A stretch of DNA of 64,000 bases, taken from positions 6,076,001 to 6,140,000 of the forward strand of contig NZ_CP045096.1 of the NCBI RefSeq assembly GCF_009184865.1. The letters run 5' to 3'. The translations under genes and the position numbers were made by a program. The DNA comes from Streptomyces phaeolivaceus (GTDB lineage Bacteria > Actinomycetota > Actinomycetes > Streptomycetales > Streptomycetaceae). This document shows, piece by piece, positions 1-64,000 of this stretch. Position 1 is the first letter of the stretch, and every line of letters starts with the position of its first letter. Below the pieces are notes generated by a model. The model was not told where the DNA came from. It worked only from the letters and a program-made list of their open reading frames with translations, and did no database searches.

Positions 1-1
1 G

Positions 2-190
2 GCAGTTCTGGGGCTGAAAGTCCGTCAGTCCCTGGTCCAGAAATGGCTGGGTCTGTTTACCGTGGGAGTGTCGACGGCGGCGGGCGAGCGGTTCTACGAT
101 GCTCCCGATCTCAGTGCGGACCAGTTTATGACGTTCGCCAATGAAGCCACCCCCGAGCTGATCGGTGAATTTCTCGAGCCGACGGGGTGA
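2..190 (+). CDS. C-terminal end of an unidentified protein (partial)
   Basis: An open frame runs in from the left edge and stops with TGA at 188-190, giving the last 62 residues of a protein that begins outside the window. The tail contains the stretches FTVGVSTAAGERFYDAPDL and ANEATPELIGEFLEPTG. I do not recognise the family. It lies about 100 bp upstream of the aldo/keto reductase on the same strand, so it probably belongs to the same cluster. The N-terminal part is needed to name it. Confidence 0.55.
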   Translation, partial: AVLGLKVRQSLVQKWLGLFTVGVSTAAGERFYDAPDLSADQFMTFANEATPELIGEFLEPTG

Positions 191-288
191 CGATGTCGCA
201 CACTTCACCTCCTGCCGGAAACGACGTGCACCGGCAGTTTCGACGTGCCCTCGAGCCTCCGACGCGAATCAACTGGGAGTAAAGGCAG

Positions 289-1302
289 ATGTGGGAGACC
301 GAACTGGCCGACGGGTTTTCCGTGAGCGTGCTCGGCCTTGGCTGCAGTTCCATGTCTCATGGATACGGGCCGGAACAGCGGGACAACGATGAATCCATAC
401 GTGTCATTCGGCGCGCCGTCGAACTCGGCGTCACTCTTTTTGACACGGCTGACGTCTATGGCCCCTACGTCAATGAAGAGCTGCTCGGCCGCGCACTCGG
501 ACGCCGCCGACACGAAGTGAAAATCGCGACGAAGTGCGGGCTGGTGGTCCGGCCGGACAGCAAGTTCAGCCGCAACGGCCGTCCCGAGTACCTGCGGCAG
601 GCGTGTGAGGGATCGCTGCGGCGGCTGCGGACCGATGTCATCGACCTGTACCAGCTGCATCGCGTCGATCCGGAAGTTCCCCTCGCGGAGACCTGGGGCG
701 CCCTCGGTGAACTGGTCACCGAAGGCAAGGTCCGTGGCCTGGGCATATCGCACGCCACCCTGGAGGAACTCAAGGAAATCCACGCCGTCTTCCCGCTCAC
801 GACGGTGCAGTACGAGCTGTCGGTCTGGGCACCGCAGAACCGGCGGGACATCCTGCCGTGGTGCCGGAGCAACAAGGTTGGCTTCCTCGCCTTCGCCCCG
901 ATCGGCCGCGGCTACCTGTCCGGCAGGCTGGCCCACAAGAGCCTGCAGAGCGGCGACTCCCGCATGAGGGACCCGCGCTTCGCCGAGGAGGCCATGCGCA
1001 GCAACGAGGCCATTGTCGAAGGGCTGCGTGCCGTCTGCGCCCGGCACAGCGGCGCCACGCCGTCCCAGGTGGCCATCGCCTGGGCGTTGGCACAGGGGCC
1101 GGGGGTCGTGCCCATCCCGGGCACCCGCCACCTCCACTGGCTCGAGGAGAACGTGGCGGCAGCCTGTCTGCGGCTCTCCGACGAGGACCTGCGGGACCTG
1201 GACAGTCTGCCGAACGCGATGGGCGAGATGCACTGGGACGGCGTCCGGGCCGACAGCGCGCACGACGATGCCACCCGCTCCGTCTCGAGCGGTCCCGCAT
1301 AG
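289..1302 (+). CDS. Aldo/keto reductase (sugar- or aglycone-modifying candidate)
   Basis: This 337-residue protein is a full-length cytosolic NADPH-dependent aldo/keto reductase with the family TIM-barrel landmarks in order: GLGCSSMSHGYGP near the N-terminus, DTADVYG (catalytic Asp and Tyr) near residue 53, ATKCG (catalytic Lys) near 83 and LHRVD (His) near 123. The sequence is closer to YakC-type reductases than to EryBII/TylCII-type 2,3-enoyl reductases as I remember them. The ATG at 289 has GGGAG and AAAGG upstream. It is the first complete gene of a co-directional run through the sugar ketoreductase and eight glycosyltransferases, so I infer a ketone reduction in deoxysugar or aglycone tailoring. 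The substrate cannot be read from the sequence. Confidence 0.85.
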   Translation: MWETELADGFSVSVLGLGCSSMSHGYGPEQRDNDESIRVIRRAVELGVTLFDTADVYGPYVNEELLGRALGRRRHEVKIATKCGLVVRPDSKFSRNGRPEYLRQACEGSLRRLRTDVIDLYQLHRVDPEVPLAETWGALGELVTEGKVRGLGISHATLEELKEIHAVFPLTTVQYELSVWAPQNRRDILPWCRSNKVGFLAFAPIGRGYLSGRLAHKSLQSGDSRMRDPRFAEEAMRSNEAIVEGLRAVCARHSGATPSQVAIAWALAQGPGVVPIPGTRHLHWLEENVAAACLRLSDEDLRDLDSLPNAMGEMHWDGVRADSAHDDATRSVSSGPA

Positions 1303-1356
1303 GACGTTGCGGCACCGTCTCACCCACGCACCGCGACACTGATTGGACGATCCACC

Positions 1357-1935
1357 GTGCTGTTTCCGCACACCATCTCGCGCCGGCTTCGCTTCAGTCC
1401 CGCATCCAACACCGACCAGACGGAGTTCCAGCGCGCCATTCTGCGGACCGGAATCGAGAGCATCCGGCCCTCGGTCCGCCCGCCGACGGGCACCCCGAAT
1501 CAGCGCAATGCCGCATTTCTTGTCACGCATCGAAGCAGCGGTGACATACTGGGATTCGGTACACTTCACGGACTCGATCCTGCCGGGCACATACGGGCCG
1601 GCGTCTACCTGGATCCCGAGCGGGCCCGGCTGGGCGTGGGCTCCGAGGCCATTTACCTGTCGATCAATTACGCGTTCGCGATGTTCGATATCGACAAGGT
1701 GCTCGCCCAGACCACGGAGGCTACTTTCGGATCCGTCGGCCTCAACCCGCAGAACAGTAAGGCAAAGGGAATTCTCCGGGATTTCCTGTACTTCCGCGGC
1801 CGTCACTGGGATCTGTACGGATTCGAGATCGAGCGGTCGGAGTGGGAGAAGTTCGTGGACGCCGACCTCGATGACGTCCTCGGACCGGGCGAGAGCTGGC
1901 GCGCGGCACCGGCCCGGCCGGCCGGGAGTTCCTGA
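1357..1935 (+). CDS. GNAT-family N-acetyltransferase
   Basis: This 192-residue protein has the GNAT fold. The region around ARLGVGSEAIYLSINYAFAM (residues about 87-106) matches motif A, the acetyl-CoA pyrophosphate-binding loop and helix of RimJ/RimL-like enzymes, and it is preceded by the expected beta strands (GDILGFGTLHG, GHIRAGVYLDP). The start is GTG at 1357. It sits 54 bp after the aldo/keto reductase and 79 bp before the NDP-hexose ketoreductase, in the same operon. Acetylation of an aminosugar or self-resistance are both plausible; neither can be decided from sequence. Confidence 0.75.
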   Translation: MLFPHTISRRLRFSPASNTDQTEFQRAILRTGIESIRPSVRPPTGTPNQRNAAFLVTHRSSGDILGFGTLHGLDPAGHIRAGVYLDPERARLGVGSEAIYLSINYAFAMFDIDKVLAQTTEATFGSVGLNPQNSKAKGILRDFLYFRGRHWDLYGFEIERSEWEKFVDADLDDVLGPGESWRAAPARPAGSS

Positions 1936-2014
1936 CCGTTCCCGCCCCGCTCGCCCTGGCCCCGGTCCGGGACGGAATCGAATTACCAAACGCCCCCCAA
2001 CATAAGGAGAACCA

Positions 2015-3025
2015 GTGACAGGTCAGGGAACGCGACCGCTGATCACCGTGCTCGGAGCGTCCGGCCTGCTGGGCACTGCCGTCAGCCGGGAGCTGGCGGC
2101 ACGGCCCATGCGCCTGCGACTGGTCGGGCGCCGTCCCACCGCTGTTCCCGCACACCCGGCTGCGTCCGTCGAGGTACGCACGACCGACCTCGCCGAGCCC
2201 GGCGCCGTCGCCGACGCGGTGGCCGACGCCGACGCGGTGATCCACCTGGTGGCGCACACCGCGGGCCCCGGCACCTGGCGGGTCGCGGCGGGCGACACGC
2301 TGGCGGAGCGGGTCAACCTGGGACTCGTGCACGACGTCATCGAGGCGATCCGCGCCCAACGCCGCGCCCGGCCACCGGCCCTGCTGTTCGCCGGCTCCAT
2401 ATCCCAGGCCGCCCGGGTGCCCTCGGACGGGACCGTCGGCGCGGCGGACCAGCCGCCGACCGCGTACGACCGGCAGAAGCTGGCCGCCGAGCAGGCGATC
2501 GCGGCCGCCACGGCCGAAGAGGTGGTACGCGGCAGCACCCTGCGCCTCGCAACCCTCTACAGCCTGGGTACGGACGCCCCCGACCTGGACCGCGGTGTCG
2601 TCGCGACGATGACGCGGCGCGCCGTGGCTGGCCAGCCGCTGACGATGTGGCACGAGGGAACGGCCAAGCGCGATCTGCTCAGCGTCGACGACACAGCCCG
2701 TGCTTTCACCGCCGCCCTCGACTCCATCGACGCGGTCGCGGGCCACCACTGGGAGATAGGCACGGGCGAACAGACCAGCGTCGCCGACCTGTTCGCGATG
2801 ATCGCCGAGGCCGTCGCGGCCCGCACGGGCCGCCCGCCCGTGCCTGTGGTGTCGACGCCGCCCGCGGAGTACTCGATGCCGACCGACCGGCTCGACTTCG
2901 TCCTCAAGTCGTCCGCCTTCCGCGAGGCGACGGGATGGCGGCCACTTGTGCCGGTGCGGGAAGGCGTCGACCGACTCGCCGCCGCCGTCGCGCGGGAGAC
3001 GGTCGCCGTACAGGTCTCGCGGTAG
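2015..3025 (+). CDS. NDP-hexose 4-ketoreductase (SDR, epimerase/dehydratase family)
   Basis: This 336-residue extended SDR carries the N-terminal Rossmann motif GASGLLG (residues about 13-19) and a YxxxK catalytic pair in TAYDRQK (near 149), followed by the substrate-domain segment KRDLLSVDD. The overall pattern resembles EryBIV/DnmV/UrdR-type NDP-4-keto-6-deoxyhexose C4 reductases, which fix the C4 configuration of deoxysugars just before transfer. A strong ribosome site (AAGGAGA) precedes the GTG at 2015. Only 14 bp separate it from the first glycosyltransferase, so synthesis of an activated sugar and its transfer are likely co-translated. The exact sugar is not inferable. Confidence 0.8.
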   Translation: MTGQGTRPLITVLGASGLLGTAVSRELAARPMRLRLVGRRPTAVPAHPAASVEVRTTDLAEPGAVADAVADADAVIHLVAHTAGPGTWRVAAGDTLAERVNLGLVHDVIEAIRAQRRARPPALLFAGSISQAARVPSDGTVGAADQPPTAYDRQKLAAEQAIAAATAEEVVRGSTLRLATLYSLGTDAPDLDRGVVATMTRRAVAGQPLTMWHEGTAKRDLLSVDDTARAFTAALDSIDAVAGHHWEIGTGEQTSVADLFAMIAEAVAARTGRPPVPVVSTPPAEYSMPTDRLDFVLKSSAFREATGWRPLVPVREGVDRLAAAVARETVAVQVSR

Positions 3026-3039
3026 CGGGGAGCGGAGAC

Positions 3040-4320
3040 GTGCGCGTTCTGTTCGTGTCGAACCCGGAGACGAAGACCATCCTGCAGTACATGGTGCCGC
3101 TGGCCTGGGCGCTGCGTACCGCGGGTCACGAGGTGCGGTTCGGCGGCCCGCCCACTGCCACCGGCATGATCACGGGGGCAGGGCTCACCGCGGTTTCCTT
3201 GGGCGACGACCGGAGCCACCAGCGGCTGACGGCACACCGTCCGGAAGCCCTGGCCGCCCAGCGCGCCGGGATCGCGGCTCCCTACGACGCGTTCACCGAT
3301 CCGGCGAAGGCGACCTGGGAGTACCTCGCGCCCGGCATGGCCACGGCAGTCTGCGGTCGGCACCGCCTCACCAGCTTCCCCGTCATCGCCGATCTGGTCG
3401 AGTTCGCCCGGCAGTGGCGGCCGGACCTGGTGGTGTGGGACCCACTGACCTACGCCGGCGCGATCGCCGCCAAGGCATCCGGCGCCGCCCATGCCCGACT
3501 CCTGTTCGGCATCGACGTCTTCGGCGGCGTGCGCGATCTCTACCTCCGTCTCAAGGAGCAACAGCCCGCCCGGGAACAGAGCGATCCACTCGCCGACTGG
3601 CTCGGTGCCTACGCCCGCAAGTACGGCGGGGAGTTCACCGAGGACATGGCCACCGGCCACTTCACCATCGACCAGTTCCCCCGCAGCCTCCAGACCCAAG
3701 CACCCTCACTGCACTACGAACGCATGCAGTACATCCCCTACGGAGGCCCCGCGGTCCTTCCTCCATGGCTGTGGGAACAACCCCGAAAGCCCCGGGTCGC
3801 CCTCACCATGGGCCTCAGCGCCACGGACCTGTACTCCGGCTACACCATCAACACCCAGGAAGTCCTCGACTCCCTCGCCGACCTGGACATCGAACTCGTC
3901 GCCACCATCGCCGAAAACGAGAAGGCGAAACTCAGGTCCATCCCCGACAACGCGCGCCTCGTGCCCTACGTCCCCCTGCACGCTCTCGCCCCCACCTGCT
4001 CCGTCATCGTCCACCACGCCGGAGCCGCCACCCTCGCCACCGCCGCACGCCACCCCGTCCCCCACCTCTCCCTCCACTACCACTACGACCAGCCCATCCT
4101 CGCCCGCAAACTCACCGAACACGGCGCCGGACTCGACCTCCACACCAGCCGGGCCACCGGACAGGCCGTCCGCGACAGCATCCAACGACTCCTGCACGAA
4201 CCCGCCTTCACCCACCGGGCAGCCGACCTCCGCGACGAGATCCACGCACTGCCCACCCCCAACCAACTCGTCCCCCGACTCGAAGAACTCACCGCCCACC
4301 ACCGCACCCCCACCACCTGA
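3040..4320 (+). CDS. Glycosyltransferase 1 of 8 (EryCIII/DesVII-type GT1)
   Basis: This 426-residue GT-B enzyme starts with the family signature MVPLAWALRTAGHEV. Its C-terminal nucleotide-sugar site reads HHAGAATLATAARHPVPHL, followed by HYHYDQP. It belongs to the activator-dependent macrolide/aminosugar glycosyltransferases such as EryCIII, DesVII and TylM2, which usually need a P450-like partner. The GTG start at 3040 is preceded by AGCGGAG. From about residue 113 to its stop it is nearly identical at DNA level to glycosyltransferase 3, so it either arose by duplication or has been homogenised by gene conversion. The acceptor and sugar are unknown. Confidence 0.9.
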   Translation: MRVLFVSNPETKTILQYMVPLAWALRTAGHEVRFGGPPTATGMITGAGLTAVSLGDDRSHQRLTAHRPEALAAQRAGIAAPYDAFTDPAKATWEYLAPGMATAVCGRHRLTSFPVIADLVEFARQWRPDLVVWDPLTYAGAIAAKASGAAHARLLFGIDVFGGVRDLYLRLKEQQPAREQSDPLADWLGAYARKYGGEFTEDMATGHFTIDQFPRSLQTQAPSLHYERMQYIPYGGPAVLPPWLWEQPRKPRVALTMGLSATDLYSGYTINTQEVLDSLADLDIELVATIAENEKAKLRSIPDNARLVPYVPLHALAPTCSVIVHHAGAATLATAARHPVPHLSLHYHYDQPILARKLTEHGAGLDLHTSRATGQAVRDSIQRLLHEPAFTHRAADLRDEIHALPTPNQLVPRLEELTAHHRTPTT

Positions 4321-4363
4321 AGCAGGCCGGAAGGCAGAAACCATGCGTGTCCTGTTCACCACC
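3375..4363 (+). repeat. 989-bp near-identical tract, copy within glycosyltransferase 1
   Basis: The stretch from inside glycosyltransferase 1 through its stop, the spacer and the first 21 bases of glycosyltransferase 2 repeats at 5969-6957 with a constant offset of 2594 bases. By eye I see one substitution (position 3914 A versus 6508 C). Near-identity over silent sites means recent duplication or ongoing gene conversion. Confidence 0.9.
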
Positions 4364-5620
4364 ACTCCGGAAAAGAGCCTCTTCCAGCAGATGGTGCCGC
4401 TGGCCTGGGCCCTGCGCACCGCGGGCCACGAGGTGCGAATCGCCAGCCAGCCCTCCGCCACCGAGATGATCACCCAGGCCGGGCTCACCGCCATCCCCGT
4501 GGGGAACGAGCGTGCCATCTGGAGGCTCGCCCAGCTGGATCCGGAGCGGACCGAGGAGCAGCGCAAGGGTCTTCCCGCTCCGTACGACGCCGCTGAGCAG
4601 GATCCGACGGAGACCAGCTGGGAGTCGATGAGGGCCGGGTACGAAGAGGCTGTCGCCCGCTGGCACAAGATCGACAACTTTCCGATGATCGCGGACCTCG
4701 TCGCCTTCGCCCGGTCCTGGCGGCCCGACCTAATCATCTGGGAGCCCCTCACCTACGCCGGCGGCATCGCCGCCAAGGCCACCGGCGCCGCCCACGCCCG
4801 ACTGTTGTGGAGCATCGACGTACTGGGATTGACCCGGAGCCGCTTCCTCCGCCTGAAGGCCCAGCAGCCCGCCGACCAGCAGGCCGACCCGCTCGCCGAC
4901 TGGCTCAGCGGCTACGCCCGCAAGTTCGGGAGCGAGTACAGCGAGGACCTGGCCACCGGCCACTTCACCATCGACCAGTTCCCGGCCTCCCTCCGGATGG
5001 CGGGCGACATGCACTACGAGTCCATGAGATACGTCCCCTACGGAGGGCCCGCCGTCGTCCCCACATGGCTGTGGACGCAGCCCCGGCGACCACGGGTCGC
5101 CCTCACCCTGGGCATCGCCGCGACCAACCGCTTCGCCGGTTACATCGCCGATGTCGGGGACATCCTCGAGTCGCTGGCGGACCTCGACATCGAGATCGTC
5201 GCCACCATCGCGGAGTCCCAGCAGCACAAACTCACCAGGGTCCCCGCCAACACGAGGGTCGTGTCCTATGTGCCGCTGCAGCCCCTGCTGTCGACCTGCA
5301 GCGCGGTGATCAACCACGCGGGCCCCGGCACGTTCCTCACGACGACGCTCAATCCGATTCCCCAGGTCGCCGTGCCCTGGGACTTCGACGAGCCCGAGCT
5401 CGCGCGGCGGGCCGCTGCCCAGGGCTCCGTGATCACCATCCCTGCCGACCTGGCCACGGGCGCGGCCGTCCGGGAGAGCCTGCTGCGGATCCTGAACGAA
5501 CCGCAGTTCAAGCGGAACGCCACGGGCCTGCGCGACCAATTCCTTGCGCTGCCCACACCCAACGAGTTCGTACCGCGACTCGAAGAACTCACCGCCAAGT
5601 ACCGCACCGCCACCGTCTGA
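4343..5620 (+). CDS. Glycosyltransferase 2 of 8
   Basis: This 425-residue member of the same GT1 subfamily has the N-terminal block MVPLAWALRTAGHEV and the C-terminal donor site NHAGPGTFLTTTLNPIPQV with PWDFDEP. The first residue of the usual HH pair is Asn, as in copy 4, which may reflect a different donor. The ATG at 4343 follows CCGGAAGGCAG. Its first 21 bases and leader are identical to those of glycosyltransferase 4, because the repeated tract covering the end of copies 1 and 3 runs into the next gene. The gene is 22 bp downstream of copy 1. Confidence 0.9.
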   Translation: MRVLFTTTPEKSLFQQMVPLAWALRTAGHEVRIASQPSATEMITQAGLTAIPVGNERAIWRLAQLDPERTEEQRKGLPAPYDAAEQDPTETSWESMRAGYEEAVARWHKIDNFPMIADLVAFARSWRPDLIIWEPLTYAGGIAAKATGAAHARLLWSIDVLGLTRSRFLRLKAQQPADQQADPLADWLSGYARKFGSEYSEDLATGHFTIDQFPASLRMAGDMHYESMRYVPYGGPAVVPTWLWTQPRRPRVALTLGIAATNRFAGYIADVGDILESLADLDIEIVATIAESQQHKLTRVPANTRVVSYVPLQPLLSTCSAVINHAGPGTFLTTTLNPIPQVAVPWDFDEPELARRAAAQGSVITIPADLATGAAVRESLLRILNEPQFKRNATGLRDQFLALPTPNEFVPRLEELTAKYRTATV

Positions 5621-5639
5621 CACGGGCAGGGAAGGAACC

Positions 5640-6914
5640 ATGCGCGTCCTCTTCGCGGCCAACCCGCACAAGAGCATCTTCCAGTACATGGTGCCGCTGG
5701 CCTGGGCCCTGCGCACCGCGGGCCACGAGGTCCGCTTCGCCAGCCAGCCGGCGTTCGCGAAGACCATCACCCAGGCCGGGCTCACCGCCGTACCCGTCGG
5801 CCGGGACCACGAGAAGCTGTGGGCCGCACGGATCGCCGGTAACGGGGACGCGGGACGCGCCGGAATCGAGGCACCCTACGACGCGTTCACCGATCCGGCG
5901 AAGGCGACCTGGGAGTACCTCGCGCCCGGCATGGCCACGGCTGTGGAAGACCGGCACCGGATGCAGAACTTCCCCGTCATCGCCGATCTGGTCGAGTTCG
6001 CCCGGCAGTGGCGGCCGGACCTGGTGGTGTGGGACCCACTGACCTACGCCGGCGCGATCGCCGCCAAGGCATCCGGCGCCGCCCATGCCCGACTCCTGTT
6101 CGGCATCGACGTCTTCGGCGGCGTGCGCGATCTCTACCTCCGTCTCAAGGAGCAACAGCCCGCCCGGGAACAGAGCGATCCACTCGCCGACTGGCTCGGT
6201 GCCTACGCCCGCAAGTACGGCGGGGAGTTCACCGAGGACATGGCCACCGGCCACTTCACCATCGACCAGTTCCCCCGCAGCCTCCAGACCCAAGCACCCT
6301 CACTGCACTACGAACGCATGCAGTACATCCCCTACGGAGGCCCCGCGGTCCTTCCTCCATGGCTGTGGGAACAACCCCGAAAGCCCCGGGTCGCCCTCAC
6401 CATGGGCCTCAGCGCCACGGACCTGTACTCCGGCTACACCATCAACACCCAGGAAGTCCTCGACTCCCTCGCCGACCTGGACATCGAACTCGTCGCCACC
6501 ATCGCCGACAACGAGAAGGCGAAACTCAGGTCCATCCCCGACAACGCGCGCCTCGTGCCCTACGTCCCCCTGCACGCTCTCGCCCCCACCTGCTCCGTCA
6601 TCGTCCACCACGCCGGAGCCGCCACCCTCGCCACCGCCGCACGCCACCCCGTCCCCCACCTCTCCCTCCACTACCACTACGACCAGCCCATCCTCGCCCG
6701 CAAACTCACCGAACACGGCGCCGGACTCGACCTCCACACCAGCCGGGCCACCGGACAGGCCGTCCGCGACAGCATCCAACGACTCCTGCACGAACCCGCC
6801 TTCACCCACCGGGCAGCCGACCTCCGCGACGAGATCCACGCACTGCCCACCCCCAACCAACTCGTCCCCCGACTCGAAGAACTCACCGCCCACCACCGCA
6901 CCCCCACCACCTGA
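5640..6914 (+). CDS. Glycosyltransferase 3 of 8
   Basis: This 424-residue GT1 enzyme has an N-terminal acceptor half distinct from copy 1 (FAANPHKSIFQYMVPL, then AARIAGNGDAGRAGIEAP). The rest is essentially copy 1: from 5969 to beyond its stop, 989 bases match 3375-4363 with one difference seen, giving AENEKAK versus ADNEKAK. In GT-B enzymes the N-terminal half mostly recognises the acceptor and the C-terminal half the NDP-sugar. Copies 1 and 3 may therefore add the same sugar to different acceptors. That is inference. The ATG at 5640 follows GGGAAGGAACC. Confidence 0.9.
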   Translation: MRVLFAANPHKSIFQYMVPLAWALRTAGHEVRFASQPAFAKTITQAGLTAVPVGRDHEKLWAARIAGNGDAGRAGIEAPYDAFTDPAKATWEYLAPGMATAVEDRHRMQNFPVIADLVEFARQWRPDLVVWDPLTYAGAIAAKASGAAHARLLFGIDVFGGVRDLYLRLKEQQPAREQSDPLADWLGAYARKYGGEFTEDMATGHFTIDQFPRSLQTQAPSLHYERMQYIPYGGPAVLPPWLWEQPRKPRVALTMGLSATDLYSGYTINTQEVLDSLADLDIELVATIADNEKAKLRSIPDNARLVPYVPLHALAPTCSVIVHHAGAATLATAARHPVPHLSLHYHYDQPILARKLTEHGAGLDLHTSRATGQAVRDSIQRLLHEPAFTHRAADLRDEIHALPTPNQLVPRLEELTAHHRTPTT

Positions 6915-6957
6915 AGCAGGCCGGAAGGCAGAAACCATGCGTGTCCTGTTCACCACC
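5969..6957 (+). repeat. 989-bp near-identical tract, copy within glycosyltransferase 3
   Basis: This is the partner of 3375-4363. It ends inside the fourth glycosyltransferase, so the repeated unit includes an intergenic spacer and ribosome-binding site as well as coding sequence. Confidence 0.9.
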
Positions 6958-8238
6958 TACCCGGAGCGGACGCACTTTCTGAGCATGGCGCCGCTGGCCT
7001 GGGCCCTGCGCACCGCGGGCCACGAGGTCCGCTTCGCTAGCCAGCCCCAGTTCACCGACGAGATCACCCAGGCCGGGCTCACCGCCATCCCCGTGGGCGG
7101 CGGCCGGGACCTGTGGCAGATCGTCGCAAGAGACCCCAGCTGGCTGGGCGAGAGCGTGTCCGGCGGCATGCCCATGCCGTACGACGCGGCCGACCGGCCG
7201 ACCGACGAGATCACCTGGGAGTACCTCAGGGACGGCTATGCCGGCCGAGTCAATCGCTGGCACAAAGTCAGCAACGTTCCGCTCGTGTCCGACCTGGTGG
7301 AGCTGGCCCGGCAGTGGCAGCCCGACCTGATCATCTGGGAGCCCCTCACCTACGCCGGCGGCATCGCCGCCAAGGCAACTGGCGCCGCCCACGCGCGATT
7401 CGTCTTCGGCATCGACATGTACGCGAAGACCCGGGACCATTTCCTGCGCCTGAAGGAGGAGCAGCCGCCCGTGGACCGGTCCGACCCCATGGCGGAGTGG
7501 CTGGGCAGCTACGCCCGAGCGCACGGCCACGAGTTCGACGAAGACATGATCACCGGGCAGGTCACCATCGACGTCGTCCCGCCCAGCCTCCAGCGCAGGG
7601 CCGAAAGACGCTATCTGCCTCTCCGCTACGTCCCCTACGGTGGGCCCGCGAGCGTCCCCAAGTGGCTGTGGAAGAAGCCCGACAAGCCACGCGTTGCCCT
7701 TACCCTCGGGCTGAGCGCTATGGACCACGGCGGTGAGTACGCCGTCGGCCTCCAGAAGCTCCTCGACGCCCTCGCGTACCTGGACATCGAGCTGGTCGCC
7801 ACGATCGCCGAGGCCGAGCAGCGCAAGCTCACCCGCGTCCCCACGAACACCCGGCTGGTGTCCTACGCGCCGCTGGACGCGCTCGCCGCAACGTGCAGCG
7901 CGGTCATCAACCACGGCGGGTTCGGCACGCTCGCCACCACGGCGCTGCGCGGGGTGCCCCAGCTGATCCTGCCCTGGGACAACGACGGTCCGGCTCTGGC
8001 GGCCGGGGCCGCCGCGATCGGCGCCGCCCTGGTGCTGAACCCCAGGGAGACGACCGGTGCCGACATCCGCAACGGTGTGCTCCGGCTGCTGTCGGAACCG
8101 GAGTTCCGTGCGGGTGCGCAGAAGCTGCGCGCCGAGATGCTCGCCACACCCGCACCCAACGATCTGGTTGCCACGCTGGAACAGTTGGTGGCCGACCACC
8201 GGGCCCGCTCGGCCCGTCCGTCCGTGGAGAGGGGGTGA
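6937..8238 (+). CDS. Glycosyltransferase 4 of 8
   Basis: This 433-residue GT1 enzyme is the longest of the array because of a C-terminal tail (ARSARPSVERG). It contains APLAWALRTAGHEVRFASQP near the start and the donor site NHGGFGTLATTALRGVPQL followed by PWDNDGP. The N-terminal YPERTHFLSMAPLAW is shared with copy 8 (YPERTHFLLMAPMAW), so these two form a pair by acceptor-side features. The leader and first codons are identical to those of copy 2. It is 22 bp from copy 3 and 5 bp from copy 5. Confidence 0.9.
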   Translation: MRVLFTTYPERTHFLSMAPLAWALRTAGHEVRFASQPQFTDEITQAGLTAIPVGGGRDLWQIVARDPSWLGESVSGGMPMPYDAADRPTDEITWEYLRDGYAGRVNRWHKVSNVPLVSDLVELARQWQPDLIIWEPLTYAGGIAAKATGAAHARFVFGIDMYAKTRDHFLRLKEEQPPVDRSDPMAEWLGSYARAHGHEFDEDMITGQVTIDVVPPSLQRRAERRYLPLRYVPYGGPASVPKWLWKKPDKPRVALTLGLSAMDHGGEYAVGLQKLLDALAYLDIELVATIAEAEQRKLTRVPTNTRLVSYAPLDALAATCSAVINHGGFGTLATTALRGVPQLILPWDNDGPALAAGAAAIGAALVLNPRETTGADIRNGVLRLLSEPEFRAGAQKLRAEMLATPAPNDLVATLEQLVADHRARSARPSVERG

Positions 8239-8243
8239 CGGGC

Positions 8244-9518
8244 ATGCGCGTGCTGTTCGTCGCGAATCCGGAGAAGGCCCACGTCCTGGCGATGCTGCCA
8301 CTGGCCTGGGCGCTGCGCACCGCGGGTCACGAGGTGCGTGTCGCCGGCACTCCCTGGTTCGCCGATGTGATCACCCAGGCCGGCCTGACCGCCGTACCGG
8401 TCGGCAGGGACTACGACCTGTGGAAGCTGCTCCACCGCAGTATGCCGGGCTGGACGTACCGGCCGGAGTTCGGCCTGCCCACACCGTACGACGTCGCGCA
8501 CGACCCGGACCGCGCCGACTGGGCGTACCTGAGCAAGGGATACGCCGACATCGTGCACCTGTGGCACAAGCCGGCGAGCTTCCCGATGATCGCGGCGCTT
8601 GCCGACTTCGCCCGCCATTGGAAGCCCGACCTCGTGCTGTGGGAGCCACTGGCCATGGCGGGGCCGATCGCTGCCAAGGCCTGCGGCGCGGCGCATGGCC
8701 GCCTGCTGTGGAGCCTCGACGTCTTCGGGGTGACCCGCGAGAACTTCCTGCGGCTGCGGGCGCAGCAGTCGCCCGGCGAACGCACCGATCCGCTGGGGGA
8801 GTGGCTGGGCGGCTATGCGCGCATGTACGGCGGGGAGTTCACCGAGGACATGGTCACCGGCCAGTTCACCGTGGATCAGATGCCGGCCTCCGTGCGGCTG
8901 GAGAGTGCCCTGCCCACGCTGCCGATGCGGTTTGTGCCCTACGGGGGCCCGGCGGTGGTGCCGAAGTGGCTGTGGACCCGGCCTGAGCGGCCCCGGGTCG
9001 CGCTCACCATGGGGCTCAGCGCGACCGACCACGACGCGGGATACGAGGTCGGCGTGCAGGAGATCCTCGACTCACTGGCCGACCTCGACGTCGAGGTCGT
9101 CGCCACGATCGCGGAGTCCGAACAGGACAAACTCGTCCGGGTGCCCGCCAACGCCCGCCTGGTGTCCTACGTTCCCCTGCACGCGCTGGCACCGACCTGC
9201 AGCCTGGTGATCCACCACGGTGGCTACGGCACCTTCCTCACCATGGCGCGTGAACCGGTGCCCCAGCTCGTCATGCCGTGGGACTTCGACGGTCCCACGC
9301 TGGCCCGGCGCGCTGCCGAGCAGGGCGGTTCCCTGGTGCTCCAGGCCGACCGGGCGGCCGGTGCGGTGGTGCGGGAGGCCGTGCTGCGGTTGCTGGACGA
9401 CCCGGAGTTCCGGAGCCGGGCGGCCGCGTTGCGCGACGAGATCCACGCGATGCCCAGTCCCAACGAACTCGTACCGAGGCTCGAAGCTCTCTCCCTGCGG
9501 CACCGCGTCGCCGACTGA
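8244..9518 (+). CDS. Glycosyltransferase 5 of 8
   Basis: This 424-residue GT1 enzyme has LPLAWALRTAGHEVRVAGTP near the N-terminus and the donor site HHGGYGTFLTMAREPVPQL followed by PWDFDGP. It shows less long-range DNA identity to the other copies than copies 1/3 or 6/7 do, so it looks like an older, independently diverged member. The ATG at 8244 lies 5 bp after the copy 4 stop, which implies translational coupling. Confidence 0.9.
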   Translation: MRVLFVANPEKAHVLAMLPLAWALRTAGHEVRVAGTPWFADVITQAGLTAVPVGRDYDLWKLLHRSMPGWTYRPEFGLPTPYDVAHDPDRADWAYLSKGYADIVHLWHKPASFPMIAALADFARHWKPDLVLWEPLAMAGPIAAKACGAAHGRLLWSLDVFGVTRENFLRLRAQQSPGERTDPLGEWLGGYARMYGGEFTEDMVTGQFTVDQMPASVRLESALPTLPMRFVPYGGPAVVPKWLWTRPERPRVALTMGLSATDHDAGYEVGVQEILDSLADLDVEVVATIAESEQDKLVRVPANARLVSYVPLHALAPTCSLVIHHGGYGTFLTMAREPVPQLVMPWDFDGPTLARRAAEQGGSLVLQADRAAGAVVREAVLRLLDDPEFRSRAAALRDEIHAMPSPNELVPRLEALSLRHRVAD

Positions 9519-9541
9519 CCTCGGCCCGGAAGGAAGCGATC

Positions 9542-10819
9542 ATGCGCATTCTGTTCACCGTCAACCCGGGGAAGAGCATCTTCCTGTCCATGGTGCCGCT
9601 GGCCTGGGCCCTGCGCACCGCCGGGCACGAGGTCCGCTTCGCCAGCCGGCCGGCGTTCTCCGACGAGATCACCCAGGCCGGACTCACCGCCACCCCCGTC
9701 GGCCGGGACTTCGACCTCTCGCGGGTCCTCGAGTGGGCGGGCAAGGACATGTTCGAGGAGGCGAGGGCCGACCTGCCCGCGCCCTGGGACGTCGTCAACG
9801 CCCCCGCGGACGCCACCTGGGACCACCTGCTGGAGGGGTACGCGCGCACCGTGGAGGAGGTGGAGAAGCCGGAGAACTTCCCGATCGTCGCAGGGCTGGT
9901 GGAGTTCGCCCGGCACTGGGAGCCGGACCTGGTGATCTGGGAACCCTTCTCCTGCGCCGGTGCCATCGCCGCGAAGGCATGCGGCGCCGCCCACGCCCGC
10001 ATCATGTGGGGAATCGACGTCTTCGGCGTGGCACGCGAACACTTCCTCCGCCTCAAGGCCCAGCAGCCCGCCGACCGGCAGGCCGACCCCCTAGCCGACT
10101 GGCTCGGTGCCTACGCCCGCAAGTACGGCGGGGAGTTCACCGAGGACATGGTCACCGGCCACTTCACCGTCGACCAGTTCCCCCGCAGCCTGCAGCTCGA
10201 AGCAGTCGGCCTCGATTACGAACGCATGCAGTACATCCCCTACAACGGGTCCGCCACCGTCCCCAAGTGGCTCTGGCAGACACCGGACAGGCCCCGCGTC
10301 GCCCTCACCATGGGGCTGACGGCGACCGACATCTTCGACGGCTACACGATCAACACGCAGGACGTCCTCGACTCACTGGCCGACCTCGACATCGAGGTCG
10401 TTGCCACCATCGCCGACAGCGAGAAGGAGAAACTGCACCGCATCCCCGACAACGCCCGGCTGCTCCCCTTCGTCCCCCTGCACGCCCTCGCCCCCACCTG
10501 TTCGGCTGTCATCCACCACGCCGGGCCGGGCACGTTGGCCACCGTCGCGCGCTACGGCGTGCCACAGGTGTCCATCCCCTACAGCTTCGACGAGCCCATC
10601 TTCGCTCGCAAACTTGCCGAGCGCGGTGCCGGGCTGGACATGGCCCATGGGGAACCCACCGGACGGGCTATTCGGGAGGCAGTGCTGCGGTTGCTGAACG
10701 ACCCGGCGTTCCGGGCCGGGGCAGCCGCTCTGCGCGACGAGATCGACGACCTTCCCACCCCGAACCAGCTGGTCGGCCGACTTGAGGAACTCACCGCCCG
10801 TCACCGCACCCGCGTCTGA
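9542..10819 (+). CDS. Glycosyltransferase 6 of 8
   Basis: This 425-residue GT1 enzyme has VPLAWALRTAGHEVRFASRP and the donor site HHAGPGTLATVARYGVPQV followed by PYSFDEP. Its central part is shared with copy 7 at DNA level: 9881-10314 matches 11174-11607, and after a short divergent island 10334-10562 matches 11627-11855. The last quarter differs completely between the two (PYSFDEPIFARKLAERG versus HYHFDQPLFARKLTEHG). The ATG at 9542 follows GGAAGGAAGCGATC. Confidence 0.9.
   Translation: MRILFTVNPGKSIFLSMVPLAWALRTAGHEVRFASRPAFSDEITQAGLTATPVGRDFDLSRVLEWAGKDMFEEARADLPAPWDVVNAPADATWDHLLEGYARTVEEVEKPENFPIVAGLVEFARHWEPDLVIWEPFSCAGAIAAKACGAAHARIMWGIDVFGVAREHFLRLKAQQPADRQADPLADWLGAYARKYGGEFTEDMVTGHFTVDQFPRSLQLEAVGLDYERMQYIPYNGSATVPKWLWQTPDRPRVALTMGLTATDIFDGYTINTQDVLDSLADLDIEVVATIADSEKEKLHRIPDNARLLPFVPLHALAPTCSAVIHHAGPGTLATVARYGVPQVSIPYSFDEPIFARKLAERGAGLDMAHGEPTGRAIREAVLRLLNDPAFRAGAAALRDEIDDLPTPNQLVGRLEELTARHRTRV
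9881..10562 (+). repeat. Repeated tract of glycosyltransferase 6 (paired with copy 7)
   Basis: Positions 9881-10314 and 10334-10562 match 11174-11607 and 11627-11855 of glycosyltransferase 7 with a constant 1293-base offset; no difference was seen by eye. The two blocks are separated by about 20 divergent bases, which fits patchwork gene conversion rather than one simple duplication. Confidence 0.85.
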
Positions 10820-10837
10820 CAACACAAGGACAGGATC

Positions 10838-12109
10838 ATGCGCGTACTTTTCACGATCAACCCGGAGAAGAGTTTCTTCCCCTACATGGTGCCGCTGGCA
10901 TGGGCCCTGCGCACCGCAGGCCACGAGGTGCGCGTCGCGAGCCAGCCCGGATTCGCGGACGTCATCACCCAGGCCGGCCTCACCGCCGTACCGCTGGGGC
11001 GCGACCGGGACCCTTTCCGGCTGCTGCGGATGGCCGACCCCAGCCTGATCGCTGAGGCACGCCAAGGCATGCCTGCCCCCTGGGACGCCGCCGAGGACCC
11101 CGAGAAGGCGACATGGGACCACCTGCTGGAGGGCTACGGCCTGGCGACGGCGACCTTCCAGGAGGAGAACTTTCCGATCGTCGCAGGGCTGGTGGAGTTC
11201 GCCCGGCACTGGGAGCCGGACCTGGTGATCTGGGAACCCTTCTCCTGCGCCGGTGCCATCGCCGCGAAGGCATGCGGCGCCGCCCACGCCCGCATCATGT
11301 GGGGAATCGACGTCTTCGGCGTGGCACGCGAACACTTCCTCCGCCTCAAGGCCCAGCAGCCCGCCGACCGGCAGGCCGACCCCCTAGCCGACTGGCTCGG
11401 TGCCTACGCCCGCAAGTACGGCGGGGAGTTCACCGAGGACATGGTCACCGGCCACTTCACCGTCGACCAGTTCCCCCGCAGCCTGCAGCTCGAAGCAGTC
11501 GGCCTCGATTACGAACGCATGCAGTACATCCCCTACAACGGGTCCGCCACCGTCCCCAAGTGGCTCTGGCAGACACCGGACAGGCCCCGCGTCGCCCTCA
11601 CCATGGGCTTCAGCGCCACCCGTGCTTTCGACGGCTACACGATCAACACGCAGGACGTCCTCGACTCACTGGCCGACCTCGACATCGAGGTCGTTGCCAC
11701 CATCGCCGACAGCGAGAAGGAGAAACTGCACCGCATCCCCGACAACGCCCGGCTGCTCCCCTTCGTCCCCCTGCACGCCCTCGCCCCCACCTGTTCGGCT
11801 GTCATCCACCACGCCGGGCCGGGCACGTTGGCCACCGTCGCGCGCTACGGCGTGCCGCACCTGTCCCTGCACTACCACTTCGACCAGCCGCTCTTCGCCC
11901 GCAAGCTGACCGAGCACGGTGCCGGGCTGGACTTGCACACCGGCGTGGCTACCGGGCAAGCCGTCCGTGACCAAGTCGTGCGGTTACTGGAAGAGCCCGC
12001 CTTCGCCCTCCGCGCATCCGACCTCCGCGACGAGATCGACGCCCTTCCCACGCCCAACCAGTTCGTCCCCCGACTGGAAGAGCTCACCGCCTGCCACCGC
12101 CTGAGGTGA
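10838..12109 (+). CDS. Glycosyltransferase 7 of 8
   Basis: This 423-residue GT1 enzyme is visibly chimeric. Its N-terminus is its own, its centre is copy 6, and its C-terminal part (HLSLHYHFDQPLFARKLTEHG, then ATGQAVRDQVVRLLEEPAF) follows copies 1 and 3. The donor site is HHAGPGTLATVARYGVPHL. This is the pattern expected from repeated gene conversion or unequal crossing-over inside the array. The ATG at 10838 follows ACAAGGACAGGATC, 18 bp after copy 6. Confidence 0.9.
   Translation: MRVLFTINPEKSFFPYMVPLAWALRTAGHEVRVASQPGFADVITQAGLTAVPLGRDRDPFRLLRMADPSLIAEARQGMPAPWDAAEDPEKATWDHLLEGYGLATATFQEENFPIVAGLVEFARHWEPDLVIWEPFSCAGAIAAKACGAAHARIMWGIDVFGVAREHFLRLKAQQPADRQADPLADWLGAYARKYGGEFTEDMVTGHFTVDQFPRSLQLEAVGLDYERMQYIPYNGSATVPKWLWQTPDRPRVALTMGFSATRAFDGYTINTQDVLDSLADLDIEVVATIADSEKEKLHRIPDNARLLPFVPLHALAPTCSAVIHHAGPGTLATVARYGVPHLSLHYHFDQPLFARKLTEHGAGLDLHTGVATGQAVRDQVVRLLEEPAFALRASDLRDEIDALPTPNQFVPRLEELTACHRLR
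11174..11855 (+). repeat. Repeated tract of glycosyltransferase 7 (paired with copy 6)
   Basis: This is the partner of 9881-10562. Immediately after it the gene switches to sequence resembling glycosyltransferases 1 and 3. Confidence 0.85.
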
Positions 12110-12152
12110 CACCGCGAAACCCGACCGAGGAAGCCGACTGAGGAAACTGGCC

Positions 12153-13427
12153 ATGCGAATTTTGTTCACTTGCTATCCCGAGCGGACGCACTTCCTGCTC
12201 ATGGCGCCCATGGCATGGGCGCTGCGCACCGCGGGCCATGACGTCCGCATCGCGTCCCAGCCCAAGTTCACCGACGTCATCACCCAGGCCGGGCTCACCG
12301 CCGTGCCCGTCGGCAGCAACCGGGACCTCTGGCAGATCGTCGGCCGGGTCAAGAAGACCGGCTCGAAGCTGGTGCCCGGCCTGCCTGAGCCGTACGACGC
12401 CATCGAGCGGCGGCCAGAGGACATCACGCTGGAGTCACTGCGCGCCGGCTACGAGGTCCAGATCGAGAGCTGGCACAAGATGACCAATGTGCCGCTGACG
12501 GCGCCCCTGGTGGAGTTCGCCCGGCGCTGGCAGCCGGACCTGATCATCTGGGAACCGCTGACTTTTGCGGGCGGCATCGCGGCCAAGGCCACCGGGGCAG
12601 CCCACGCCCGACTGCTGATCGGTGCCGATGTCTACGGCGTCACCCGTCAGCACTACGTCCGGCTCAATGCAGAGCAGCCGGAGGAACACCGGACGGACCC
12701 GCTCGCGGACTGGCTCGGCTCGTACGCCCGCGCGTACGGCGGCGCATTCTCCGAGGATATGGTCACCGGACAGTTTTCCCTGGACGTTCTGCCGCCGTCC
12801 CTGCAGATCCATGCCCCGGGCCTCGACTACCACTCGCTGCGGTACACGCCCTACGGCGGGCCCGCGGTCGTACCCAAGTGGCTGTGGGAGCCGCCCACCC
12901 GGCCCCGCGTGGCCCTGACGCTGGGGCTCACGGTGACCGACCACGGCGTCGGCTACCCCATCGGCGTCCAGGAGATCCTCGACGCCGTGGCGGACCTGGA
13001 AATCGAGCTGGTGGCGACCATCAGTGACGAGGCCCGGCAGACACTCGAGCGGATCCCGGCCAACGCCCGGTTGGTCCCGTACGTGCCGCTCCAGGCACTG
13101 CTGCCCACATGCTCGGCGGTCATCCACCACGCTGGCGTGGGCACGCTCACCACGGCGGCACTGTACGGGGTGCCCCAACTGGCCCTGCCGTGGGACGTCG
13201 ACCAGCCGGTGCTGTCGGGTCGCCTGGCCGACCACGGGGCCGGCCTGACGACCCACTCGACGAAGGCCACCGGGAGCACCGTCCGGGAGAACCTGCTCCG
13301 GCTTCTGGAGGAGCAGACCTTCAGGGACCGGGCGCGCCGGCTGCGGGAGGAGATGCTCTCCGTCCCGCATGCCAACGCCTTCGTCGCAGACCTGGAGAAG
13401 CTGGTGCAGGAACACCACCGCCAGTAA
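12153..13427 (+). CDS. Glycosyltransferase 8 of 8
   Basis: This 424-residue GT1 enzyme closes the array. It has APMAWALRTAGHDVRIASQP near the start and the donor site HHAGVGTLTTAALYGVPQL followed by PWDVDQP. Like copy 4 it begins with YPERTHF. It is the most separate gene of the run (43 bp after copy 7). Just past its stop lies a convergent gene, so this is the operon end. No P450-like activator protein of the EryCII/DesVIII type is encoded anywhere in the window. Confidence 0.9.
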   Translation: MRILFTCYPERTHFLLMAPMAWALRTAGHDVRIASQPKFTDVITQAGLTAVPVGSNRDLWQIVGRVKKTGSKLVPGLPEPYDAIERRPEDITLESLRAGYEVQIESWHKMTNVPLTAPLVEFARRWQPDLIIWEPLTFAGGIAAKATGAAHARLLIGADVYGVTRQHYVRLNAEQPEEHRTDPLADWLGSYARAYGGAFSEDMVTGQFSLDVLPPSLQIHAPGLDYHSLRYTPYGGPAVVPKWLWEPPTRPRVALTLGLTVTDHGVGYPIGVQEILDAVADLEIELVATISDEARQTLERIPANARLVPYVPLQALLPTCSAVIHHAGVGTLTTAALYGVPQLALPWDVDQPVLSGRLADHGAGLTTHSTKATGSTVRENLLRLLEEQTFRDRARRLREEMLSVPHANAFVADLEKLVQEHHRQ

Positions 13428-13443
13428 CCTCCTGGGCGGCCCG

Positions 13444-14148
13444 CTACCGCTGAACCAGACGCCAGAACTGCCGCTTGTCGTTGTCCCGCACGACGACGCC
13501 GAGCCGGGACAGCTCCTCGCGCAACTCCTGGGCCTCCTCGGAACCGCCCTTCTTGGCAAGCGCCTGCGAGCGGGCCTTCAGCACGGCGTTGGCGCCCTCC
13601 GGCAGCCCTGGGGTGTCGGGGACCCAGCGGCGGTACTCGTTCTGATACGGGTCACTGTCCGCCCAGGTGTAGCCGCGCGAGGTGAACGCGTCGGCGAGTG
13701 CCTGCGCGTTCAAGTCGCAACCCTCCCGGACGAGTTCCTCGCTACGTCGGCCGAGTAGGATCAACTGCTTGCCGTCCCGGAAGACCAGGGCCACTGTTTC
13801 GCGCTCGAACTCGCGGGACTTTCCCTTGCGTTCGAGTACGACCTGGGCGGGTGAGACGCTGACAGACAGCGCATCGTGTCGGGCCAGGGCACCTGCCACC
13901 AGGCCCAGCACGGCGCCGAGGGCGGCAAGACCGATGCTGAGGCCGGGCTCGGGAATCGAGGTGAGGAGCTCGGCCGGTCCCTGCATCGGGGCCCAGGGCA
14001 GGGTCACGAACCACTTCGCAAGAAACTTGATCCCCAGGCCGATGCCTGCTCCGACTAACGCGAAGACGCCGCCTATGAGGACGAACGCCCAGGCCGGCTC
14101 GGCGACCACCACGGGCACGTCAGTCCGTGAATTCTGCTGTTTCGACAT
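13444..14148 (-). CDS. YqeB-like membrane protein of unknown function
   Basis: This 234-residue protein has two N-terminal hydrophobic stretches (FVLIGGVFALVGAGIGLGI near residue 20, then a longer one around GLAALGAVLGLVAGALA near 75). A soluble part follows with VSVSPAQVVLERKGKSREFE and VALVFRDGKQLILLGR, like the PH-like domain of YqeB-type proteins. The ATG at 14148 is preferred over a TTG one codon earlier. It converges on the last glycosyltransferase (16 bp between stops) and is followed upstream by the histidine kinase on the same strand. Its role is unknown; I would not assign it to the biosynthesis. Confidence 0.6.
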   Translation of the reverse strand: MSKQQNSRTDVPVVVAEPAWAFVLIGGVFALVGAGIGLGIKFLAKWFVTLPWAPMQGPAELLTSIPEPGLSIGLAALGAVLGLVAGALARHDALSVSVSPAQVVLERKGKSREFERETVALVFRDGKQLILLGRRSEELVREGCDLNAQALADAFTSRGYTWADSDPYQNEYRRWVPDTPGLPEGANAVLKARSQALAKKGGSEEAQELREELSRLGVVVRDNDKRQFWRLVQR

Positions 14149-14218
14149 CAAAAATCACTCATTTTCTTGATCAGACGGTATTTCTGAGGCCAGGGCATGC
14201 GCGCTCGGAAAGACTCTC

Positions 14219-15370
14219 CTATGGCCACGGGAGATATGCCTTGACCTTCCAGCCGCCGTCGTCCGTGGACCCGTACTCCAGCTGGCCCCCGCAGAGCGCG
14301 ACCCGCTCGGCCAGGCCGACCAGCCCCTGGCCGGGCGGCGCGTCGGGAGCCGGTGGGGGGACGGCAACGGCGCTGGCGCCGGGGGCCGAGTTGACCACCA
14401 GGACGGTGATTCCTTGGCCGGCCTTGCCGTTCAAGCGGACCGACACCCCCGCCCCGAAGGCGTGCTTGCGCACGTTGGTGAGCGCCTCCTGAACGACGCG
14501 GTAGGCGCAGCGCCCGGCCGATTCGGGTGCCGTGTCCAGAGTTTCCCCGAGCAGTTCCACCCGCATACCCGCACGGCACGACTCGGAGACGAGCCGGTGC
14601 ACGTCGGCCAGTGTGGGCTGTGGAAGTTCACCCTCGGGGGCGCGCAGCACTCCGATCACCTCGCGCAGGTCCTGCAGCGCCTGGTGAGCGCTCTCCCGGA
14701 TCACGGCGGCCATGCGGGCTATGTCCTCGCGTGCGGCGTCGGGCCGGAACTCCAGAGCTCCGGCATACACGCTGAGCAGCGACAGGCGGTGCCCGAGCAC
14801 GTCGTGCATCTCCCTCGCCACCGCCTCCCGCGCCCGCAACTGGGCCTGCTCGGCAAGGAGGTTGGCCTCGGCTGCGGCGTTGCGGACCAGTTGGCGCTGG
14901 TGGTGCACCAACATGCCCCAGCTGACAGCACTGCCCTGGATAACGACGCCGAAGAGGAAGAGCAGGACGCTGGACAGACCTGGCTCGGGGTGGAGCAGGG
15001 TGAAGGCGAAGGCTGCGGCCACGCTCGCCAGGAAGACCTCAATGGTCTTGCGGGGTCGCTCGTGCACGGCGACGGTGAAGAGCGAGACCAGCATCGCGCC
15101 GGAGACGAATTCGAATGCCGCCGACAGGGCGACCAGCACCAGGGCCAGCACCACGGGCCGTCGGCGGCGTATCCACAGCAGGGCGCAGCCCATCGCTCCC
15201 ACGGCCTGGTCCACGTCGAAGAACCAGCCGGGCGAGGAGTGCGAGGAGGCCTCCAGCCGGGTATGCGCGGCCGCCACACCATAGGCCACTGCGGAAAGGA
15301 ATAATGCGACGTCCACGGCCCAATCCCGCAGGCGGCGACGGGACTTGGGTGCGGTCTCGGTTCCAGACAC
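14219..15370 (-). CDS. Two-component sensor histidine kinase (NarL-type partner class)
   Basis: From the GTG at 15370 this is a 383-residue kinase. It has four or more hydrophobic segments (WAVDVALFLSAVAYGVAAAH, VVLALVLVALSAAFEFVSGA, TIEVFLASVAAAFAFTLL, VLLFLFGVVIQG), a HisKA_3 dimerisation box with the phosphoacceptor His in AREMHDVLGHRLSLL, an N-box QEALTNVRKHA and a G-box PGQGLVGLAERV. The frame stays open to 15562, but that extension is basic and low in complexity, so I prefer the GTG. No response regulator is adjacent, although such kinases are normally encoded next to a LuxR-type regulator. It is divergent from the hydroxylase gene. Confidence 0.85.
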   Translation of the reverse strand: MSGTETAPKSRRRLRDWAVDVALFLSAVAYGVAAAHTRLEASSHSSPGWFFDVDQAVGAMGCALLWIRRRRPVVLALVLVALSAAFEFVSGAMLVSLFTVAVHERPRKTIEVFLASVAAAFAFTLLHPEPGLSSVLLFLFGVVIQGSAVSWGMLVHHQRQLVRNAAAEANLLAEQAQLRAREAVAREMHDVLGHRLSLLSVYAGALEFRPDAAREDIARMAAVIRESAHQALQDLREVIGVLRAPEGELPQPTLADVHRLVSESCRAGMRVELLGETLDTAPESAGRCAYRVVQEALTNVRKHAFGAGVSVRLNGKAGQGITVLVVNSAPGASAVAVPPPAPDAPPGQGLVGLAERVALCGGQLEYGSTDDGGWKVKAYLPWP

Positions 15371-15653
15371 GACGGCGACTCTACCGGCAGGAAATACGCA
15401 CTCCAGGCCGGAAAGAGACGGCCGGTACCTTGGTTGTGCCGCTCGATACTTTCGTCTCTCGCGCACCGGCCAGAAGAAGGCCGATGGCAGGAGAGTGTCC
15501 CGCCGGCGAGACGGCACGTTCTTCTGATCTGACATGTTCCAGGTCGCCTGTGGATTCCGCACAATGAGCTGGCTTCCGCATGCCCTTCATTCCGCGGCAA
15601 GTGACGCGAGTGATCAGGCCGAACGTCCTCTGCGAAAGAAGGCTGAGTTGACG
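15371..15653. promoter_or_regulatory. Divergent intergenic region between histidine kinase and hydroxylase
   Basis: About 280 bp separate the GTG of the histidine kinase (minus strand) from the ATG of the HpaB-type hydroxylase (plus strand). It must hold the promoters for both. Near its end, AAGAAGG at about 15638-15644 could serve as ribosome site for the hydroxylase. I could not pick convincing -35/-10 boxes. Confidence 0.35.
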
Positions 15654-17210
15654 ATGGACACGTCGTACACGAAGACAGGCGAACTCAACGATGTTCGCCC
15701 CATGAGCGGAGAGGAATACATCGAGTCCCTGCGGGACGGCCGGGAGGTCTACCTCCACGGCGAACGCGTCCGGGACGTCACCACCCATCCCGCATTCCGC
15801 AACAGCGCCCGCTCTGTGGCACGACTCTACGACGCGCTGCACGAACCCGAGGCCGAGGGTGTGCTGAGCGTGCCCACGGATACGGGGAACGGCGGCTTCA
15901 CCCATCCGTTCTTCCGGACGGCCCGCAGCGCAGAGGATCTCGTCACCTCCCGCGACGCGATCGTCGCCTGGCAGCGGTTGGTGTACGGCTGGATGGGTCG
16001 AACGCCGGACTACAAGGCGGCGTTCTTCGGCACCCTGGGCGCCAACGCGGACTTCTACGGCCCCTTCCGCGACAACGCGCTGAGCTGGTACAAGCGGGCG
16101 CAGGAGCGCGTGCTGTACTTCAACCACGCGATCGTCCACCCGCCGGTCGACCGAGATCGGCCGGCCGACCGCACGGCCGACGTGTGCGTGCATGTGGAAA
16201 AGGAGACCGACGCCGGCCTGGTCGTCTCCGGTGCCAAGGTCGTCGCCACCAACTCGGCACTCACCAACGCCAATCTCATCGCCCACCTCGGGCTCCCGCT
16301 CCGAGACAAGCGGTTCGGTGTCGTGTTCACCGTTCCGATGAGCTCTCCGGGCCTGAAGCTCATCTGCCGCACCTCCTACGAGATGCAGGCATCGGTTCTT
16401 GGAAGCCCCTTCGACTACCCGCTGTCGAGCCGGTTCGACGAGAACGACTCCATCATGGTGTTCGACCGCGTGCTCGTTCCGTGGGAGAACGTGTTCATGT
16501 ACGACGCGAGGATGGCCAACACGTTCATGGGCAAGTCGGGGTTCCTCGAGCGCTTCACCTTCCACGGCTGCACCCGGTTGGCCGTCAAGCTAGACTTCAT
16601 TGCCGGGTGCCTGCTGAAGGCCGTCGAGGTGACCGGCACCTCGGGCTTCCGCGGCGTGCAGGCGCAGATCGGCGAAGTACTCAACTGGCGTGACATGTTC
16701 TGGGGTTTGTCCGACGCGATGGCCAAGTCGCCGACGGCCTGGCACGGTGGCGCAGTGCAGCCGAACCTGAACTTCGGTCTGGCGTACCGCACGTTCATGG
16801 GCGTCGGGTACCCCCGGATCCGGGAGATCATTCAGCAGACCCTCGGCAGCGGGCTGATCTATCTCAACTCGCACGCCGGAGATTGGAAGAATCCCGACGT
16901 TCGGCCATATCTCGACCGCTATCTGCGTGGTTCGAACGGAATAGAGGCCGTTGACCGGGTCAAGCTGCTGAAACTGCTGTGGGACGCGGTGGGCACCGAA
17001 TTCGCAGGCCGACACGAACTCTACGAACGGAACTACGGCGGGGATCACGAGGGAGTCCGGGTGCAGACGCTTGCGGCCTACCAGGCGAACGGTCAGGCCA
17101 ACGCGCTCAAAGGCTTTGCCGACCAGTGCATGGCGGAGTACGACATCGACGGCTGGACCCGGCCTGACCTGTTCGGCCCCGAGGGCCTGCCGCCTTTCCG
17201 TACCGCCTGA
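15654..17210 (+). CDS. HpaB-family FAD monooxygenase, Sam5-like 4-coumarate 3-hydroxylase
   Basis: This 518-residue protein is full length for the large component of 4-hydroxyphenylacetate 3-monooxygenase-type enzymes, which use reduced FAD to ortho-hydroxylate phenols. Family landmarks in order are [19 protein letters not shown] (residues 15-33), [64 protein letters not shown] and [16 protein letters not shown]. From memory the whole chain tracks Sam5 of Saccharothrix espanaensis, which converts 4-coumarate to caffeate for the saccharomicin aglycone. No HpaC-type flavin reductase is adjacent. The ATG at 15654 is chosen because conservation starts there. With eight glycosyltransferases next door, a catechol-type aglycone is the best inference. 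Confidence 0.88.
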
Positions 17211-17288
17211 AGGGCCCGTTCACCCGGCGGGCACGGACGCTGACGGCCCGCCGGGCGCGCGAATACGGTGGACAACCCCTCGCGGCGC

Positions 17289-17302
17289 CGAAGTAAACTT
17301 CG
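17289..17302. promoter_or_regulatory. Palindrome upstream of the LmbU-like gene
   Basis: CGAAGT-AA-ACTTCG is a perfect 6-bp dyad with a 2-bp spacer, centred about 52 bp before the LmbU-like start codon. Its position suits an operator or activator site. A second small dyad (TGAGA-A-TCTCA) lies just before the ribosome site. Which protein binds is unknown. Confidence 0.4.
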
Positions 17303-17347
17303 AGCAGTCCGCGAGAAGTGCCCATGAGAATCTCAGGGGGAAGCCAC

Positions 17348-17962
17348 ATGGGAGAATTGAGCAGTCATGCCTTCGGCCAGGACGATGCGGGACGCCGCTC
17401 GCCGATCGGGGCGAAAGCCACGCGGCAGACGAGTCTTGACCTTCCGCCTTCCATTCCACTCGACGAATGGCGGCGGATAGGAAAGCAGATCTTCGTTGTC
17501 GCGGACTCGTCCGCGTGGTGGCTGGGCGACTGGCTCATTTACGGTCAGTCCGCCTACCCCGACCGCTACCGGCGCGCGATCGAGGAGACATCTCTCGATT
17601 ATCAGACGCTGCGTAACTACGCCTGGATCGCTCGCCGGTTTTCCCCAGCCCGACGACGCGCCGCGCTGAGTTTCCAGCACCACGCGGAAGTGGCGAGCCT
17701 GCAGGAGCGGGAGCAGGATTACTGGCTCGAACGGGCGGAGAGGCTCGGCTGGTCCAGGAACTTCCTGCGCAACCGGCTCAAAGGCGCACGGCAGGGGGAG
17801 GAGGCGAAGGACAAGACCATCGCCAGGATGAGCATCCAGATGAGCGTGCCCAAGGACCGCAGGCAGTACTGGGCGCAGGCCGCGTCGAGCGCGGAGCAGG
17901 ACCTGGACACCTGGGCCATGTCGATCCTGGACGACGCGGCCGCGACTGTGCTCGACGAGTGA
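17348..17962 (+). CDS. LmbU-family transcriptional regulator
   Basis: This 204-residue protein carries the LmbU-family core: DSSAWWLGDWLIYGQSAYP, then SLDYQTLRNYAWIARRF, LSFQHHAEVASL and LGWSRNFLRNRL, the last probably part of a helix-turn-helix. LmbU activates lincomycin genes, and relatives sit in many actinomycete antibiotic clusters. The ATG at 17348 has the ribosome site AGGGGGAAG; an in-frame ATG 30 bp earlier is less well placed. As the last gene on this side it probably marks the cluster border and acts as pathway-specific regulator; the latter is inference. Confidence 0.85.
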   Translation: MGELSSHAFGQDDAGRRSPIGAKATRQTSLDLPPSIPLDEWRRIGKQIFVVADSSAWWLGDWLIYGQSAYPDRYRRAIEETSLDYQTLRNYAWIARRFSPARRRAALSFQHHAEVASLQEREQDYWLERAERLGWSRNFLRNRLKGARQGEEAKDKTIARMSIQMSVPKDRRQYWAQAASSAEQDLDTWAMSILDDAAATVLDE

Positions 17963-18090
17963 CCAGGCTACGTGGCCGACCACGATGGTGCGCCTGACCT
18001 CTCCGTTTCGCCCGGGGGTGGATCGCGGGGCATCGAGACCTCGGCTCGGGCCACGATGAAAGGGACTTGTAGGCGCGTCGCATCTCAGCC

Positions 18091-19450
18091 TCAACCGGAC
18101 ACACCTCGCTTGAAGGAACGGGCGCCTCGCGCGAGCCGCCGAACGGTCGGCGTCCGGGGAATGAAAGCGAGCCTCGTCGGCTCGCTGCCGGGGAGTCCGA
18201 GCCGGGTGAGCCGCCGTGGCTTGAAGTAGCGCGAAATGCGGCTGTCCAGGTGTCGCGAAAGATAACGCTCCGCCGTAGGCCTCAATCGGGCCTGGCTGTC
18301 CGGCTGCATCGTGTACCCGACGGTCGAGATGAGATCGGCCAGCTCTCCGTGCGTCTCCTGGCTCCGGGTGAGCGACCATGAGGCCACGGCGGAGGCGTCC
18401 TCCAGGTTCGGCAAGAGCGCGTCCACGAGCGTCACAGGAACCTGGTTGCTGTCGGCGTAGGGCTGTAGCCGATCCAGCAGCAGCTCTGTTCCCGTACGAG
18501 CCACGGGGAGGCCGAAGAAACGTGATGCGGTGAGCAGGGCCGTGGAAAAGCAGCCGATCACGAGGGCCGGCCGCATTCGCTGGTAGACCACCTCCGCGAG
18601 GACCGGATCGGCCAGTACCCGGAACTCGACGCTCAGGCGCCCCGCTTCGTCCTCCAGGGCCCGGGACCAGCCGGGCGGAGCCGAGGGGTGGGCTTGACAC
18701 GACGTGCCGGTGGCCGAGTCGCGCTACGCCGCGGAGCATCCTTAGGTGCAGTCGCTGCTCCTCCTCGACGGACAGGACATCGATCGCGGACAGGTACTGG
18801 CCGAGCAACAGTGCGGGCGGCTAGGCTGCCGTCTGCCGGAGACCTCCCACGAGGTCGGAGAGTTCACGCAATACCCCGGTGAACGCCTCGGTGGGAACGA
18901 CTTCCGACTCGACCCCGAACTCCGTGAGCAAAAGGGGCCGGAGCCCAGGCACGAGATCCACGTGAAGCAGGCGCTCGATCCGCGTTCCCACCAGCGGATC
19001 CAACGGGCCCGGCGTCGGCCCGTACGTCATCAGACCGTCGGCGTACACATGGACGGGGCTGTCGCCGAAGATCCGCACCACGGTGTTGGACGGGCGGCCG
19101 TGAATCGACTCGCAGGCGATGTCAACGTTCTCAGTGCCGAGGTCCCACGCCCGCCGCAGTGCCCGCTGCCACAGCAGCATGTCCTGCTCCCTCGGGGACC
19201 AGTCCGCGGGGTGGAAGGGCCGAATGAACTCGTTCCAGGAGCGCACCTCGTCAAACTCCGGTCGCAGCGCCGCAAACCCAGGCATCCGATCGAGTGGCGT
19301 GCTGATCTCGGGCACCGGGGCCGGATCGCTGACAACGAGGCTGCGCCGGTGCTCCGACCGCGGCCCGAAGAGTCCCGCCCGAATCGCTGCGGTCATCGTG
19401 ACAGCCGCGTACTGCGTGCACGCGAAAAAGAGTTGGACGGCGGCCATCAA
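18091..19450 (-). pseudogene. Polysialyltransferase-like glycosyltransferase, inactivated twice
   Basis: Read on the minus strand from 19450 (TTG; ATG at 19447), the frame encodes MAAVQLFFACTQYAAVTM, then FGDSPVHVYADGLMTYGPT, and meets a TAG at 18821-18823. Past the stop the same frame continues sensibly as LGQYLSAIDVLSVEEEQRL to GHRHVV near 18695. There a shift into a second frame restores HPSAPPGWSRALEDEAGRL, then RPALVIGCFSTALLTASRF, ending at 18091. The order matches bacterial alpha-2,8-polysialyltransferase-like proteins. There is thus one nonsense codon and one frameshift (net -2 or +1). Sequencing error could explain one lesion, less easily two. It follows the LmbU-like gene convergently. 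Confidence 0.75.
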
Positions 19451-19963
19451 ACGACGCCCTGCCTGGACCGGGCTGGCGGACGGCGGCGCACGGCCGTCAC
19501 CGTGTCGGGGGCGTGCGGCTTCAGGTCATTCTGACCATTCGAAAACGAAACCTCGGGACTCGTCGCCGCCCCTGAATCTCGGATGAATGACAAGCGAACG
19601 GAGAAAGTGAGGACGAGGAGGCGGCTCCGGTCGTAGCAGCGGGTCCGCAAGAGGATCGAGTTGGCGGCACCGACCAGGTCGTCAACCCAGGGCTCGGGGA
19701 CCGTCAAAGGTGGCCGGACCGGGCCGCGAAGACTCGGGACGAGCCCGGCGACGCCCTTACCTCGACCACCCTGGCGATGCTCTGGGACGTGCCGAGCCGG
19801 CCGAAGGTGAAGGTGTCGCCGTGCGGGACGGCTGTGGACGGGGACGCCCAAAGGATCCCGGAGTGGCGGTCCATCACCGGGCCAAAGCGCGCGAAGGCCC
19901 CTTCCCCACGGGGCTTGTCACGAGTCGTCCACTGCACCCGATCAGAACAGTCAGCCCGGAGTT
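19451..19963. other. Intergenic stretch with one doubtful minus-strand ORF
   Basis: About 510 bp lie between the polysialyltransferase relic and the recombinase module. The only frame with convincing third-position GC bias is on the minus strand at 19704-19937 (77 residues, with FGPVMDRHSGILWASPSTAV and TFTFGRLGTSQSIARVVEV). I cannot place it in a family; it may be a fragment of an older gene. Confidence 0.3.
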
Positions 19964-20244
19964 GTGAGGGTGACGCACCCGTTCCATCCCTGGTCCGGGC
20001 GGGAGTTCACCTTCGTTGACCGGCGCCGGACCTGGGACGAGGACCGGGTCGCCTTCCAGAGGACCGGGTCGCCTTCCAGGACGAGGACGGGCAGCTGGCG
20101 TCACTGCCGGCGGCCTGGACGGATATCGACCCGGTCGATCCGTTCATCACGATGGCCGCGGGCCGGTGCCCGTTCCGAGTGGAGGACCTCCTGGCCGTCG
20201 CCGGACTGATCGACGCTCTCCGCGTACGGGCGTCGGGAGGATGA
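19964..20244 (+). pseudogene. DUF5372-like small protein, broken by a 20-bp duplication
   Basis: The GTG at 19964 begins VRVTHPFHPWSGREFTFVD, then RRRTWDEDRVAF, the start of a small protein regularly found ahead of serine recombinases (DUF5372 as I recall). Bases 20039-20058 (gaggaccgggtcgccttcca) are repeated exactly at 20059-20078, shifting the frame. Removing one copy restores FQDEDGQLASLPAAWTDID, then PVDPFITMAAGRCPFRVED and LLAVAGLIDALRVRASGG, with a stop at 20242-20244. The rest of the gene is clean, so the duplication is the only visible lesion and looks recent. Confidence 0.8.
20039..20078 (+). repeat. Perfect 20-bp tandem duplication
   Basis: Two adjacent copies of gaggaccgggtcgccttcca at 20039-20058 and 20059-20078. 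Twenty is not a multiple of three, so the duplication frameshifts the surrounding small gene. Loss of one copy by slippage would repair it exactly. Confidence 0.95.
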
Positions 20245-20429
20245 TGCCGGGACCGTCGCCTGATCCACGCCCGGCCGGACAGCCGGGGTGATTGAGGGCG
20301 CGCGGAGGTGGCTGGCCGGAGCACTTCTGATCTGCTGGTTTGCCTCCGCGCGCCTGCCTCGTGGTCTTGGCCGAACCGGGTGTCGGCGCGAACCTGGTGA
20401 CACGGCTGGTGACAGGGGAGGCGGACGCG

Positions 20430-20936
20430 ATGGCGGTGACGGCGAAGGACCCGAAGGTGGCCGTGCTGGCCGCGTCGAGATCACTCAACCCGCATCCGGA
20501 GAAGGTGACCGACGAGGTGTTCCTGGCCTCGCCGTTCTGCGATCCGCGCGACGTCGTGCAGGTCAAGTACGAGATGGTGCGGCGCGTCCGCGTCGACAAG
20601 GTGCCCGTGGCCCGGGCGGCCCGCGCCTTCGGCTACTGCCGTCAGGCGTTCTATGAGATCGCCGCCGCCCTGGACCTGGGCGGTCCGGGTGCCCTGGTCT
20701 CCGGCAAGCCGGGCCCGAAGGGGCCGGTCAAGCTGACCGCACCGGTCATGGACCACATCGACGCCTGGCTGGCCGCCGACATCGCGCTGACCTCGAAGGA
20801 GATCGCAGAGAAGGTCGCTGGGGAGTTCGGCTTCACCGTCCACCCACGGTCCGTCGAGCGCGCGCTGTCCCGGCGGCGCGAGCCGGAAACCGCCGGTGAG
20901 GACGAGCCCATATCCCGCTGCTGCCCCGGGCGGTGA
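20430..20936 (+). CDS. Helix-turn-helix protein of the recombinase module
   Basis: This 168-residue protein contains two putative helix-turn-helix units: VPVARAARAFGYCRQAFYE (residues about 58-76) and LTSKEIAEKVAGEFGFTVHPRSVERAL near 120-145, in a Homeodomain-like/transposase-type arrangement. The start MAVTAKDPKVAVLAASRSLN at 20430 has AGGGGAG ahead. Genes of this type sit between the DUF5372-like protein and a large serine recombinase in many genomes. It is presumably a DNA-binding partner or regulator of the recombinase. It stops at 20936, overlapping the next small frame. Confidence 0.75.
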   Translation: MAVTAKDPKVAVLAASRSLNPHPEKVTDEVFLASPFCDPRDVVQVKYEMVRRVRVDKVPVARAARAFGYCRQAFYEIAAALDLGGPGALVSGKPGPKGPVKLTAPVMDHIDAWLAADIALTSKEIAEKVAGEFGFTVHPRSVERALSRRREPETAGEDEPISRCCPGR

Positions 20937-21192
20937 CGTCACGGCGGGCGTCACCGAGTACGAGCGGCTGCGCGAGAGCGCGGGCCGAGGCGGGCGCCGA
21001 GGCGGGCTGGGTGTGCTCGTCGCCCGCGGCATGGCCGCGTATCTGAAGGTGGCCGCCTCACTGGCCGCCGCGGCAGCGCCCAGGACGGGGAGCCCGGGCC
21101 CGTCGGCCGCCGGTGCGGTGGCCACCACGCTGGACGCGGAGGTCATCCGGGTGTGGTCCCGGATGGTCTGGGCCCACGCCAACTCCCCCTGA
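20896..21192 (+). CDS. Small protein of the recombinase module
   Basis: This short frame of up to 98 residues overlaps the end of the helix-turn-helix gene. Its recognisable part is VTAGVTEYERLRESAGRGG, then LGVLVARGMAAYLKVAASL. A comparable small gene occupies this place in related modules as I recall. The only good start in frame is the GTG at 20896. It ends 33 bp before the recombinase. No function is known. Confidence 0.5.
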   Translation: MRTSPYPAAAPGGDVTAGVTEYERLRESAGRGGRRGGLGVLVARGMAAYLKVAASLAAAAAPRTGSPGPSAAGAVATTLDAEVIRVWSRMVWAHANSP

Positions 21193-21225
21193 TCCACGGC
21201 GACATGAGAAGGCACGGCAACGTCG

Positions 21226-23322
21226 ATGAATGACCAGCTGTTCGGTCCGGCCGCCAAGGTGACGGCCGCCCACCTCGCCAGAGACGCCTACCTCTCTATC
21301 CGGCAGAGTTCGCTCAAACAGGTCCTCAACAACACCGAGTCGACGGTGCGTCAGTACGGGCTGAAGGAACGGGCGATCACTCTGGGGTGGCCGGCCGACC
21401 GGGTCCACGTCATCGACACCGACCAGGGCCAGTCCGGCGCCACGGCCGCGGACCGTGAGGGCTTCCAGCGGCTGGTCACCGAGGTCGGCATGGGACACGC
21501 CGGGATCGTCCTCGGCCTGGAAGTCTCCCGCCTGGCACGCAACAGCGCCGACTGGCACCGGCTGCTGGAGATCTGCGCGATGTCCGGGACACTGATCCTG
21601 GACGAAGACGGCCTCTACAACCCCTGCGACTTCAACGACCGCCTGCTGCTCGGACTCAAAGGGACCATGTCCGAGGCGGAACTGCACCTGCTCAAAGCGC
21701 GTCTTCGGGGCGGCCAGCTGTCCAAGGCCCGGCGCGGGGAACTGGTCCAGCCGCTGCCGATCGGCCTGGTCTACGACGGCGCCGGCAAGGTCGTCCTCGA
21801 CCCGGACACCGCGATCCAGCAGGCGATCCGCACCGTGTTCACGCTGTTCGACACCACCGGCTCGGCCACCGGCGTGGTCAAGGCGTTCAACCACGTCCGC
21901 CTCACTCTGCCGCGGCGAATCCAGTCCGGCCCGGACAAGGGCAAGGTCGTCTGGGGGCCGATCGCGCACTCCAGGGTGCTGCAGATCCTGCACAACCCGC
22001 GCTATGCCGGGGCCTTCGTCTATGGCCGCCACCAGCACAAACCCACAGCGAGCGGGAAAAGCGCACCGGCGTTGCAGCCACGCGAGCAGTGGATCGCACT
22101 GTTCCCCAACGCCCACGCCGGCTACATCTCCTTCGACAAGTACGAGGCCAATGAGGCCAAGTTGACCTCGAACGCCGTCGCCTATGGCAAGGACCGCCGC
22201 CACGGACCTACCCGCGAGGGCCCGGCCCTGCTCCAGGGCATGACCCTGTGCGGGATCTGCGGACGCCGGATGACCGTGCGCTACCACCACCGCAAACACG
22301 GCCTGGAGCCGGAGTACGTCTGCCAGGCCAAGGGCATCGAGTACGGAAACCCGATCTGCCAGCGCGTGCACGGCGCCGTCGTCGACAACGCGGTCGGCCG
22401 CCTCCTCATCGAGGCGCTGACTCCGCACGCGCTCACCGCCGCCCTCGCGGTCGCCGACGAACTCGCCGCCCGCGCCGACGAGGCCGAGACACTACGAGCC
22501 GCTGGTGTCGAACGAGCCGAGTATCAGGTCGATTTGGCCCGCCGCCGCTACCTCGCCGTCGATCCCGACAACCGGCTCGTGGCCGGCAGTCTGGAAGCCG
22601 ACTGGAACACCGCCCTGCGCGAACTCACCCAGGTCCGCGAAACGTACGAGAGCGCCAGAAACGACGGCGGAGGTGTCCTCGACGACGCCCAGCGGGCCCG
22701 GATCACCGCCCTGGCCGGAGACTTCCCCACCTTCTGGAACGACCCCGACACCCCGATGCGGGAACGAAAGCGCCTGGTCAGACTACTGGTCGCCGACGTC
22801 ACCCTGGTCCGGGCCGACCAGATCACCGTCCACGTCCGGCTGACCGGCGGCCAGGAACACACTCTGACCATCCCCGTCCCTCTCGCCTCCTGGCAGATCA
22901 GGCAGACCCCGCCCGAGGTCGTCGCCGCCATCGACGAACTCCTCGACGACCACACCGACGGCCAGATCGCCGCCATCCTCACCGAACGCGGCCACGTCAG
23001 CGGCACCGGACACGCCCTCCGGCCCACGATCGTCCGGCACATCCGGAACAGGTACGGACTGCGCAGTCACCCCCAACGGCTCGCGGACCAGCGCATGTTG
23101 AGCCTGCGCGAGATCGCCCGACGGCTCGGCATCGGCCTGAACACCGTCCAGATCTGGCGGAACAACGGCCTGCTGACCGGCCGCGTCGCCAACGACAAGG
23201 GCGAGTACTTCTACTTCCCGCCGCCACCCGACCTCGCCCGGCCCAGGATCGGACGGCCACCGGGATCACGACCAGCACCAGCTGGAACACCCACCGGATC
23301 AGCCCAAGGAGGCGCAGTATGA
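21226..23322 (+). CDS. Large serine recombinase
   Basis: This 698-residue site-specific recombinase has, in order, a resolvase domain with the nucleophile region AYLSIRQSSLKQV (residues about 24-36), the downstream active-site block LGLEVSRLARNSADWHRLL near 100, a recombinase domain, a zinc ribbon (LCGICGRRMTVRYHH with two Cys, then YVCQAKG and PICQRVHG), a coiled segment, and a C-terminal MerR-like helix-turn-helix (LSLREIARRLGIGLNTVQIWRNNGLL). It probably mobilises or once inserted the module 19964-23322. No matching att pair was found at its ends. It is intact, unlike the first gene of its module. Confidence 0.88.
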   Translation: MNDQLFGPAAKVTAAHLARDAYLSIRQSSLKQVLNNTESTVRQYGLKERAITLGWPADRVHVIDTDQGQSGATAADREGFQRLVTEVGMGHAGIVLGLEVSRLARNSADWHRLLEICAMSGTLILDEDGLYNPCDFNDRLLLGLKGTMSEAELHLLKARLRGGQLSKARRGELVQPLPIGLVYDGAGKVVLDPDTAIQQAIRTVFTLFDTTGSATGVVKAFNHVRLTLPRRIQSGPDKGKVVWGPIAHSRVLQILHNPRYAGAFVYGRHQHKPTASGKSAPALQPREQWIALFPNAHAGYISFDKYEANEAKLTSNAVAYGKDRRHGPTREGPALLQGMTLCGICGRRMTVRYHHRKHGLEPEYVCQAKGIEYGNPICQRVHGAVVDNAVGRLLIEALTPHALTAALAVADELAARADEAETLRAAGVERAEYQVDLARRRYLAVDPDNRLVAGSLEADWNTALRELTQVRETYESARNDGGGVLDDAQRARITALAGDFPTFWNDPDTPMRERKRLVRLLVADVTLVRADQITVHVRLTGGQEHTLTIPVPLASWQIRQTPPEVVAAIDELLDDHTDGQIAAILTERGHVSGTGHALRPTIVRHIRNRYGLRSHPQRLADQRMLSLREIARRLGIGLNTVQIWRNNGLLTGRVANDKGEYFYFPPPPDLARPRIGRPPGSRPAPAGTPTGSAQGGAV

Positions 23323-23349
23323 AGCACGAGGTATTCCCGTGGGACGCGT

Positions 23350-26058
23350 TCAGCGCGGGAGGGCGGCGAGCCGGCGTCGGTCGTGGGGGGAGGAACGGCG
23401 GTCGAGACGTTCCTGTAGACGCGTTCTGGCCGCGTCGCAGCGGCCTGCCGAGACCAGCGCGTACAACAGGGTCTCCTCGACGACCTCGCGCTGCGCGGCG
23501 CTGCCGCCCACCGTGCGGAGCGAGGGCAGGACACGTTCCAGTCGCTGTGCTGCCTCGGCCCAGTTCTCTTCCACGATGTGCAAGAACGCCTCGCACAGCG
23601 GGGCGACGACCTCGCGCTGCACCTGGTCGGCGTCCAGGGCATGGGCCTGCAAACGCCGTAGCCCCGGCAGGTCACCCGCGGCGGTGAGGGTGACCGCAGC
23701 GTGCAGGGCGATGAAGGCGGTGGCCGGGCGCTCAAAGATGTCCGCGGCGACCGACTGAAGCACGTCGTCGATGGGCAGCCGGCCTTGCCAGGCGTCGACC
23801 ACCCGGGCCCGCCACAGCAGGGAGCCGGAGTCGACCACTGCCCGGATGCCGTCGACCTTCCCGGGCGCCAGATGGGTCGCCCACCTGCGGCGGACTGCTG
23901 CGGCGTCCTCGACGGCCAGTTCGTGCAGGGCGGCATGCCACGCGAAGTGGGCTCCGTGCGTGCCGCCGCGGCCATGGCCACTCAGCCACGCGTCGAGCCG
24001 TGCGCGGCCCTTGTCGTGGTCGCCGCACTCGTAGTGCACATGGGCCAAGGCATGCATGGCGTGTCCCGAGGCGGGCTCCGCCGCCAGTGCCTGCTCGGCC
24101 AGCGCGCTGGCCTCGTCGTAACGCCCCTCCTCTTGGCGTACGAAAGCCAGCAGCGAAGTGTGGAACCAGTGCCCACGGTGGGCCGGAGCGGTCCGTTCCA
24201 CGAGCCGGAGCGCGGCACTGCCGTCCAGGTCGTAAAGCCCGGAGAAGGCGATGGTCGGTACTGCGGCGGCCAACGCCAACCGGTCGCCCGGATAGGCGTC
24301 CAGGTGCCGGACAAGAGCCGTGTCACCCTCCGCGGTCGTGCCCCTGACGCGCCGGGAGACCACGTCGACGAAGGAGCGCTCCCGCTCGTCGGCCCGCTCG
24401 CGTGCACAGCGCCGAGCGTCGGCCAAGGCGCGGGATACGTCCACGTCGGCTCCGCACTCATGGCCGATCAACGCGAGCGCGGCGTGGGCGCACGCGAAAC
24501 CCGGATCGAGTGCCGTGGCCCGGCGGAACGCCTCCTGTGCCCCGGATCGCACCTTCAGCAGCCGGTCCACTCCCAAGCGGTAGGCGGCAGCCGCGGCGGA
24601 GTAGGTGCTCAGGGCGAGTCCGCCGCCGTCGGTGGGCCGCCGTACCCTGCGCCGGGCCGTCGCCTCGGCCGAGTGGCCCACCGGGCGGGCAAGCACCACT
24701 TCGGCCACCGCCGCGGCCTGGACGCGGATCTCCGGAATCGCGGTGGTCTCCCACAGTTCGCCCTGGCGCGGTGCGCCCAGCGTCCACAGCGCGCGGACCG
24801 TACGGCCGTCCCGGTCGCGCAGCCGCCCATCCTCGGTGGACACGCCGATGCCCAACGGGCCCGACACGGCGTCACCGCGCCGGAGGAGGTTGCGCCACAG
24901 CGGATCGGCGGTGTCCGCAGGCACCAGGCCCATTAGGCCCGTGCAGTCCACCACCTGGCCCACCCGGAGCTCACGGCCGTCGCCGAGGCGGACCGCGAGC
25001 AGGCCGTCCGGGAGCTGCCGGGCGCCGGTGATCCCTCCTCGGGCCGTCCGCAGCCGCCGAGTACGGCGCATGCGTGCCACGGCCTCCGCGGTGGCCGGGG
25101 GCATGCGGTGGCGGTGCACGTTCCACAGCGAGCTGTCCCGTTCGAGGAAGTCGGCGCGCTCCTCGACGGACAGTGCGGCCCACAACTCGGAGGTGATCGA
25201 GCGCAGTCCGTCCAGCCCCGGGCGCCAGTCGCCCTGGGTGCGCAGGACTCGGCCGATGTGCCGGCGGATCTCGGCGCGCAGCCGCGGAAGCGGCAGGTCC
25301 AGCAACTGCTCGGCACAGGGCGTGGCCGGCAGCGGAGACACGGCGTGCGCTTGGGGCAGCCGGCCGTTGCGGGACACCGCGTGCACTGTGCGGCCCGGGC
25401 GGTCCAGTTGTAGGGCCACGTCGACGGCGGTCAGCCCGGTGCCGATCAGCAGGACGTCGTCACCACATCGCTCGTCGCCCGCGGCGTCCAGGGCGCCCGG
25501 TGCCCAGGGGGCGGCGACGAAGCGCTCACTGGCACGCAGGGCGGCCGGCAGCCCCGCGGAGGACCGGCGGGCCGGACCGGTGGCCAGCACTACGCCGTCG
25601 GCCTCGACGGCCGTACCGTCGGACAGTTCGAGCCGGGCGACGTCGCGGGTCCAGCGACAGTCAGTGACCCGGACCCGTAATCGGCGCACGGAGACGACAC
25701 CGTGGGCGGCGATGATGGCCCGGCCGAGCGTGTCGGCGAGATAGGCGCCGTAACGGTAGCGAGAGACGAAGTCGGCGGCGGTGATGTTCGGTTCACCATG
25801 GCGGCACAGCCAACGAACGAAGTGGCCGGGGTCGTCCGGATCACAACTCATGTTCCCGGCAGGCACGTTGAGCAGGTGCCGCGGGTCGCGACTGGCGTAG
25901 GCGGTGCCCCGGCCGGCCTCCGGCGCCGGATCGATCAGCAACAGGTCCAGGGGAACACGGCGGCGGACCGCGGTTTCGCAGAGCTGTACGGCCACCAGGG
26001 CGCCGGCCGCGCCCGCTCCTACGACGGCCACGGATTTCCGAGGGAATGCTGGAGTCAT
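23350..26058 (-). CDS. Fusion of an FAD/NAD(P)-binding oxidoreductase and a TPR (TTC38-like) domain
   Basis: From the ATG at 26058 this 902-residue protein begins with a dinucleotide fold (KSVAVVGAGAAGALVAVQL) and continues with NVPAGNMSCDPDDPGHFVRW and a second Rossmann motif DDVLLIGTGLTAVDVAL, as in YdhS-like FAD/NAD(P)-binding proteins of about 500 residues. From about residue 475 it becomes a helical repeat protein (STYSAAAAAYRLGVDRLLKV, then HYECGDHDKGRARLDAWLSGHG, then HFAWHAALHELAVED), like TTC38-type tetratricopeptide proteins that normally stand alone. There is no stop or frame break at the junction, so the fusion appears real. It is divergent from an Rrf2 regulator, suggesting redox-responsive control. 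Confidence 0.8.
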   Translation of the reverse strand: MTPAFPRKSVAVVGAGAAGALVAVQLCETAVRRRVPLDLLLIDPAPEAGRGTAYASRDPRHLLNVPAGNMSCDPDDPGHFVRWLCRHGEPNITAADFVSRYRYGAYLADTLGRAIIAAHGVVSVRRLRVRVTDCRWTRDVARLELSDGTAVEADGVVLATGPARRSSAGLPAALRASERFVAAPWAPGALDAAGDERCGDDVLLIGTGLTAVDVALQLDRPGRTVHAVSRNGRLPQAHAVSPLPATPCAEQLLDLPLPRLRAEIRRHIGRVLRTQGDWRPGLDGLRSITSELWAALSVEERADFLERDSSLWNVHRHRMPPATAEAVARMRRTRRLRTARGGITGARQLPDGLLAVRLGDGRELRVGQVVDCTGLMGLVPADTADPLWRNLLRRGDAVSGPLGIGVSTEDGRLRDRDGRTVRALWTLGAPRQGELWETTAIPEIRVQAAAVAEVVLARPVGHSAEATARRRVRRPTDGGGLALSTYSAAAAAYRLGVDRLLKVRSGAQEAFRRATALDPGFACAHAALALIGHECGADVDVSRALADARRCARERADERERSFVDVVSRRVRGTTAEGDTALVRHLDAYPGDRLALAAAVPTIAFSGLYDLDGSAALRLVERTAPAHRGHWFHTSLLAFVRQEEGRYDEASALAEQALAAEPASGHAMHALAHVHYECGDHDKGRARLDAWLSGHGRGGTHGAHFAWHAALHELAVEDAAAVRRRWATHLAPGKVDGIRAVVDSGSLLWRARVVDAWQGRLPIDDVLQSVAADIFERPATAFIALHAAVTLTAAGDLPGLRRLQAHALDADQVQREVVAPLCEAFLHIVEENWAEAAQRLERVLPSLRTVGGSAAQREVVEETLLYALVSAGRCDAARTRLQERLDRRSSPHDRRRLAALPR

Positions 26059-26375
26059 ACGATGTCTCCTCTCGACCAGAGGACCTGGTCGGGTCGGCAC
26101 AAACGGGGGCGCCGGTCGCCCGCGCCGAATGCGACGGACGTCTACGGCGATGCGCTGCAAGGCGGTTCACACGTACCGGAACCGTCCCGTGCGCATTGCC
26201 AGAGTGCGTAGTAGTTCACCATTTCGATTAACTACCCGCAAGAGACGTTGAGTTGGCTACCGCGCGTTTCTTCGTCGTCATTCCGCGGGTGGCTTTCCTA
26301 CGCTCCGTGCATGCGCGGGGAGCGCCTGACGGCAGGGTTCGGTCAGGCGCGCGTCGGGTGTGAGAAATTGGTCGG
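26059..26375. promoter_or_regulatory. Shared control region of the FAD-TPR gene and rrf2-like gene
   Basis: These 317 bp between divergent starts should hold both promoters and the regulator's operator. The stretch around 26213-26260 (TTCACCATTTCGATTAACT and following) is less GC-rich than its surroundings and is the most promoter-like part. No perfect dyad was found. Confidence 0.35.
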
Positions 26376-26840
26376 ATGCGGATCACGGCGAGGACTGATT
26401 ACGCGGTGCGGGCGATGGCGGAACTGGCTGCTTCCGGCGACACACCTTTGACGGCGGAGCAGTTGTCGCAGCGTCAGGACATTCCGGTGCGGTTCCTCTT
26501 CGGTATCCTGGGAGAGCTGAGACTTGCCGGACTGGTGCATAGCGTGCGTGGCCCCCGGGGCGGATACCTGTTGGCCACGACGGCTGCCCGGATAAGCCTC
26601 GCGGACGTGATCCGCGCGGTGGACGGGTCGCTGGCCAAGGTGCGGGACCTGAGCCTGACCGGCCTGGAGTACCCGGGGCCGGCCGCCATGCTCCCGAACG
26701 TGTGGCGGGCCGTGCGCACCAGCCTGCGCCAGGTGCTGGAGACCACCACGCTCGCCGACCTCTCTCGGGGTGCGCTGCCAGAGGTCGTACGTCAGCGGGC
26801 GCAGGAGTACACGGCCGACGTCCGCCACTACGGAGAGTGA
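26376..26840 (+). CDS. Rrf2-family transcriptional regulator lacking the Fe-S cysteines
   Basis: This 154-residue protein has the Rrf2 winged helix: MRITARTDYAVRAMAELAA, then PLTAEQLSQRQDIPVRFLF, LAGLVHSVRGPRGGYLLA and ISLADVIRAVDG. IscR- and NsrR-type members bind an iron-sulphur cluster through three Cys after the dimer helix; this one has no cysteine at all, so it should sense by another route, as CymR does. It starts at 26376 (ATG) and is divergent from the FAD-TPR fusion, which it probably controls together with itself. Confidence 0.85.
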   Translation: MRITARTDYAVRAMAELAASGDTPLTAEQLSQRQDIPVRFLFGILGELRLAGLVHSVRGPRGGYLLATTAARISLADVIRAVDGSLAKVRDLSLTGLEYPGPAAMLPNVWRAVRTSLRQVLETTTLADLSRGALPEVVRQRAQEYTADVRHYGE

Positions 26841-26984
26841 GAGATTTCCGCCTGGGCGGAGGCACTGCGGTTGAAAGCGAAACGCCTGCTCGCCTGCGGT
26901 CGGACGAGTAGCAGCCGGGCGGGTTTACCCTCGGCGCTGTTGGTGCGCCGCTCGAAGTCGCGCACCAAACGCCGGACGTTCCGG

Positions 26985-27006
26985 GACTGTCACGGCAGCT
27001 GTAGTT
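26985..27006 (+). repeat. Left terminal inverted repeat of the IS
   Basis: 22 bp, identical to the reverse complement of 28440-28461. It starts GACTGTCACG and ends GCTGTAGTT. Confidence 0.9.
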
Positions 27007-27081
27007 CCAGCGTCTGCGCTGGTCAGCGTGCTGCCGGGGCGGGTGCGGGCATGAGTACGGCCACCGTGATCATGAACGTTT

Positions 27082-28434
27082 GTGACGACGTATCAAGACG
27101 CGGTGGCCGTGGAAGCAACGATAGCCGAGCGGGCGTGGGGTGAGGCGTTCGGGAGGGCGATGCGGGCGGTCGCGGGCTGCTTCGCGCGACGTGAAGCTCG
27201 GGCGACGGCGGCGGAGTTGGTCGCGGGGCTGCTGCTGGAGGTGGACACGCGGAACTGCTGGACGCTCGCGCAGGTTCTGGGGCATCCGGGTCCGCACCGG
27301 CTGCAGCACCTGCTTTCGCGCGCCCGGTTCGACCATGAGCGGGCCCGGCAGGAGATCGCCTGCCTCGTGATCGATGAACTCGCCGGTCAGAGCGTGGTGT
27401 TGGTGGCGGACGAGACGGGGGATGCGAAGTCGTCCACGGACTGCGTGGGCGCCGGCCGACAATACTCCGGTGCAATCGGCGGTGTCGGACTGTGCCAGGT
27501 GGCGGTGCACCTGGCGGCTGTCACCTCGACGACGAAGGTGATCATTGACCGGGCCCTGTATCTCCCGGCGGACTGGGCTGCGGACGAGGAACGCCGCGAG
27601 GTCGCCGGAGTGCCGGAGGAAATCGCCTTCGCGACGAAGCCGCAGCAGGCGCTGGCCATGGTCACCGACGTGTTGGCCGCCGGGCTGAAGGCCCGCTGGT
27701 TCGCAGGCGACGAGGTGTACTGCGGGCGCGAACTACGCCGGGGCGTACGGGCGCTGGGGCTCGGCTACACCGTTGGCATCGCCGCCACCTACCAGGTCAT
27801 CGACGGGACCGGACGCCGGTGGGAGGCCCGCAAAATGATCAACAAGGTGCGGCCCGGACAGTGGATGCGCCGGCAGACCGGACACGGCACCAAGGGCACC
27901 CGCGAGTACGACTGGGCCTGGCTCGACGTCCGCCCCGACGACGCTCCCGACGAGCACCGGAACGAGAAGGAGGCCGGGACGAGTGTGCTGGTCGCGCGGC
28001 GGCACCGCTACACCGGCGAGGTGTCCTACTTCCGCTGCCGGGCACCCGGCGACGTCTCGCTCGGCACGCTGGTGGAAGTGATCTGTCGCAGGTGGCGGAT
28101 CGAGGAAACCTTCCAACTCGCCAAGGGCTTCACCGGACTCGACCAGGGCCAGGTGACCTGCTGGAACTCCTGGATGCGCTGGTCACTGTTCTCCCTGATC
28201 GCCGCCGCCGTCCTTGCCCTCACGGCCACCGCCGTCCACGACGCTGCCGAGGACGAGCCCGCGCTCGTCCCGCTGAGCTGCCCCGAGCTCGTCCGGCTCC
28301 TGCGAGCCCTCGTGCTGCCGCCACCCGTCCGCGACCGCGAGCACGTCCCGCACTGGACCGCCTGGCGGCGCCATCACCAAGCCGTCGCGACCGCCTGCCA
28401 CCATCACCGACACCGCCGTCACGACCAACCGTGA
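27082..28434 (+). CDS. IS701-family DDE transposase
   Basis: This 450-residue transposase has the three acidic catalytic blocks: VLVADETGDAKSST (first Asp, about residue 110), WFAGDEVYCGRELR (second Asp, about 212) and RRWRIEETFQLAKGFTGLDQ (Glu, about 338, in a YREK-like motif). Such enzymes move the IS by cut and paste. The GTG at 27082 lies 75 bp inside the left inverted repeat. The frame is complete, with a His/Arg-rich tail (HHHRHRRHDQP). Confidence 0.9.
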   Translation: MTTYQDAVAVEATIAERAWGEAFGRAMRAVAGCFARREARATAAELVAGLLLEVDTRNCWTLAQVLGHPGPHRLQHLLSRARFDHERARQEIACLVIDELAGQSVVLVADETGDAKSSTDCVGAGRQYSGAIGGVGLCQVAVHLAAVTSTTKVIIDRALYLPADWAADEERREVAGVPEEIAFATKPQQALAMVTDVLAAGLKARWFAGDEVYCGRELRRGVRALGLGYTVGIAATYQVIDGTGRRWEARKMINKVRPGQWMRRQTGHGTKGTREYDWAWLDVRPDDAPDEHRNEKEAGTSVLVARRHRYTGEVSYFRCRAPGDVSLGTLVEVICRRWRIEETFQLAKGFTGLDQGQVTCWNSWMRWSLFSLIAAAVLALTATAVHDAAEDEPALVPLSCPELVRLLRALVLPPPVRDREHVPHWTAWRRHHQAVATACHHHRHRRHDQP

Positions 28435-28439
28435 TCAAG

Positions 28440-28461
28440 AACTACAGCTGCCGTGACAGTC
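28440..28461 (-). repeat. Right terminal inverted repeat of the IS
   Basis: 22 bp, perfect inverted copy of 26985-27006, beginning 5 bp after the transposase stop codon. Confidence 0.9.
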
Positions 28462-28641
28462 GGTGGACAAGCGTGCGTGAGGGCTCGCCAGAAGCGCCTC
28501 GCCGTCCCTGGGGGAGCTGAGGGTTTCCGGGTGCCTTGGGAATGGTGGGCGGCAGCGTAGGGCTTGTGCTGTTCTGACAGGCTGAGGGAACCCTGGCTGC
28601 CGAGGGGCGATGTCACGGGTGAGGTTCCCGCCGCAGCGTCG

Positions 28642-28668
28642 CCCACGGACGGGACCCCCGTCCGTGGG
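28642..28668. terminator. Strong hairpin between the IS and the next gene
   Basis: CCCACGGACGG at 28642-28652 and CCGTCCGTGGG at 28658-28668 form a perfect 11-bp stem with the 5-base loop GACCC. No U-run follows. It lies just before the frameshifted gene, so it could be a terminator of the earlier locus or a leader hairpin. Confidence 0.5.
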
Positions 28669-28700
28669 AGGATCCGAAGGTAGGCCGGAGTGCCGCGGAG

Positions 28701-29965
28701 GTGGCAGCGTTGGTGGCGGACGAGGCGATGGCACAGCGCCTGCTGGCTTGGCTGCTGCCCGACGGTGACCCGCTCGTCGCGCTCTCGGCGGCCGAGGTCG
28801 AACGCTTCTGCTGGTACGAGCTGCCCTGCAAGTGGCACGCGGACCCCCTGAGCAGCGGCGGGTTGTCACCGTCCTGGCCGACCTGCTGACCCGAGTCGGC
28901 CGCGTTCGGGCCGCCGCGGTGTGCACGAGCGCGACCACGGCCCAGGTGCTGGCGGCCTGGCAGTGCTCCGAGGAGGCGGGCTTCGCGGCCTACCGCAAGG
29001 CCATGGCCGCCTCGCCCACGAACCCGCCCGACGTACCCGAGCTGAGCTGGGGGCAGGCCATGGGCATCCAGGAAGCGCTGGCCCGTGCCAACCTCGAACA
29101 TCGACTGGAGCAGGCTCTGGACGAGGGCGAGCTCGACCCGGACGTGCGTACGTTGCCGGCCGCGCGCCGACGGTTCGTCCAGCACTGGCTCACCGCCGTG
29201 CAGCCCGGGTTCGAGGGCCGCGCCCCGCTGGAGGCCGTGCGGCGTGAACGGCGCGAGTTGTGGGCCGCGGCGCCCCCGACCGAGCGCCGTGCTCTGCTCG
29301 CCGCCGTCTTGCCTGCCCTGGAGGAGCCGGTCGCGGCACCCGTGGACACGGCGGAACCGCTGCGGTGGCTGCTGGAGCAGATCGGCGGCGGTGTCACCCT
29401 GACCCAGGCCGGATACCTGCCACGGGAGGTGGTGGCTGCCGCGTTCGCCCGCTATTCGCACTGGTACCCGGTCGGCAAGGGACCGCGCTCGGAGGCGGAC
29501 CTGTTCCAGCTGGCCGACCTGCACGAACTCGCCCGCACCCACCGGCTGGTGACCAAGCGCCATCGCACGCTCAAGCTCTCGGCGGCCGGGCGCGCCCAGC
29601 TGGCGGATCACCAGCTGCGTCAGCATACGGCCGCGCTGGCCTGGCTCGGCACCACCGCGGCGGAGCGGCAGGTGGCCGAGTGCGCCTTGGGCGCGCTGTG
29701 GGCCGAGCCCCGGCTCCGCGAGGACCTGCGCGATGCCGTCCATCCGGTCCTTGCTGCGGGTTTCACCTACGATGGCGGTACCGCGGTGGAGGTGAAGGAC
29801 ACCGAGCGGCTGCTGTGGAGGTTCTGGCACACCGGCCGCGAACTCGGCTACCTCGACGAGCGGGACCGGTCCGTCGACGCCCCGATCTCCCTGTCCACCA
29901 CAGGCCGCTCGGCCGCCCTCGAGGCGCTCCGCGTCCTGGCCGAGGGGCCACGCAACCGCATCTGA
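28701..29965 (+). pseudogene. Conserved actinobacterial protein with a frameshift
   Basis: The N-terminal part in one frame reads ADEAMAQRLLAWLLPDGDPL, then EVERFCWYELPCKWHADPL. A shift at about 28850 continues in the next frame as EQRRVVTVLADLLTRVGRV, CTSATTAQVLAAWQCSEEA and onward to the stop at 29965. A one-base loss (ctg-gag-cag read as ctgagcag) explains it exactly. The second part stays open for over 1.1 kb with good codon bias and ends in winged-helix-like segments (DLHELARTHRLVTKRHRTL). I do not know the function. The IS701 element lies 240 bp upstream. A downstream-only product of 377 residues is possible. Confidence 0.65.
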
Positions 29966-29972
29966 GCGCGAC

Positions 29973-31148
29973 TCAGCGGGCTGTCAGGCCCGCGTCGGTG
30001 AGGCGCCGCATCAGCGAGGGCTTGCCGCGGTGCTGCTCGCGCAGGTTGTCAAGGCGTCGGGTGAACTCCTCGGGGGTGTCGGCCCGGTCGTGGACCTCAC
30101 GGAGATCCTTCAGGAGGGTGACGGCGGTGTCGTAGGGGCCGGGCTGTCTCTGCCCGATCAGGTGGGCGATGTCCTGCCACGCTTGCTCCGTGTTCCCGGC
30201 GAGGCGTTCCAGGTGGCTCTCGCGGGCCGATTGTTCGGCTCGGCGGGCTTGGGCGCGGGCCTGTTCCTGCTGCCGGGTGTGCTCGGTGCGCACCTCGTGG
30301 GCGGCGTCGAGGAGTTCTGCGGCTGAGCGGCGCCGGGCAGCAGTGGACGACACGGCTGTACCGCGGGACGCGGCGCGGTGGCGGGCCAGGAGCGCGGGGC
30401 CCGGTTGCGGGGCGGTGCCCAGGGCGGCGTCCAGCAGCAGGGTGTCCTTCTCGTGTGGTGGCAGGGCGCGGATCCAGGTGGCCAGTGCGTCCTTGTCGAT
30501 CGCCTGGGACGGGGCGGCATCACTGGCGCGGGCAGCCGCGGTGAGCAGATGCGGGTTGACGTGTAGGAAGTCCGCCAAGCTCTGTTGCGAGCCGGTGAGT
30601 TGGGCAAGGCCTGCGGGTACGGGCGGCTCGAGGATGGAGGTGTACTCGTCCTCGTCGACGTCCTCCTCCAGCTCCCAGCGGGTGAGCGCGGACAGCCAGG
30701 CCAGATAGAGGGGGCGCAGGTCGCCTGCGGCGAGTTCGGTACGCAGGGGGGTGAATGAGGCGAGGGTGAAGGAGGTCTCGAAGTCCCACTCGCCGCCGTC
30801 CTCGGCCTCGTAGGAGAAGTCGAGTACCAGGTGCCCTTTCCTGGTCCAGCAGCTCAAGGCGTCTTCCGCGCAGTACGGTTCGGCGCCGCGGGCGGGCAGC
30901 AGGGCGGTGGGCAGGCGCAGCATCAGGCGCCGCGAGCCCCAGTTGGCGAAGTGCAGATGGGCGTCGTACACCTGCTCCATCAGCTTGCGCTCATCGCCGC
31001 GGAAGTTGCCGTAGTGGTACTCGTTGACGAAATGCGTCGCGCTGATCCGAGCCCGGCTCGACAGCGCTCGCACCCCTTCGAGCTCGTCCTTCGCCAACGG
31101 TCGGTCGATGGCCTGGAACTCGTAGTACTGGTACTCGCTCACGGCCAT
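29973..31148 (-). CDS. Conserved protein of unknown function (YQYYEF family)
   Basis: This 391-residue soluble protein begins MAVSEYQYYEFQAIDRPL at the ATG 31148, continues with LSSRARISATHFVNEYHYGN and FRGDERKLMEQVYDAHLHF, and ends in a charged, probably coiled-coil part (about residues 270-330, rich in Arg, Glu, Gln). I remember similar conserved proteins of unknown function in many bacteria. It is divergent from an SNF2-helicase operon (174 bp between starts) and converges on the frameshifted gene with 7 bp between stops. A link with the helicase pair is suggested by position only. Confidence 0.7.
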   Translation of the reverse strand: MAVSEYQYYEFQAIDRPLAKDELEGVRALSSRARISATHFVNEYHYGNFRGDERKLMEQVYDAHLHFANWGSRRLMLRLPTALLPARGAEPYCAEDALSCWTRKGHLVLDFSYEAEDGGEWDFETSFTLASFTPLRTELAAGDLRPLYLAWLSALTRWELEEDVDEDEYTSILEPPVPAGLAQLTGSQQSLADFLHVNPHLLTAAARASDAAPSQAIDKDALATWIRALPPHEKDTLLLDAALGTAPQPGPALLARHRAASRGTAVSSTAARRRSAAELLDAAHEVRTEHTRQQEQARAQARRAEQSARESHLERLAGNTEQAWQDIAHLIGQRQPGPYDTAVTLLKDLREVHDRADTPEEFTRRLDNLREQHRGKPSLMRRLTDAGLTAR

Positions 31149-31321
31149 GCAGCCTACCGACACGCGCTGCGGCTCATCTCAAAGGACCTGGATGTGATTG
31201 CTTCTTCGGGCCCGTCCACGGTTACGGTCCCGGGCCCGGCGGTGCTGTCGGTAGGCTGGTCCACGCGGGTGACGGAGCGTGCCCGTTTCCATCGGTTCCG
31301 CTGCTCCCCGAGCGAGGTCGC
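31149..31321. promoter_or_regulatory. Divergent promoter region before the SNF2 helicase
   Basis: This 173-bp gap between the minus-strand ATG (31148) and the plus-strand TTG (31322) must contain both promoters. It includes TTACGGTCCCGGGCCCGGCG. No clear boxes were picked. Confidence 0.3.
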
Positions 31322-33064
31322 TTGAGTACCGTCACCCTTCGCCCTCCCACAGACGAGGGCTCGGCTCCGCGGCCCGAAGAACTGCCTGACACGTTCACGG
31401 TGTTGTTGGCCCACTTGGGCGCGGCTCCGGTGGATCCGGCCACCTCGGTGCTGGTGGACGCGGCGGTGGAGGTGTGGCGCAGGCCCGGTTTCGACTCCTT
31501 CCTGTCGCTGCCGCAGCTGTCCTTCGTGCCGTTCGGGTACCAGATGCAGACCGCTCAGACGGTGCTGCGGCGGATGCGTGGCCGGGCGATCCTCGCGGAC
31601 GAGGTGGGGCTGGGCAAGACCATCGAGGCGGGTCTGATTCTGTCCGAGCTGCGGATGCGGGGGTTGGCGGATCGGACGCTGGTGCTCACCCCGGCCGGGT
31701 TGGTGGAGCAGTGGCGTGAGGAGTTGGAGCGCAAGTTCGGCCTGCCCACGGTGATCGCCCGGGGTCAGGGCTGGGAGGAGGCGGACGCGGAGCGGCCGGT
31801 GGTGCTCGCCTCGATCGCCGCCGCGCGCCGTGAGCCGCTGAAGTCCCGGCTGACCGCGGGGCAGTGGGATGTGGTGGTGGCGGACGAGGCGCACCGGTTG
31901 CGCAATCCGCGCAGTGCCTCGGGGAAGCTCGCCCGGGCCTTGCGTGCCCGCTATCTGCTGCTGCTCACCGCGACTCCGGTGGAGAACCGGTTGCAGGATC
32001 TGTACGAGCTGGTGAGCCTGGTCGCGCCCGGGTTGCTGGGTACCCCCGCGCAGTTCCGCCAGCGGCACGCCGGAGCCGGGACGGATCCATCGGCGCCGCG
32101 CAACCTGGACGCGTTGCGGGCCCGTACCCGTGAGGTGATGGTGCGTCACCGGCGCAGCGAGGTCGAGGTGCTGCTGCCGCAACGGCTGGCCGAGACGGTG
32201 CTGGTGACGCCCTCGCAGGAGGAGGCGGAGCTGTACGCGGGCATCGCGGCCAGGATCAGGGCGGAGTCCAGGGGCGCGTCCTCGGCGCGGCTGCTGACCC
32301 TGCGCGGGCTGACCCGGCTCGCCGGGTCGAGCCCCCAGGCTGCCGCGCCGACCCTGGCCAAGGCGGGCTGGCCGGACCTGGCGGCACTGGCCCGGGAGAT
32401 CAAGGGATCCACCAAGGCCGATCTCTTGCTGGAGCGGCTGCGCCGGCACAACGGGCAGGGGGAGAAGGTGCTGGTGTTCACCGCCTTCCGGCAGACCCTG
32501 GACACGCTCGCCGCGCGGCTGGAACGCGAGGGCGTGCCTGCGGCGGTCTACCACGGCAGCCTCTCGCGCCGGGACAAGGAAGCGGCGGTGGCGGCGTTCC
32601 GCGATTCCGCGCCGGTGCTGCTGTCCACGGAGTCCGCCGGCGAGGGCCGCAATCTGCAGTTCTGCCATGTGATGGCCAATGTGGACCTGCCGTGGAACCC
32701 CATGCAGATCGAGCAGCGCCTGGGTCGGCTGCACCGGGTGGGGCAGGAGCATGACGTGGTGCTGACCAATCTGGTCGCCCAGGGCACCATCGAACAACGG
32801 ATCCTGCACGTCCTCGAATCCAAGATCAATCTGTTCGAACTGGTCGTCGGCGAGCTCGACATGATCCTGGGCCGGGTGGACGAGGACTTCGACTTCGAGG
32901 CCTCCGTTTTCGACGCCTTCGCCACCGCGGGGGACGACGCGGAGTTCGCCGAACGCCTGGAGCGCCTGGGTGAGCGGCTGGTCAGTGCCCGCACGGACTA
33001 CCTGGACAGCCGCGGCGCGGTCGATCAACTGGTCGGCGGCGACGAGTGGGAGGCAGGCCGGTGA
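31322..33064 (+). CDS. SNF2/RapA-type superfamily 2 ATPase
   Basis: This 580-residue protein has the full SNF2 motif set: Q-like FGYQMQTAQTVLRRMRGRAI, Walker A ILADEVGLGKTIEAGLIL (about residue 100), LTPAGLVEQWREEL, DEAH box VVVADEAHRLRNP, LLLTATPVENRLQDLYEL, ESAGEGRNLQFCHVMANVDL and QRLGRLHRVGQEHDV. It therefore should translocate on double-stranded DNA or remodel nucleoprotein, like RapA. A TTG start at 31322 fits the conserved N-terminus. Its stop overlaps the next start by 4 bp (GTGA), so the two proteins are translated together and probably form a complex. SNF2 ATPases occur in defence systems (for example DISARM DrmD, Zorya ZorD); this gene set is not one I recognise. Confidence 0.85.
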   Translation: MSTVTLRPPTDEGSAPRPEELPDTFTVLLAHLGAAPVDPATSVLVDAAVEVWRRPGFDSFLSLPQLSFVPFGYQMQTAQTVLRRMRGRAILADEVGLGKTIEAGLILSELRMRGLADRTLVLTPAGLVEQWREELERKFGLPTVIARGQGWEEADAERPVVLASIAAARREPLKSRLTAGQWDVVVADEAHRLRNPRSASGKLARALRARYLLLLTATPVENRLQDLYELVSLVAPGLLGTPAQFRQRHAGAGTDPSAPRNLDALRARTREVMVRHRRSEVEVLLPQRLAETVLVTPSQEEAELYAGIAARIRAESRGASSARLLTLRGLTRLAGSSPQAAAPTLAKAGWPDLAALAREIKGSTKADLLLERLRRHNGQGEKVLVFTAFRQTLDTLAARLEREGVPAAVYHGSLSRRDKEAAVAAFRDSAPVLLSTESAGEGRNLQFCHVMANVDLPWNPMQIEQRLGRLHRVGQEHDVVLTNLVAQGTIEQRILHVLESKINLFELVVGELDMILGRVDEDFDFEASVFDAFATAGDDAEFAERLERLGERLVSARTDYLDSRGAVDQLVGGDEWEAGR

Positions 33065-35160
33065 TCCGGAAGGAGGCCGGGCTGGCCTTCTGGCTGGACT
33101 GGGTCGAGCACCGCGGCGGACTTTGGGAGGACGCCGGGGACACCGCCCTGGCACTCCTGCCCGCTGTCCTGGCGAGCGAGCTGGAGCTGCCTGAGGAGAC
33201 CGCGGTCACCGCCGACCCCGATGTCGCCCGCGAGGACGGCGCGCTGCTGCTGGTGACGGGGCACCCGATGGTCGCCAAGGCCGCGGAGAGCGTGCTGGCC
33301 GCGGGCGACACCGGCACCCTCACCCTGGCCGCGCCGCGCTCCGTGCCGCCCGATGCGGCCACGTTGCTGTCGAAGGCCCGAGAGCATCTGCCGGTCGACC
33401 ACGGCCGCCTGGACCCGCGCGCCGACGCCACCCTCGAGCGGGCCCTGCGGCCGGTGCTGCGCGTGGGCGCCCTGGTGGGCTACGAGCTCTCCGCGGAGGA
33501 CCACTTCCAGGAGCAGGCCGAGGTGTTCGTCGACGTACCCAGCCGCCTGCGGATGCCGGCGGGTGTGAGCGAGCGCCTCGCCCGCACCGGCCATGACCCC
33601 CGTGCCGAGAGCGCGCTGCCCGCCGGGCTCGCCGCTGCCTTGGACTACGCCTCCACGAGCCGGCCGGACCTGGCGGCGGCCCTCGCCGAGGCCCACCGGA
33701 TGCTGGAGGCCGCCGCCGTGCTGCGCCGTGACGGGCTGGCAGCACAGATCGGTGACGCGTACGCCAAGGAGCGCGCCCGCGCCGAGGAGTACTACGCCGC
33801 CGCCGTGGACTCCCTCCAGCGCCGCGCCGCCACCGCGCCCGAGGACCGCGCGGCACTGCTGCGCGCCCGTATCGAGAGCACGCGCGAGGAGCGCGCCCGC
33901 CGTCTGGCCGAGATCGCCGAAAAGTACCGTGCCCGCCACACACTCACTCCCTACCGGCTGCACCTGCTGAGAGTGCCGGTGCTACGCCTCGCGCTGGACG
34001 TCCGCAGGGGCGAGCGGCGCTACCCGCTGGATCTGGACTGGCTGCTGCCTGCCGGGGAGTTCGCCCCACTGCGCTGCCCGGCCTGCGCCCGAAGTGGTGC
34101 GCAGCTGGTCGCGGCCAAGACCCACCTGGGCTGCGACCGATGCCTGGCCCCCAAGCGCCCCACCCCGCGGCCGGCCCCGGAATCCGTACCCCCGCCTCGC
34201 GACGGCGCCGCCACGCACACTGCCGTATCCGCGGAACGCGCGGCGGCGCCGGTGCGTGCGGGCGCCACCCCTGCTGCGGGGCCGTCGGCTGCACGAAACG
34301 CCGAGGTCACAGGCGGCGCTGGGCCGCGAAGCAGAGGTGAGGCGAAGGCCGGGCGAATCGCTGAGGCGTCCGCAGCGCGCGCCGCCTCTGCCCGGTCTGT
34401 CGCACCCGGCCATGCCCAGTCCCCGCCGCAGCGCCGATCAGCCGATCCCCAGACCCTGCGGAAGCGGGCCTTCACCTTCTGGGAGCACGCCGCGGGGGGC
34501 GACCGCCGCAAGCTGGAGCGGCTGTGCGCCCCGGACTCGCCCGCCGCCGCCCTGCTGCGGCTGTACGGCGCGGCCGGGCCGCTGTACGGGATCGGCGTCG
34601 GCTCCCGGGAGCGGGTGGAGTCCTGCAGCGTCGCGGTCTTCCCCGCCGAGGGAAGACGCGGCTGGGACAGTGCCGGAGGCGAGGTCCACACCGATCGGGG
34701 ACGCCATGACTACCTGCTGCGCTGGTCCCTCGGGCCCGACCAGCTGATCGTCGAGGTCCTGCCTCACCGGACTCCCTTCGCGATGAATGCCAGCACCATG
34801 ATGGCGCGCTACCGCTCGGGCGGTACTGAGCCGGCCACCCGCCTCCCGCGCACCGGTGCCGAACTGGACCCGGTCGCCCACCTGCTGTGGCAGCACACCC
34901 CTGCCCGGCACGGGGCCCACCTGGCCGCACGGGCCCTGGCCTCCTGGTGGCGGCTGACCGATCCGCAGGCGTTGCGGGAGCGTTACCCGGCAGCGGTCCT
35001 CGCTGCCGCCGCCGAACGGTCCGCCTGCTACTGGAGCGGCGTCGGCGCAGGCGGCTACGGCGACGCCGCACGGCTGTGGCAGGTCCCCGAGGCCGACCTG
35101 CGCAAGGCCGGCACGCACCTGCAGCGCCTGCTGAAAGCGACCCAGGACCAGCCCTGGTAG
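33061..35160 (+). CDS. Coiled-coil/zinc-ribbon partner of the SNF2 ATPase
   Basis: This 699-residue protein starts with GTG at 33061, inside the stop of the helicase gene. It has an N-terminal globular part, an Ala/Arg/Glu-rich coiled coil (about residues 240-300, e.g. RARIESTREERARRLAEIAE), a zinc ribbon LRCPACARSGAQL ... LGCDRCLAPKRP (near 340-365), a Pro/Ala-rich disordered linker (about 370-460), and a C-terminal domain beginning FTFWEHAAGGDRRKLERLC. I do not recognise the family. Architecture and overlap suggest it loads or targets the SNF2 motor on nucleic acid. Confidence 0.75.
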   Translation: MIRKEAGLAFWLDWVEHRGGLWEDAGDTALALLPAVLASELELPEETAVTADPDVAREDGALLLVTGHPMVAKAAESVLAAGDTGTLTLAAPRSVPPDAATLLSKAREHLPVDHGRLDPRADATLERALRPVLRVGALVGYELSAEDHFQEQAEVFVDVPSRLRMPAGVSERLARTGHDPRAESALPAGLAAALDYASTSRPDLAAALAEAHRMLEAAAVLRRDGLAAQIGDAYAKERARAEEYYAAAVDSLQRRAATAPEDRAALLRARIESTREERARRLAEIAEKYRARHTLTPYRLHLLRVPVLRLALDVRRGERRYPLDLDWLLPAGEFAPLRCPACARSGAQLVAAKTHLGCDRCLAPKRPTPRPAPESVPPPRDGAATHTAVSAERAAAPVRAGATPAAGPSAARNAEVTGGAGPRSRGEAKAGRIAEASAARAASARSVAPGHAQSPPQRRSADPQTLRKRAFTFWEHAAGGDRRKLERLCAPDSPAAALLRLYGAAGPLYGIGVGSRERVESCSVAVFPAEGRRGWDSAGGEVHTDRGRHDYLLRWSLGPDQLIVEVLPHRTPFAMNASTMMARYRSGGTEPATRLPRTGAELDPVAHLLWQHTPARHGAHLAARALASWWRLTDPQALRERYPAAVLAAAAERSACYWSGVGAGGYGDAARLWQVPEADLRKAGTHLQRLLKATQDQPW

Positions 35161-35510
35161 TTGCGCATCGCGCCCGGAACGAACGTACTGGGACAAGCCG
35201 GTGTGGATGAGCAAGCTCCGTCTCAAGGGCCTGAAGGTCTTCGAGACGACGCACTTGCCGACAGCCTTGGCCTCGACTGCCGGGCGGACGCGCCCCGGGT
35301 CTGCGGGGCGCGCCATCGAGCCCCGCGGTTCAGGGCGGTCACGACGATCGGGACGACGGTGGCCCTGCGGTCGGCCCTGAGCACCCACAGGCACCGGCGG
35401 CCTCGCCTCCCCCTCGGCGAGGCCGCCCGTGCCTGGCCGCGGATCGAGGCGTCGCTGACGAACACCACAGCGACCGGCGGACAACGCTCGGGCAGGGGCA
35501 TACTGGGTGC
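35161..35510. other. Intergenic stretch without a recognisable gene
   Basis: About 350 bp between the zinc-ribbon gene and the small antitoxin-like gene. Frames are open on both strands, as usual at this GC content, but none gives family-like sequence. The motif CCCTGAGCACCC(A/G)CAGGC occurs here near 35378 and again near 36522, flanking the toxin-antitoxin-like locus. Confidence 0.4.
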
Positions 35511-35834
35511 ATGGAGTCACGGGTGCGGTATGCGGAGATCCGGCCCTACACGGTTCCGGAGACTTTGGAGGAGCTGGCTGGTCCGGTTGCGGGGGTGGTG
35601 GTTCTGCCGACCGTACTGGACTGGACGCCGAAGCGCGTCTACGACCTGTCGGACGACGTCGACCTGCGGATGCTCTATGAGACGGTCCTCCGTGAGGCCA
35701 TGCATGTGGAGGAGCTACGGCAGTTCCTGGACCCGGTGCTCCTCTCGACCGTGTGGCAGAGGCTGTGGCTTCCGCCGCGCGCACGGTTGATGTGGGAAGG
35801 GCGATTCCCGCAGTTGGCCCGCAGGGCTGCGTAG
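35511..35834 (+). CDS. Small protein upstream of an AbiEii-like gene (antitoxin candidate)
   Basis: This 107-residue protein (MESRVRYAEIRPYTVPETLE, then VLPTVLDWTPKRVYDLSDD, ending GRFPQLARRAA) stops 11 bp before the AbiEii-like gene. Type IV-like systems pair an AbiEii nucleotidyltransferase with an upstream small antitoxin. I therefore suggest an antitoxin or accessory role; the sequence has no domain I recognise. The frame is intact. Confidence 0.6.
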   Translation: MESRVRYAEIRPYTVPETLEELAGPVAGVVVLPTVLDWTPKRVYDLSDDVDLRMLYETVLREAMHVEELRQFLDPVLLSTVWQRLWLPPRARLMWEGRFPQLARRAA

Positions 35835-35845
35835 TATTCACCCGC

Positions 35846-36503
35846 ATGGATCCGTTTCATGCCCGACTCGCCCGTATCGGTCTTGAAGCCGCCGCGAGAT
35901 ACGGCTTCGTTCTGGCCGGCGGGTACGCCGTTCAGGCGCACGGGTTCCTGGAACGGCTGTCGGACGACGTCGACCTCTTCACAAACATCGCCGACCCCGT
36001 CGCATTCTCCGAGGCTGTCGAGGCGGTGGCTGCGGCCTACCGTGCGGCCGACCTGACCGTCGAGGTGGAGAAGTCCGCCGTGGTGTTCGCCCGGTTCGCG
36101 GTTGCCGACGAACGCGGGCACAGGGCGAAGGTGGAACTCGGGTGCGACTGGCGGGCTCGGCCGCCTGCGGTGTTGGAGATCGGTCCGGTACTGCACCCCG
36201 ATGACGCGGTGGCCAACAAGGTGGCCAGCTTTTCGGACGGGCCGCGCCACGGGATTACCTCGACGTGTGAATGCCGCGCTCGCCTCCGGGCGGTACTCCG
36301 GTGGGCGCCTGCTGCAGTTGGCGTCGGAGCACGACGCCGGGTTCGATCCGCGCTACTTCGCCCAAGCGCTACGGGCGGTCGACCGTTGGCCGGACCGGGA
36401 GTACGAGGTGTACGGCGTCGACGGCGGCCAGGTGGAGGATATGCGCCGACGGTTGCGCGCATGGGCTGCTGAGTTCGTTGACGAACGGCTTGACGAGAAA
36501 TGA
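35846..36503 (+). pseudogene. AbiEii-type nucleotidyltransferase toxin with two frame lesions
   Basis: The frame from the ATG 35846 encodes the nucleotidyltransferase core: YGFVLAGGYAVQAHGFLER, then LSDDVDLFTNI (the GG...DxD-type metal site) and VLHPDDAVANKVA. Near 36229 one base is missing, so FGRAAPRDYLDV is read from the third frame. At 36268-36269 an extra TG follows GTG, moving the sequence into a further frame: NAALASGRYSGGRLLQLAS, then VDGGQVEDMRRRLRAWAAE, with a stop at 36503. Minus one plus two leaves the gene out of frame. All family landmarks are present, so inactivation is recent. Confidence 0.75.
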
Positions 36504-36729
36504 CCCGGCCGGCTGTGTCGACCCTGAGCACCCGCAGGCGCGAACGGCCTCGCCGGGCACGGCGTCTCCGGCACCGGAACTGAATGCCACAGTGATCGAA
36601 CGCCAGCGATGAGGTGCTTGTATATGTCCTACAGCGACATCCGTTCGCCTCTTCGCCTCTTCGCCTGATCGACAGCGTTGTTGGGATCCCAGCTCCGGTC
36701 TCGCTGCTGGGCCGGTGACAACCCCCGTC
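36504..36729. other. Spacer before repeat A
   Basis: No gene is visible. The stretch holds a short slippage-prone run, CTTCGCCT three times at about 36645-36668, and part of the CCTGAGCACCCGCAGGC motif also seen upstream of this locus. Confidence 0.4.
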
Positions 36730-36866
36730 GGTGGACAGCCGGTGGACAGACGCCTTTGGACCGTGCATCACGGGGTGGCCCAGGTCAACCTGTCGCATGT
36801 GCTCTGATCAGGAAAAACGTCACCACGCAGCACGACGAGGCATCAGGCAACACGATCGCTCACGGT

Positions 36867-36911
36867 CTCGTAATGCGTAGGTCTCGGGTTCGAATCCCGA
36901 AGGCGGCTCCA
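36867..36911 (+). tRNA. 3' half of a tRNA-Thr(CGU) gene (att remnant, not functional)
   Basis: CTCGTAATGCGTAGGTCTCG and the following GGTTCGAATCCC-GAAGGCGGCTCCA give the anticodon loop (CGT), the 3' side of the anticodon stem, the variable loop, the complete T-arm and the 3' acceptor strand of tRNA-Thr. The 5' half (D-arm, 5' acceptor strand) is absent, so it cannot be a working tRNA. It is typical of an attachment site left when an element integrates into the 3' end of a tRNA gene. Confidence 0.8.
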
Positions 36912-36916
36912 TGGTG

Positions 36917-36946
36917 AACCCCAGGTCGGGCCTTTGACCTGGGGTT
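36917..36946 (+). terminator. Terminator hairpin behind the tRNA-Thr remnant
   Basis: AACCCCAGGTC (36917-36927) pairs with GACCTGGGGTT (36936-36946), followed by TCTCGTTTTGG. It is the usual terminator of a tRNA gene and is kept in copy B; copy C retains only its 3' arm at 62034. Confidence 0.8.
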
Positions 36947-37213
36947 TCTCGTTTTGGTTGACCTTGCAATTCGGGCTAATCGGGCATGTCCGGTCTAGGC
37001 ATTGCAATGCGTAGGTCTGGAGTTGACGGCCAGTGTCGGTTGCGGATCGCGGGGCTGTGACCTCGGCATTTGTTCATGGCTGTCGATCTCCCCGGCCCAG
37101 TCCGGTTCGAGCTGGTGGCCATGTGGTGGCCAGGCGTGCGGAGGTCGTGCAGATGGCTCCTAGGTCAGCCTCGCGGTTTTCGCATGGGAGTTGTGCCATC
37201 CGGACAATCGCGC

Positions 37214-37474
37214 GGCCGGCCGGGTTTTCTTGGGGCGTGGGCGACGACACGCTGCTTCGCCATCGGCCGTCCCAGCAGGGCGAACCGAACTGGATCGCGT
37301 CGTTGGCCGGCGCGACGATCTGCTGTGAGGAGGCTCCGGCGTCCTCGGCCTTGGCGAGGTCGTGACTCCCTTGGCCGGTTGGGCGCGCGCCGCGCTCATG
37401 GTGGTCGAACCCGTAGTGGTGGAAGACGTGGGAACCGCCTGCGGGTGTGGATCACGGCATGCCACAGTCGCGGT
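37214..37474. other. Leader region of the Ski2-like helicase, no gene seen
   Basis: The helicase frame remains open upstream to 37070, but that part lacks helicase-like sequence and overlaps the att-like repeat. I treat it as non-coding. It must hold the helicase promoter. Confidence 0.4.
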
Positions 37475-40400
37475 ATGCGCGGTGCGGACGGAGTGGTGGA
37501 CGAGGGTGTCCCGGCACGGTCGGGGACGGGCGCGGAGGGGTCCGTGACCGAGGTGGTGCGGCGGCGGTGGGGTGTCGCCCTGGGCGGGGTGCTCCCGGCG
37601 CGGTTCTTCGAGCCCGGCTGGGCCTACGAGGAACGGGTGGAGCGTCGTTGTCCCGTCTGCGAGGGGGAGTTGCACGCGCTGCGCAGGCCGTACGAGTCGC
37701 AGGGGCGGGTGTACCGGTATGCCGCGCTGGTCTGTCCTGGCTGCCCCACCGCGTTCAGTCTCGCTGACCTGGGGGTGAAGACGTACGACCAGCTCACGGC
37801 CGCGTCTTCGGCGGCCGTGTCTGTGCCGCTGGGGCCCTGCCCGAGTGGTCCCGGGGTCGGCGTGACCGCGATCCGCGTCCCCGGGCAGCTCCCCGGGGCA
37901 ATGCGCGGGGGACACTCTCCGGCGTGGCCGGACGACCTGGCCGTGCCGGAGCAGACCGAGAAGCAGGCCCTGTTGTGGTGCAAGGTGACCGATCCGGACT
38001 GGCGCCCCACCGAGGAGGCGGTCGCGGCCGCGGAGGACGTGCGGGTGATCCTGCCCGAGGGTCCGGGATACGACGCGCTGCGCACCTGGCTCGCGGAGCG
38101 CGGCGTCCCGCACAGGGGCAGCCGCCACTGGGAAGAGGCCGAACAGGTCGGCACGGTCGATGAGTTGGGCGGCCATACGGATCTGGTCGCGGTCGGTGCG
38201 GGTGGCGCTGTCCCGGCCGCGGGTCCCTGGGCGGTGGCGGCCCGGGACGCCTTCGCCGCGCAGTGGGACGCGCTGGAGGAGTTGCCGGAGGGCGACGGCA
38301 GCGCGTATGTGCCGGTGGAGAGGCTGGTGCCCGCCGAGTGGGCCGCGCTGCTGCCGCATCCGTCGTTCAACCCGGGCCAGGCGGCTGCCGTTCCCGTCGT
38401 ACGGGAGGGCACCGGGCATCTGGTGGTGGTGGCGCCGACCGGTGCGGGCAAGACCCCGATCGGCATGGTCGCGGCGCTGGACGCGCACGCCCGGGGTGAG
38501 AAGGCCGCCTGGCTGGTGCCGCAGCGCTCGCTCACCGACGAACTCGACCGGGAGCTCCAGCTGTGGCGGCGCCGAGGTCTGCGCGTGGTACGGCTGACCG
38601 GTGAGGCCGCCGTGGACTCCGGGCTGATCCGGGCGGCCGATGTGTGGGTGGCGACGACGGAGAAGTTCGAGGCGATCTGCCGTGCGGGATCGTTGCGTGA
38701 CGCGCTCGCCGAGGTGGGCTGTCTGGTTGTCGACGAGATCCATCTCCTCGGCGATCCGGTGCGTGGTGCCGTACTGGAGGCGCTGCTCGCGCGGGTGCGG
38801 GAGGACGGTGCGGGGGCGCGGATCGTCGGGCTGTCGGCGACGGTCGCCAACGCGGACGAGGTGGCCGAGTGGCTGGGCGCCCGCCTGGTCCGCACGGCCT
38901 GGCGGCCTACCCGGCTGACCTGGCAGCTGCCGGTCCTGCCGACGGTGGACGAGGCGGACTGGGCGGCGCGGGCCGCCGTCCGCACCGAGGCCGCCGTACG
39001 GATCGCCCGCGGGGTCGGTGCGGGCGGCGGCAGCGTACTGGTGTTCTGCGGCAGCAAGCGACGGGTGCGGGCGACCGCGCTGGCGCTGGCCGCCGACCGT
39101 GGCGTGTCGACCGCCGGCGTGGACGCGGACGACGCCGAACTCGTCGAGCGGCTGTGCACCAAGGCCGGGGTGCGGCTCCACTACCGGGACTGGCCCTACA
39201 AGCGGGACGCCGAGCAGGCCTTCCGAGCCCGCGAGGCGGACATCCTGGTCGCCACCTCCACCGTTGCCGCGGGCGTCAACCTTCCCGCCCGGGCCGTGAT
39301 CGTCGCCGACACCACCATCGGCCTGGACCGCGCCGAGGTGTCCATGGTCCAGCAGATGTTCGGACGGGCGGGCCGCATCGGCGCCGGGGAGCGCGAGGGC
39401 TGGGCGTTCCTGCTCGCCGACTCGGGGGAACGGGCGCACTGGCAGGCCCGGCTCGCCGCCGGATACACGGTGCGGTCACGGCTGGGCGACCACCTGCCCG
39501 ACCACCTCCTCGCCGAGGTCGTCCAGGAACGGGTGTCCACGGTCGAGGAGGCGGAGCGGTGGTGGTCGGGGACGCTGGCCGCGCACCAGGGACACGCCGG
39601 TGCCGAACCCCTGCGTGAGGCGGCGGCGTTCCTCACGACGGCGGGCTGTCTACGCGCCCCCGCTGGCGAGGACCATTGGGAGACGAGCCCGCTGGGCCGA
39701 CTGACCAGCCGCTTCATGGTGGACGCCGCCCTCGCCGACGAGCTGGCCACCGCAGTGCGAGAGGCCCCGGTGCCTGAAGACGCCTTCACCGCCGAGCGGT
39801 CGCTGGCGGCCCTGCTCAGCATCTGCCTCCCGGTGCTGGAACAGGCGCCGTTCACCGACCGGGCCCGTACGGCACTGCGCCGCGTACTGCGCGAGGCGGA
39901 GCAGGAGCAGGAGCAGGAGCAGGAGCAAGAGCAGCCGCAGGAGACCGAGGAGTCCGCGCAGGACGAGCCGAAGCCGGTGGCCGGAGACCTCGCCCGCGCG
40001 GTCCTCCACCTAGTCGCCGACCGCCCCGGCCTCTTCCGCGGTCGTCCTGGTTACGTGCTGGGCGTCCCCGTCGACTCCATGACCGGCATCCTGGAGGAGG
40101 CCCGGCGCTACCTGGCCTGGCTCGGCGCGCAGGGCCCGATCGGCACGGTCCACCCGTGGGTGGCCGTCGTCGCCGGTGACCTGGCCCAGCGCATCCGTTG
40201 GCGTACGCTCGGGCCCGGCCGAGGGGCGGGACGGCTGCTGTGGATGTGCGAACGGATGGCCACCGCCCCGCTCGCACCCGACCTCGTTCCCCGGATGTGG
40301 CGCGCGGCCCGCGCCCGCGACGTCGACGCCCCCGACTGGAGCGGGACGACACCGCCGGGCGACTGCGCCCTGCCCCCGGACCGCTACCGCGCGCTGCTCG

Positions 40401-40666
40401 CGGAGCGTGCCACCGGGGTTCGTCTGGACCTTCGGGAGGACGACGGCGAGGTCCGGGTGGCGGCGCCGTCGGGAGCGGTGGTCCGGCTGTGGAACGGGGC
40501 GACGACCACCCTGCACAGCGGCGACGGCGAGGCGGCCACATTGCTCCTGCCGCCCGACGACCCGTCGGAAAAATCGCCCGGCAACAGCGGCGCGGCCGTC
40601 TTCACCAGGGGCGGTGACCGGCTGGGGACGGGGTGGCTCGGGGCGTACTCGGCGATCCGCCGCTGA
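37475..40666 (+). CDS. Ski2-like superfamily 2 helicase adjacent to Wadjet
   Basis: From the ATG 37475 this is a 1063-residue helicase. An N-terminal zinc-binding part (RCPVCEGELHALRRP ... LVCPGCPTAF) precedes the motor: Walker A VAPTGAGKTPIGMVAAL, motif Ia WLVPQRSLTDEL, DEIH box LVVDEIHLLGDPVRGAVLE, IVGLSATVANADEVAEWLG, ATSTVAAGVNLPARAVIVAD and QMFGRAGRIGAGEREGW. These are Ski2/Hel308-type motifs. A Gln-Glu run (EQEQEQEQEQEQPQ) marks a flexible insertion before the C-terminal domain. It lies 200 bp upstream of jetA on the same strand and inside the same repeat-flanked cassette. It is not part of canonical JetABCD; an accessory role is inference. Confidence 0.8.
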   Translation: MRGADGVVDEGVPARSGTGAEGSVTEVVRRRWGVALGGVLPARFFEPGWAYEERVERRCPVCEGELHALRRPYESQGRVYRYAALVCPGCPTAFSLADLGVKTYDQLTAASSAAVSVPLGPCPSGPGVGVTAIRVPGQLPGAMRGGHSPAWPDDLAVPEQTEKQALLWCKVTDPDWRPTEEAVAAAEDVRVILPEGPGYDALRTWLAERGVPHRGSRHWEEAEQVGTVDELGGHTDLVAVGAGGAVPAAGPWAVAARDAFAAQWDALEELPEGDGSAYVPVERLVPAEWAALLPHPSFNPGQAAAVPVVREGTGHLVVVAPTGAGKTPIGMVAALDAHARGEKAAWLVPQRSLTDELDRELQLWRRRGLRVVRLTGEAAVDSGLIRAADVWVATTEKFEAICRAGSLRDALAEVGCLVVDEIHLLGDPVRGAVLEALLARVREDGAGARIVGLSATVANADEVAEWLGARLVRTAWRPTRLTWQLPVLPTVDEADWAARAAVRTEAAVRIARGVGAGGGSVLVFCGSKRRVRATALALAADRGVSTAGVDADDAELVERLCTKAGVRLHYRDWPYKRDAEQAFRAREADILVATSTVAAGVNLPARAVIVADTTIGLDRAEVSMVQQMFGRAGRIGAGEREGWAFLLADSGERAHWQARLAAGYTVRSRLGDHLPDHLLAEVVQERVSTVEEAERWWSGTLAAHQGHAGAEPLREAAAFLTTAGCLRAPAGEDHWETSPLGRLTSRFMVDAALADELATAVREAPVPEDAFTAERSLAALLSICLPVLEQAPFTDRARTALRRVLREAEQEQEQEQEQEQPQETEESAQDEPKPVAGDLARAVLHLVADRPGLFRGRPGYVLGVPVDSMTGILEEARRYLAWLGAQGPIGTVHPWVAVVAGDLAQRIRWRTLGPGRGAGRLLWMCERMATAPLAPDLVPRMWRAARARDVDAPDWSGTTPPGDCALPPDRYRALLAERATGVRLDLREDDGEVRVAAPSGAVVRLWNGATTTLHSGDGEAATLLLPPDDPSEKSPGNSGAAVFTRGGDRLGTGWLGAYSAIRR

Positions 40667-40803
40667 GCCGGCCGCAGGACGGGTCCCTACGGGGGCCACC
40701 GCCCGGCAGGGAGCGTGAAACAGGCGCACGGTAGCACAAGTGGCATGGGCCGAGGAGCGGCTCACACGCACCGATCGGGGTGCGGCAGACTGGTGTGGAT
40801 CCG

Positions 40804-40833
40804 CTGCTGCACGTTCGGCCGGACGTGCAGCAG
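40804..40833. promoter_or_regulatory. Perfect 11-bp dyad upstream of jetA
   Basis: CTGCTGCACGT (40804-40814) and ACGTGCAGCAG (40823-40833) are perfect inverted repeats around TCGGCCGG, 33 bp before the GTG of jetA. It can form a hairpin in the leader or serve as a dimer operator. The ribosome site GAAGGGAAG follows it. Confidence 0.6.
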
Positions 40834-40866
40834 CCGAAGCAGGGAAGAAGGGAAGCCCACAGTTCC

Positions 40867-42414
40867 GTGAGTGACGAGTTCGACGTCCCGGAGCCCGATG
40901 CCGCGGACCCCGTCGACGAGGGCGCGTTCGGTATCGACGCGTTCTCCCTCGACGACCGGCTGCGGCTGTTCCACTTCGCCGCCGCCGAGAAGCGTCACGA
41001 GTACCTGTGGCTGCTGCGGGCCTTCGACCGCGGACGTGCCAACTACCAGGTGCTGCTGCACGCCTCGGACGCCGTGGGACTGCTGGAGCGGCTCGCCGCC
41101 GACCATCCCGGCGCGGGCGTCGTCGGAGGGGCGGCCGGTGTGCAGCCGTTGCTCGACGCGCTCGCGGAGTGGCAGGTGCTGGACCGGTCGTACGACGGGA
41201 CGCGCGCCGCGAACCTGGCCGAGTACCGCAACCGGCACTACGTCTACCAGTTCACGCAGGCCGGGTACCGGGCGTACCGGGCGGTGGAGGACGTGCTCGG
41301 CGCGAGCCTGGAGGACGCCCAGCTCTCCCGTCTCGTCTTCCCCGACATCCTCGGCGACCTGCGCGCGCTGGCCGAGGCCAACACGGCGGGCGACGGCGAG
41401 GAGGTGTACCGCAAGCTCGGCCGTCTCGACTCCGTGCTGAACGAGATGGCCCAGCGCGCCGCCCGCTTCTACCTCATGCTGGGCGACCTGGCACGCACCA
41501 ACGACACCCGGCCCGAGGTGTTCCTCGCCCACAAGGACGCGCTCCTCGCGCACATGCGGGAGTTCACCGCGGAGCTCGGGCGTTACGCCCCGCTGCTCGC
41601 GGAGGCCGTCGAGAAGGCCGCGGCCACCGGTGTGGACCGGATGGTCGAGTTCGCGGCCGAGGCCGACGAGCGGCTCTTCCGCAGCCCCGCCGAGAGGCTG
41701 GCGGACTGGCGGCACCGGTGGGAGGGCATCGTCCACTGGTTCGCGGAGCGCGAGCACAGCGAGACCGAGCGGCTGCAGGACGCCACCGTCACCGCGATCC
41801 GCTCCGTCCTCGCCCTGCTGCGCCGGGTCACCGAGGCGCGCCGGGGCGGGGTCAGCCGGGAGAGCCAACTGCGCCATCTCGCCCAGTGGTTCACCTCCTG
41901 CGAGAGCGACGAGGACGCGCACGCCCTGTTCCAGGCGGTCTTCGGGCTCGGCGCGCCCCGCCATATCGCGGTCCCGTACGCCGACCCCGAGCAGATTCCC
42001 GGGCGTACCTCCTGGTGGGAGGCCGAACCGGTCGAGCTGGCCCGCACCCTGGTCCAGTCCGGCCGCACCCCCGCCCTGCACGGCCCCGGCCGCATCGAAC
42101 GCGACGACGAGCGGCGGGCGCTGCTGCGCGCCGAGCAGCTCAAGGAGCAGGCCGAGCGCCGGGACGCCGCGAACTCCCTCGCCTCGGACGGCGTGTACGG
42201 CCGGACCCTCGACGAGCCCGAGACACGCGCCCTGCTGGCCCTGCTGGACGTGGCGCTCGCCGCCCGTGTCCCCGCCAGCCGCCGGGTCACCGCCGCCTCC
42301 GGCTCCGCCCACGGGGTACGGCTCACCCTCACCCCCGCCGAGGGCTCCACCACCGTCGACACCGCGCGCGGGCGTCTCCATCTCGACGGGCTGCGCCTGG
42401 AGGTCACCGTATGA
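40867..42414 (+). CDS. jetA: JetA, Wadjet type I subunit (DUF2397, kleisin)
   Basis: This 515-residue protein matches the TIGR02677/DUF2397 family: LFHFAAAEKRHEYLWLLRAF near residue 40, then LDALAEWQVLDRSYDGTR, FYLMLGDLARTN, SCESDEDAHALFQAVFGLG and RTSWWEAEPVELARTLVQSG. In Wadjet, JetA is the kleisin that closes the JetC ring. The complex extrudes DNA loops and JetD then cuts small circular plasmids. The GTG 40867 follows GAAGGGAAGCCC. It heads a jetA-B-C-D operon with overlapping stops and starts. Its stop TGA overlaps the ATG of a 16-codon minicistron. Confidence 0.92.
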   Translation: MSDEFDVPEPDAADPVDEGAFGIDAFSLDDRLRLFHFAAAEKRHEYLWLLRAFDRGRANYQVLLHASDAVGLLERLAADHPGAGVVGGAAGVQPLLDALAEWQVLDRSYDGTRAANLAEYRNRHYVYQFTQAGYRAYRAVEDVLGASLEDAQLSRLVFPDILGDLRALAEANTAGDGEEVYRKLGRLDSVLNEMAQRAARFYLMLGDLARTNDTRPEVFLAHKDALLAHMREFTAELGRYAPLLAEAVEKAAATGVDRMVEFAAEADERLFRSPAERLADWRHRWEGIVHWFAEREHSETERLQDATVTAIRSVLALLRRVTEARRGGVSRESQLRHLAQWFTSCESDEDAHALFQAVFGLGAPRHIAVPYADPEQIPGRTSWWEAEPVELARTLVQSGRTPALHGPGRIERDDERRALLRAEQLKEQAERRDAANSLASDGVYGRTLDEPETRALLALLDVALAARVPASRRVTAASGSAHGVRLTLTPAEGSTTVDTARGRLHLDGLRLEVTV

Positions 42415-42461
42415 GCCGGGTCGTCGTGAGCGAGGCCGTCGTGAGCGAGGCCGTCGTATGA
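42411..42461 (+). CDS. 16-codon minicistron bridging jetA and jetB
   Basis: An ATG at 42411 overlaps the jetA stop (ATGA) and encodes MSRVVVSEAVVSEAVV. Its own TGA (42459-42461) overlaps the jetB ATG (again ATGA). The middle is a 15-bp tandem repeat, and ATGAGCC occurs at both ends, as if the jetB start was duplicated with filler between. It may work as a coupling relay. Whether the peptide matters is unknown. Confidence 0.5.
   Translation: MSRVVVSEAVVSEAVV
42423..42452 (+). repeat. 15-bp tandem repeat at the jetA-jetB junction
   Basis: GTCGTGAGCGAGGCC occurs twice in a row (42423-42437, 42438-42452), in frame with the minicistron, so copy-number change would not break it. Confidence 0.9.
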
Positions 42462-43873
42462 GCCGTGCCGCCGAGGGCGTCTCCCCGCTCGAACTCGCCG
42501 ACTACCAGAAGGCGGTACGGCTCGTCCTGCGGCACCCGCTGGTCACGCCCGGGTACCCGGACAAGGCCGCGCTGGCGACCGTGCGCCGCTGGGCCGATCA
42601 GCTGCGCACCGACCTGATGGAGGTGCTCGGGTACCGGCTCGTCACCACCGCCGACACCGTCCGGCTCCAGCGCGCCCAGGACGGCCTGGACGCCACCCGC
42701 CCGGCCCTCACGCGCGCGGGACGCCCTTTCGACCGCCGCCGCTACGCCTACCTCGTCCTCGCCCTCGCGGCCCTGGGCCGCCATGGCGCGCAGGTGGCGC
42801 TCGGCGAGCTGGCCGACGCGGTCGCCGCCGACGCCGTACGCATCGACGGGCTCGGCCTCGACACCGCCCGCAAACCCGACCGGGACGCCTTCGTCGACGC
42901 CGTCACCTGGCTCACCGAACGCGGCGCGCTCACCCTCGCCGACGGTTCCGCCACCGCCTGGGCCGGCGATCCCGAGCGGGCCGAGGCGCTGTACGACATC
43001 GACCGGGAGATCCTCCTCGCCGTCCACCACCCGACCCGCGTGCTCCAGCATCTGACCTCGGTCACCGCGCTGCTGGACTCCTCCGGCGCGCTGGGCCTGT
43101 CCGCGGGCCGTGCCGCCCAGCGCCGCGACCAGGCCCGCCGCGCGCGTCGCCTGGTGCTGGAGAACCCGGTCGCGTACTACGCCGACGCCGACAGCGAACT
43201 CCTGGGCCAACTGCGGGCTCCCGCCCTCGCCGAGGACCTGGAGCGGCTGACCGGGCTGTCGGTGGAGCGGCGGGCGGAGGGCGTGGCGCTCGTCGACACC
43301 TCGGGCAGGCTGTCCGACGTCCGTTTTCCCGGCGGCGGTACGGTCGCGCAGGCCGCGCTGTTGCTCGCCGCCCGGATCAGCGCTGCCGTGCAGCGTTCCG
43401 GGCGGCACGCCCTCGAACTGCTGCCCGCACCCACGGCCGCCGAACGCCTCGCGGCCCGGGCCCGGCGGATCGACGGCGCGCTGCCGTCGCGTGGGACGGT
43501 CACCGAACTCACCGAGCCCGATGAGGAGTCGGCGTACGAGACGGTCGGCGACGCGGATCACGAGCCGGGCGAGACCCGGTACCCCTTCGTCACGGCCTCC
43601 TGGCTCCGGGGCAGGCTCAAGGAGATCATCGGCGAGTACGGCGCGGGCTTCGCCGCCGATCTGCGCGGCGACCCGGACCGGCTGCTCGACCAGGCACTCG
43701 GCCTGCTGGCCGCCATGTCGCTGATCGTCCGGGTCGACGGCGGGGCCCTCGCGCTGCCTCTGCTCGCCCGTTACCGAGGGGTCACCGCCCGGGTGAAGAC
43801 CCGTACGGCTCCCCAACCGCCCGCCCAGACCGCCCTGTTCGACGACGAAACCGCCAAGGACCCGACTCCGTGA
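42458..43873 (+). CDS. jetB: JetB, Wadjet type I subunit (DUF2398, KITE-like)
   Basis: This 471-residue protein matches the TIGR02678/DUF2398 family: LADYQKAVRLVLRHPLVTP near the N-terminus, FDRRRYAYLVLALAALGR, YDIDREILLAVHHPTRVL and the C-terminal RYPFVTASWLRGRLKEIIGEY with winged-helix character. JetB dimerises and binds JetA as the KITE subunit of the SMC-like motor. The ATG at 42458 follows the minicistron stop overlap. It shares a 4-bp GTGA overlap with jetC. Confidence 0.92.
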   Translation: MSRAAEGVSPLELADYQKAVRLVLRHPLVTPGYPDKAALATVRRWADQLRTDLMEVLGYRLVTTADTVRLQRAQDGLDATRPALTRAGRPFDRRRYAYLVLALAALGRHGAQVALGELADAVAADAVRIDGLGLDTARKPDRDAFVDAVTWLTERGALTLADGSATAWAGDPERAEALYDIDREILLAVHHPTRVLQHLTSVTALLDSSGALGLSAGRAAQRRDQARRARRLVLENPVAYYADADSELLGQLRAPALAEDLERLTGLSVERRAEGVALVDTSGRLSDVRFPGGGTVAQAALLLAARISAAVQRSGRHALELLPAPTAAERLAARARRIDGALPSRGTVTELTEPDEESAYETVGDADHEPGETRYPFVTASWLRGRLKEIIGEYGAGFAADLRGDPDRLLDQALGLLAAMSLIVRVDGGALALPLLARYRGVTARVKTRTAPQPPAQTALFDDETAKDPTP

Positions 43874-46800
43874 GCACTCCCGCTCCCCCACCGGAAGCCC
43901 GCTACGTCCCCACCCGTGCCGGGATCATCAACCTGTGGGACTACCGGGACGAGGAGTTCTCCTTCGCGGGCGGCTGGCTGGTGCTGCGCGGTCCCAACGG
44001 TTCCGGCAAGACCAAGGCGCTGGAGGTGCTGTTCCCGTTCGTCCTCGACGGGCGCATCGACCCCAAGCGGCTCAACCCGTTCGCCGCCGAGGACCGCACG
44101 ATGAAGTCCAACCTGCTCTTCCGCGGGCAGGACAGCGCGCTCGGCTACGTCTGGATCGAGTTCACCCACCGCCAGACCGGCGAGGCCGTCACCTGCGGCA
44201 TCGGGCTGCACGCCCAGCGGCACCGCGACACACCCACCCGGTGGCACTTCGTCGCCGAGGGCCGCGTGGGTGAGGACTTCTCCCTCCTCACCCACGACGA
44301 CCGGCCGATGACGAGGAAGCAACTCGCCGCCGAACTCGGACGCGAGCTGATCGCCTCCACGGCCGACTACCGTGCCGCCGTCGACCAGCGCCTGTTCGGC
44401 CTCGGCCGGGAGCGGTACGAGCAACTGCTCACCCTGATCCTCACGTTGCGCCGCCCGCAGCTCGCCAAGAACCTCGATCCCGCCAAGCTCTCCGACACCC
44501 TCACCGCAGGCCTGCGCCCGCTCGACGACGACCTGATCGCCGAGGCGGCCCGTTCCTTCGACGACATGGAGTCCGTGCAGCGCACCCTGGAGGGCCTGGC
44601 CGCCGCCGACGACGCCACCCGCGCCTTCCTCGCGAGCTACTCCACCTATCTGCGGGTCCACGCCCGCTCCGCCGCGGACCGGCTCACCGCCCGCCGAGCC
44701 GAGACCGCCGAGCGCGCCGCCGCCCTGCGCACCGCCGCAGCGGACCTGGCGGCGGCCCGCGAGCAGCAGGCCGCCGCCGAGACACGCGCCGAGTCGGCCG
44801 ACGCCTCGCTCGCCGCCCAGCGCGCCCGCCTGGACCAACTGCGCTCCTCCGCCGCCTACCACGCCGTCGAGCAACTGGCCGACCTGGAACGCCTGGTGCG
44901 TACCTGTGAGCAGACCGCCCGGCAGGCGACCGCCGAGCGTGAACGCCGTACGGCAGCCACCGGCCGCGCCCGCGCCGAGGCCGAACACGCCGCCCGGATC
45001 GCCGCCGAACTCGACGCCGCCGTCTCCCGCGATGCCGCCACCGTCGCCGACCACGCCCACACCGCCGGACTCCCCTGGACCCCGGCCGACGCCGAGCCCG
45101 CCCGGCTCGCCGAACGCTCCGCCGCGCTCGCCGCCGCCCGCCACGAGGGCGTCCGGGCAGTGCGTGCCGCCCAGCAGGCGGCACGCGGCGCCGAGCAGAC
45201 CCGTGACCTCGCCCGGGGCTCGCTCGACCGTGCGCAGGAGGCCGTCGGCGCGGCCGAGGCCGCCGAAGCCGTTGCCGAGGAGGCTCTCGAATCCGCCCGC
45301 GAAGAGGCCCGCACCGTGCTCGGCCGGTGGACGGAAGCACACGGCACGTTGCTGGCCGAGGAGGCGGGCGCCGGCCGACTCGCCGAGGCCCTCGAACTCA
45401 CCGGCGAGGCCGACGCGGTCACGCTCGCCGACGCCTTCACCGAGGCCACCGCTCCCGCCGTACAGGAACTGCGCGACACCCTCGCCGCCCTGCGCGCCCA
45501 GCGCACGGACGTCGAGCGCCGCCGCGCCGAGACGGAGGCCGAACGAGACCGGATCGCCGCCGAGCACGACGACGCCCCGCCCCCGGCCCGTGGCCGAACC
45601 GCAGAGAGGGCGTCCGGTGACGGCGTGCCCCTGTGGCAACTCGTCGCTTTCGACAATGAACTGACTGACCGTCAACATGCGGATCTGGAAGCGGCGTTGG
45701 AGGCATCCGGACTCCTCGACGCCCTGGTCACCGCCGAGGACACCCCCGTGGCGGCCGGGCACAGCGAGGGTTACCTCCGGGCCGGTGCCCCGGTGGACGG
45801 ACCGAGCCTCGCGGACCTCCTGAAGCCCGAGGCGCCCGAGGACCCCGACGGCGACGCCGCGATCCCGGCCGCCCGCATCACCGCCGTACTGCGCTCCGTC
45901 GCCGTCACCGGGAACCTCGCCGCCGGGACACCGCAGATCAGCCCAGACGGCCGGTACGCGGCCGGTGTCCTGGTCGGTGCCCACACCAAGGAGCACGCCG
46001 AATACGTCGGCGCGACCGCCCGCGCCCGTCGGCGCGCCGCCCGGATCGCCGCCTGCGAGACGCTGCTGTCCGAACTCCGCGAACAGCTCGACGAGCTGGC
46101 GCGCACACAGGCACGCACGGAAGCCGCACTGGAGGCGTACTCCGCCGCCCGCGCCGCGCTGCCCCGCACCACCGCCATCACGCAGGCCCTGCGCGAACTC
46201 GACCGGGCCGCGGCGCGGCTGCGCGCCACCCGCGACGCCGCCGAGGCCGCCCAGGGCTCGTACGACGAGTCGGTGGCCGCCTTTTCGGTCGCCGAGCGCG
46301 CCCTGCGCCGTACCGCGGCCGAGCACGGCATCGAGATCGGGCGCCCAGAACAGGTCGACGCCGTGGAGACCGCCACCCGCGCGTTCGAGGCGGCGGTCCG
46401 CGAACTCGCCGCCCGCCGTCGTGAACACGCCCGCCAGACCGAGGCCGCCCAGGCGGGCGCCGACCGGCTCACCGCCGCCGCCGAGGACGAGGAGGCGGCG
46501 GCGGACACCGAGCGGGCGGCGCGCCGCCGGCACACCGAGGAGGCCGCGGGGCTTCAGGCCCTCCAGGAGGCCGTCGGAGCCGAGGCCCAGGAGGTGATGC
46601 GCCAGGTGCAGGAGGCCGAGGACGGGATCGACGCCCTGGCCCGGGAGGCCGAGGCGGCCCGCACGGCCCAGCACGCCGCGATCGCGGGCACCGCCTCGGC
46701 CGAGGCCCGCCGTACGGCCGCCGCCGAGGCCGGGGCGGTCGCCGCGGCGGAGGAGAAGGACACCGCCCGCGGCCTGCGCCCGTACGCCGCCCGCGAACTC

Positions 46801-47979
46801 CTCGACATCCTGCGCTGCCCGCCCGGCCTCGCCTGGCCCGCCCAGGAGGCCGACTGGGCCGGCGAGGCACTCCCGCCGACCGTGGTCGCCGTGCACGAGG
46901 CGATCCTCGCCGCGACCCGTGACCTCACCCCCACCGAATCCAGCCTCAAGCAGTCCGTCACCCGTCTCACCAAGGCCCTGGACGACCTGCAGGCGCAACT
47001 CGCCGCCGCCGGGCAGGACTACCGGCCCGAGTGGGACGGCTCCGACGGGATCATCGTCGTACGCGTGGCCGACGAGGAGGGTCCGCTGCCCGTCGCCGCC
47101 TTCGCCCAGAAGATCTCCTCCCACCGCCGTGACCAGGCCGAACTGCTCTCCGAGTCCGAGCAGCGCATCCTGGAGGACGCCCTGCTCACCCGGCTCGCCC
47201 AGCAGATCCACGACCGCACCGTCGACGCCCGCGACCTGATCCGGCGCATGAACACCGACATGCGCAAGCGGCAGATGTCGTCAGGGACGACGGTCGGTGT
47301 GAGCTGGCTGCTCGCCGACCACCTCGACGACGAACAGCGCGCCGTCTGCGCCCTCCTCGACGCCGACGCGGCCCGTCTGGGCCCGGACGGGCTGGCCCGG
47401 GTGCGCGTCCACTTCGCAGCGCAGATCAAGACCGCCCGCGCCCGCCACCGCGACCAGCCCTACCGCGAACTGCTCGCCGAGGTCCTCGACTACCGGCACT
47501 GGCGGCAGTTCGCGTTCCAGCTCGTACGCCCCGACAGGAGCGAGGAGAGGCTCACCCGCGCCCGGCACAGCCGTCTGTCGGGCGGTGAGCAGTCGGTGTC
47601 GCTCCATCTGCCGCTGTTCGCCGCCGCGCACGCCATGCTCAACTCCGCCCACCCGCACGCCCCGCGCCTGCTCGCCCTCGACGAGGCCTTCGCGGGCGTG
47701 GACGACACCGGGCGCGGCGAACTCATGTCGCTGGCCGCGCAGTTCGACCTCGACCTGTTCATGACCGGCTACGACCTGTGGGCCGCCCACGCCTCGGTGT
47801 CCGCCGCCGCCCACTACGACCTCGCGCACACCGCCGTCGACCACACCGTCTCCGCGCTGCTGCTCGTCTGGGACGGCCACCGGCTCCTCGCCGACGACAC
47901 CGGCGACCTCACCACCGCCCTCGGCTCGCCCGGCACCCGGCGCGCCCCGACGCCCGAGGAGGCCACGCTTGTCGACTGA
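43870..47979 (+). CDS. jetC: JetC, SMC-like ATPase of Wadjet type I
   Basis: This 1369-residue MukB-like protein (TIGR02680) has a split ABC ATPase around long coiled coils. Walker A is LVLRGPNGSGKTKALEVLF (about residues 37-55). Two Ala/Glu/Arg-rich coiled-coil arms flank a hinge near residues 560-700 (VPLWQLVAFDNELTDRQHAD, APVDGPSLADLL). The C-terminal head has the signature SRLSGGEQSVSLHLPLFAAA and Walker B APRLLALDEAFAGVDD, with a D-loop. It is the DNA loop-extruding motor. The GTG at 43870 lies in the jetB stop, and its own end overlaps the TTG of jetD. Confidence 0.93.
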   Translation: MSTPAPPPEARYVPTRAGIINLWDYRDEEFSFAGGWLVLRGPNGSGKTKALEVLFPFVLDGRIDPKRLNPFAAEDRTMKSNLLFRGQDSALGYVWIEFTHRQTGEAVTCGIGLHAQRHRDTPTRWHFVAEGRVGEDFSLLTHDDRPMTRKQLAAELGRELIASTADYRAAVDQRLFGLGRERYEQLLTLILTLRRPQLAKNLDPAKLSDTLTAGLRPLDDDLIAEAARSFDDMESVQRTLEGLAAADDATRAFLASYSTYLRVHARSAADRLTARRAETAERAAALRTAAADLAAAREQQAAAETRAESADASLAAQRARLDQLRSSAAYHAVEQLADLERLVRTCEQTARQATAERERRTAATGRARAEAEHAARIAAELDAAVSRDAATVADHAHTAGLPWTPADAEPARLAERSAALAAARHEGVRAVRAAQQAARGAEQTRDLARGSLDRAQEAVGAAEAAEAVAEEALESAREEARTVLGRWTEAHGTLLAEEAGAGRLAEALELTGEADAVTLADAFTEATAPAVQELRDTLAALRAQRTDVERRRAETEAERDRIAAEHDDAPPPARGRTAERASGDGVPLWQLVAFDNELTDRQHADLEAALEASGLLDALVTAEDTPVAAGHSEGYLRAGAPVDGPSLADLLKPEAPEDPDGDAAIPAARITAVLRSVAVTGNLAAGTPQISPDGRYAAGVLVGAHTKEHAEYVGATARARRRAARIAACETLLSELREQLDELARTQARTEAALEAYSAARAALPRTTAITQALRELDRAAARLRATRDAAEAAQGSYDESVAAFSVAERALRRTAAEHGIEIGRPEQVDAVETATRAFEAAVRELAARRREHARQTEAAQAGADRLTAAAEDEEAAADTERAARRRHTEEAAGLQALQEAVGAEAQEVMRQVQEAEDGIDALAREAEAARTAQHAAIAGTASAEARRTAAAEAGAVAAAEEKDTARGLRPYAARELLDILRCPPGLAWPAQEADWAGEALPPTVVAVHEAILAATRDLTPTESSLKQSVTRLTKALDDLQAQLAAAGQDYRPEWDGSDGIIVVRVADEEGPLPVAAFAQKISSHRRDQAELLSESEQRILEDALLTRLAQQIHDRTVDARDLIRRMNTDMRKRQMSSGTTVGVSWLLADHLDDEQRAVCALLDADAARLGPDGLARVRVHFAAQIKTARARHRDQPYRELLAEVLDYRHWRQFAFQLVRPDRSEERLTRARHSRLSGGEQSVSLHLPLFAAAHAMLNSAHPHAPRLLALDEAFAGVDDTGRGELMSLAAQFDLDLFMTGYDLWAAHASVSAAAHYDLAHTAVDHTVSALLLVWDGHRLLADDTGDLTTALGSPGTRRAPTPEEATLVD

Positions 47980-49264
47980 GCGGCGTGAAGACCACGGGTA
48001 CGACGAGTTGCGGGGCGAGGGATGGACCCGGTTGCTTGCCGCCGCCCGCCGCAGGCTGGAGCGCACCGGCGGCGCGCTCGACGGCGACATCGGGCTCACG
48101 AGGCCCAGCGACGCCGAGCGCCGCACCGTCATCGGGATCACCGGCCGCTACCGACCCGAGACCGCCCAGCGTCTCGCCGTACCTCTGCGCGACCTGGACG
48201 GGTACCTGTACGACCGCTACGGCACCGGTCTCCTCCAGACTCTCGGCCGTCTCCATGGCCCGCTGCGCGACCGGCCCGCCGAACGGGCCGACGAGGAATC
48301 GCGCCGCGACCAGGCCCTGAAATCCGTCCGCTCCAGCAGGCTCGCCGGACAGGGATGGTTCGCCGCCTGGCTGGAGCGGATCGCCGCCGACGGCACCCTC
48401 ACCCGTCTGGTACGCCGGGGTGACGCGCCGCTGCTCGACGCGGCGGCACGTGTCCTGGAACGGCTCTGCGGTGACGGGGACCGCCGCACGGGCTCGCAGG
48501 AACGGTCTTCCGTAGTCCTGCCGCTTCCGGTCCTCGCCGAATGGGCCACCGGCGACACCAAGGCCCTGGTTCCCGGCACCCCGCTCGAACAGCTCGTCCT
48601 GCGCGCCCTCGCCCAGCGCGTCGGCAGCACCGTCGACGGGGCGGTCGTACCGCGCGACCGGGCGGGGAGGCGCGCCCTGTGGGAGAGCGCCGGAGCCATC
48701 GCGGACGACCTCGCCAGCCAGGTACTCGTCCTCAACATCGGCGCCAGGGGCGACACCGTCGTCTGCGACTGGCTGCGCGACGCCGCCGGCTTCGGCATTC
48801 CCTTCCGGCTCACCCTCCACCAACTCGCCGCCGACCCCGTCGTCCCCGCCGCCCGCACCATCTTCGTCTGCGAGAACCCGGCCGTACTGCGCGCCGCCGC
48901 CGGCGAACTCAAGGACACCGGCGCCGCCCTCGTGTGCACCGAGGGCGTTCCGTCCGCCGCCTGCCACAAACTGCTCGGCGACGCCGTACGCGCGGGAGCC
49001 CGGCTGCACTGGCGCGCCGACTTCGACTGGGCCGGCCTGCGCATCACCGCGGACGCCGTGGCCCGCCACGGCGCCCACCCCTGGCGGATGACGGCCGCCG
49101 ACTACACGGCCGCACTCGGTGAGGGCGAGTCCACACCGCTCGCGGGACCGCCCGCAGTGAGCCCCTGGGACCCCCGGCTGGCCCTCGCGATGGAGGCGTC
49201 GGGCAGCACGGTCATGGAGGAGCGCATCCTGCCCGCGCTCCTGTCCGACCTCACCCGTACCTGA
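47969..49264 (+). CDS. jetD: JetD, TOPRIM nuclease of Wadjet type I (DUF2399)
   Basis: This 431-residue protein matches the TIGR02679/DUF2399 family. The C-terminal TOPRIM fold shows the catalytic Glu in TIFVCENPAVLRAAAGEL (about residue 310) and the DxD metal pair in HWRADFDWAGLRITADAVA (near 350). The middle contains LPLPVLAEWATGDTKALVPG. JetD dimers cleave DNA once JetABC has extruded a small circle. TTG at 47969 is the best start because it overlaps the jetC end and leaves the conserved part whole. It is the last gene of the operon. Confidence 0.9.
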   Translation: MSTERREDHGYDELRGEGWTRLLAAARRRLERTGGALDGDIGLTRPSDAERRTVIGITGRYRPETAQRLAVPLRDLDGYLYDRYGTGLLQTLGRLHGPLRDRPAERADEESRRDQALKSVRSSRLAGQGWFAAWLERIAADGTLTRLVRRGDAPLLDAAARVLERLCGDGDRRTGSQERSSVVLPLPVLAEWATGDTKALVPGTPLEQLVLRALAQRVGSTVDGAVVPRDRAGRRALWESAGAIADDLASQVLVLNIGARGDTVVCDWLRDAAGFGIPFRLTLHQLAADPVVPAARTIFVCENPAVLRAAAGELKDTGAALVCTEGVPSAACHKLLGDAVRAGARLHWRADFDWAGLRITADAVARHGAHPWRMTAADYTAALGEGESTPLAGPPAVSPWDPRLALAMEASGSTVMEERILPALLSDLTRT

Positions 49265-49376
49265 TCCGGCGTCCGGTGGTCGTCGCCGACGAGGACTCCG
49301 CGGAGCCGCTGCCGACGTCGAGGGCAGGACCAGCCGTGAGGAATCGCGGGATCCTGGTTGCCGGGCGCGCGCCTTC

Positions 49377-49931
49377 TCAGTGAGTGCCGGTTTCCGGCTC
49401 CGGTCGGGGGAGTTCGTCGAGGTCGAGGGTGAAGGTGCGGCCGTCGGCCAGGGGGACGGGAAGTTTGCCCGTGCCGTACACGCGCTTGAGCGCGGTGCTG
49501 TAGCCGTTCGCGGTGGGCTGGGTGTGCAGAACGACTTCCCCGGCGTAGGGATCCACGATCAGGTAGACCGGGATGCCGTAGCGCCCGTACTTGGCGGTGC
49601 AGTCGTCGTAGTCCTCGCGTGCGGAAGAGGTCGAGACGACCTCGGAGATCAGCAGGACGTCCTCGAAGCTGTAGCGCTTGCCCTCCTTACGCGCGTCCTC
49701 GCGGAGGATGGCGAGGTCGGGGGCCGAGTTCTCGTCGGCAGGGAAGTCGATGTAGACGTCCGAAGGTGTCTTCGCGTGCCGCCCGAGCGACAGGATCGTG
49801 TCGTACTGCATCGACTTGATCGTGCTGGAGTGCTCTTCGCTCTGCGGGGTCATGATGATCTTTCCGTCAACGCCGAAGAACACCACATATCCTGCGGGGA
49901 ACTCGGTGTGCGTGACCGCGTCGACACTCAT
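49377..49931 (-). CDS. Uma2-family (DUF820) endonuclease-like protein
   Basis: This 184-residue protein is of normal Uma2 length with a PD-(D/E)xK-like core: DENSAPDLAIL (Asp), VLLISEVVSTSSAREDYDD (Glu) and CTAKYGRYGIPVYLIVDPY (Lys). Uma2 proteins are restriction-endonuclease-like, with few assigned functions. The ATG 49931 (MSVDAVTHTEFPAGYVVFF) has GGAAGGAGC upstream; the frame extends further but without family-like sequence. It converges on jetD and is the last gene before repeat B. Confidence 0.8.
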   Translation of the reverse strand: MSVDAVTHTEFPAGYVVFFGVDGKIIMTPQSEEHSSTIKSMQYDTILSLGRHAKTPSDVYIDFPADENSAPDLAILREDARKEGKRYSFEDVLLISEVVSTSSAREDYDDCTAKYGRYGIPVYLIVDPYAGEVVLHTQPTANGYSTALKRVYGTGKLPVPLADGRTFTLDLDELPRPEPETGTH

Positions 49932-50240
49932 GGACGGTGCTCCTTCCCGTGTGCCGTCATGATAAGGCGGACAGAGCAGTCCCACGGGTGGACTTCCGTG
50001 GCGTGCGCGCACACGACAGCGGGAACTGTCCGCACGAGCGGGCGCTGTGACGCAGCGGGCGTGAGCTGGGCACGTACGTGTTCGGACGCAACAGGTGGCG
50101 TCGGGTGACCGCCAGGGGCGGCGGACACCTGCCGGCTGGAGTGGCAGGTGGCGGTGGCCTGGATGTCCAGTAGATCGGGGGCCCTGTCCGACTCGGACAA
50201 CTCAACGATTCGGGACCCGTTGCTTCGGGAGTGCCCGATC
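49932..50240. other. Promoter region of the Uma2 gene and spacer to repeat B
   Basis: No gene is visible in these 309 bp. The part next to 49931 should contain the promoter for the Uma2-family gene. The rest leads into repeat B. Confidence 0.35.
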
Positions 50241-50378
50241 CGGTGGCCGCTCGGTGGCCGGACGCCTTTGGACGGGGCGGCATGGGGTAGCAGGGGGCAA
50301 CCTGCCGTAAGTACTCTGATCAGGCACGACATCACTCGGCGGCATCACGTGGTATCCGGCAACACGATCCCTCACGGT

Positions 50379-50423
50379 CTCGCAATGCGTAGGTCTAGGG
50401 TTCGAATCCCGAAGGCGGCTCTG
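50379..50423 (+). tRNA. Degenerate 3' half of tRNA-Thr in repeat B (att remnant)
   Basis: CTCGCAATGCGTAGGTCTAG continues with GGTTCGAATCCC-GAAGGCGGCTCTG. The anticodon triplet is CGC instead of CGT, and the last bases differ from copy A. No 5' half exists, so it is an att scar and not a gene. Confidence 0.75.
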
Positions 50424-50428
50424 TGGTG

Positions 50429-50458
50429 AACCCCAGGTTACTCCTCTGACCTGGGGTT
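50429..50458 (+). terminator. Terminator hairpin in repeat B
   Basis: AACCCCAGGT (50429-50438) pairs with ACCTGGGGTT (50449-50458), followed by TCTTGTT. It corresponds to the hairpin at 36917. Confidence 0.75.
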
Positions 50459-50866
50459 TCTTGTTCCGGGTGACCGTGGAATCCGGGCTGATCGGGCACC
50501 TGTGGTCTACGCATCGCAATGCGTAGGTCTGGGATCGACTGGCAGTGGGCGCTTCGGTTCCCAGGGCTGTGACCTGGCTTTTTGTGCCGTGCTGCCGGTC
50601 GGCTCGGGTCTGTCGGCTTCGGTGTGGTCGCCATGGGGTGGCCAAGCGTGCAGTGATTGTGTAAATGGGTCCCGATCTGCCGTGCGGTCACAGGCGTGCT
50701 TGGGGCCGCAGGGTTGTGCCATCCGGACGATCCCACGATCAACGCGCTCCACTGGCTGAACCACGCCAAGGAAGAACTCCCCGTCCACCACACGCACGGT
50801 CGTCCCTCGCCCGGCTGATCCACGAGTGACACCGCCTGAGAGGGCCAGGGGTGATCGGGCGGAGGC

Positions 50867-51001
50867 TCAGGCGCGCAGCCGCGGCAGGATCTCCGTGCGG
50901 TAGAAGTCGCAGAAGCCCTGCTGCTCCTTGCCGATCTGGTTGACGTACACAGTGTCGAATCCCGCGTCGACGAACGAGGTCAGGGCCTCGACGTGCGTCC
51001 G
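50867..51001 (-). pseudogene. C-terminal fragment of an F420-dependent LLM-class oxidoreductase
   Basis: The last 44 residues of this frame (RTHVEALTSFVDAGFDTVYV, NQIGKEQQGFCDFYRTEILP) match the C-terminus of F420-dependent G6PDH-like luciferase-family proteins. Nothing upstream continues the family, so about 90 percent of the gene has been lost and the remnant is joined to a decayed methyltransferase. Confidence 0.65.
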
Positions 51002-51340
51002 GATCGTCGCCGTGCAGAACCGAGGCGGCGGCCTGCTCTCGGTAACCAACTCGGGTTCGCGATCACCAGGTCGAACCGGCGGGCCCGGCACGGCAGCCGT
51101 CAGGTCGCCGTGGCGCACCCTCACGGTCTGGCCGGTCAGCGGGGCGTTCAGCCGGGCGGCGGCGACCGTCCGCCACGAGATGTTGAACGCGGTGAACCGT
51201 CCGCCGAGACGGGCGCCGCTTCCAGCGCCAGAAAGTCGCTTCCGGTGCCCAGGTCCAGTACGTCCGTCTCCGCGGTGATGTCCTCGCCGCGCATGGTCGA
51301 GCGCTTCGTGATCGACCCCCACGGAGACGATTGTCTTCGG
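51002..51340 (-). pseudogene. Decayed SAM-dependent methyltransferase fragment
   Basis: Minus-strand pieces in three frames align to one methyltransferase: ITAETDVLDLGTGSDFLALE (the SAM-binding glycine loop), then RLGGRFTAFNIS and LTGQTVRVRHGDLTAAVPG, then RFDLVIANPSWLPR (the NPP-like motif). At least two frameshifts separate them. It resembles protein-L-isoaspartate or release-factor-type methyltransferases but is dead. Confidence 0.6.
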
Positions 51341-51362
51341 ACGGCCAACGCAGCCGACCGTG

Positions 51363-52253
51363 TCACGCCCCCTTGCGTACCGACGAGGTGACCGCCGCGC
51401 CCAGATCCTCGGTCATCGGACCGGGCTCGTCCGTGATGCCCAGTGCCTGTGCGAGAGAGCGGCCATGGAGGTCCACGACGGATTCCACCAGGTCGGCGTA
51501 GGTGGCGACGATGGCCCGCCCGCGCCGCCACGCCGTTACCAACACCGCTGCCCCGGCGATCGCGGCGGGCCACCAGGTGATGCCGAGCAGCACGTACAGC
51601 ACGCCCCAGCCCGCGAGGGCCGCAGCCGCTTCGAAGGCGGTGGCGGCCAGCCGCACCTCGGTCCTGGTCTCCTCCGAAACGATCAGCCACAGCCGGGGCC
51701 ATGCGGTGCCCACGTCCAAGCCGTAGGCGCTGTGAATGCGGGCATCCGTGGCGGCCAGCCGATCTCCGATCCACGTCGGACGGGAGGGTTCGGCCAGGCA
51801 GATGCGGTTGCGTAGTTCGGCCAGCCGGTCCACCTCCCGCAGTTGGCACGGGAGGTGGAGATCGGCTGTCTCCCTGCGCGCCGCATACCTGTCGTGGGCG
51901 GTGTTCCAACGCGCGCGGCGTCGCTGTGTCAGAAAGTCACCGGGCGGGAACCGGCCTTCGGCCAGCCACAGTGCGCGTACCGCATGACCGACGGCCGTCG
52001 CGGCCAGCCCGCAGGCGGTGGCCGTCAGAACAAGGGCGGCAGCGGTCAGGACCACGGTCGGCGTGCCCTCGCGGGTGAGGTCGGACACCTGCTGCCGGGC
52101 GGTCTCCCGGACAGCGGCCGTGTCGGCCCAGCCGGTGTGGCTCAGCGTGTGTCCGACCGCTGCGGTGGCCAGGAAGAGAAGGCCGGGCAGCGTCAGCAGG
52201 GACAGCCACCTCTCTGCCACACCGCGGGCGACCGAGGCCAGGAACACGTCCAT
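51363..52253 (-). CDS. Membrane protein of the CHAT cassette
   Basis: From the ATG 52253 this 296-residue protein (MDVFLASVARGVAERWLSLL) has hydrophobic segments near residues 17-38 (LLTLPGLLFLATAAVGHTLSHT), 65-90 (VVLTAAALVLTATACGLAA) and 210-240 (GWGVLYVLLGITWWPAAIAG). The middle is soluble and Arg-rich (FLTQRRRARWNTAHDRYAA). No family is recognised. It starts 2 bp after the stop of the small upstream gene on the same strand, so the two are co-translated. It lies divergent from the zinc-ribbon and TPR-CHAT genes. Confidence 0.7.
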   Translation of the reverse strand: MDVFLASVARGVAERWLSLLTLPGLLFLATAAVGHTLSHTGWADTAAVRETARQQVSDLTREGTPTVVLTAAALVLTATACGLAATAVGHAVRALWLAEGRFPPGDFLTQRRRARWNTAHDRYAARRETADLHLPCQLREVDRLAELRNRICLAEPSRPTWIGDRLAATDARIHSAYGLDVGTAWPRLWLIVSEETRTEVRLAATAFEAAAALAGWGVLYVLLGITWWPAAIAGAAVLVTAWRRGRAIVATYADLVESVVDLHGRSLAQALGITDEPGPMTEDLGAAVTSSVRKGA

Positions 52254-52255
52254 GG

Positions 52256-52603
52256 TCAGCTCCGCGTCAGTCGCAGCGGGGCGTCCTCCAGATGACAGAC
52301 CGGCGCGGGAGCAGCCGGGCGGCGCGCCTGTACTCGGGCGCACCGGTCGCCGGGACAGCGGAACACCTCGTGCGCGGAGTGTCGGCCGAACCCACCGACC
52401 AACGCCGGACCGCCGAGACCGCTCCGCTCGGTGTCGGCGGTCCCGGGCAGTTCCATCTGCAGCAACAGCCTGGAGAGTTGGCTACCGAAATCCCGCCCGG
52501 CACGTGCGTCGGCCGCCAGTTGCTCCGCCTTCTCGGGATCGCACCTGCGCAGTACGGGGAGTTGAGCACACAGGACGCCTACGGCGTCGCGAGGTTCCAC
52601 CAT
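52256..52603 (-). CDS. Small Cys-containing protein of the CHAT cassette
   Basis: This 115-residue protein (MVEPRDAVGVLCAQLPVLRR, then GLGGPALVGGFGRHSAHEVF, RCPGDRCARVQARRPAAP, then VCHLEDAPLRL) may bind a metal through its Cys/His set, though unassigned. It starts 79 bp from the divergent zinc-ribbon gene and is translationally close to the membrane protein. Its GFGRHSAHEVFRCPGDRC segment looks conserved-type, but I do not know its family. Confidence 0.65.
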   Translation of the reverse strand: MVEPRDAVGVLCAQLPVLRRCDPEKAEQLAADARAGRDFGSQLSRLLLQMELPGTADTERSGLGGPALVGGFGRHSAHEVFRCPGDRCARVQARRPAAPAPVCHLEDAPLRLTRS

Positions 52604-52682
52604 GGGGTGAACCTATCCTGCGGGCAGGGTCAGGAATGAGCGATTGCCTACCAAAGGGGTAACGGGCCCTTAAGGTCGACTC
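52604..52682. promoter_or_regulatory. Bidirectional promoter of the CHAT cassette
   Basis: Only 79 bp separate the two divergent starts, so one control region should serve both arms. On the plus strand TTGCCT (about 52644) and TTAAGGT (about 52670) are possible promoter elements; spacing is not ideal. Confidence 0.35.
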
Positions 52683-53651
52683 ATGGCGCTGCCGATTGCC
52701 CGGACCCGGTACGAGGCCGAGGCCTACGTCATGCTGTACGCCTGTGTCTGCGGTCACCATGAGTTCGACCCCGAGCGTGTCGACGACGTTTCGGTCGGAC
52801 GGCACGGAGCCAGCGAGTGGCACGGTGTGTGCGGGTCCTGCGGCCACTCCCGTCTGTTCGTCTTCGGCCGGCCGGCCGGTGAACCCACCGAACGCGGCCA
52901 CGAATTCCTCTACGGTGGCCGTGAGCCTTCGCAACTCCTCGACGCGGGTTGCTGGATGGCACTCGCTCTCGACTATGCGGCTGCCGCCCGGGGCGCCGCG
53001 AGGCCGCCGGGCGTGGGTCCCTTCACCCGGGTGCTCCACGCGGAGTGGACGTGGGCGGCGGCGGCCGTCGCCGAGGCGGCGAAGTTCGTTGAGCCCTCCG
53101 TCGGCCATGTGCCGCCGGAGACGTTGCTGTCGGGCCTGGGCCTTCGGGTCCGCGCCACCGCGCCGCGGGGTGCGTTCAGTCGTCGCGCGTTGCAGCGGCG
53201 CTTCAACCGCTATCGCAGGGGACGCGCCGTCGGGGACGAGCAGCGCTGGCTGCGTCGTCTGGAGAAACCCCCTCAGGTGCCCGAACTGCCCGGCATGGCA
53301 TGGTTCCACCTGGTCAAGGCGATCGTCGAACGCTGCCACCTGCTGCAGGAGACCGGTGATTTGTCGGTTGTGCTGGACCGGGAGGCACTGTTGGAGGCAC
53401 TGGCGCTGACCGGACCGAACAGCGGGATCGACGAGCTGGGCGCCCAGGTCTGCGGAACGCTGCACTGGCTTCGTCATGGCGCACTGGCCATGGCCGGCGA
53501 ACCCGCTGCCGACGACCTGGCCAGTGCGCTGCGCTGCTACCGCCCGCTGCAGGACCTGGCAGCCCGGAGACCGGGCGGGGCCACGCCGCTCACCTTCCCC
53601 TCCCAGGTGCCCCGGGCGCTACGGCTGGTGCTGGAGTGCCGCGAGGGCTGA
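52683..53651 (+). CDS. Zinc-ribbon protein of the CHAT cassette
   Basis: This 322-residue protein has an N-terminal zinc-ribbon-like pair (YACVCGHHEF near residue 20, HGVCGSCGHSRLFVFG near 50). An all-alpha remainder follows (AEWTWAAAAVAEAAKFVEP, RRALQRRFNRYRRGRAVGDE, AWFHLVKAIVERCHLLQET). No catalytic motif is seen. The zinc ribbon suggests nucleic acid or protein recognition, for example a sensor feeding the CHAT protease encoded 81 bp downstream. That is inference. Confidence 0.7.
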   Translation: MALPIARTRYEAEAYVMLYACVCGHHEFDPERVDDVSVGRHGASEWHGVCGSCGHSRLFVFGRPAGEPTERGHEFLYGGREPSQLLDAGCWMALALDYAAAARGAARPPGVGPFTRVLHAEWTWAAAAVAEAAKFVEPSVGHVPPETLLSGLGLRVRATAPRGAFSRRALQRRFNRYRRGRAVGDEQRWLRRLEKPPQVPELPGMAWFHLVKAIVERCHLLQETGDLSVVLDREALLEALALTGPNSGIDELGAQVCGTLHWLRHGALAMAGEPAADDLASALRCYRPLQDLAARRPGGATPLTFPSQVPRALRLVLECREG

Positions 53652-53732
53652 CGCACAGGGAACGACCTCGTACAAGGAACGACCTCGTACAAGAACTGCC
53701 GGATGGGAAGGAAGGGAAGGGTGCAAGGCCCG

Positions 53733-56700
53733 ATGACTCGGCCGCCACTCGTCGAAAGTCTCCGCGCGGCCGTCCACCGGCACGATCGGAAGGCCGCCGA
53801 CCGCGCCGTTGCAGGCCTGCTGCGCCGGGAAGCCGAAGTGCGGCGGACGCGCGCGCTGGACAACGTGGCAGTCAACGCTCTGGGCGCGGCGCTCGCACTG
53901 GTGAGCCCCCGGCGACTCAACGACACGATCGTGTTGCTGGTGGCAGCGGTCGAAAACGTGACGCCCCCGGACTCCTTCCGGATCCGGGTCCTTCTGCCGT
54001 TCCTCACCCGGCTGTTCGAACGGGCGACGGCCTCCGGCGAACCCGAGGCCCTGGACGCCCTGCTCCATCTCACCGAGGCCCTGGAACGGATCCCGAACGA
54101 ACGGCCCGAGATCCAGGTCCTCACCGGCTTCTACCGGGCCCAAGCCTGGCTCCAGCGGTACGCGAGCGACGACGGCACTCTCTCCGACCTGGACGGGGCT
54201 GTCACCGCCTTGCGCGCCACGGAACAGCGGGCCTCGACGAGAGCCCCGGAGGCGATGGGCCGTCTGGAGGTGCTCGAGCTGCTCGCTTCCTCCCTTGCCC
54301 TGCGGGGAGAGCTGACCGACAGCGGTCAGGACATCGACGACGCGGTCGACACCGCGGAACGGGCCCTGGAACTGGCCCGGCGCACAGAGCCCGCGCGCTG
54401 CTCCGAACACCAGGCGGCGGTGGCACGCAATCTTTCGTGGCGCTACGAGCGGTGCGGGCGTTCCCAGGACCTCGACCGGGCCCAGCCGCTGGCCGAACAG
54501 GCCCTGGCCGTAGACCGCGACAACGCCGACCGGCTGAGGCTGCTCGGCGACGTACTCCGTCAGCGCGGTGTCGCGGAAGTCCGGGAGGACACGCTCCGCC
54601 GGGCCATCGGGCTGCTTCGCAAGGCTGTCGAGGTCTCACCGGCGGACCCGGACGTACGAGCCAGCCTGGCGCTGGCGGTGGCCGGTGTGTATGACCTGAC
54701 GGACGACAGCAGGGAACTGCGCGAGTCGCTCGCGCTGCAGCGGTCGGCGGTTCGCGACACTCCGCGCACAGAGCCCGTCCGCGCCAGATACCTGTGCACG
54801 CTCGGCGTCGGGCTGACCCAGTACTTCGAGCGGTACGGCGACCTCGACTCCCTCGACGAGAGCATCGAGACACTGCGCGACGGGCTGGCGACCGCAGGCG
54901 ATGAGCACCCGGTACGTCCCGCCTTGGCCAACGCCCTGGCGACGGCGCTGGAGTGCCGGTCCCGCACCCGCCGCGGCAAGCGCACCGATCTGCCCAAGGC
55001 CCTCGAACTCCAGCATGGCGTGGTCACCTCGGTGCCCGTCGAGTCCCCGAGAAGGGCCGAGGCGGTGACCGGTCTGAGTCTGCTGCTGCGGCAGTCGCAG
55101 CGGGTCACCGGCAAGGAGAGGCAGGCGACGCGGCTCGGGGAACAGATGCTCGACGAGATCGCGCGCACCGGCACCTTCACCCTCCCGCCCGTGCTTCCGT
55201 CCGGCTCCGGCGATCCGAGCCCACTTCGCGAGGCGGTACGACTGGCACGTTCGGCTCTGGCCGACACGCCTGCGGGCGGAGCCCAGCAGGCTGTCCGGCT
55301 GACCAGCCTCGGGCAAGCGCAGGCAGAGCTCTTCGAGGCCACCAAGGATCCCGCCGACCGCGCGCGGGCCGTTCAGACCCTCGCCACGGCAACCCGGAGT
55401 TCCACCGCGAGCGCCCACATCCGGGCCATCGCGGGCCGGTCCTGGGGACGACTGGCCGCGGACGCGGCCGACTGGGCGTCCGCCGCCGAAGCCTACGGCG
55501 CCGCCGTCAAGGCCTACGCGGCGCTCGGTGACAGCGAACTGGAGCGCGGCGACCAGGAGTTCAACCTGCGGAGCTATCGGCATTTCGCAAGCAACGCCGC
55601 CGCCAGTGAGCTGCGGTACAGCGGCGACGCCGCCGCGGCGCTCGAAGTGCTGGAAGCCGGCCGCGGAGTGCTCCTGGCACGCGCCCTGGACGACGGCACA
55701 GGCCCGGCGTCGTCGGCGCGCTCTCCCTCACCCGGGGCACGCGAGCCCGTGTCCGTCGACCTCGCCCCTCCTCGTGTCGCGGAGTCGGGACCGCTGGTGG
55801 CCGTGAACGTGAGCGAGTACGGATGCCACGCGCTGCTGGTCACCACGGCCGGGGTGTCGACGGTGCCGCTGCCCGACCTGACGACGACCGCCGTCGAGGA
55901 GCGGGCCGAGGCCTTTCTCACGGCCCTGCACATCCTGGCCGGCGGCGACCGCTTCGATCCCCTGGACGCCCAGGCTGCGGGCCGCTTCGTCAACCGCACG
56001 CTCGGGTGGCTGTGGGACACCGTGGCTGAGCCGGTGCTGACAGCCCTCGGCCTTGCCGACGCACCGCACGGAGCAGAGACGCTGCCCCGGCTGTGGCTGA
56101 TGCCGACCGGGCCCCTGGGAGTGCTGCCCTTGCACGCCGCGGGCCACCATACCGCCGCGGACCGCCGTACCCTCCTCGATCGCGCGGTGCCGTCGTACAC
56201 CACCACCGTGCGCGCTCTGGTCCACTCCCGTCGACGTATCGGAACCGGCTCCGGCAGACCTCCCATCAGATTTCCCGTGAAACCCCTGGCGGTCTGTGTT
56301 CCCCGGCTGCCGGACGCCCCCGAGTTGCCGGCGGCGGAGTGGGAGGTGGCGAGCCTGCGGACGCGGCTCACCGGGCTGCGGGAACTGCGTGAGGGCGACG
56401 CGCGCCGCGCCGACGTGCGGACCATGCTCGCCCAGAGCGACTGGGTCCACTTCGCATGCCATGCGACCAGCAACCTCGATCAGCCGTCGGCCAGCCGACT
56501 CCACCTGGCCGACGGTCCGTTGTCCGTCGCCGACCTGACGGCGATCCGGGCCCCGGACGCGTTCCTCGCCTACCTGTCGGCCTGCGGCACCGGTCGCCCC
56601 GGTGTGAACCTGCCGGACGAGGTCATCCACATGTCCTCGGCGTTCCACATGATCGGATACCCGCATGTCGTGTCCACCCTCTGGCCGGTGGGCGACAGGG

Positions 56701-56855
56701 CCGCTGCCACGATCGCGGACGACGTGTACAAGGAGATGCTGGTCGAGGGAACGGAACCGGCTCGCGCCGTCCACGCCGCAGTACGAAACCTCCGGGACAC
56801 CAACGAGGGCTACAGGCCGACTCAGTGGGCCTCACACATTCACACCGGGCCGTAG
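53733..56855 (+). CDS. TPR-CHAT (caspase-like) protease
   Basis: This protein of about 1040 residues has many TPR-like helical repeats over residues 1-640 (for example LAEQALAVDRDNADRLRLLG and GLLRKAVEVSPADPDVRASL) and a C-terminal CHAT peptidase domain. The catalytic His lies in WVHFACHATSNLDQPSASRL (about residue 910) and the catalytic Cys in FLAYLSACGTGRPGVNLPDE (about 950), followed by HMSSAFHMIGYPHVVSTLWP. Both catalytic residues are present. CHAT proteases act as effectors in several defence systems, activated by partner proteins. The ATG 53733 is preferred, but an in-frame ATG at 53703 is possible. The gene follows the zinc-ribbon gene on the same strand. Confidence 0.85.
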   Translation: MTRPPLVESLRAAVHRHDRKAADRAVAGLLRREAEVRRTRALDNVAVNALGAALALVSPRRLNDTIVLLVAAVENVTPPDSFRIRVLLPFLTRLFERATASGEPEALDALLHLTEALERIPNERPEIQVLTGFYRAQAWLQRYASDDGTLSDLDGAVTALRATEQRASTRAPEAMGRLEVLELLASSLALRGELTDSGQDIDDAVDTAERALELARRTEPARCSEHQAAVARNLSWRYERCGRSQDLDRAQPLAEQALAVDRDNADRLRLLGDVLRQRGVAEVREDTLRRAIGLLRKAVEVSPADPDVRASLALAVAGVYDLTDDSRELRESLALQRSAVRDTPRTEPVRARYLCTLGVGLTQYFERYGDLDSLDESIETLRDGLATAGDEHPVRPALANALATALECRSRTRRGKRTDLPKALELQHGVVTSVPVESPRRAEAVTGLSLLLRQSQRVTGKERQATRLGEQMLDEIARTGTFTLPPVLPSGSGDPSPLREAVRLARSALADTPAGGAQQAVRLTSLGQAQAELFEATKDPADRARAVQTLATATRSSTASAHIRAIAGRSWGRLAADAADWASAAEAYGAAVKAYAALGDSELERGDQEFNLRSYRHFASNAAASELRYSGDAAAALEVLEAGRGVLLARALDDGTGPASSARSPSPGAREPVSVDLAPPRVAESGPLVAVNVSEYGCHALLVTTAGVSTVPLPDLTTTAVEERAEAFLTALHILAGGDRFDPLDAQAAGRFVNRTLGWLWDTVAEPVLTALGLADAPHGAETLPRLWLMPTGPLGVLPLHAAGHHTAADRRTLLDRAVPSYTTTVRALVHSRRRIGTGSGRPPIRFPVKPLAVCVPRLPDAPELPAAEWEVASLRTRLTGLRELREGDARRADVRTMLAQSDWVHFACHATSNLDQPSASRLHLADGPLSVADLTAIRAPDAFLAYLSACGTGRPGVNLPDEVIHMSSAFHMIGYPHVVSTLWPVGDRAAATIADDVYKEMLVEGTEPARAVHAAVRNLRDTNEGYRPTQWASHIHTGP

Positions 56856-57155
56856 GCAACGGTCGGTTTATCCGCGGGTGCCCCGTGTGGTGTCTCTGGC
56901 CCTGCGCGGTGAGGACTTCCGGGCCACGTTCACCCCGACCGCACCGACGCTCGCCTCGGCGCCGAGGCAGATGGTGCGGGTGATCCGTGAAGGTGCGGCC
57001 GGCCGCCACTGTGGTCCGCCGTGTCGTCGACGCGCTGCCTACGGCTGTCGTATCCCCGGCCCCTCTGGAACGACTCCTCCAGCGTGCGAGCCGGGAAGCT
57101 GCGCTGCCCGGCACCGGTATCTGCGTTTTGCATGCATTGACGTTATACTGCAAGC
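56856..57155. promoter_or_regulatory. Spacer with leaderless promoter of the vapBC-like operon
   Basis: No gene is seen in the first 260 bp. The end contains a TATACT -10 box (57144-57149) 6 bp before the antitoxin ATG, so transcription should begin at or next to the ATG and the mRNA would be leaderless. TTGCA (57128-57132) and TGCAA (57149-57153) form a dyad around the -10 box, a fitting operator for the antitoxin. Confidence 0.55.
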
Positions 57156-57386
57156 ATGACTGCTCTGACGATTCGGGACGTCCCGGATGACCAGATCCAG
57201 ACCTTGAAGGTTCGTGCCGCCCAGGCCGGCCAGTCCCTCCAGGCTTACTTCCTCGATCTCATCGCGCGCGAGACGTCCAAGCCCACCATGGCGGAGATGG
57301 TGGCGCGCCTGAACCGGGAGACCACGGCCAGTGTCAGCACGGAGGACGTGCTGGCCGCGATCGACGAGGCCAGGACCGGGAGGTGA
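57156..57386 (+). CDS. vapB: Ribbon-helix-helix antitoxin (FitA/VapB type)
   Basis: This 76-residue protein starts MTALTIRDVPDDQIQTLKVR, the beta strand and helix of FitA/Arc-type ribbon-helix-helix proteins, followed by AAQAGQSLQAYFLDLIARET. The acidic C-terminal tail (SVSTEDVLAAIDEARTGR) would block the toxin active site. Its stop overlaps the toxin GTG by 4 bp (GTGA), as usual for such pairs. The start lies 6 bp behind a -10 box, suggesting leaderless translation. Confidence 0.85.
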   Translation: MTALTIRDVPDDQIQTLKVRAAQAGQSLQAYFLDLIARETSKPTMAEMVARLNRETTASVSTEDVLAAIDEARTGR

Positions 57387-57793
57387 GTGAGACGGTCGTC
57401 ATGGACTGTTCCGCTCTCGTGCACTTCCTCACCAACCGCGACCCGCTCGGCCTTGCCGTCCGCACCCGGGTGGGTGCCGCCGATGCCGTCGCCGTGCCCA
57501 CGCTCATCGACTACGAGATCCAGTCCGCGCTCCTCGGTATGAGGAGAGGGGGCAAGCTCACGGCGCGTGAAGTGGACCAGGCTATTGATGCCTACCGGCA
57601 GCTCCCAGTCGTCCGACACGAGACGCTCATCCTCTGGGATCGGGTTCAGGCTCTCCACGGGAACCTGAGCGCCTACGATGCCCAGTACGTTGCCTTGGCC
57701 GAGGCTCTCGCCGCAACGCTGATCACCAGTGATGCGAGGATCGAACGGAGCGGTGCCGCGAAATGCGGCATCGAGGTCTTCGCCTCGAACTGA
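57383..57793 (+). CDS. vapC: PIN-domain ribonuclease toxin (VapC type)
   Basis: This 136-residue PIN protein shows the acidic tetrad: VVMDCSALVHFLTNRD (Asp), TLIDYEIQSALLGMRR (Glu), LSAYDAQYVALAEALAATL (Asp) and LITSDARIERS (Asp). VapC toxins cut tRNA or rRNA and are held inactive by their antitoxin. The GTG at 57383 overlaps the antitoxin stop. All four acidic residues are present, so it should be active. It ends 130 bp before the left part of repeat C. Confidence 0.88.
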   Translation: MSETVVMDCSALVHFLTNRDPLGLAVRTRVGAADAVAVPTLIDYEIQSALLGMRRGGKLTAREVDQAIDAYRQLPVVRHETLILWDRVQALHGNLSAYDAQYVALAEALAATLITSDARIERSGAAKCGIEVFASN

Positions 57794-57923
57794 TGGCGGC
57801 GCGGTTGTGGGGCCGGCGATTCAGGACGGCACGCGCGGGGCTGGTGAAAGACCGGCAAGTCGCCTGTTGGAGGTCACCTACAACTCGACCCCAACACCTC
57901 GCTTCCCTGCTCAGTGACGCCCC

Positions 57924-58070
57924 CGGTGGCCAGCCGGTGGCCGGACGCCTTTGGACGGCGCGGCACGAGGCATCACCGATCAGGACGCCGCAGCCGCTCT
58001 GATCAGGCAGAACAGCACCAGGCAGCACCACCGGGCAGCACCACCGGGCACCACCCGACACGATCCCTCG
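57924..58070 (+). repeat. Attachment-site-like repeat C, left part
   Basis: GGTGGCCAGCCGGTGGCCGG and CGCCTTTGGACG, then CTCTGATCAGGC and ACACGATCCCTC match the first 140 bp of copies A and B. The match stops where the tRNA-like part should begin. A 13-bp tandem duplication (GCAGCACCACCGG, twice) lies inside at about 58023-58048. The missing right part is found 3.96 kb further on. Confidence 0.75.
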
Positions 58071-58094
58071 CGCGATCCGGAGCCCGTGTGGTGA

Positions 58095-58125
58095 ATAGAT
58101 GCATCTATAATAACTGTATCTATAT
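58095..58125 (+). promoter_or_regulatory. Promoter with palindromic operator before the AAA ATPase gene
   Basis: ATAGATGCATCTAT (58095-58108) is a perfect 14-bp palindrome. It overlaps a consensus TATAAT box at 58106-58111. The surrounding 40 bp are strikingly AT-rich for this genome. A dimeric repressor bound here would block transcription. Confidence 0.6.
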
Positions 58126-58140
58126 ATGGGAGCTGGTGCT

Positions 58141-59610
58141 GTGGACAAGCCCGCCGAGATGTTCGACCGTGTCTTCGAATGGGCCGAGCTGACCCGGTTC
58201 GCTACCCTGCCGGGCCCGCGCGCCACGCTGGGCGTGGTCTCCGGCCGCCGCCGACAGGGCAAGACCTTCCTGCTCGACGCAGTCACTCGTGCCAGTGGCG
58301 GCTTCATGTTCACCGCCACCGAGACCACCGAGGCCGACGCCTTGCGGCAGTTCGGTGAGGCACTCGCCCGTTATCGCGGGCAGCCCACTCCGTTCCGTTT
58401 CGCGCACTGGGACGAGGCGGTCACGGAGCTCATGCGCATCGCCGACGCGGGCGGCCCCACCGTGGCGGTCATCGACGAGTTCCCCTTCCTCGCCAAGGCA
58501 TCTCCCTCGCTGCCCTCGATCATCCAGCGCGCCCTCGATCCTGCCGCCCAGCACACCAACACTCCGGTGCGTCTCCTGCTGTGCGGCTCCGCGCTGTCGT
58601 TCATGGGACGGTTGCTGTCCGGCAATGCTCCGCTGCGTGGCCGGGCCGGCCTCGAACTCGTGGTCCCGACCCTGGACTTCCGGCTCGCGGCCGAGTTCTG
58701 GCAGATCGACGACCCGCGCACCGCGCTCCTGACCCATGCCGTCGTCGGGGGTACGCCCGCCTACCGCCGTGAGTTCACCCAGGGGGACACCCCTGCCGGG
58801 CCGGACGACTTCGACGACTGGGTCGTCCGTGCCGTCCTCAACCCGGCGCGTCCGCTCTTCCGGGAAGCCCGCTACCTTCTCGCCGAGGAACCTGAACTCC
58901 ACGACACCGCGCTGTACCACTCGGTGCTGGCAGCCATTGCCGCCGGTAACGCCGCTCGTGGTGGCATCGCCGACTACCTGGGGCGCAAGTCCACCGACCT
59001 TGCCCACCCGCTGAGCGTCCTCCAGGACGTGGGCATGATCACCCACGAGGCCGACGCCTTCCGCCGTAACCGCTCCGCCTACCGCATCGCCGAACCGCTC
59101 GTCACCTTCTACCACGCGGTCATGCGCCCGGCCTGGGGCGATCTGGAACGCCCCGGGCGGGCGCCCGACGTGTGGCGCCGCGCCCAGTCCACGTTCCGCG
59201 GCAAGGTCGTCGGCCCGCACTTCGAGCAGGTCTGCCGGGAATGGGCCCGCTGGCACGCGGCCCCCGATACTCACGGCGGACATGTCACGCGGGTCGCCGG
59301 CGGGACCGTCAACGACCCCGCCGCCCGGACCAGCCACGAAGTCGACGTCGCCGTCCACGGTGAGACCCACGGCGGCGGCCAGGCGCTGCTGGCCATCGGC
59401 GAAGCGAAGTGGAGCGATGTGATGGGACTCGGCCACCTGGAACGCCTGCGGCACATCCGCTCCCTCCTGACCAGGAACGGCATGGCCACCGCAGCGACAC
59501 GGCTGTACTGCTTCAGCGGCACCGGCTTCACCGATGAACTGCATCACCTCGCGGAGGACGATCCCGCGATCCAACTGATCGACCTGACCCGCCTTTACCA
59601 CGGAGAGTGA
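58141..59610 (+). CDS. AAA ATPase with C-terminal nuclease-like domain (DUF234-type)
   Basis: This 489-residue protein has Walker A LGVVSGRRRQGKTFLLDAV (about residues 26-44), Walker B VAVIDEFPFLAK (about 110), a sensor-like LLLCGSALSFMGRLL and a winged-helix region (YLGRKSTDLAHPLSVLQDVG). The C-terminal HEVDVAVHGET ... LLAIGEAKWSDV looks like a PD-(D/E)xK nuclease core (Asp, then Glu-x-Lys). This is the architecture of archaeal-type ATPases with DUF234, of unclear role. GTG at 58141 is preferred (GGGAG 8 bp before); an ATG at 58126 in frame is possible. It is the first gene inside split repeat C. Confidence 0.8.
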   Translation: MDKPAEMFDRVFEWAELTRFATLPGPRATLGVVSGRRRQGKTFLLDAVTRASGGFMFTATETTEADALRQFGEALARYRGQPTPFRFAHWDEAVTELMRIADAGGPTVAVIDEFPFLAKASPSLPSIIQRALDPAAQHTNTPVRLLLCGSALSFMGRLLSGNAPLRGRAGLELVVPTLDFRLAAEFWQIDDPRTALLTHAVVGGTPAYRREFTQGDTPAGPDDFDDWVVRAVLNPARPLFREARYLLAEEPELHDTALYHSVLAAIAAGNAARGGIADYLGRKSTDLAHPLSVLQDVGMITHEADAFRRNRSAYRIAEPLVTFYHAVMRPAWGDLERPGRAPDVWRRAQSTFRGKVVGPHFEQVCREWARWHAAPDTHGGHVTRVAGGTVNDPAARTSHEVDVAVHGETHGGGQALLAIGEAKWSDVMGLGHLERLRHIRSLLTRNGMATAATRLYCFSGTGFTDELHHLAEDDPAIQLIDLTRLYHGE

Positions 59611-59865
59611 CTCCCGAACTGCGGTACCGGGGGTCGGTCGGCCGCACCGACCGGTGGACCTGTATGAGGAGTTCGGGCTCTTCGGAGAGGAGGGCGCGGG
59701 CTCGTACGACCGTGCGCGATCCGTCGTCGGACGGTCAGGGCGAGCGCGGGCAGCCACCACGACATGTCGGTGGTGGGCCGCAGATCCTCGGCCGAGAGTG
59801 GTACGTCGCGATTCGGCGGTAGCGTGGCGAGGCGAGCAAGGCTGCGGACAGGCGGGGCGGATTTC
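59611..59865. other. Spacer between the AAA ATPase and the large unknown gene
   Basis: No family-like frame is seen in this 255-bp gap. It should contain the promoter of the downstream gene. The sequence GGCGAGGCGAGCAAGG recurs as a weak repeat near 59826. Confidence 0.35.
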
Positions 59866-61980
59866 ATGCGGATGCGGTACGAAGCCGGGGCCGAGGAGGA
59901 GTTTGAGGCGGCGTGTGGGCTGCTGGTCGACCGGCTGGTGCGGTGGGCCGGGGGGCAGGGGACGCCGGTGGACGCGTTCATGGCGGAGGCGGCGTTGGAC
60001 TACCGGCACCGGGCGACCGTCGACGGTCGGTTGGGGTTGTGGGAGCCGCGGCATGTGGAGGAGTTGCTGCTGCACTGGTTCCCCCAGCAGGTCACCGAGT
60101 TTCCCGGGGAGGAGCCCGGCGACGGTCCGGGCACGTTGCGCACCCTCCTGCGCTTTCTGCACGCCGTGCGGTTGGCGGACCCACGCGGCCCCGCGCTCGA
60201 TGGCTCACTCGGCGCGGTGGACGCGGCCGAGGAATGGTATCCGGAGGCGATGGCGGACCGTGACCGGTGGGGCCTGGCGAAGTTCTGGGCGGTGACCGCT
60301 GCCGAGCAGGGCGTGGACGTCATGGACGGGGCGGCGTTGCAGCGGTTCGCGGAGCGTGCTCAGCGCGGGGAGGTCGCCTACGACCAGCGGGCCCTTGACG
60401 AGATCATGGACCGGCGGCTGAAGGGCCGCGTACCGGTCGACGGGGCCCGGGCTGAGCCGCAGCTGCCGGTGGTGCTGCCTTCGGACAGTGAACTGCGACG
60501 ACCGGCCGAGGCGTCGACGACTGTGGCGCAGTTGCGGAGCCTTGCGGAGTGGGCGGGGCGGGAGGGACGGCTGGTGACGGCAGCGGGGCGGCTGCGGATG
60601 GCCGATGCCCGCGAGCTGGTGGACGTGCTGGGCACCGGGGACAGGACCGAGGGGGTGCGCTCTTCGAACGACCTGCCGCGGCTGGGGCTGTTGGTGGAGT
60701 GGGCGAAGAAGGCGCGGCTGGTCCGGGTCGCCAAGGGCCGTCTGTACGCGGTGGCCAAGGCCCGGCCGGTGCTGGCCGACCCGCTTCAGCTCTGGTCGCG
60801 CGCCTTCGACGCTCTCTTCGAACTGCGGCAGGCCCTGATCGGTGCGCGCAGCGGTTGGCACGTCGAGTCGATGCTCTTCGACGTCTACGACGAGATGCTG
60901 GAGGACGTGCTGAACACGCTTTACAGCCTGCCGTGCCCGATGCCCTGGCCGCGGCTGCGTGACTCCGTGCATCTGAGCTACCGGGCACACTTCCAGCTGG
61001 ACGCCGGCTCGGACCTCCGGCAGCGGATGTGGTTCGAGCACGCCGACCGGGACCTGCGCGCCATGTTCGACGTGCTGGTGGACATGGGCGCGGTCGAGCG
61101 TGAGCAGGGGATGGCCGATCCGGCGTTCCTGGAAACCGATCTCTCCGACGCGGAGGATTTCGGACCTGAACTGCCCGCGGGCCTGCCGCAGGAACTCACA
61201 GAGCTGCTGGGTGTCATGGGAGCGGCAGCGGATCCGGCGGAGGCACGGGAGCGTGACCGCCGCTTGCGTGAGGAGCTGACCGCCGGGCCCGTCGAACTCA
61301 TTCGCCTCACCGAACTGGGAACCCGGGCCGTACGGCAGCGGCTACTGGCGGTCGGCCGGGACGCACCCCTGGTCGGTGAGCTGGTCCAGGCAGCGCCGGC
61401 CGGCTTGCTGGGGGCACTGGCCGAGGAGTACGACCCGGATACCGCCCGTACGGAACTGGCCGGATGGATTTCGGCCCGCAGGGACCGGGCTGCCGCACTG
61501 CGGCAACTTACCGACGCCGTACGGACCATGGCGGGTGCGGCGTTCCGCACGCGTGCCCAGGCGATGCTGGACGTGCTGGCGGTGGCGTGGCCCGACGGCG
61601 AGGGCGAGCGGCTGCTGCGTGCGCTGCGCGATGACGCCGTACTGGCACCGCTCGCTCTGAGCGCGCTGGCGCAACGTGACCTGTTGTCCCCCGAGGACAT
61701 GACCGACGCCGAGCATCTGCTGGTGCTCGCCGAGAGCCTGCTCCAGCTTGTGGAGCTGGCCGGTGGCCCGGGCGGGGCTGGGGAAGCGCTGCGCGCCCAG
61801 GGGCCCGAGGCCAGGGACGCGGTCGCCGCCGCGCTGGACTCCGCGCATCCGGACCGGGCCGGACTTGAGGAACTCCGGCACCTCGCGGCCAGGGCCTGGG
61901 GTACGTCCGCCGTTCGTCATGGCGGCGTCCGCGGGCGTGGGCGTTCCACGGGCAGGGGCGGGCGCAAGCGGCGCCGGTGA
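59866..61980 (+). CDS. Large conserved actinobacterial protein of unknown function
   Basis: This 704-residue soluble protein starts MRMRYEAGAEEEFEAACGLL at the ATG 59866. It contains winged-helix-like segments (LGLLVEWAKKARLVRVAKGR, RLYAVAKARPVLADPLQLW), a long helical C-terminal half (LAEEYDPDTARTELAGWISA) and a basic tail (GVRGRGRSTGRGGRKRRR) that could bind nucleic acid. The general make-up resembles the frameshifted protein at 28701-29965 (both have paired winged-helix-like blocks and a LEELRHLA-like helical end), but I cannot prove homology by eye. It is the last gene before the right part of repeat C. Confidence 0.7.
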   Translation: MRMRYEAGAEEEFEAACGLLVDRLVRWAGGQGTPVDAFMAEAALDYRHRATVDGRLGLWEPRHVEELLLHWFPQQVTEFPGEEPGDGPGTLRTLLRFLHAVRLADPRGPALDGSLGAVDAAEEWYPEAMADRDRWGLAKFWAVTAAEQGVDVMDGAALQRFAERAQRGEVAYDQRALDEIMDRRLKGRVPVDGARAEPQLPVVLPSDSELRRPAEASTTVAQLRSLAEWAGREGRLVTAAGRLRMADARELVDVLGTGDRTEGVRSSNDLPRLGLLVEWAKKARLVRVAKGRLYAVAKARPVLADPLQLWSRAFDALFELRQALIGARSGWHVESMLFDVYDEMLEDVLNTLYSLPCPMPWPRLRDSVHLSYRAHFQLDAGSDLRQRMWFEHADRDLRAMFDVLVDMGAVEREQGMADPAFLETDLSDAEDFGPELPAGLPQELTELLGVMGAAADPAEARERDRRLREELTAGPVELIRLTELGTRAVRQRLLAVGRDAPLVGELVQAAPAGLLGALAEEYDPDTARTELAGWISARRDRAAALRQLTDAVRTMAGAAFRTRAQAMLDVLAVAWPDGEGERLLRALRDDAVLAPLALSALAQRDLLSPEDMTDAEHLLVLAESLLQLVELAGGPGGAGEALRAQGPEARDAVAAALDSAHPDRAGLEELRHLAARAWGTSAVRHGGVRGRGRSTGRGGRKRRR

Positions 61981-62029
61981 ATGGGGGTGCCGCTCGGTTC
62001 GGAGGGCGGTCGTGAGGACCTGGCGGTGC

Positions 62030-62310
62030 TCGGACCTGGGGTTTCTTGCTTTGGTTGACCTTGGAATTCGGGTTGATCGGGCACGCGTGGTCTGTGCATC
62101 GCACTGCGTGGGTCTGAGGTTTGAAGTCGGTGGCGGTTTTGCTTCGCAGGGCTGTGAACTGGTCTTTTGTCTCTTGCGGTCGCTCTTCTGCGGGCCGGTC
62201 GGATTGGTGTGGTGGCCGTGTGGTGGCCGAGCGTGCAGACCTGCTCCCGGCGAACCGCGAGATTGGTGGTCCACAGAGGGGCCAAAGTTATGGCGTCCCG
62301 ACAATCGGGC
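62030..62310 (+). repeat. Attachment-site-like repeat C, right part
   Basis: It starts with the 3' arm of the terminator (ACCTGGGGTTTCTTG at 62034), then GGTTGATCGGGCACGCGTGG and a degenerate core ATCGCACTGCGTGGGTCT (62097 onward). A GGTGGCC pair (about 62211-62229) and CCCGACAATCGGGCG at the end follow, in the same order and spacing as copies A and B. With 57924-58070 it makes one repeat lacking only the tRNA-like core, replaced by the 3.96-kb ATPase cassette. Confidence 0.75.
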
Positions 62311-62479
62311 GTTCAACCTGCATCCGTGTTAGGGCGGTCACCGGGCCCGGGCAGGTTGTCGTCTTGCTGGGGCCGGTCACGTCCGTGCTGCTGGTCGCGG
62401 TGGCCTACCCGCGTCAATAGGTGGCTGCGTGGGGAAGAAGCCGTCGATGCGGCAGCGTTGGAGCATCGGGGTAAACGAG

Positions 62480-62631
62480 CGCGTCACCCATCCGGCGATG
62501 CCATCGGATACAACGTTGCTCTGCCCAGCGACCGTGACCGCCATCTGGGGCCGGCGGTCACCCCGCGCAGCTCGACGATCTCGGCCTTGAACTCCGGTGG
62601 GAACGAGCGGGCGTGGCTTCTTCTTCCCCAT
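62480..62631 (-). pseudogene. Fragment of IS3-family transposase OrfA
   Basis: Minus-strand sequence from an ATG at 62631 reads MGKKKPRP; after a one-base shift it continues RSFPPEFKAEIVELRG, the start of an IS3-family OrfA. It then degenerates. Only about 45 codons remain. Confidence 0.6.
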
Positions 62632-62704
62632 GCTCTCCAAGTGAGGATCCTTTGGGCTGGGCTGCTGATCTCGGTCGTCCAGCAAAGCGGATCAAGCCCC
62701 GTCG

Positions 62705-63030
62705 GCGCTGCGCGGGCGGGACGACCCATTTCATGGGCTGGCCGGTGAGGGTGGTGAACATGCCGAAGTCGCCGTATCGAGGACGGTTCGCCGGTGCAGT
62801 TCTGTGGTGGCGGCGACGAGGAGGTCGGGGGGCGACAGGGCGCGGTGGAAACCCGCACTGTGTGCGTGGTCCTGGATCTCCAGCGCGCGGGCGCAGACGT
62901 TGTCGTCGATGTGCGGGCAGTCGAAGGCGTGGAGCCAGGTGCAGATCCGAGTCGCCCCTGCGCCATACCAGGCTCCGAGGGGCTGCGCATGTTTCCGCGC
63001 GCAGCTGCGAGTAGGTGGCGCCCTGCGTAG
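62705..63030 (-). pseudogene. Decayed VapC/PIN-domain toxin
   Basis: The minus strand reads ARALEIQDHAHSAGFHRALS, then PPDLLVAATTELHRRTVL. After a frame change near 62770 it reads GDFGMFTTLTGQPMKWVVPP. This is the C-terminal half of a VapC-type PIN toxin (Asp of PDLLVAA, then the WVVP end). At least one frameshift and the loss of the N-terminus make it a relic. No antitoxin gene remains beside it. Confidence 0.6.
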
Positions 63031-63179
63031 GTCCCCGCCCGATGCGTCAGCATGCTTTCCGCCGCGGCTTGGACGGCGGCTGCTGCCCGCACCGTTGTGG
63101 TGACGGTGGGGATCTGGTGGCGATCGGGAAGGACGGTCAATCGGTTTCCCTGGGGCCCGGACGAGTTGCCGGCCTGCCA

Positions 63180-63598
63180 GTCAGATCGTCGCCCACCTGC
63201 CGAAGGACCATCCACCGGCCGCGAACGAGCTCGTCAGCGCCGAGGATCCGGCACGCGAACCGTTGATCTTCTTCCCTGCCAGAGACATGCCCGGCTTTGT
63301 GGCGGAGATCAGGCCGATCTTCCACGGAATGCCGTTCCCGCGCGTGCGGACCCGCGTCGTTCACCAGGAGACGGCGCTCGGCTTCGTCGCCGCGGGCGTG
63401 GCATTCACGCTGTTGCCGGAGGCGGTCACGTCATGTGTGCCCTCGTCGGTCCGAGTGGCCCGGATCGACTCCTGCTCGACCACCGTGATGTACGTCGCCG
63501 AACCACGGACGCTCACCCCGGCCGCGCGGTTGTTCCGGCGGGCGCTCTTCGGGGCGACGGCCGCCGTGTCCGCGTCTTCATCGGCCTCGTCGGCCTGA
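63180..63598 (+). pseudogene. C-terminal fragment of a LysR-family regulator
   Basis: The plus strand reads HLPKDHPPAANELVSAEDPA, then LIFFPARDMPGFVAEIRPIF, VHQETALGFVAAGVAFTLLP and a stop at 63596-63598. These are the middle and end of a LysR substrate-binding domain. The DNA-binding N-terminus is missing, so it is a relic. Confidence 0.65.
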
Positions 63599-63686
63599 CA
63601 ACCGCGGTGGGCGCGGCTCCCGTTCCGGTACGGGCCGGCTGCGCAGCGGACACTGGCAGTGGACGCTGTGACGTTAGGGTGTACTT

Positions 63687-64000
63687 ATGGGAGAAGATTC
63701 GAACGCGCTGCTGCGCAACGTCGGCACGGCACGCGACCGCCATGCCGACGAGCCGATCGAGACGCTCGAACTCGAGGCGGCGATCGCCCGCAACGTGCGT
63801 GAACTGCGCCATCAGCGCGGGCTTTCGGTCACCGACCTGGCGGCCCAGGTCGGTATCTCCAAAGCGATGCTTTCCAAGGTCGAGAATGCCCAGACCTCGT
63901 GCAGCCTCAGCACGCTCTCCCTGCTGGCCAAAGGCCTCGACATTCCAGTGACCTCACTGTTCCGCGGAGCTGACGCCGAGCGCCCGGCCTCCTATGTGAA
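63687..64000 (+). CDS. XRE-family helix-turn-helix regulator, probably with cupin domain (partial)
   Basis: The first 104 residues are visible before the window edge. After an acidic start (MGEDSNALLRNVGTARD) comes a classic helix-turn-helix: IARNVRELRHQRGLSVTDLA, AQVGISKAMLSKVENAQTS, SLSTLSLLAKGLDIPVTSLF. This spacing is that of XRE regulators that carry a C-terminal cupin sensor, which would lie beyond 64000. The ATG is at 63687. Confidence 0.75.
   Translation, partial: MGEDSNALLRNVGTARDRHADEPIETLELEAAIARNVRELRHQRGLSVTDLAAQVGISKAMLSKVENAQTSCSLSTLSLLAKGLDIPVTSLFRGADAERPASYV

Follow-up and report, generated by a model that had tools for sequence, protein, structure and literature searches.

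Integrase-free cassettes with matched attachment-site arms in a tandem array behind a tRNA-Thr gene of Streptomyces

Among mobile elements, CIMEs (cis-mobilizable elements) are flanked by att sites, lack an integrase and are stacked beside integrase-bearing elements at one site, while integron arrays consist of integrase-free cassettes that follow one entry site in a single orientation. Passages of PMC3146451, which contain the term CIME and the reference to Pavlovic 2004, describe tandem islands behind one RNA gene, the ssrA gene of Dehalococcoides, where 15 islands are devoid of an integration module. The portions used of a study of a Streptomyces population report the accretion of AICEs at tRNA-Arg and the presence of an ICE together with an AICE at tRNA-Thr, and include the trace of an element without traB and a discussion of mobilisation by helpers (PMC9513070). 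In PAISt of Streptomyces turgidiscabies, as presented in the sections of PMC4057263 considered here, three att copies split an island into modules that are excised by one tyrosine recombinase, an organization that the authors liken to integrons. Accretion and cis-mobilizable elements, subjects of papers found when an earlier description was sought, are already known, and what is new at the locus described here is a dedicated class of integrase-free att sites.

The locus was investigated in a 64,000-nt stretch of DNA, hereafter the window, for which the original prediction had proposed three repeats acting as att sites, termed A, B and a split copy C. All of them were recovered in an unbiased repeat search (A 36729-37214, B 50241-50737, halves of C 57924-58040 and 62024-62311), with A and B aligning at 77% over 432 bp (E = 6e-90) and the halves of C matching A and B with E values of 2e-14 to 2e-39. 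Their assignment as att sites is borne out by cores that match the 3' end of tRNA-Thr(CGT) in 43/43 (A) and 41/43 positions (B) and that have the same orientation as the tRNA. An intact junction is ordered as a P arm with two boxes of 7-8 bp at a period of 11, a spacer of about 117 bp, the 43-bp core from the tRNA 3' end and a P' arm. The predicted second core is equally real and is conserved across long P' arms. The paired GGTGGCC boxes were found on the right of A, the left of B and on both sides of C, whereas the left of A carries GGTGGAC and the right of B GGTCGCC followed by GGTGGCC. The sites of the window are:

36730..36747, + strand: P-arm box pair of site A, GGTGGAC twice at period 11; right end of the element preceding A
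36750..36760, + strand: P-arm anchor of site A, ACGCCTTTGGA, 117 bp ahead of the core
36867..36909, + strand: core of site A, tRNA-Thr(CGT) 3' end, 43/43
37006..37017, + strand: second (degenerate) core of site A, read from the sequence and conserved in long arms
37114..37131, + strand: P'-arm box pair of site A, GGTGGCC twice, 204 bp past the core; left end of cassette A-B
50242..50259, + strand: P-arm box pair of site B, GGTGGCC twice; right end of cassette A-B
50379..50421, + strand: core of site B, 41/43
50626..50643, + strand: P'-arm box pair of site B, GGTCGCC and GGTGGCC; left end of cassette B-C
57925..58072, + strand: P arm of junction C, GGTGGCC twice, anchor at 57945; core missing
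62030..62311, + strand: P' arm of junction C, degenerate second core, GGTGGCC twice at 62211-62228; core missing

Copy C had been regarded as a single copy split by an insert. We replace this reading by one in which C probably represents two decayed junctions that have lost the intervening cores, its first half terminating one cassette on the right and its second half beginning another on the left. The DNA between both halves would then be a former cassette, whose left part is 90% identical to a cassette of G022 and whose right part is 82% identical to one of G281. The cargo of the cassettes comprises:

37544..40666, + strand: DEAD-box helicase resembling Hel308 with a score below the curated cut-off; best PADLOC match HamB/SngC-like
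40795..49264, + strand: Wadjet type II operon with JetA, JetB, JetC and JetD
49377..49931, - strand: putative endonuclease of the Uma2 family
51363..52253, - strand: 296-aa protein with no Pfam, PADLOC or NCBIfam match
52683..53651, + strand: 322-aa protein with no Pfam, PADLOC or NCBIfam match
53733..56855, + strand: CHAT-domain protein with weak likeness, far below the cut-off, to the TPR-CHAT protein Csx29
57156..57793, + strand: pair of a FitA-like RHH antitoxin and a PIN toxin, close to the right end of cassette B-C
58087..61980, + strand: probable former cassette between the halves of C
58141-59610: AAA ATPase, PDC-S27 candidate, in the probable former cassette
59866-61980: 704-aa unknown protein, in the probable former cassette

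The description of the cargo as defence genes holds for part of it only, since an RHS protein, metabolic genes, a toxin-antitoxin pair and a segment rich in glycosyltransferases are also present. Neither A-B nor B-C shows a tyrosine integrase (PF00589 and a home-made HMM) or a serine recombinase (PF00239), in line with the predicted lack of an integrase of their own.

The window is part of an array of about 338 kb, which starts 254 kb to the left at the complete gene for tRNA-Thr(CGT) (C2:5822118-5822193) and ends 20 kb to the right, while no complete tRNA was found inside the 64,000-nt window. Among ten matches to copy A in the genome, nine are located on the + strand of contig C2 between 5,822,150 and 6,160,414 behind one complete tRNA gene, as anticipated for stepwise stacking at one tRNA-Thr site. 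The original prediction had advised a search for integrases on either side of the window; tyrosine integrases are indeed found outside of it in the same array, next to the tRNA and 7 kb to the right of the second site. The 102-kb segment to the left of A (s4-A) carries a large serine recombinase (21226-23322 of the window). It is the sole PF00239 match within integrase-free intervals of 18 genomes, a search whose coverage ended short of the class II intervals (defined below) of G260, G264, G056, G235, G252 and G064, and a serine recombinase was therefore rejected as hidden enzyme of these elements.

Being non-coding, conserved and equipped with a terminator-like hairpin, the repeat could be taken for a family of dispersed intergenic or RNA elements with no relation to the borders of the cargo, an outcome that the original prediction had itself named as counting against it. 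This very improbable reading is already contradicted: the copies that follow tRNA-Thr share one orientation and delimit different cargo, the window contains no Rfam match at gathering thresholds, which removes a known RNA family as candidate, and of 82 P arms that a pattern search detected in other genomes, 73 are located at a tRNA-Thr core, with a distance of 116-118 bp to the 43-bp core in 71 of the 73 core-bearing sites.

For a comparison across genomes, 295 of them were searched with copy A, scoring the best two places in each, and 24 were picked from those listed with repeated matches, leaving aside other genomes with two matches. The tally combines 21 of these 24 with G000 and thus covers 22 genomes, 23 stretches and 70 sites. 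It excludes G193, and G252, which had no partner site, was dropped; three degenerate sites, from G085, G028 and G010, were included manually, and G056 and G264 contribute one P' arm each to an alignment of 36 arms only. Since the genomes were chosen for matches to copy A, its box types are favoured in these numbers, and genome counts are at least the value given wherever the best four or best two candidates per genome were scored. Elements were classified irrespective of integrases, class I by boxes in a short P' arm and class II by boxes in a long P' arm together with a second core, which divided 50 elements into class I (11), class II (31) and eight unclassified ones, the latter being excluded from the tests. 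Integrases were detected with a home-made HMM built from seven integrases of G000.

In class I, the P' boxes are found about 90-105 bp from the core, and 8/11 elements contain a match to a tyrosine integrase. In class II, to which the cassettes of the window belong, they are found about 204 bp from the core with the degenerate second core in between, and an integrase match, poor in both cases, was obtained in 2/31 elements. This difference (Fisher p 5e-5) persists if only matches at E <= 1e-10 are counted (6/11 versus 1/31, p 5e-4), although two of the eight class I matches are weak, three class I elements lack a match and the counts are not independent because some cassettes are homologous. 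The second core is present in 31/32 long P' arms and in 0/13 short ones. Both ends carry the same box 7-mer in 25/30 class II elements, compared to 11.8 expected by shuffling, with 25 being reached in 0/20,000 shuffles; two of the five cassettes with unmatched ends (s4-A and B-to-end) are part of the array of the window. Three box types were encountered among the tallied class II elements, with GGTGGAC being the commonest, and most cassettes measure 5-25 kb. A gene common to class II was not found, the widest family occurring in 8/45 clustered elements, from which five elements exceeding 45 kb were omitted. These features bear on the possibility that the cassettes are old integrase-bearing elements, each having lost its integrase independently, which are now immobile and whose arms are relics. 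Integrase remnants in the arrays, detected as weak matches, class I elements without match (3/11) and the cores lost from junction C would agree with such decay, whereas the long P' arm with its second core, which is common to class II and absent from short arms, the matching boxes at both ends and the spread of a cassette in integrase-free form make it unlikely.

Latter cassette, a member of class II, is 96.6% identical between G116 and G195, which are two species whose DNA adjoining the tRNA is 76% identical. Its right border coincides with the core, beyond which 0 positions align in 7 kb, and its left border falls into the tRNA, a stretch in which both chromosomes share homology in any case. 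Similarly, cassette A-B is also present in G062, with different arms outside its two cores. Streptomyces exchange chromosomal DNA, and the coincidence of left borders with a tRNA conserved in chromosomes would be compatible with homologous recombination during chromosomal transfer, proceeding via the shared tRNA and neighbouring DNA with no integrase; the position of the right border at a core followed by unrelated DNA and the match of arm types at both ends render this explanation quite improbable. The near-identical cassette in two species, the location of borders at cores and the matched ends therefore leave the stacking of elements at one tRNA-Thr site well supported. The finding of an almost unchanged cassette in two species further suggests a movement of these cassettes by means of borrowed enzymes, and as judged from the sequences, its transfer is consistent with a mobilisation together with, or by, an integrase-bearing neighbour.

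Candidates for such enzymes are encoded in other genomes, where integrases of the same family adjoin GGTGGCC, GGTGGAC, GTGAGGCC/GTGCGGCC, GGAGGCC and GGGGAGCGC boxes. Next to GGTGGAC, the type most frequent in class II, the two integrases identified appear broken or split, and the pairing by nearness is weaker in G262 and G091, where the integrase is located 8-10 kb from the site. Element 1 and the G057 element, the class I elements inspected in this respect, each encode a MobA/VirD2-like relaxase. The conjugation family covered was FtsK/TraB (PF01580), of which neither the G000 and G057 arrays nor the Pfam-scanned proteins of A-B and B-C contained a match, and a weak FtsK match in a G228 element is barely above the cut-off; with relaxases instead in two elements, an identity of the integrase-bearing neighbours as AICEs was rejected.

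Taken together, we consider it likely that tyrosine integrases have built a tandem array in one orientation, in which integrase-free class II elements are moved by a class I integrase in trans or as part of a composite. Elements would successively enter a single tRNA-Thr(CGT) gene at its 3' end, each spanning from core to core, with the core and P' arm at its left end and the P arm and core at its right end. Since elements run from core to core, each junction of two would resemble a complete attP. A class II element would most likely be moved by the integrase that a class I element of the same arm-box type lends in trans, or alternatively be excised together with a class I element as composite; same-family integrases would act on class II sites, excised circles would presumably form, and the DNA would pass between cells. 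We more tentatively propose, with our doubts slightly prevailing, that class II elements of Streptomyces and close relatives are satellites of integrases, with a dedicated double-core site and arm boxes that are switched at both ends to the type of a circulating tRNA-Thr integrase, making them a counterpart of integrons for large cargo whose enzyme is provided by other mobile elements. If true, this would explain the integrase-free gathering of defence systems, RHS proteins and metabolic genes behind one Streptomyces tRNA gene. The signature of box pair, GGACGCCTTTGGA, about 117 bp, tRNA-Thr core, second core and box pair marks cassette borders to the base, and because the arm boxes would predict which integrase fits and mobilises each cassette, trans-mobilisation is directly testable.

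Compared with known systems, cassette A-B resembles CIMEs in being flanked by att sites (cores 43/43 and 41/43 in tRNA orientation) and in having no integrase of its own. Unlike CIMEs, class II has its own att architecture with a long P' arm and a second core, its arm types are matched at both ends, and it also occurs without an integrase-bearing neighbour. The elements described in the relevant parts of PMC9513070 share the genus, the tRNA site and the presence of several elements between direct repeats, but were found via conjugation genes, and an integrase-free class with arm boxes is absent from these parts; in contrast to the AICEs presented there, the G000 and G057 arrays are without FtsK/TraB match. 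As far as described in the cited portions, PAISt differs by its bacA site, an 8-bp palindrome and two modules, 105 and 569 kb in size, served by one recombinase (PMC4057263), and the Dehalococcoides islands by a serine recombinase, the ssrA site and a 20-bp repeat, with no arm types mentioned in the sections cited (PMC3146451). Finally, class II elements share with integron arrays the single orientation behind one entry site and, in some genomes, an integrase near the entry, but differ by a size of mostly 5-25 kb, a tRNA-derived core and paired arm boxes, and the two integrases of the array, scoring 30.4 and 39.8 bits against TIGR02249, remain far below its integron-integrase cut-off of 265 and are thus distinct from the IntI type.

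Both of the predicted att-like repeat copies A and B and the two halves of copy C were recovered by repeat search, with A and B sharing 77% identity over 432 bp (E = 6e-90). Using copy A as query against its own genome (G000), whose contig harboring the window (C2:6076001-6140000) spans 10.1 Mb, we identified ten matches, nine of them on the + strand between 5,822,150 and 6,160,414. The complete tRNA-Thr(CGT) gene, which had been expected beyond the window, was found outside it at C2:5822118-5822193 and, together with matches extending to 6,160,414, defines an array of about 338 kb.

Cores and tyrosine integrases of the array (G000, contig C2)
5822150, core in tRNA
5822320-5823924, tyrosine integrase adjoining the tRNA
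5856184, core
5863240-5864781, tyrosine integrase
5994350, core s3
6010754, core s4
6112867, core A
6126379, core B
6160337, core at the end of the array

Intact junctions contain two boxes with a period of 11, the anchor GGACGCCTTTGGA (absent from elements of the GCGTGAGCG type), 116-118 bp, a 43-bp core corresponding to the tRNA-Thr 3' end and a P' arm that bears another pair of boxes. This layout combines the P arm of the left element, the core and the P' arm of the right element, as stacking predicts, and the elements have accreted at one tRNA gene. Both ends of element 1 (tRNA to 5856184) carry GCGTGAGCG boxes and both ends of element 2 (5856184 to 5994350) GGAGGCC; the two elements contain one integrase each. 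From s3 onward, left ends have GGTGGCC (with one variant box in B), and right ends have GGTGGCC, GGTGGAC (at A) or, where the array stops, GGAGGCC. As regards tyrosine integrases, the proposed absence holds for this part of the array, as a PF00589 search of the genome detected no tyrosine integrase from 5994350 to 6160337, but not for the array as a whole, which contains two farther left. At L201:454-484 (+), a P arm passes directly into paired boxes of a different type and little of the core remains, resembling a deletion that fused two junctions.

A comparison of 70 sites from 23 stretches of 22 genomes distinguishes two kinds of P' arm, with boxes following the core after about 90-105 bp in one (class I) and about 204 bp in the window's kind (class II), which also carries a second degenerate core. 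In an alignment of 36 long arms, for which the second core was one selection criterion, the terminator, TTGACCTTGGAA, the second core GCATCGTAATGCGTAGGTC, GACCTGGGCTTTTG, the boxes and GGCGTGCAG form conserved blocks separated by poorly conserved DNA. When counted without this criterion, the second core was present in 31 of 32 sites with long-arm boxes; seven more sites contain it and failed the long-arm box test, and its best match in 13 short arms covers 7/12 bases. The constant spacing of the box pairs (203-208 in 35/36) suggests that the second core matters for the complex. With classes assigned from boxes and second core irrespective of integrases, an integrase match was found in 8/11 class I vs 2/31 class II elements (Fisher p = 5e-5), where two of the eight are weak (E about 1e-8) and the two comprise a 105-residue open frame and a weak match (E = 9e-9). 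Restricting matches to E <= 1e-10 leaves 6/11 and 1/31 (p = 5e-4); both tests omit eight unclassified elements, two of them with integrase. Class II thus defines a distinct, integrase-poor class.

The arms of class II elements are matched, with the same 7-mer found at both ends in 25 of the 30 elements where both are readable, compared to 11.8 expected by shuffling (0/20,000 shuffles reached 25). The five unmatched cases are s4-A and B-to-end in the G000 array, G057_4302058, G079_4402502 and G028_8188, the last perhaps reflecting a reading offset. Tallied left ends carry GGTGGAC (17), GGTGGCC (10) or TG(C/T/A)GGCC (4), with two GGAGCGC-type elements containing a second core counted as unclassified. 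In G228, three consecutive neighbours with GGTGGAC, GGAGGCC and GGTGGCC each have matched ends; the middle one, with a long arm lacking the second core, is unclassified.

Integrases with the same arm types occur elsewhere. In a genus search, relatives of an integrase from G057 were found in at least 102 of 295 genomes. The nearest box is GGTGGCC beside closer relatives in G057, G225 and G262, GGTGGAC in G010 and G289, GTGAGGCC/GTGCGGCC in G091, GGAGGCC in G000, GGGGAGCGC in G014 (with a similar box in G225) and ACGCGTGGC beside a second copy in G010, while TGCGTGAG is found at 19/22 loci with relatives of 56-60% identity. All three class II types and the two other long-arm types thus have such an integrase nearby somewhere. 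Against a helper match counts that none of these relatives beside GGTGGAC boxes is intact, since the G010 copy has in-frame stops and the G289 copy is in two pieces, and that the integrases in G262 and G091 are located 8-10 kb from the site. In G195, G116, G292 and G267, a class II cassette resides directly in the tRNA gene with no integrase-bearing element in the examined stretch; none is among the listed genomes with G057-integrase relatives, and all have other tyrosine integrases.

Mobility is suggested by cassettes shared between genomes. The counterpart of segment A-B in G062 is 91.5% identical over 13.2 kb with differing arms outside both cores, although this case alone is modest because the chromosomes themselves, in the main pieces to the left of the tRNA, are 82-88% identical. 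The near-identical cassette shared by G116 and G195, which are two species, provides the stronger case, with 17 kb aligned at 96.6% compared to 76% beside the tRNA. Its right border is at the core, where identity drops from 98-100% to 24-42%, and its left border lies within the tRNA, where both chromosomes are homologous anyway. When named genomes were scanned for the P-arm pattern, at least 120 stretches matched; the 80 listed are all from Streptomyces, Actinacidiphila or Streptacidiphilus, and 73 of their 82 P-arm sites have a core (at 116-118 bp in 71), which contradicts a repeat unrelated to cargo borders. The sole Streptacidiphilus locus among them has no core. With a class II P' arm as query, matches came from at least 31 of 295 genomes, including G000.

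Copy C had been described as one split copy. From 58087 on, window DNA shares 90% identity with a cassette in G022 that has the terminator, the second core and the P' arm ahead of the same gene. Judged from this likeness, C probably marks two junctions whose cores have been lost and which enclose what was once a cassette; for its right border, the compared data offer no counterpart.

Cargo and neighbouring genes (window positions unless stated)
A-B: helicase, Wadjet type II, Uma2
B-C: two unknown proteins, CHAT protein, RHH/PIN pair
C insert: AAA ATPase (PDC-S27 candidate), unknown protein
3040-13427 (+), unusual tandem run, eight open frames in succession (423-433 aa each)
15654-17210 (+), HpaB-type 4-hydroxyphenylacetate 3-hydroxylase adjoining this run
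21226-23322 (+), large serine recombinase, 698 aa, in the 102-kb s4-A segment
31400-35160 (+), just left of A, SNF2-type helicase, then 699-aa protein without Pfam match
53733-56855 (+), CHAT protein, weakly like TPR-CHAT protein Csx29, with uncharacterised neighbours at 51363-52253 and 52683-53651
58141-61980 (+), AAA ATPase and 704-aa unknown protein
L021:650-7630 (s3-s4, outside the window), RHS/PT-HINT protein, 2326 aa

The term defence cassettes suits the window better than the wider family. Elsewhere, relatives of the RHS/PT-HINT protein are found in 8/45 array elements and often come together with one and the same partner family, and ten scanned G195 proteins are mostly metabolic or regulatory; Wadjet proteins occur in three array elements (Pfam names for shared families cover G000 members only). 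Since relatives of either part occur in G022 and G281 cassettes, the AAA ATPase and 704-aa protein may constitute an undescribed defence pair. The serine recombinase contains Resolvase, Recombinase and zinc-ribbon domains and is weakly XisF-like, far below cut-off; s4-A may form a composite with another element. Two of the eight tandem frames were scanned, both EryCIII-like glycosyltransferases.

For class II cassettes, we propose that an integrase of matching type would recombine the P-core-P' site of the excised cassette with the tRNA or a junction, either acting in trans or with the cassette moving within a composite. Relaxases of class I elements, as encoded in element 1 and in G057, or other carriers may serve transfer between cells. 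The literature already describes accretion, mobilisation by helpers and islands without an integrase (PMC9513070, PMC4057263, PMC3146451). The parts of this literature that were covered contain no earlier description of an att class that lacks integrases and has a second core or helper-matched arm types.
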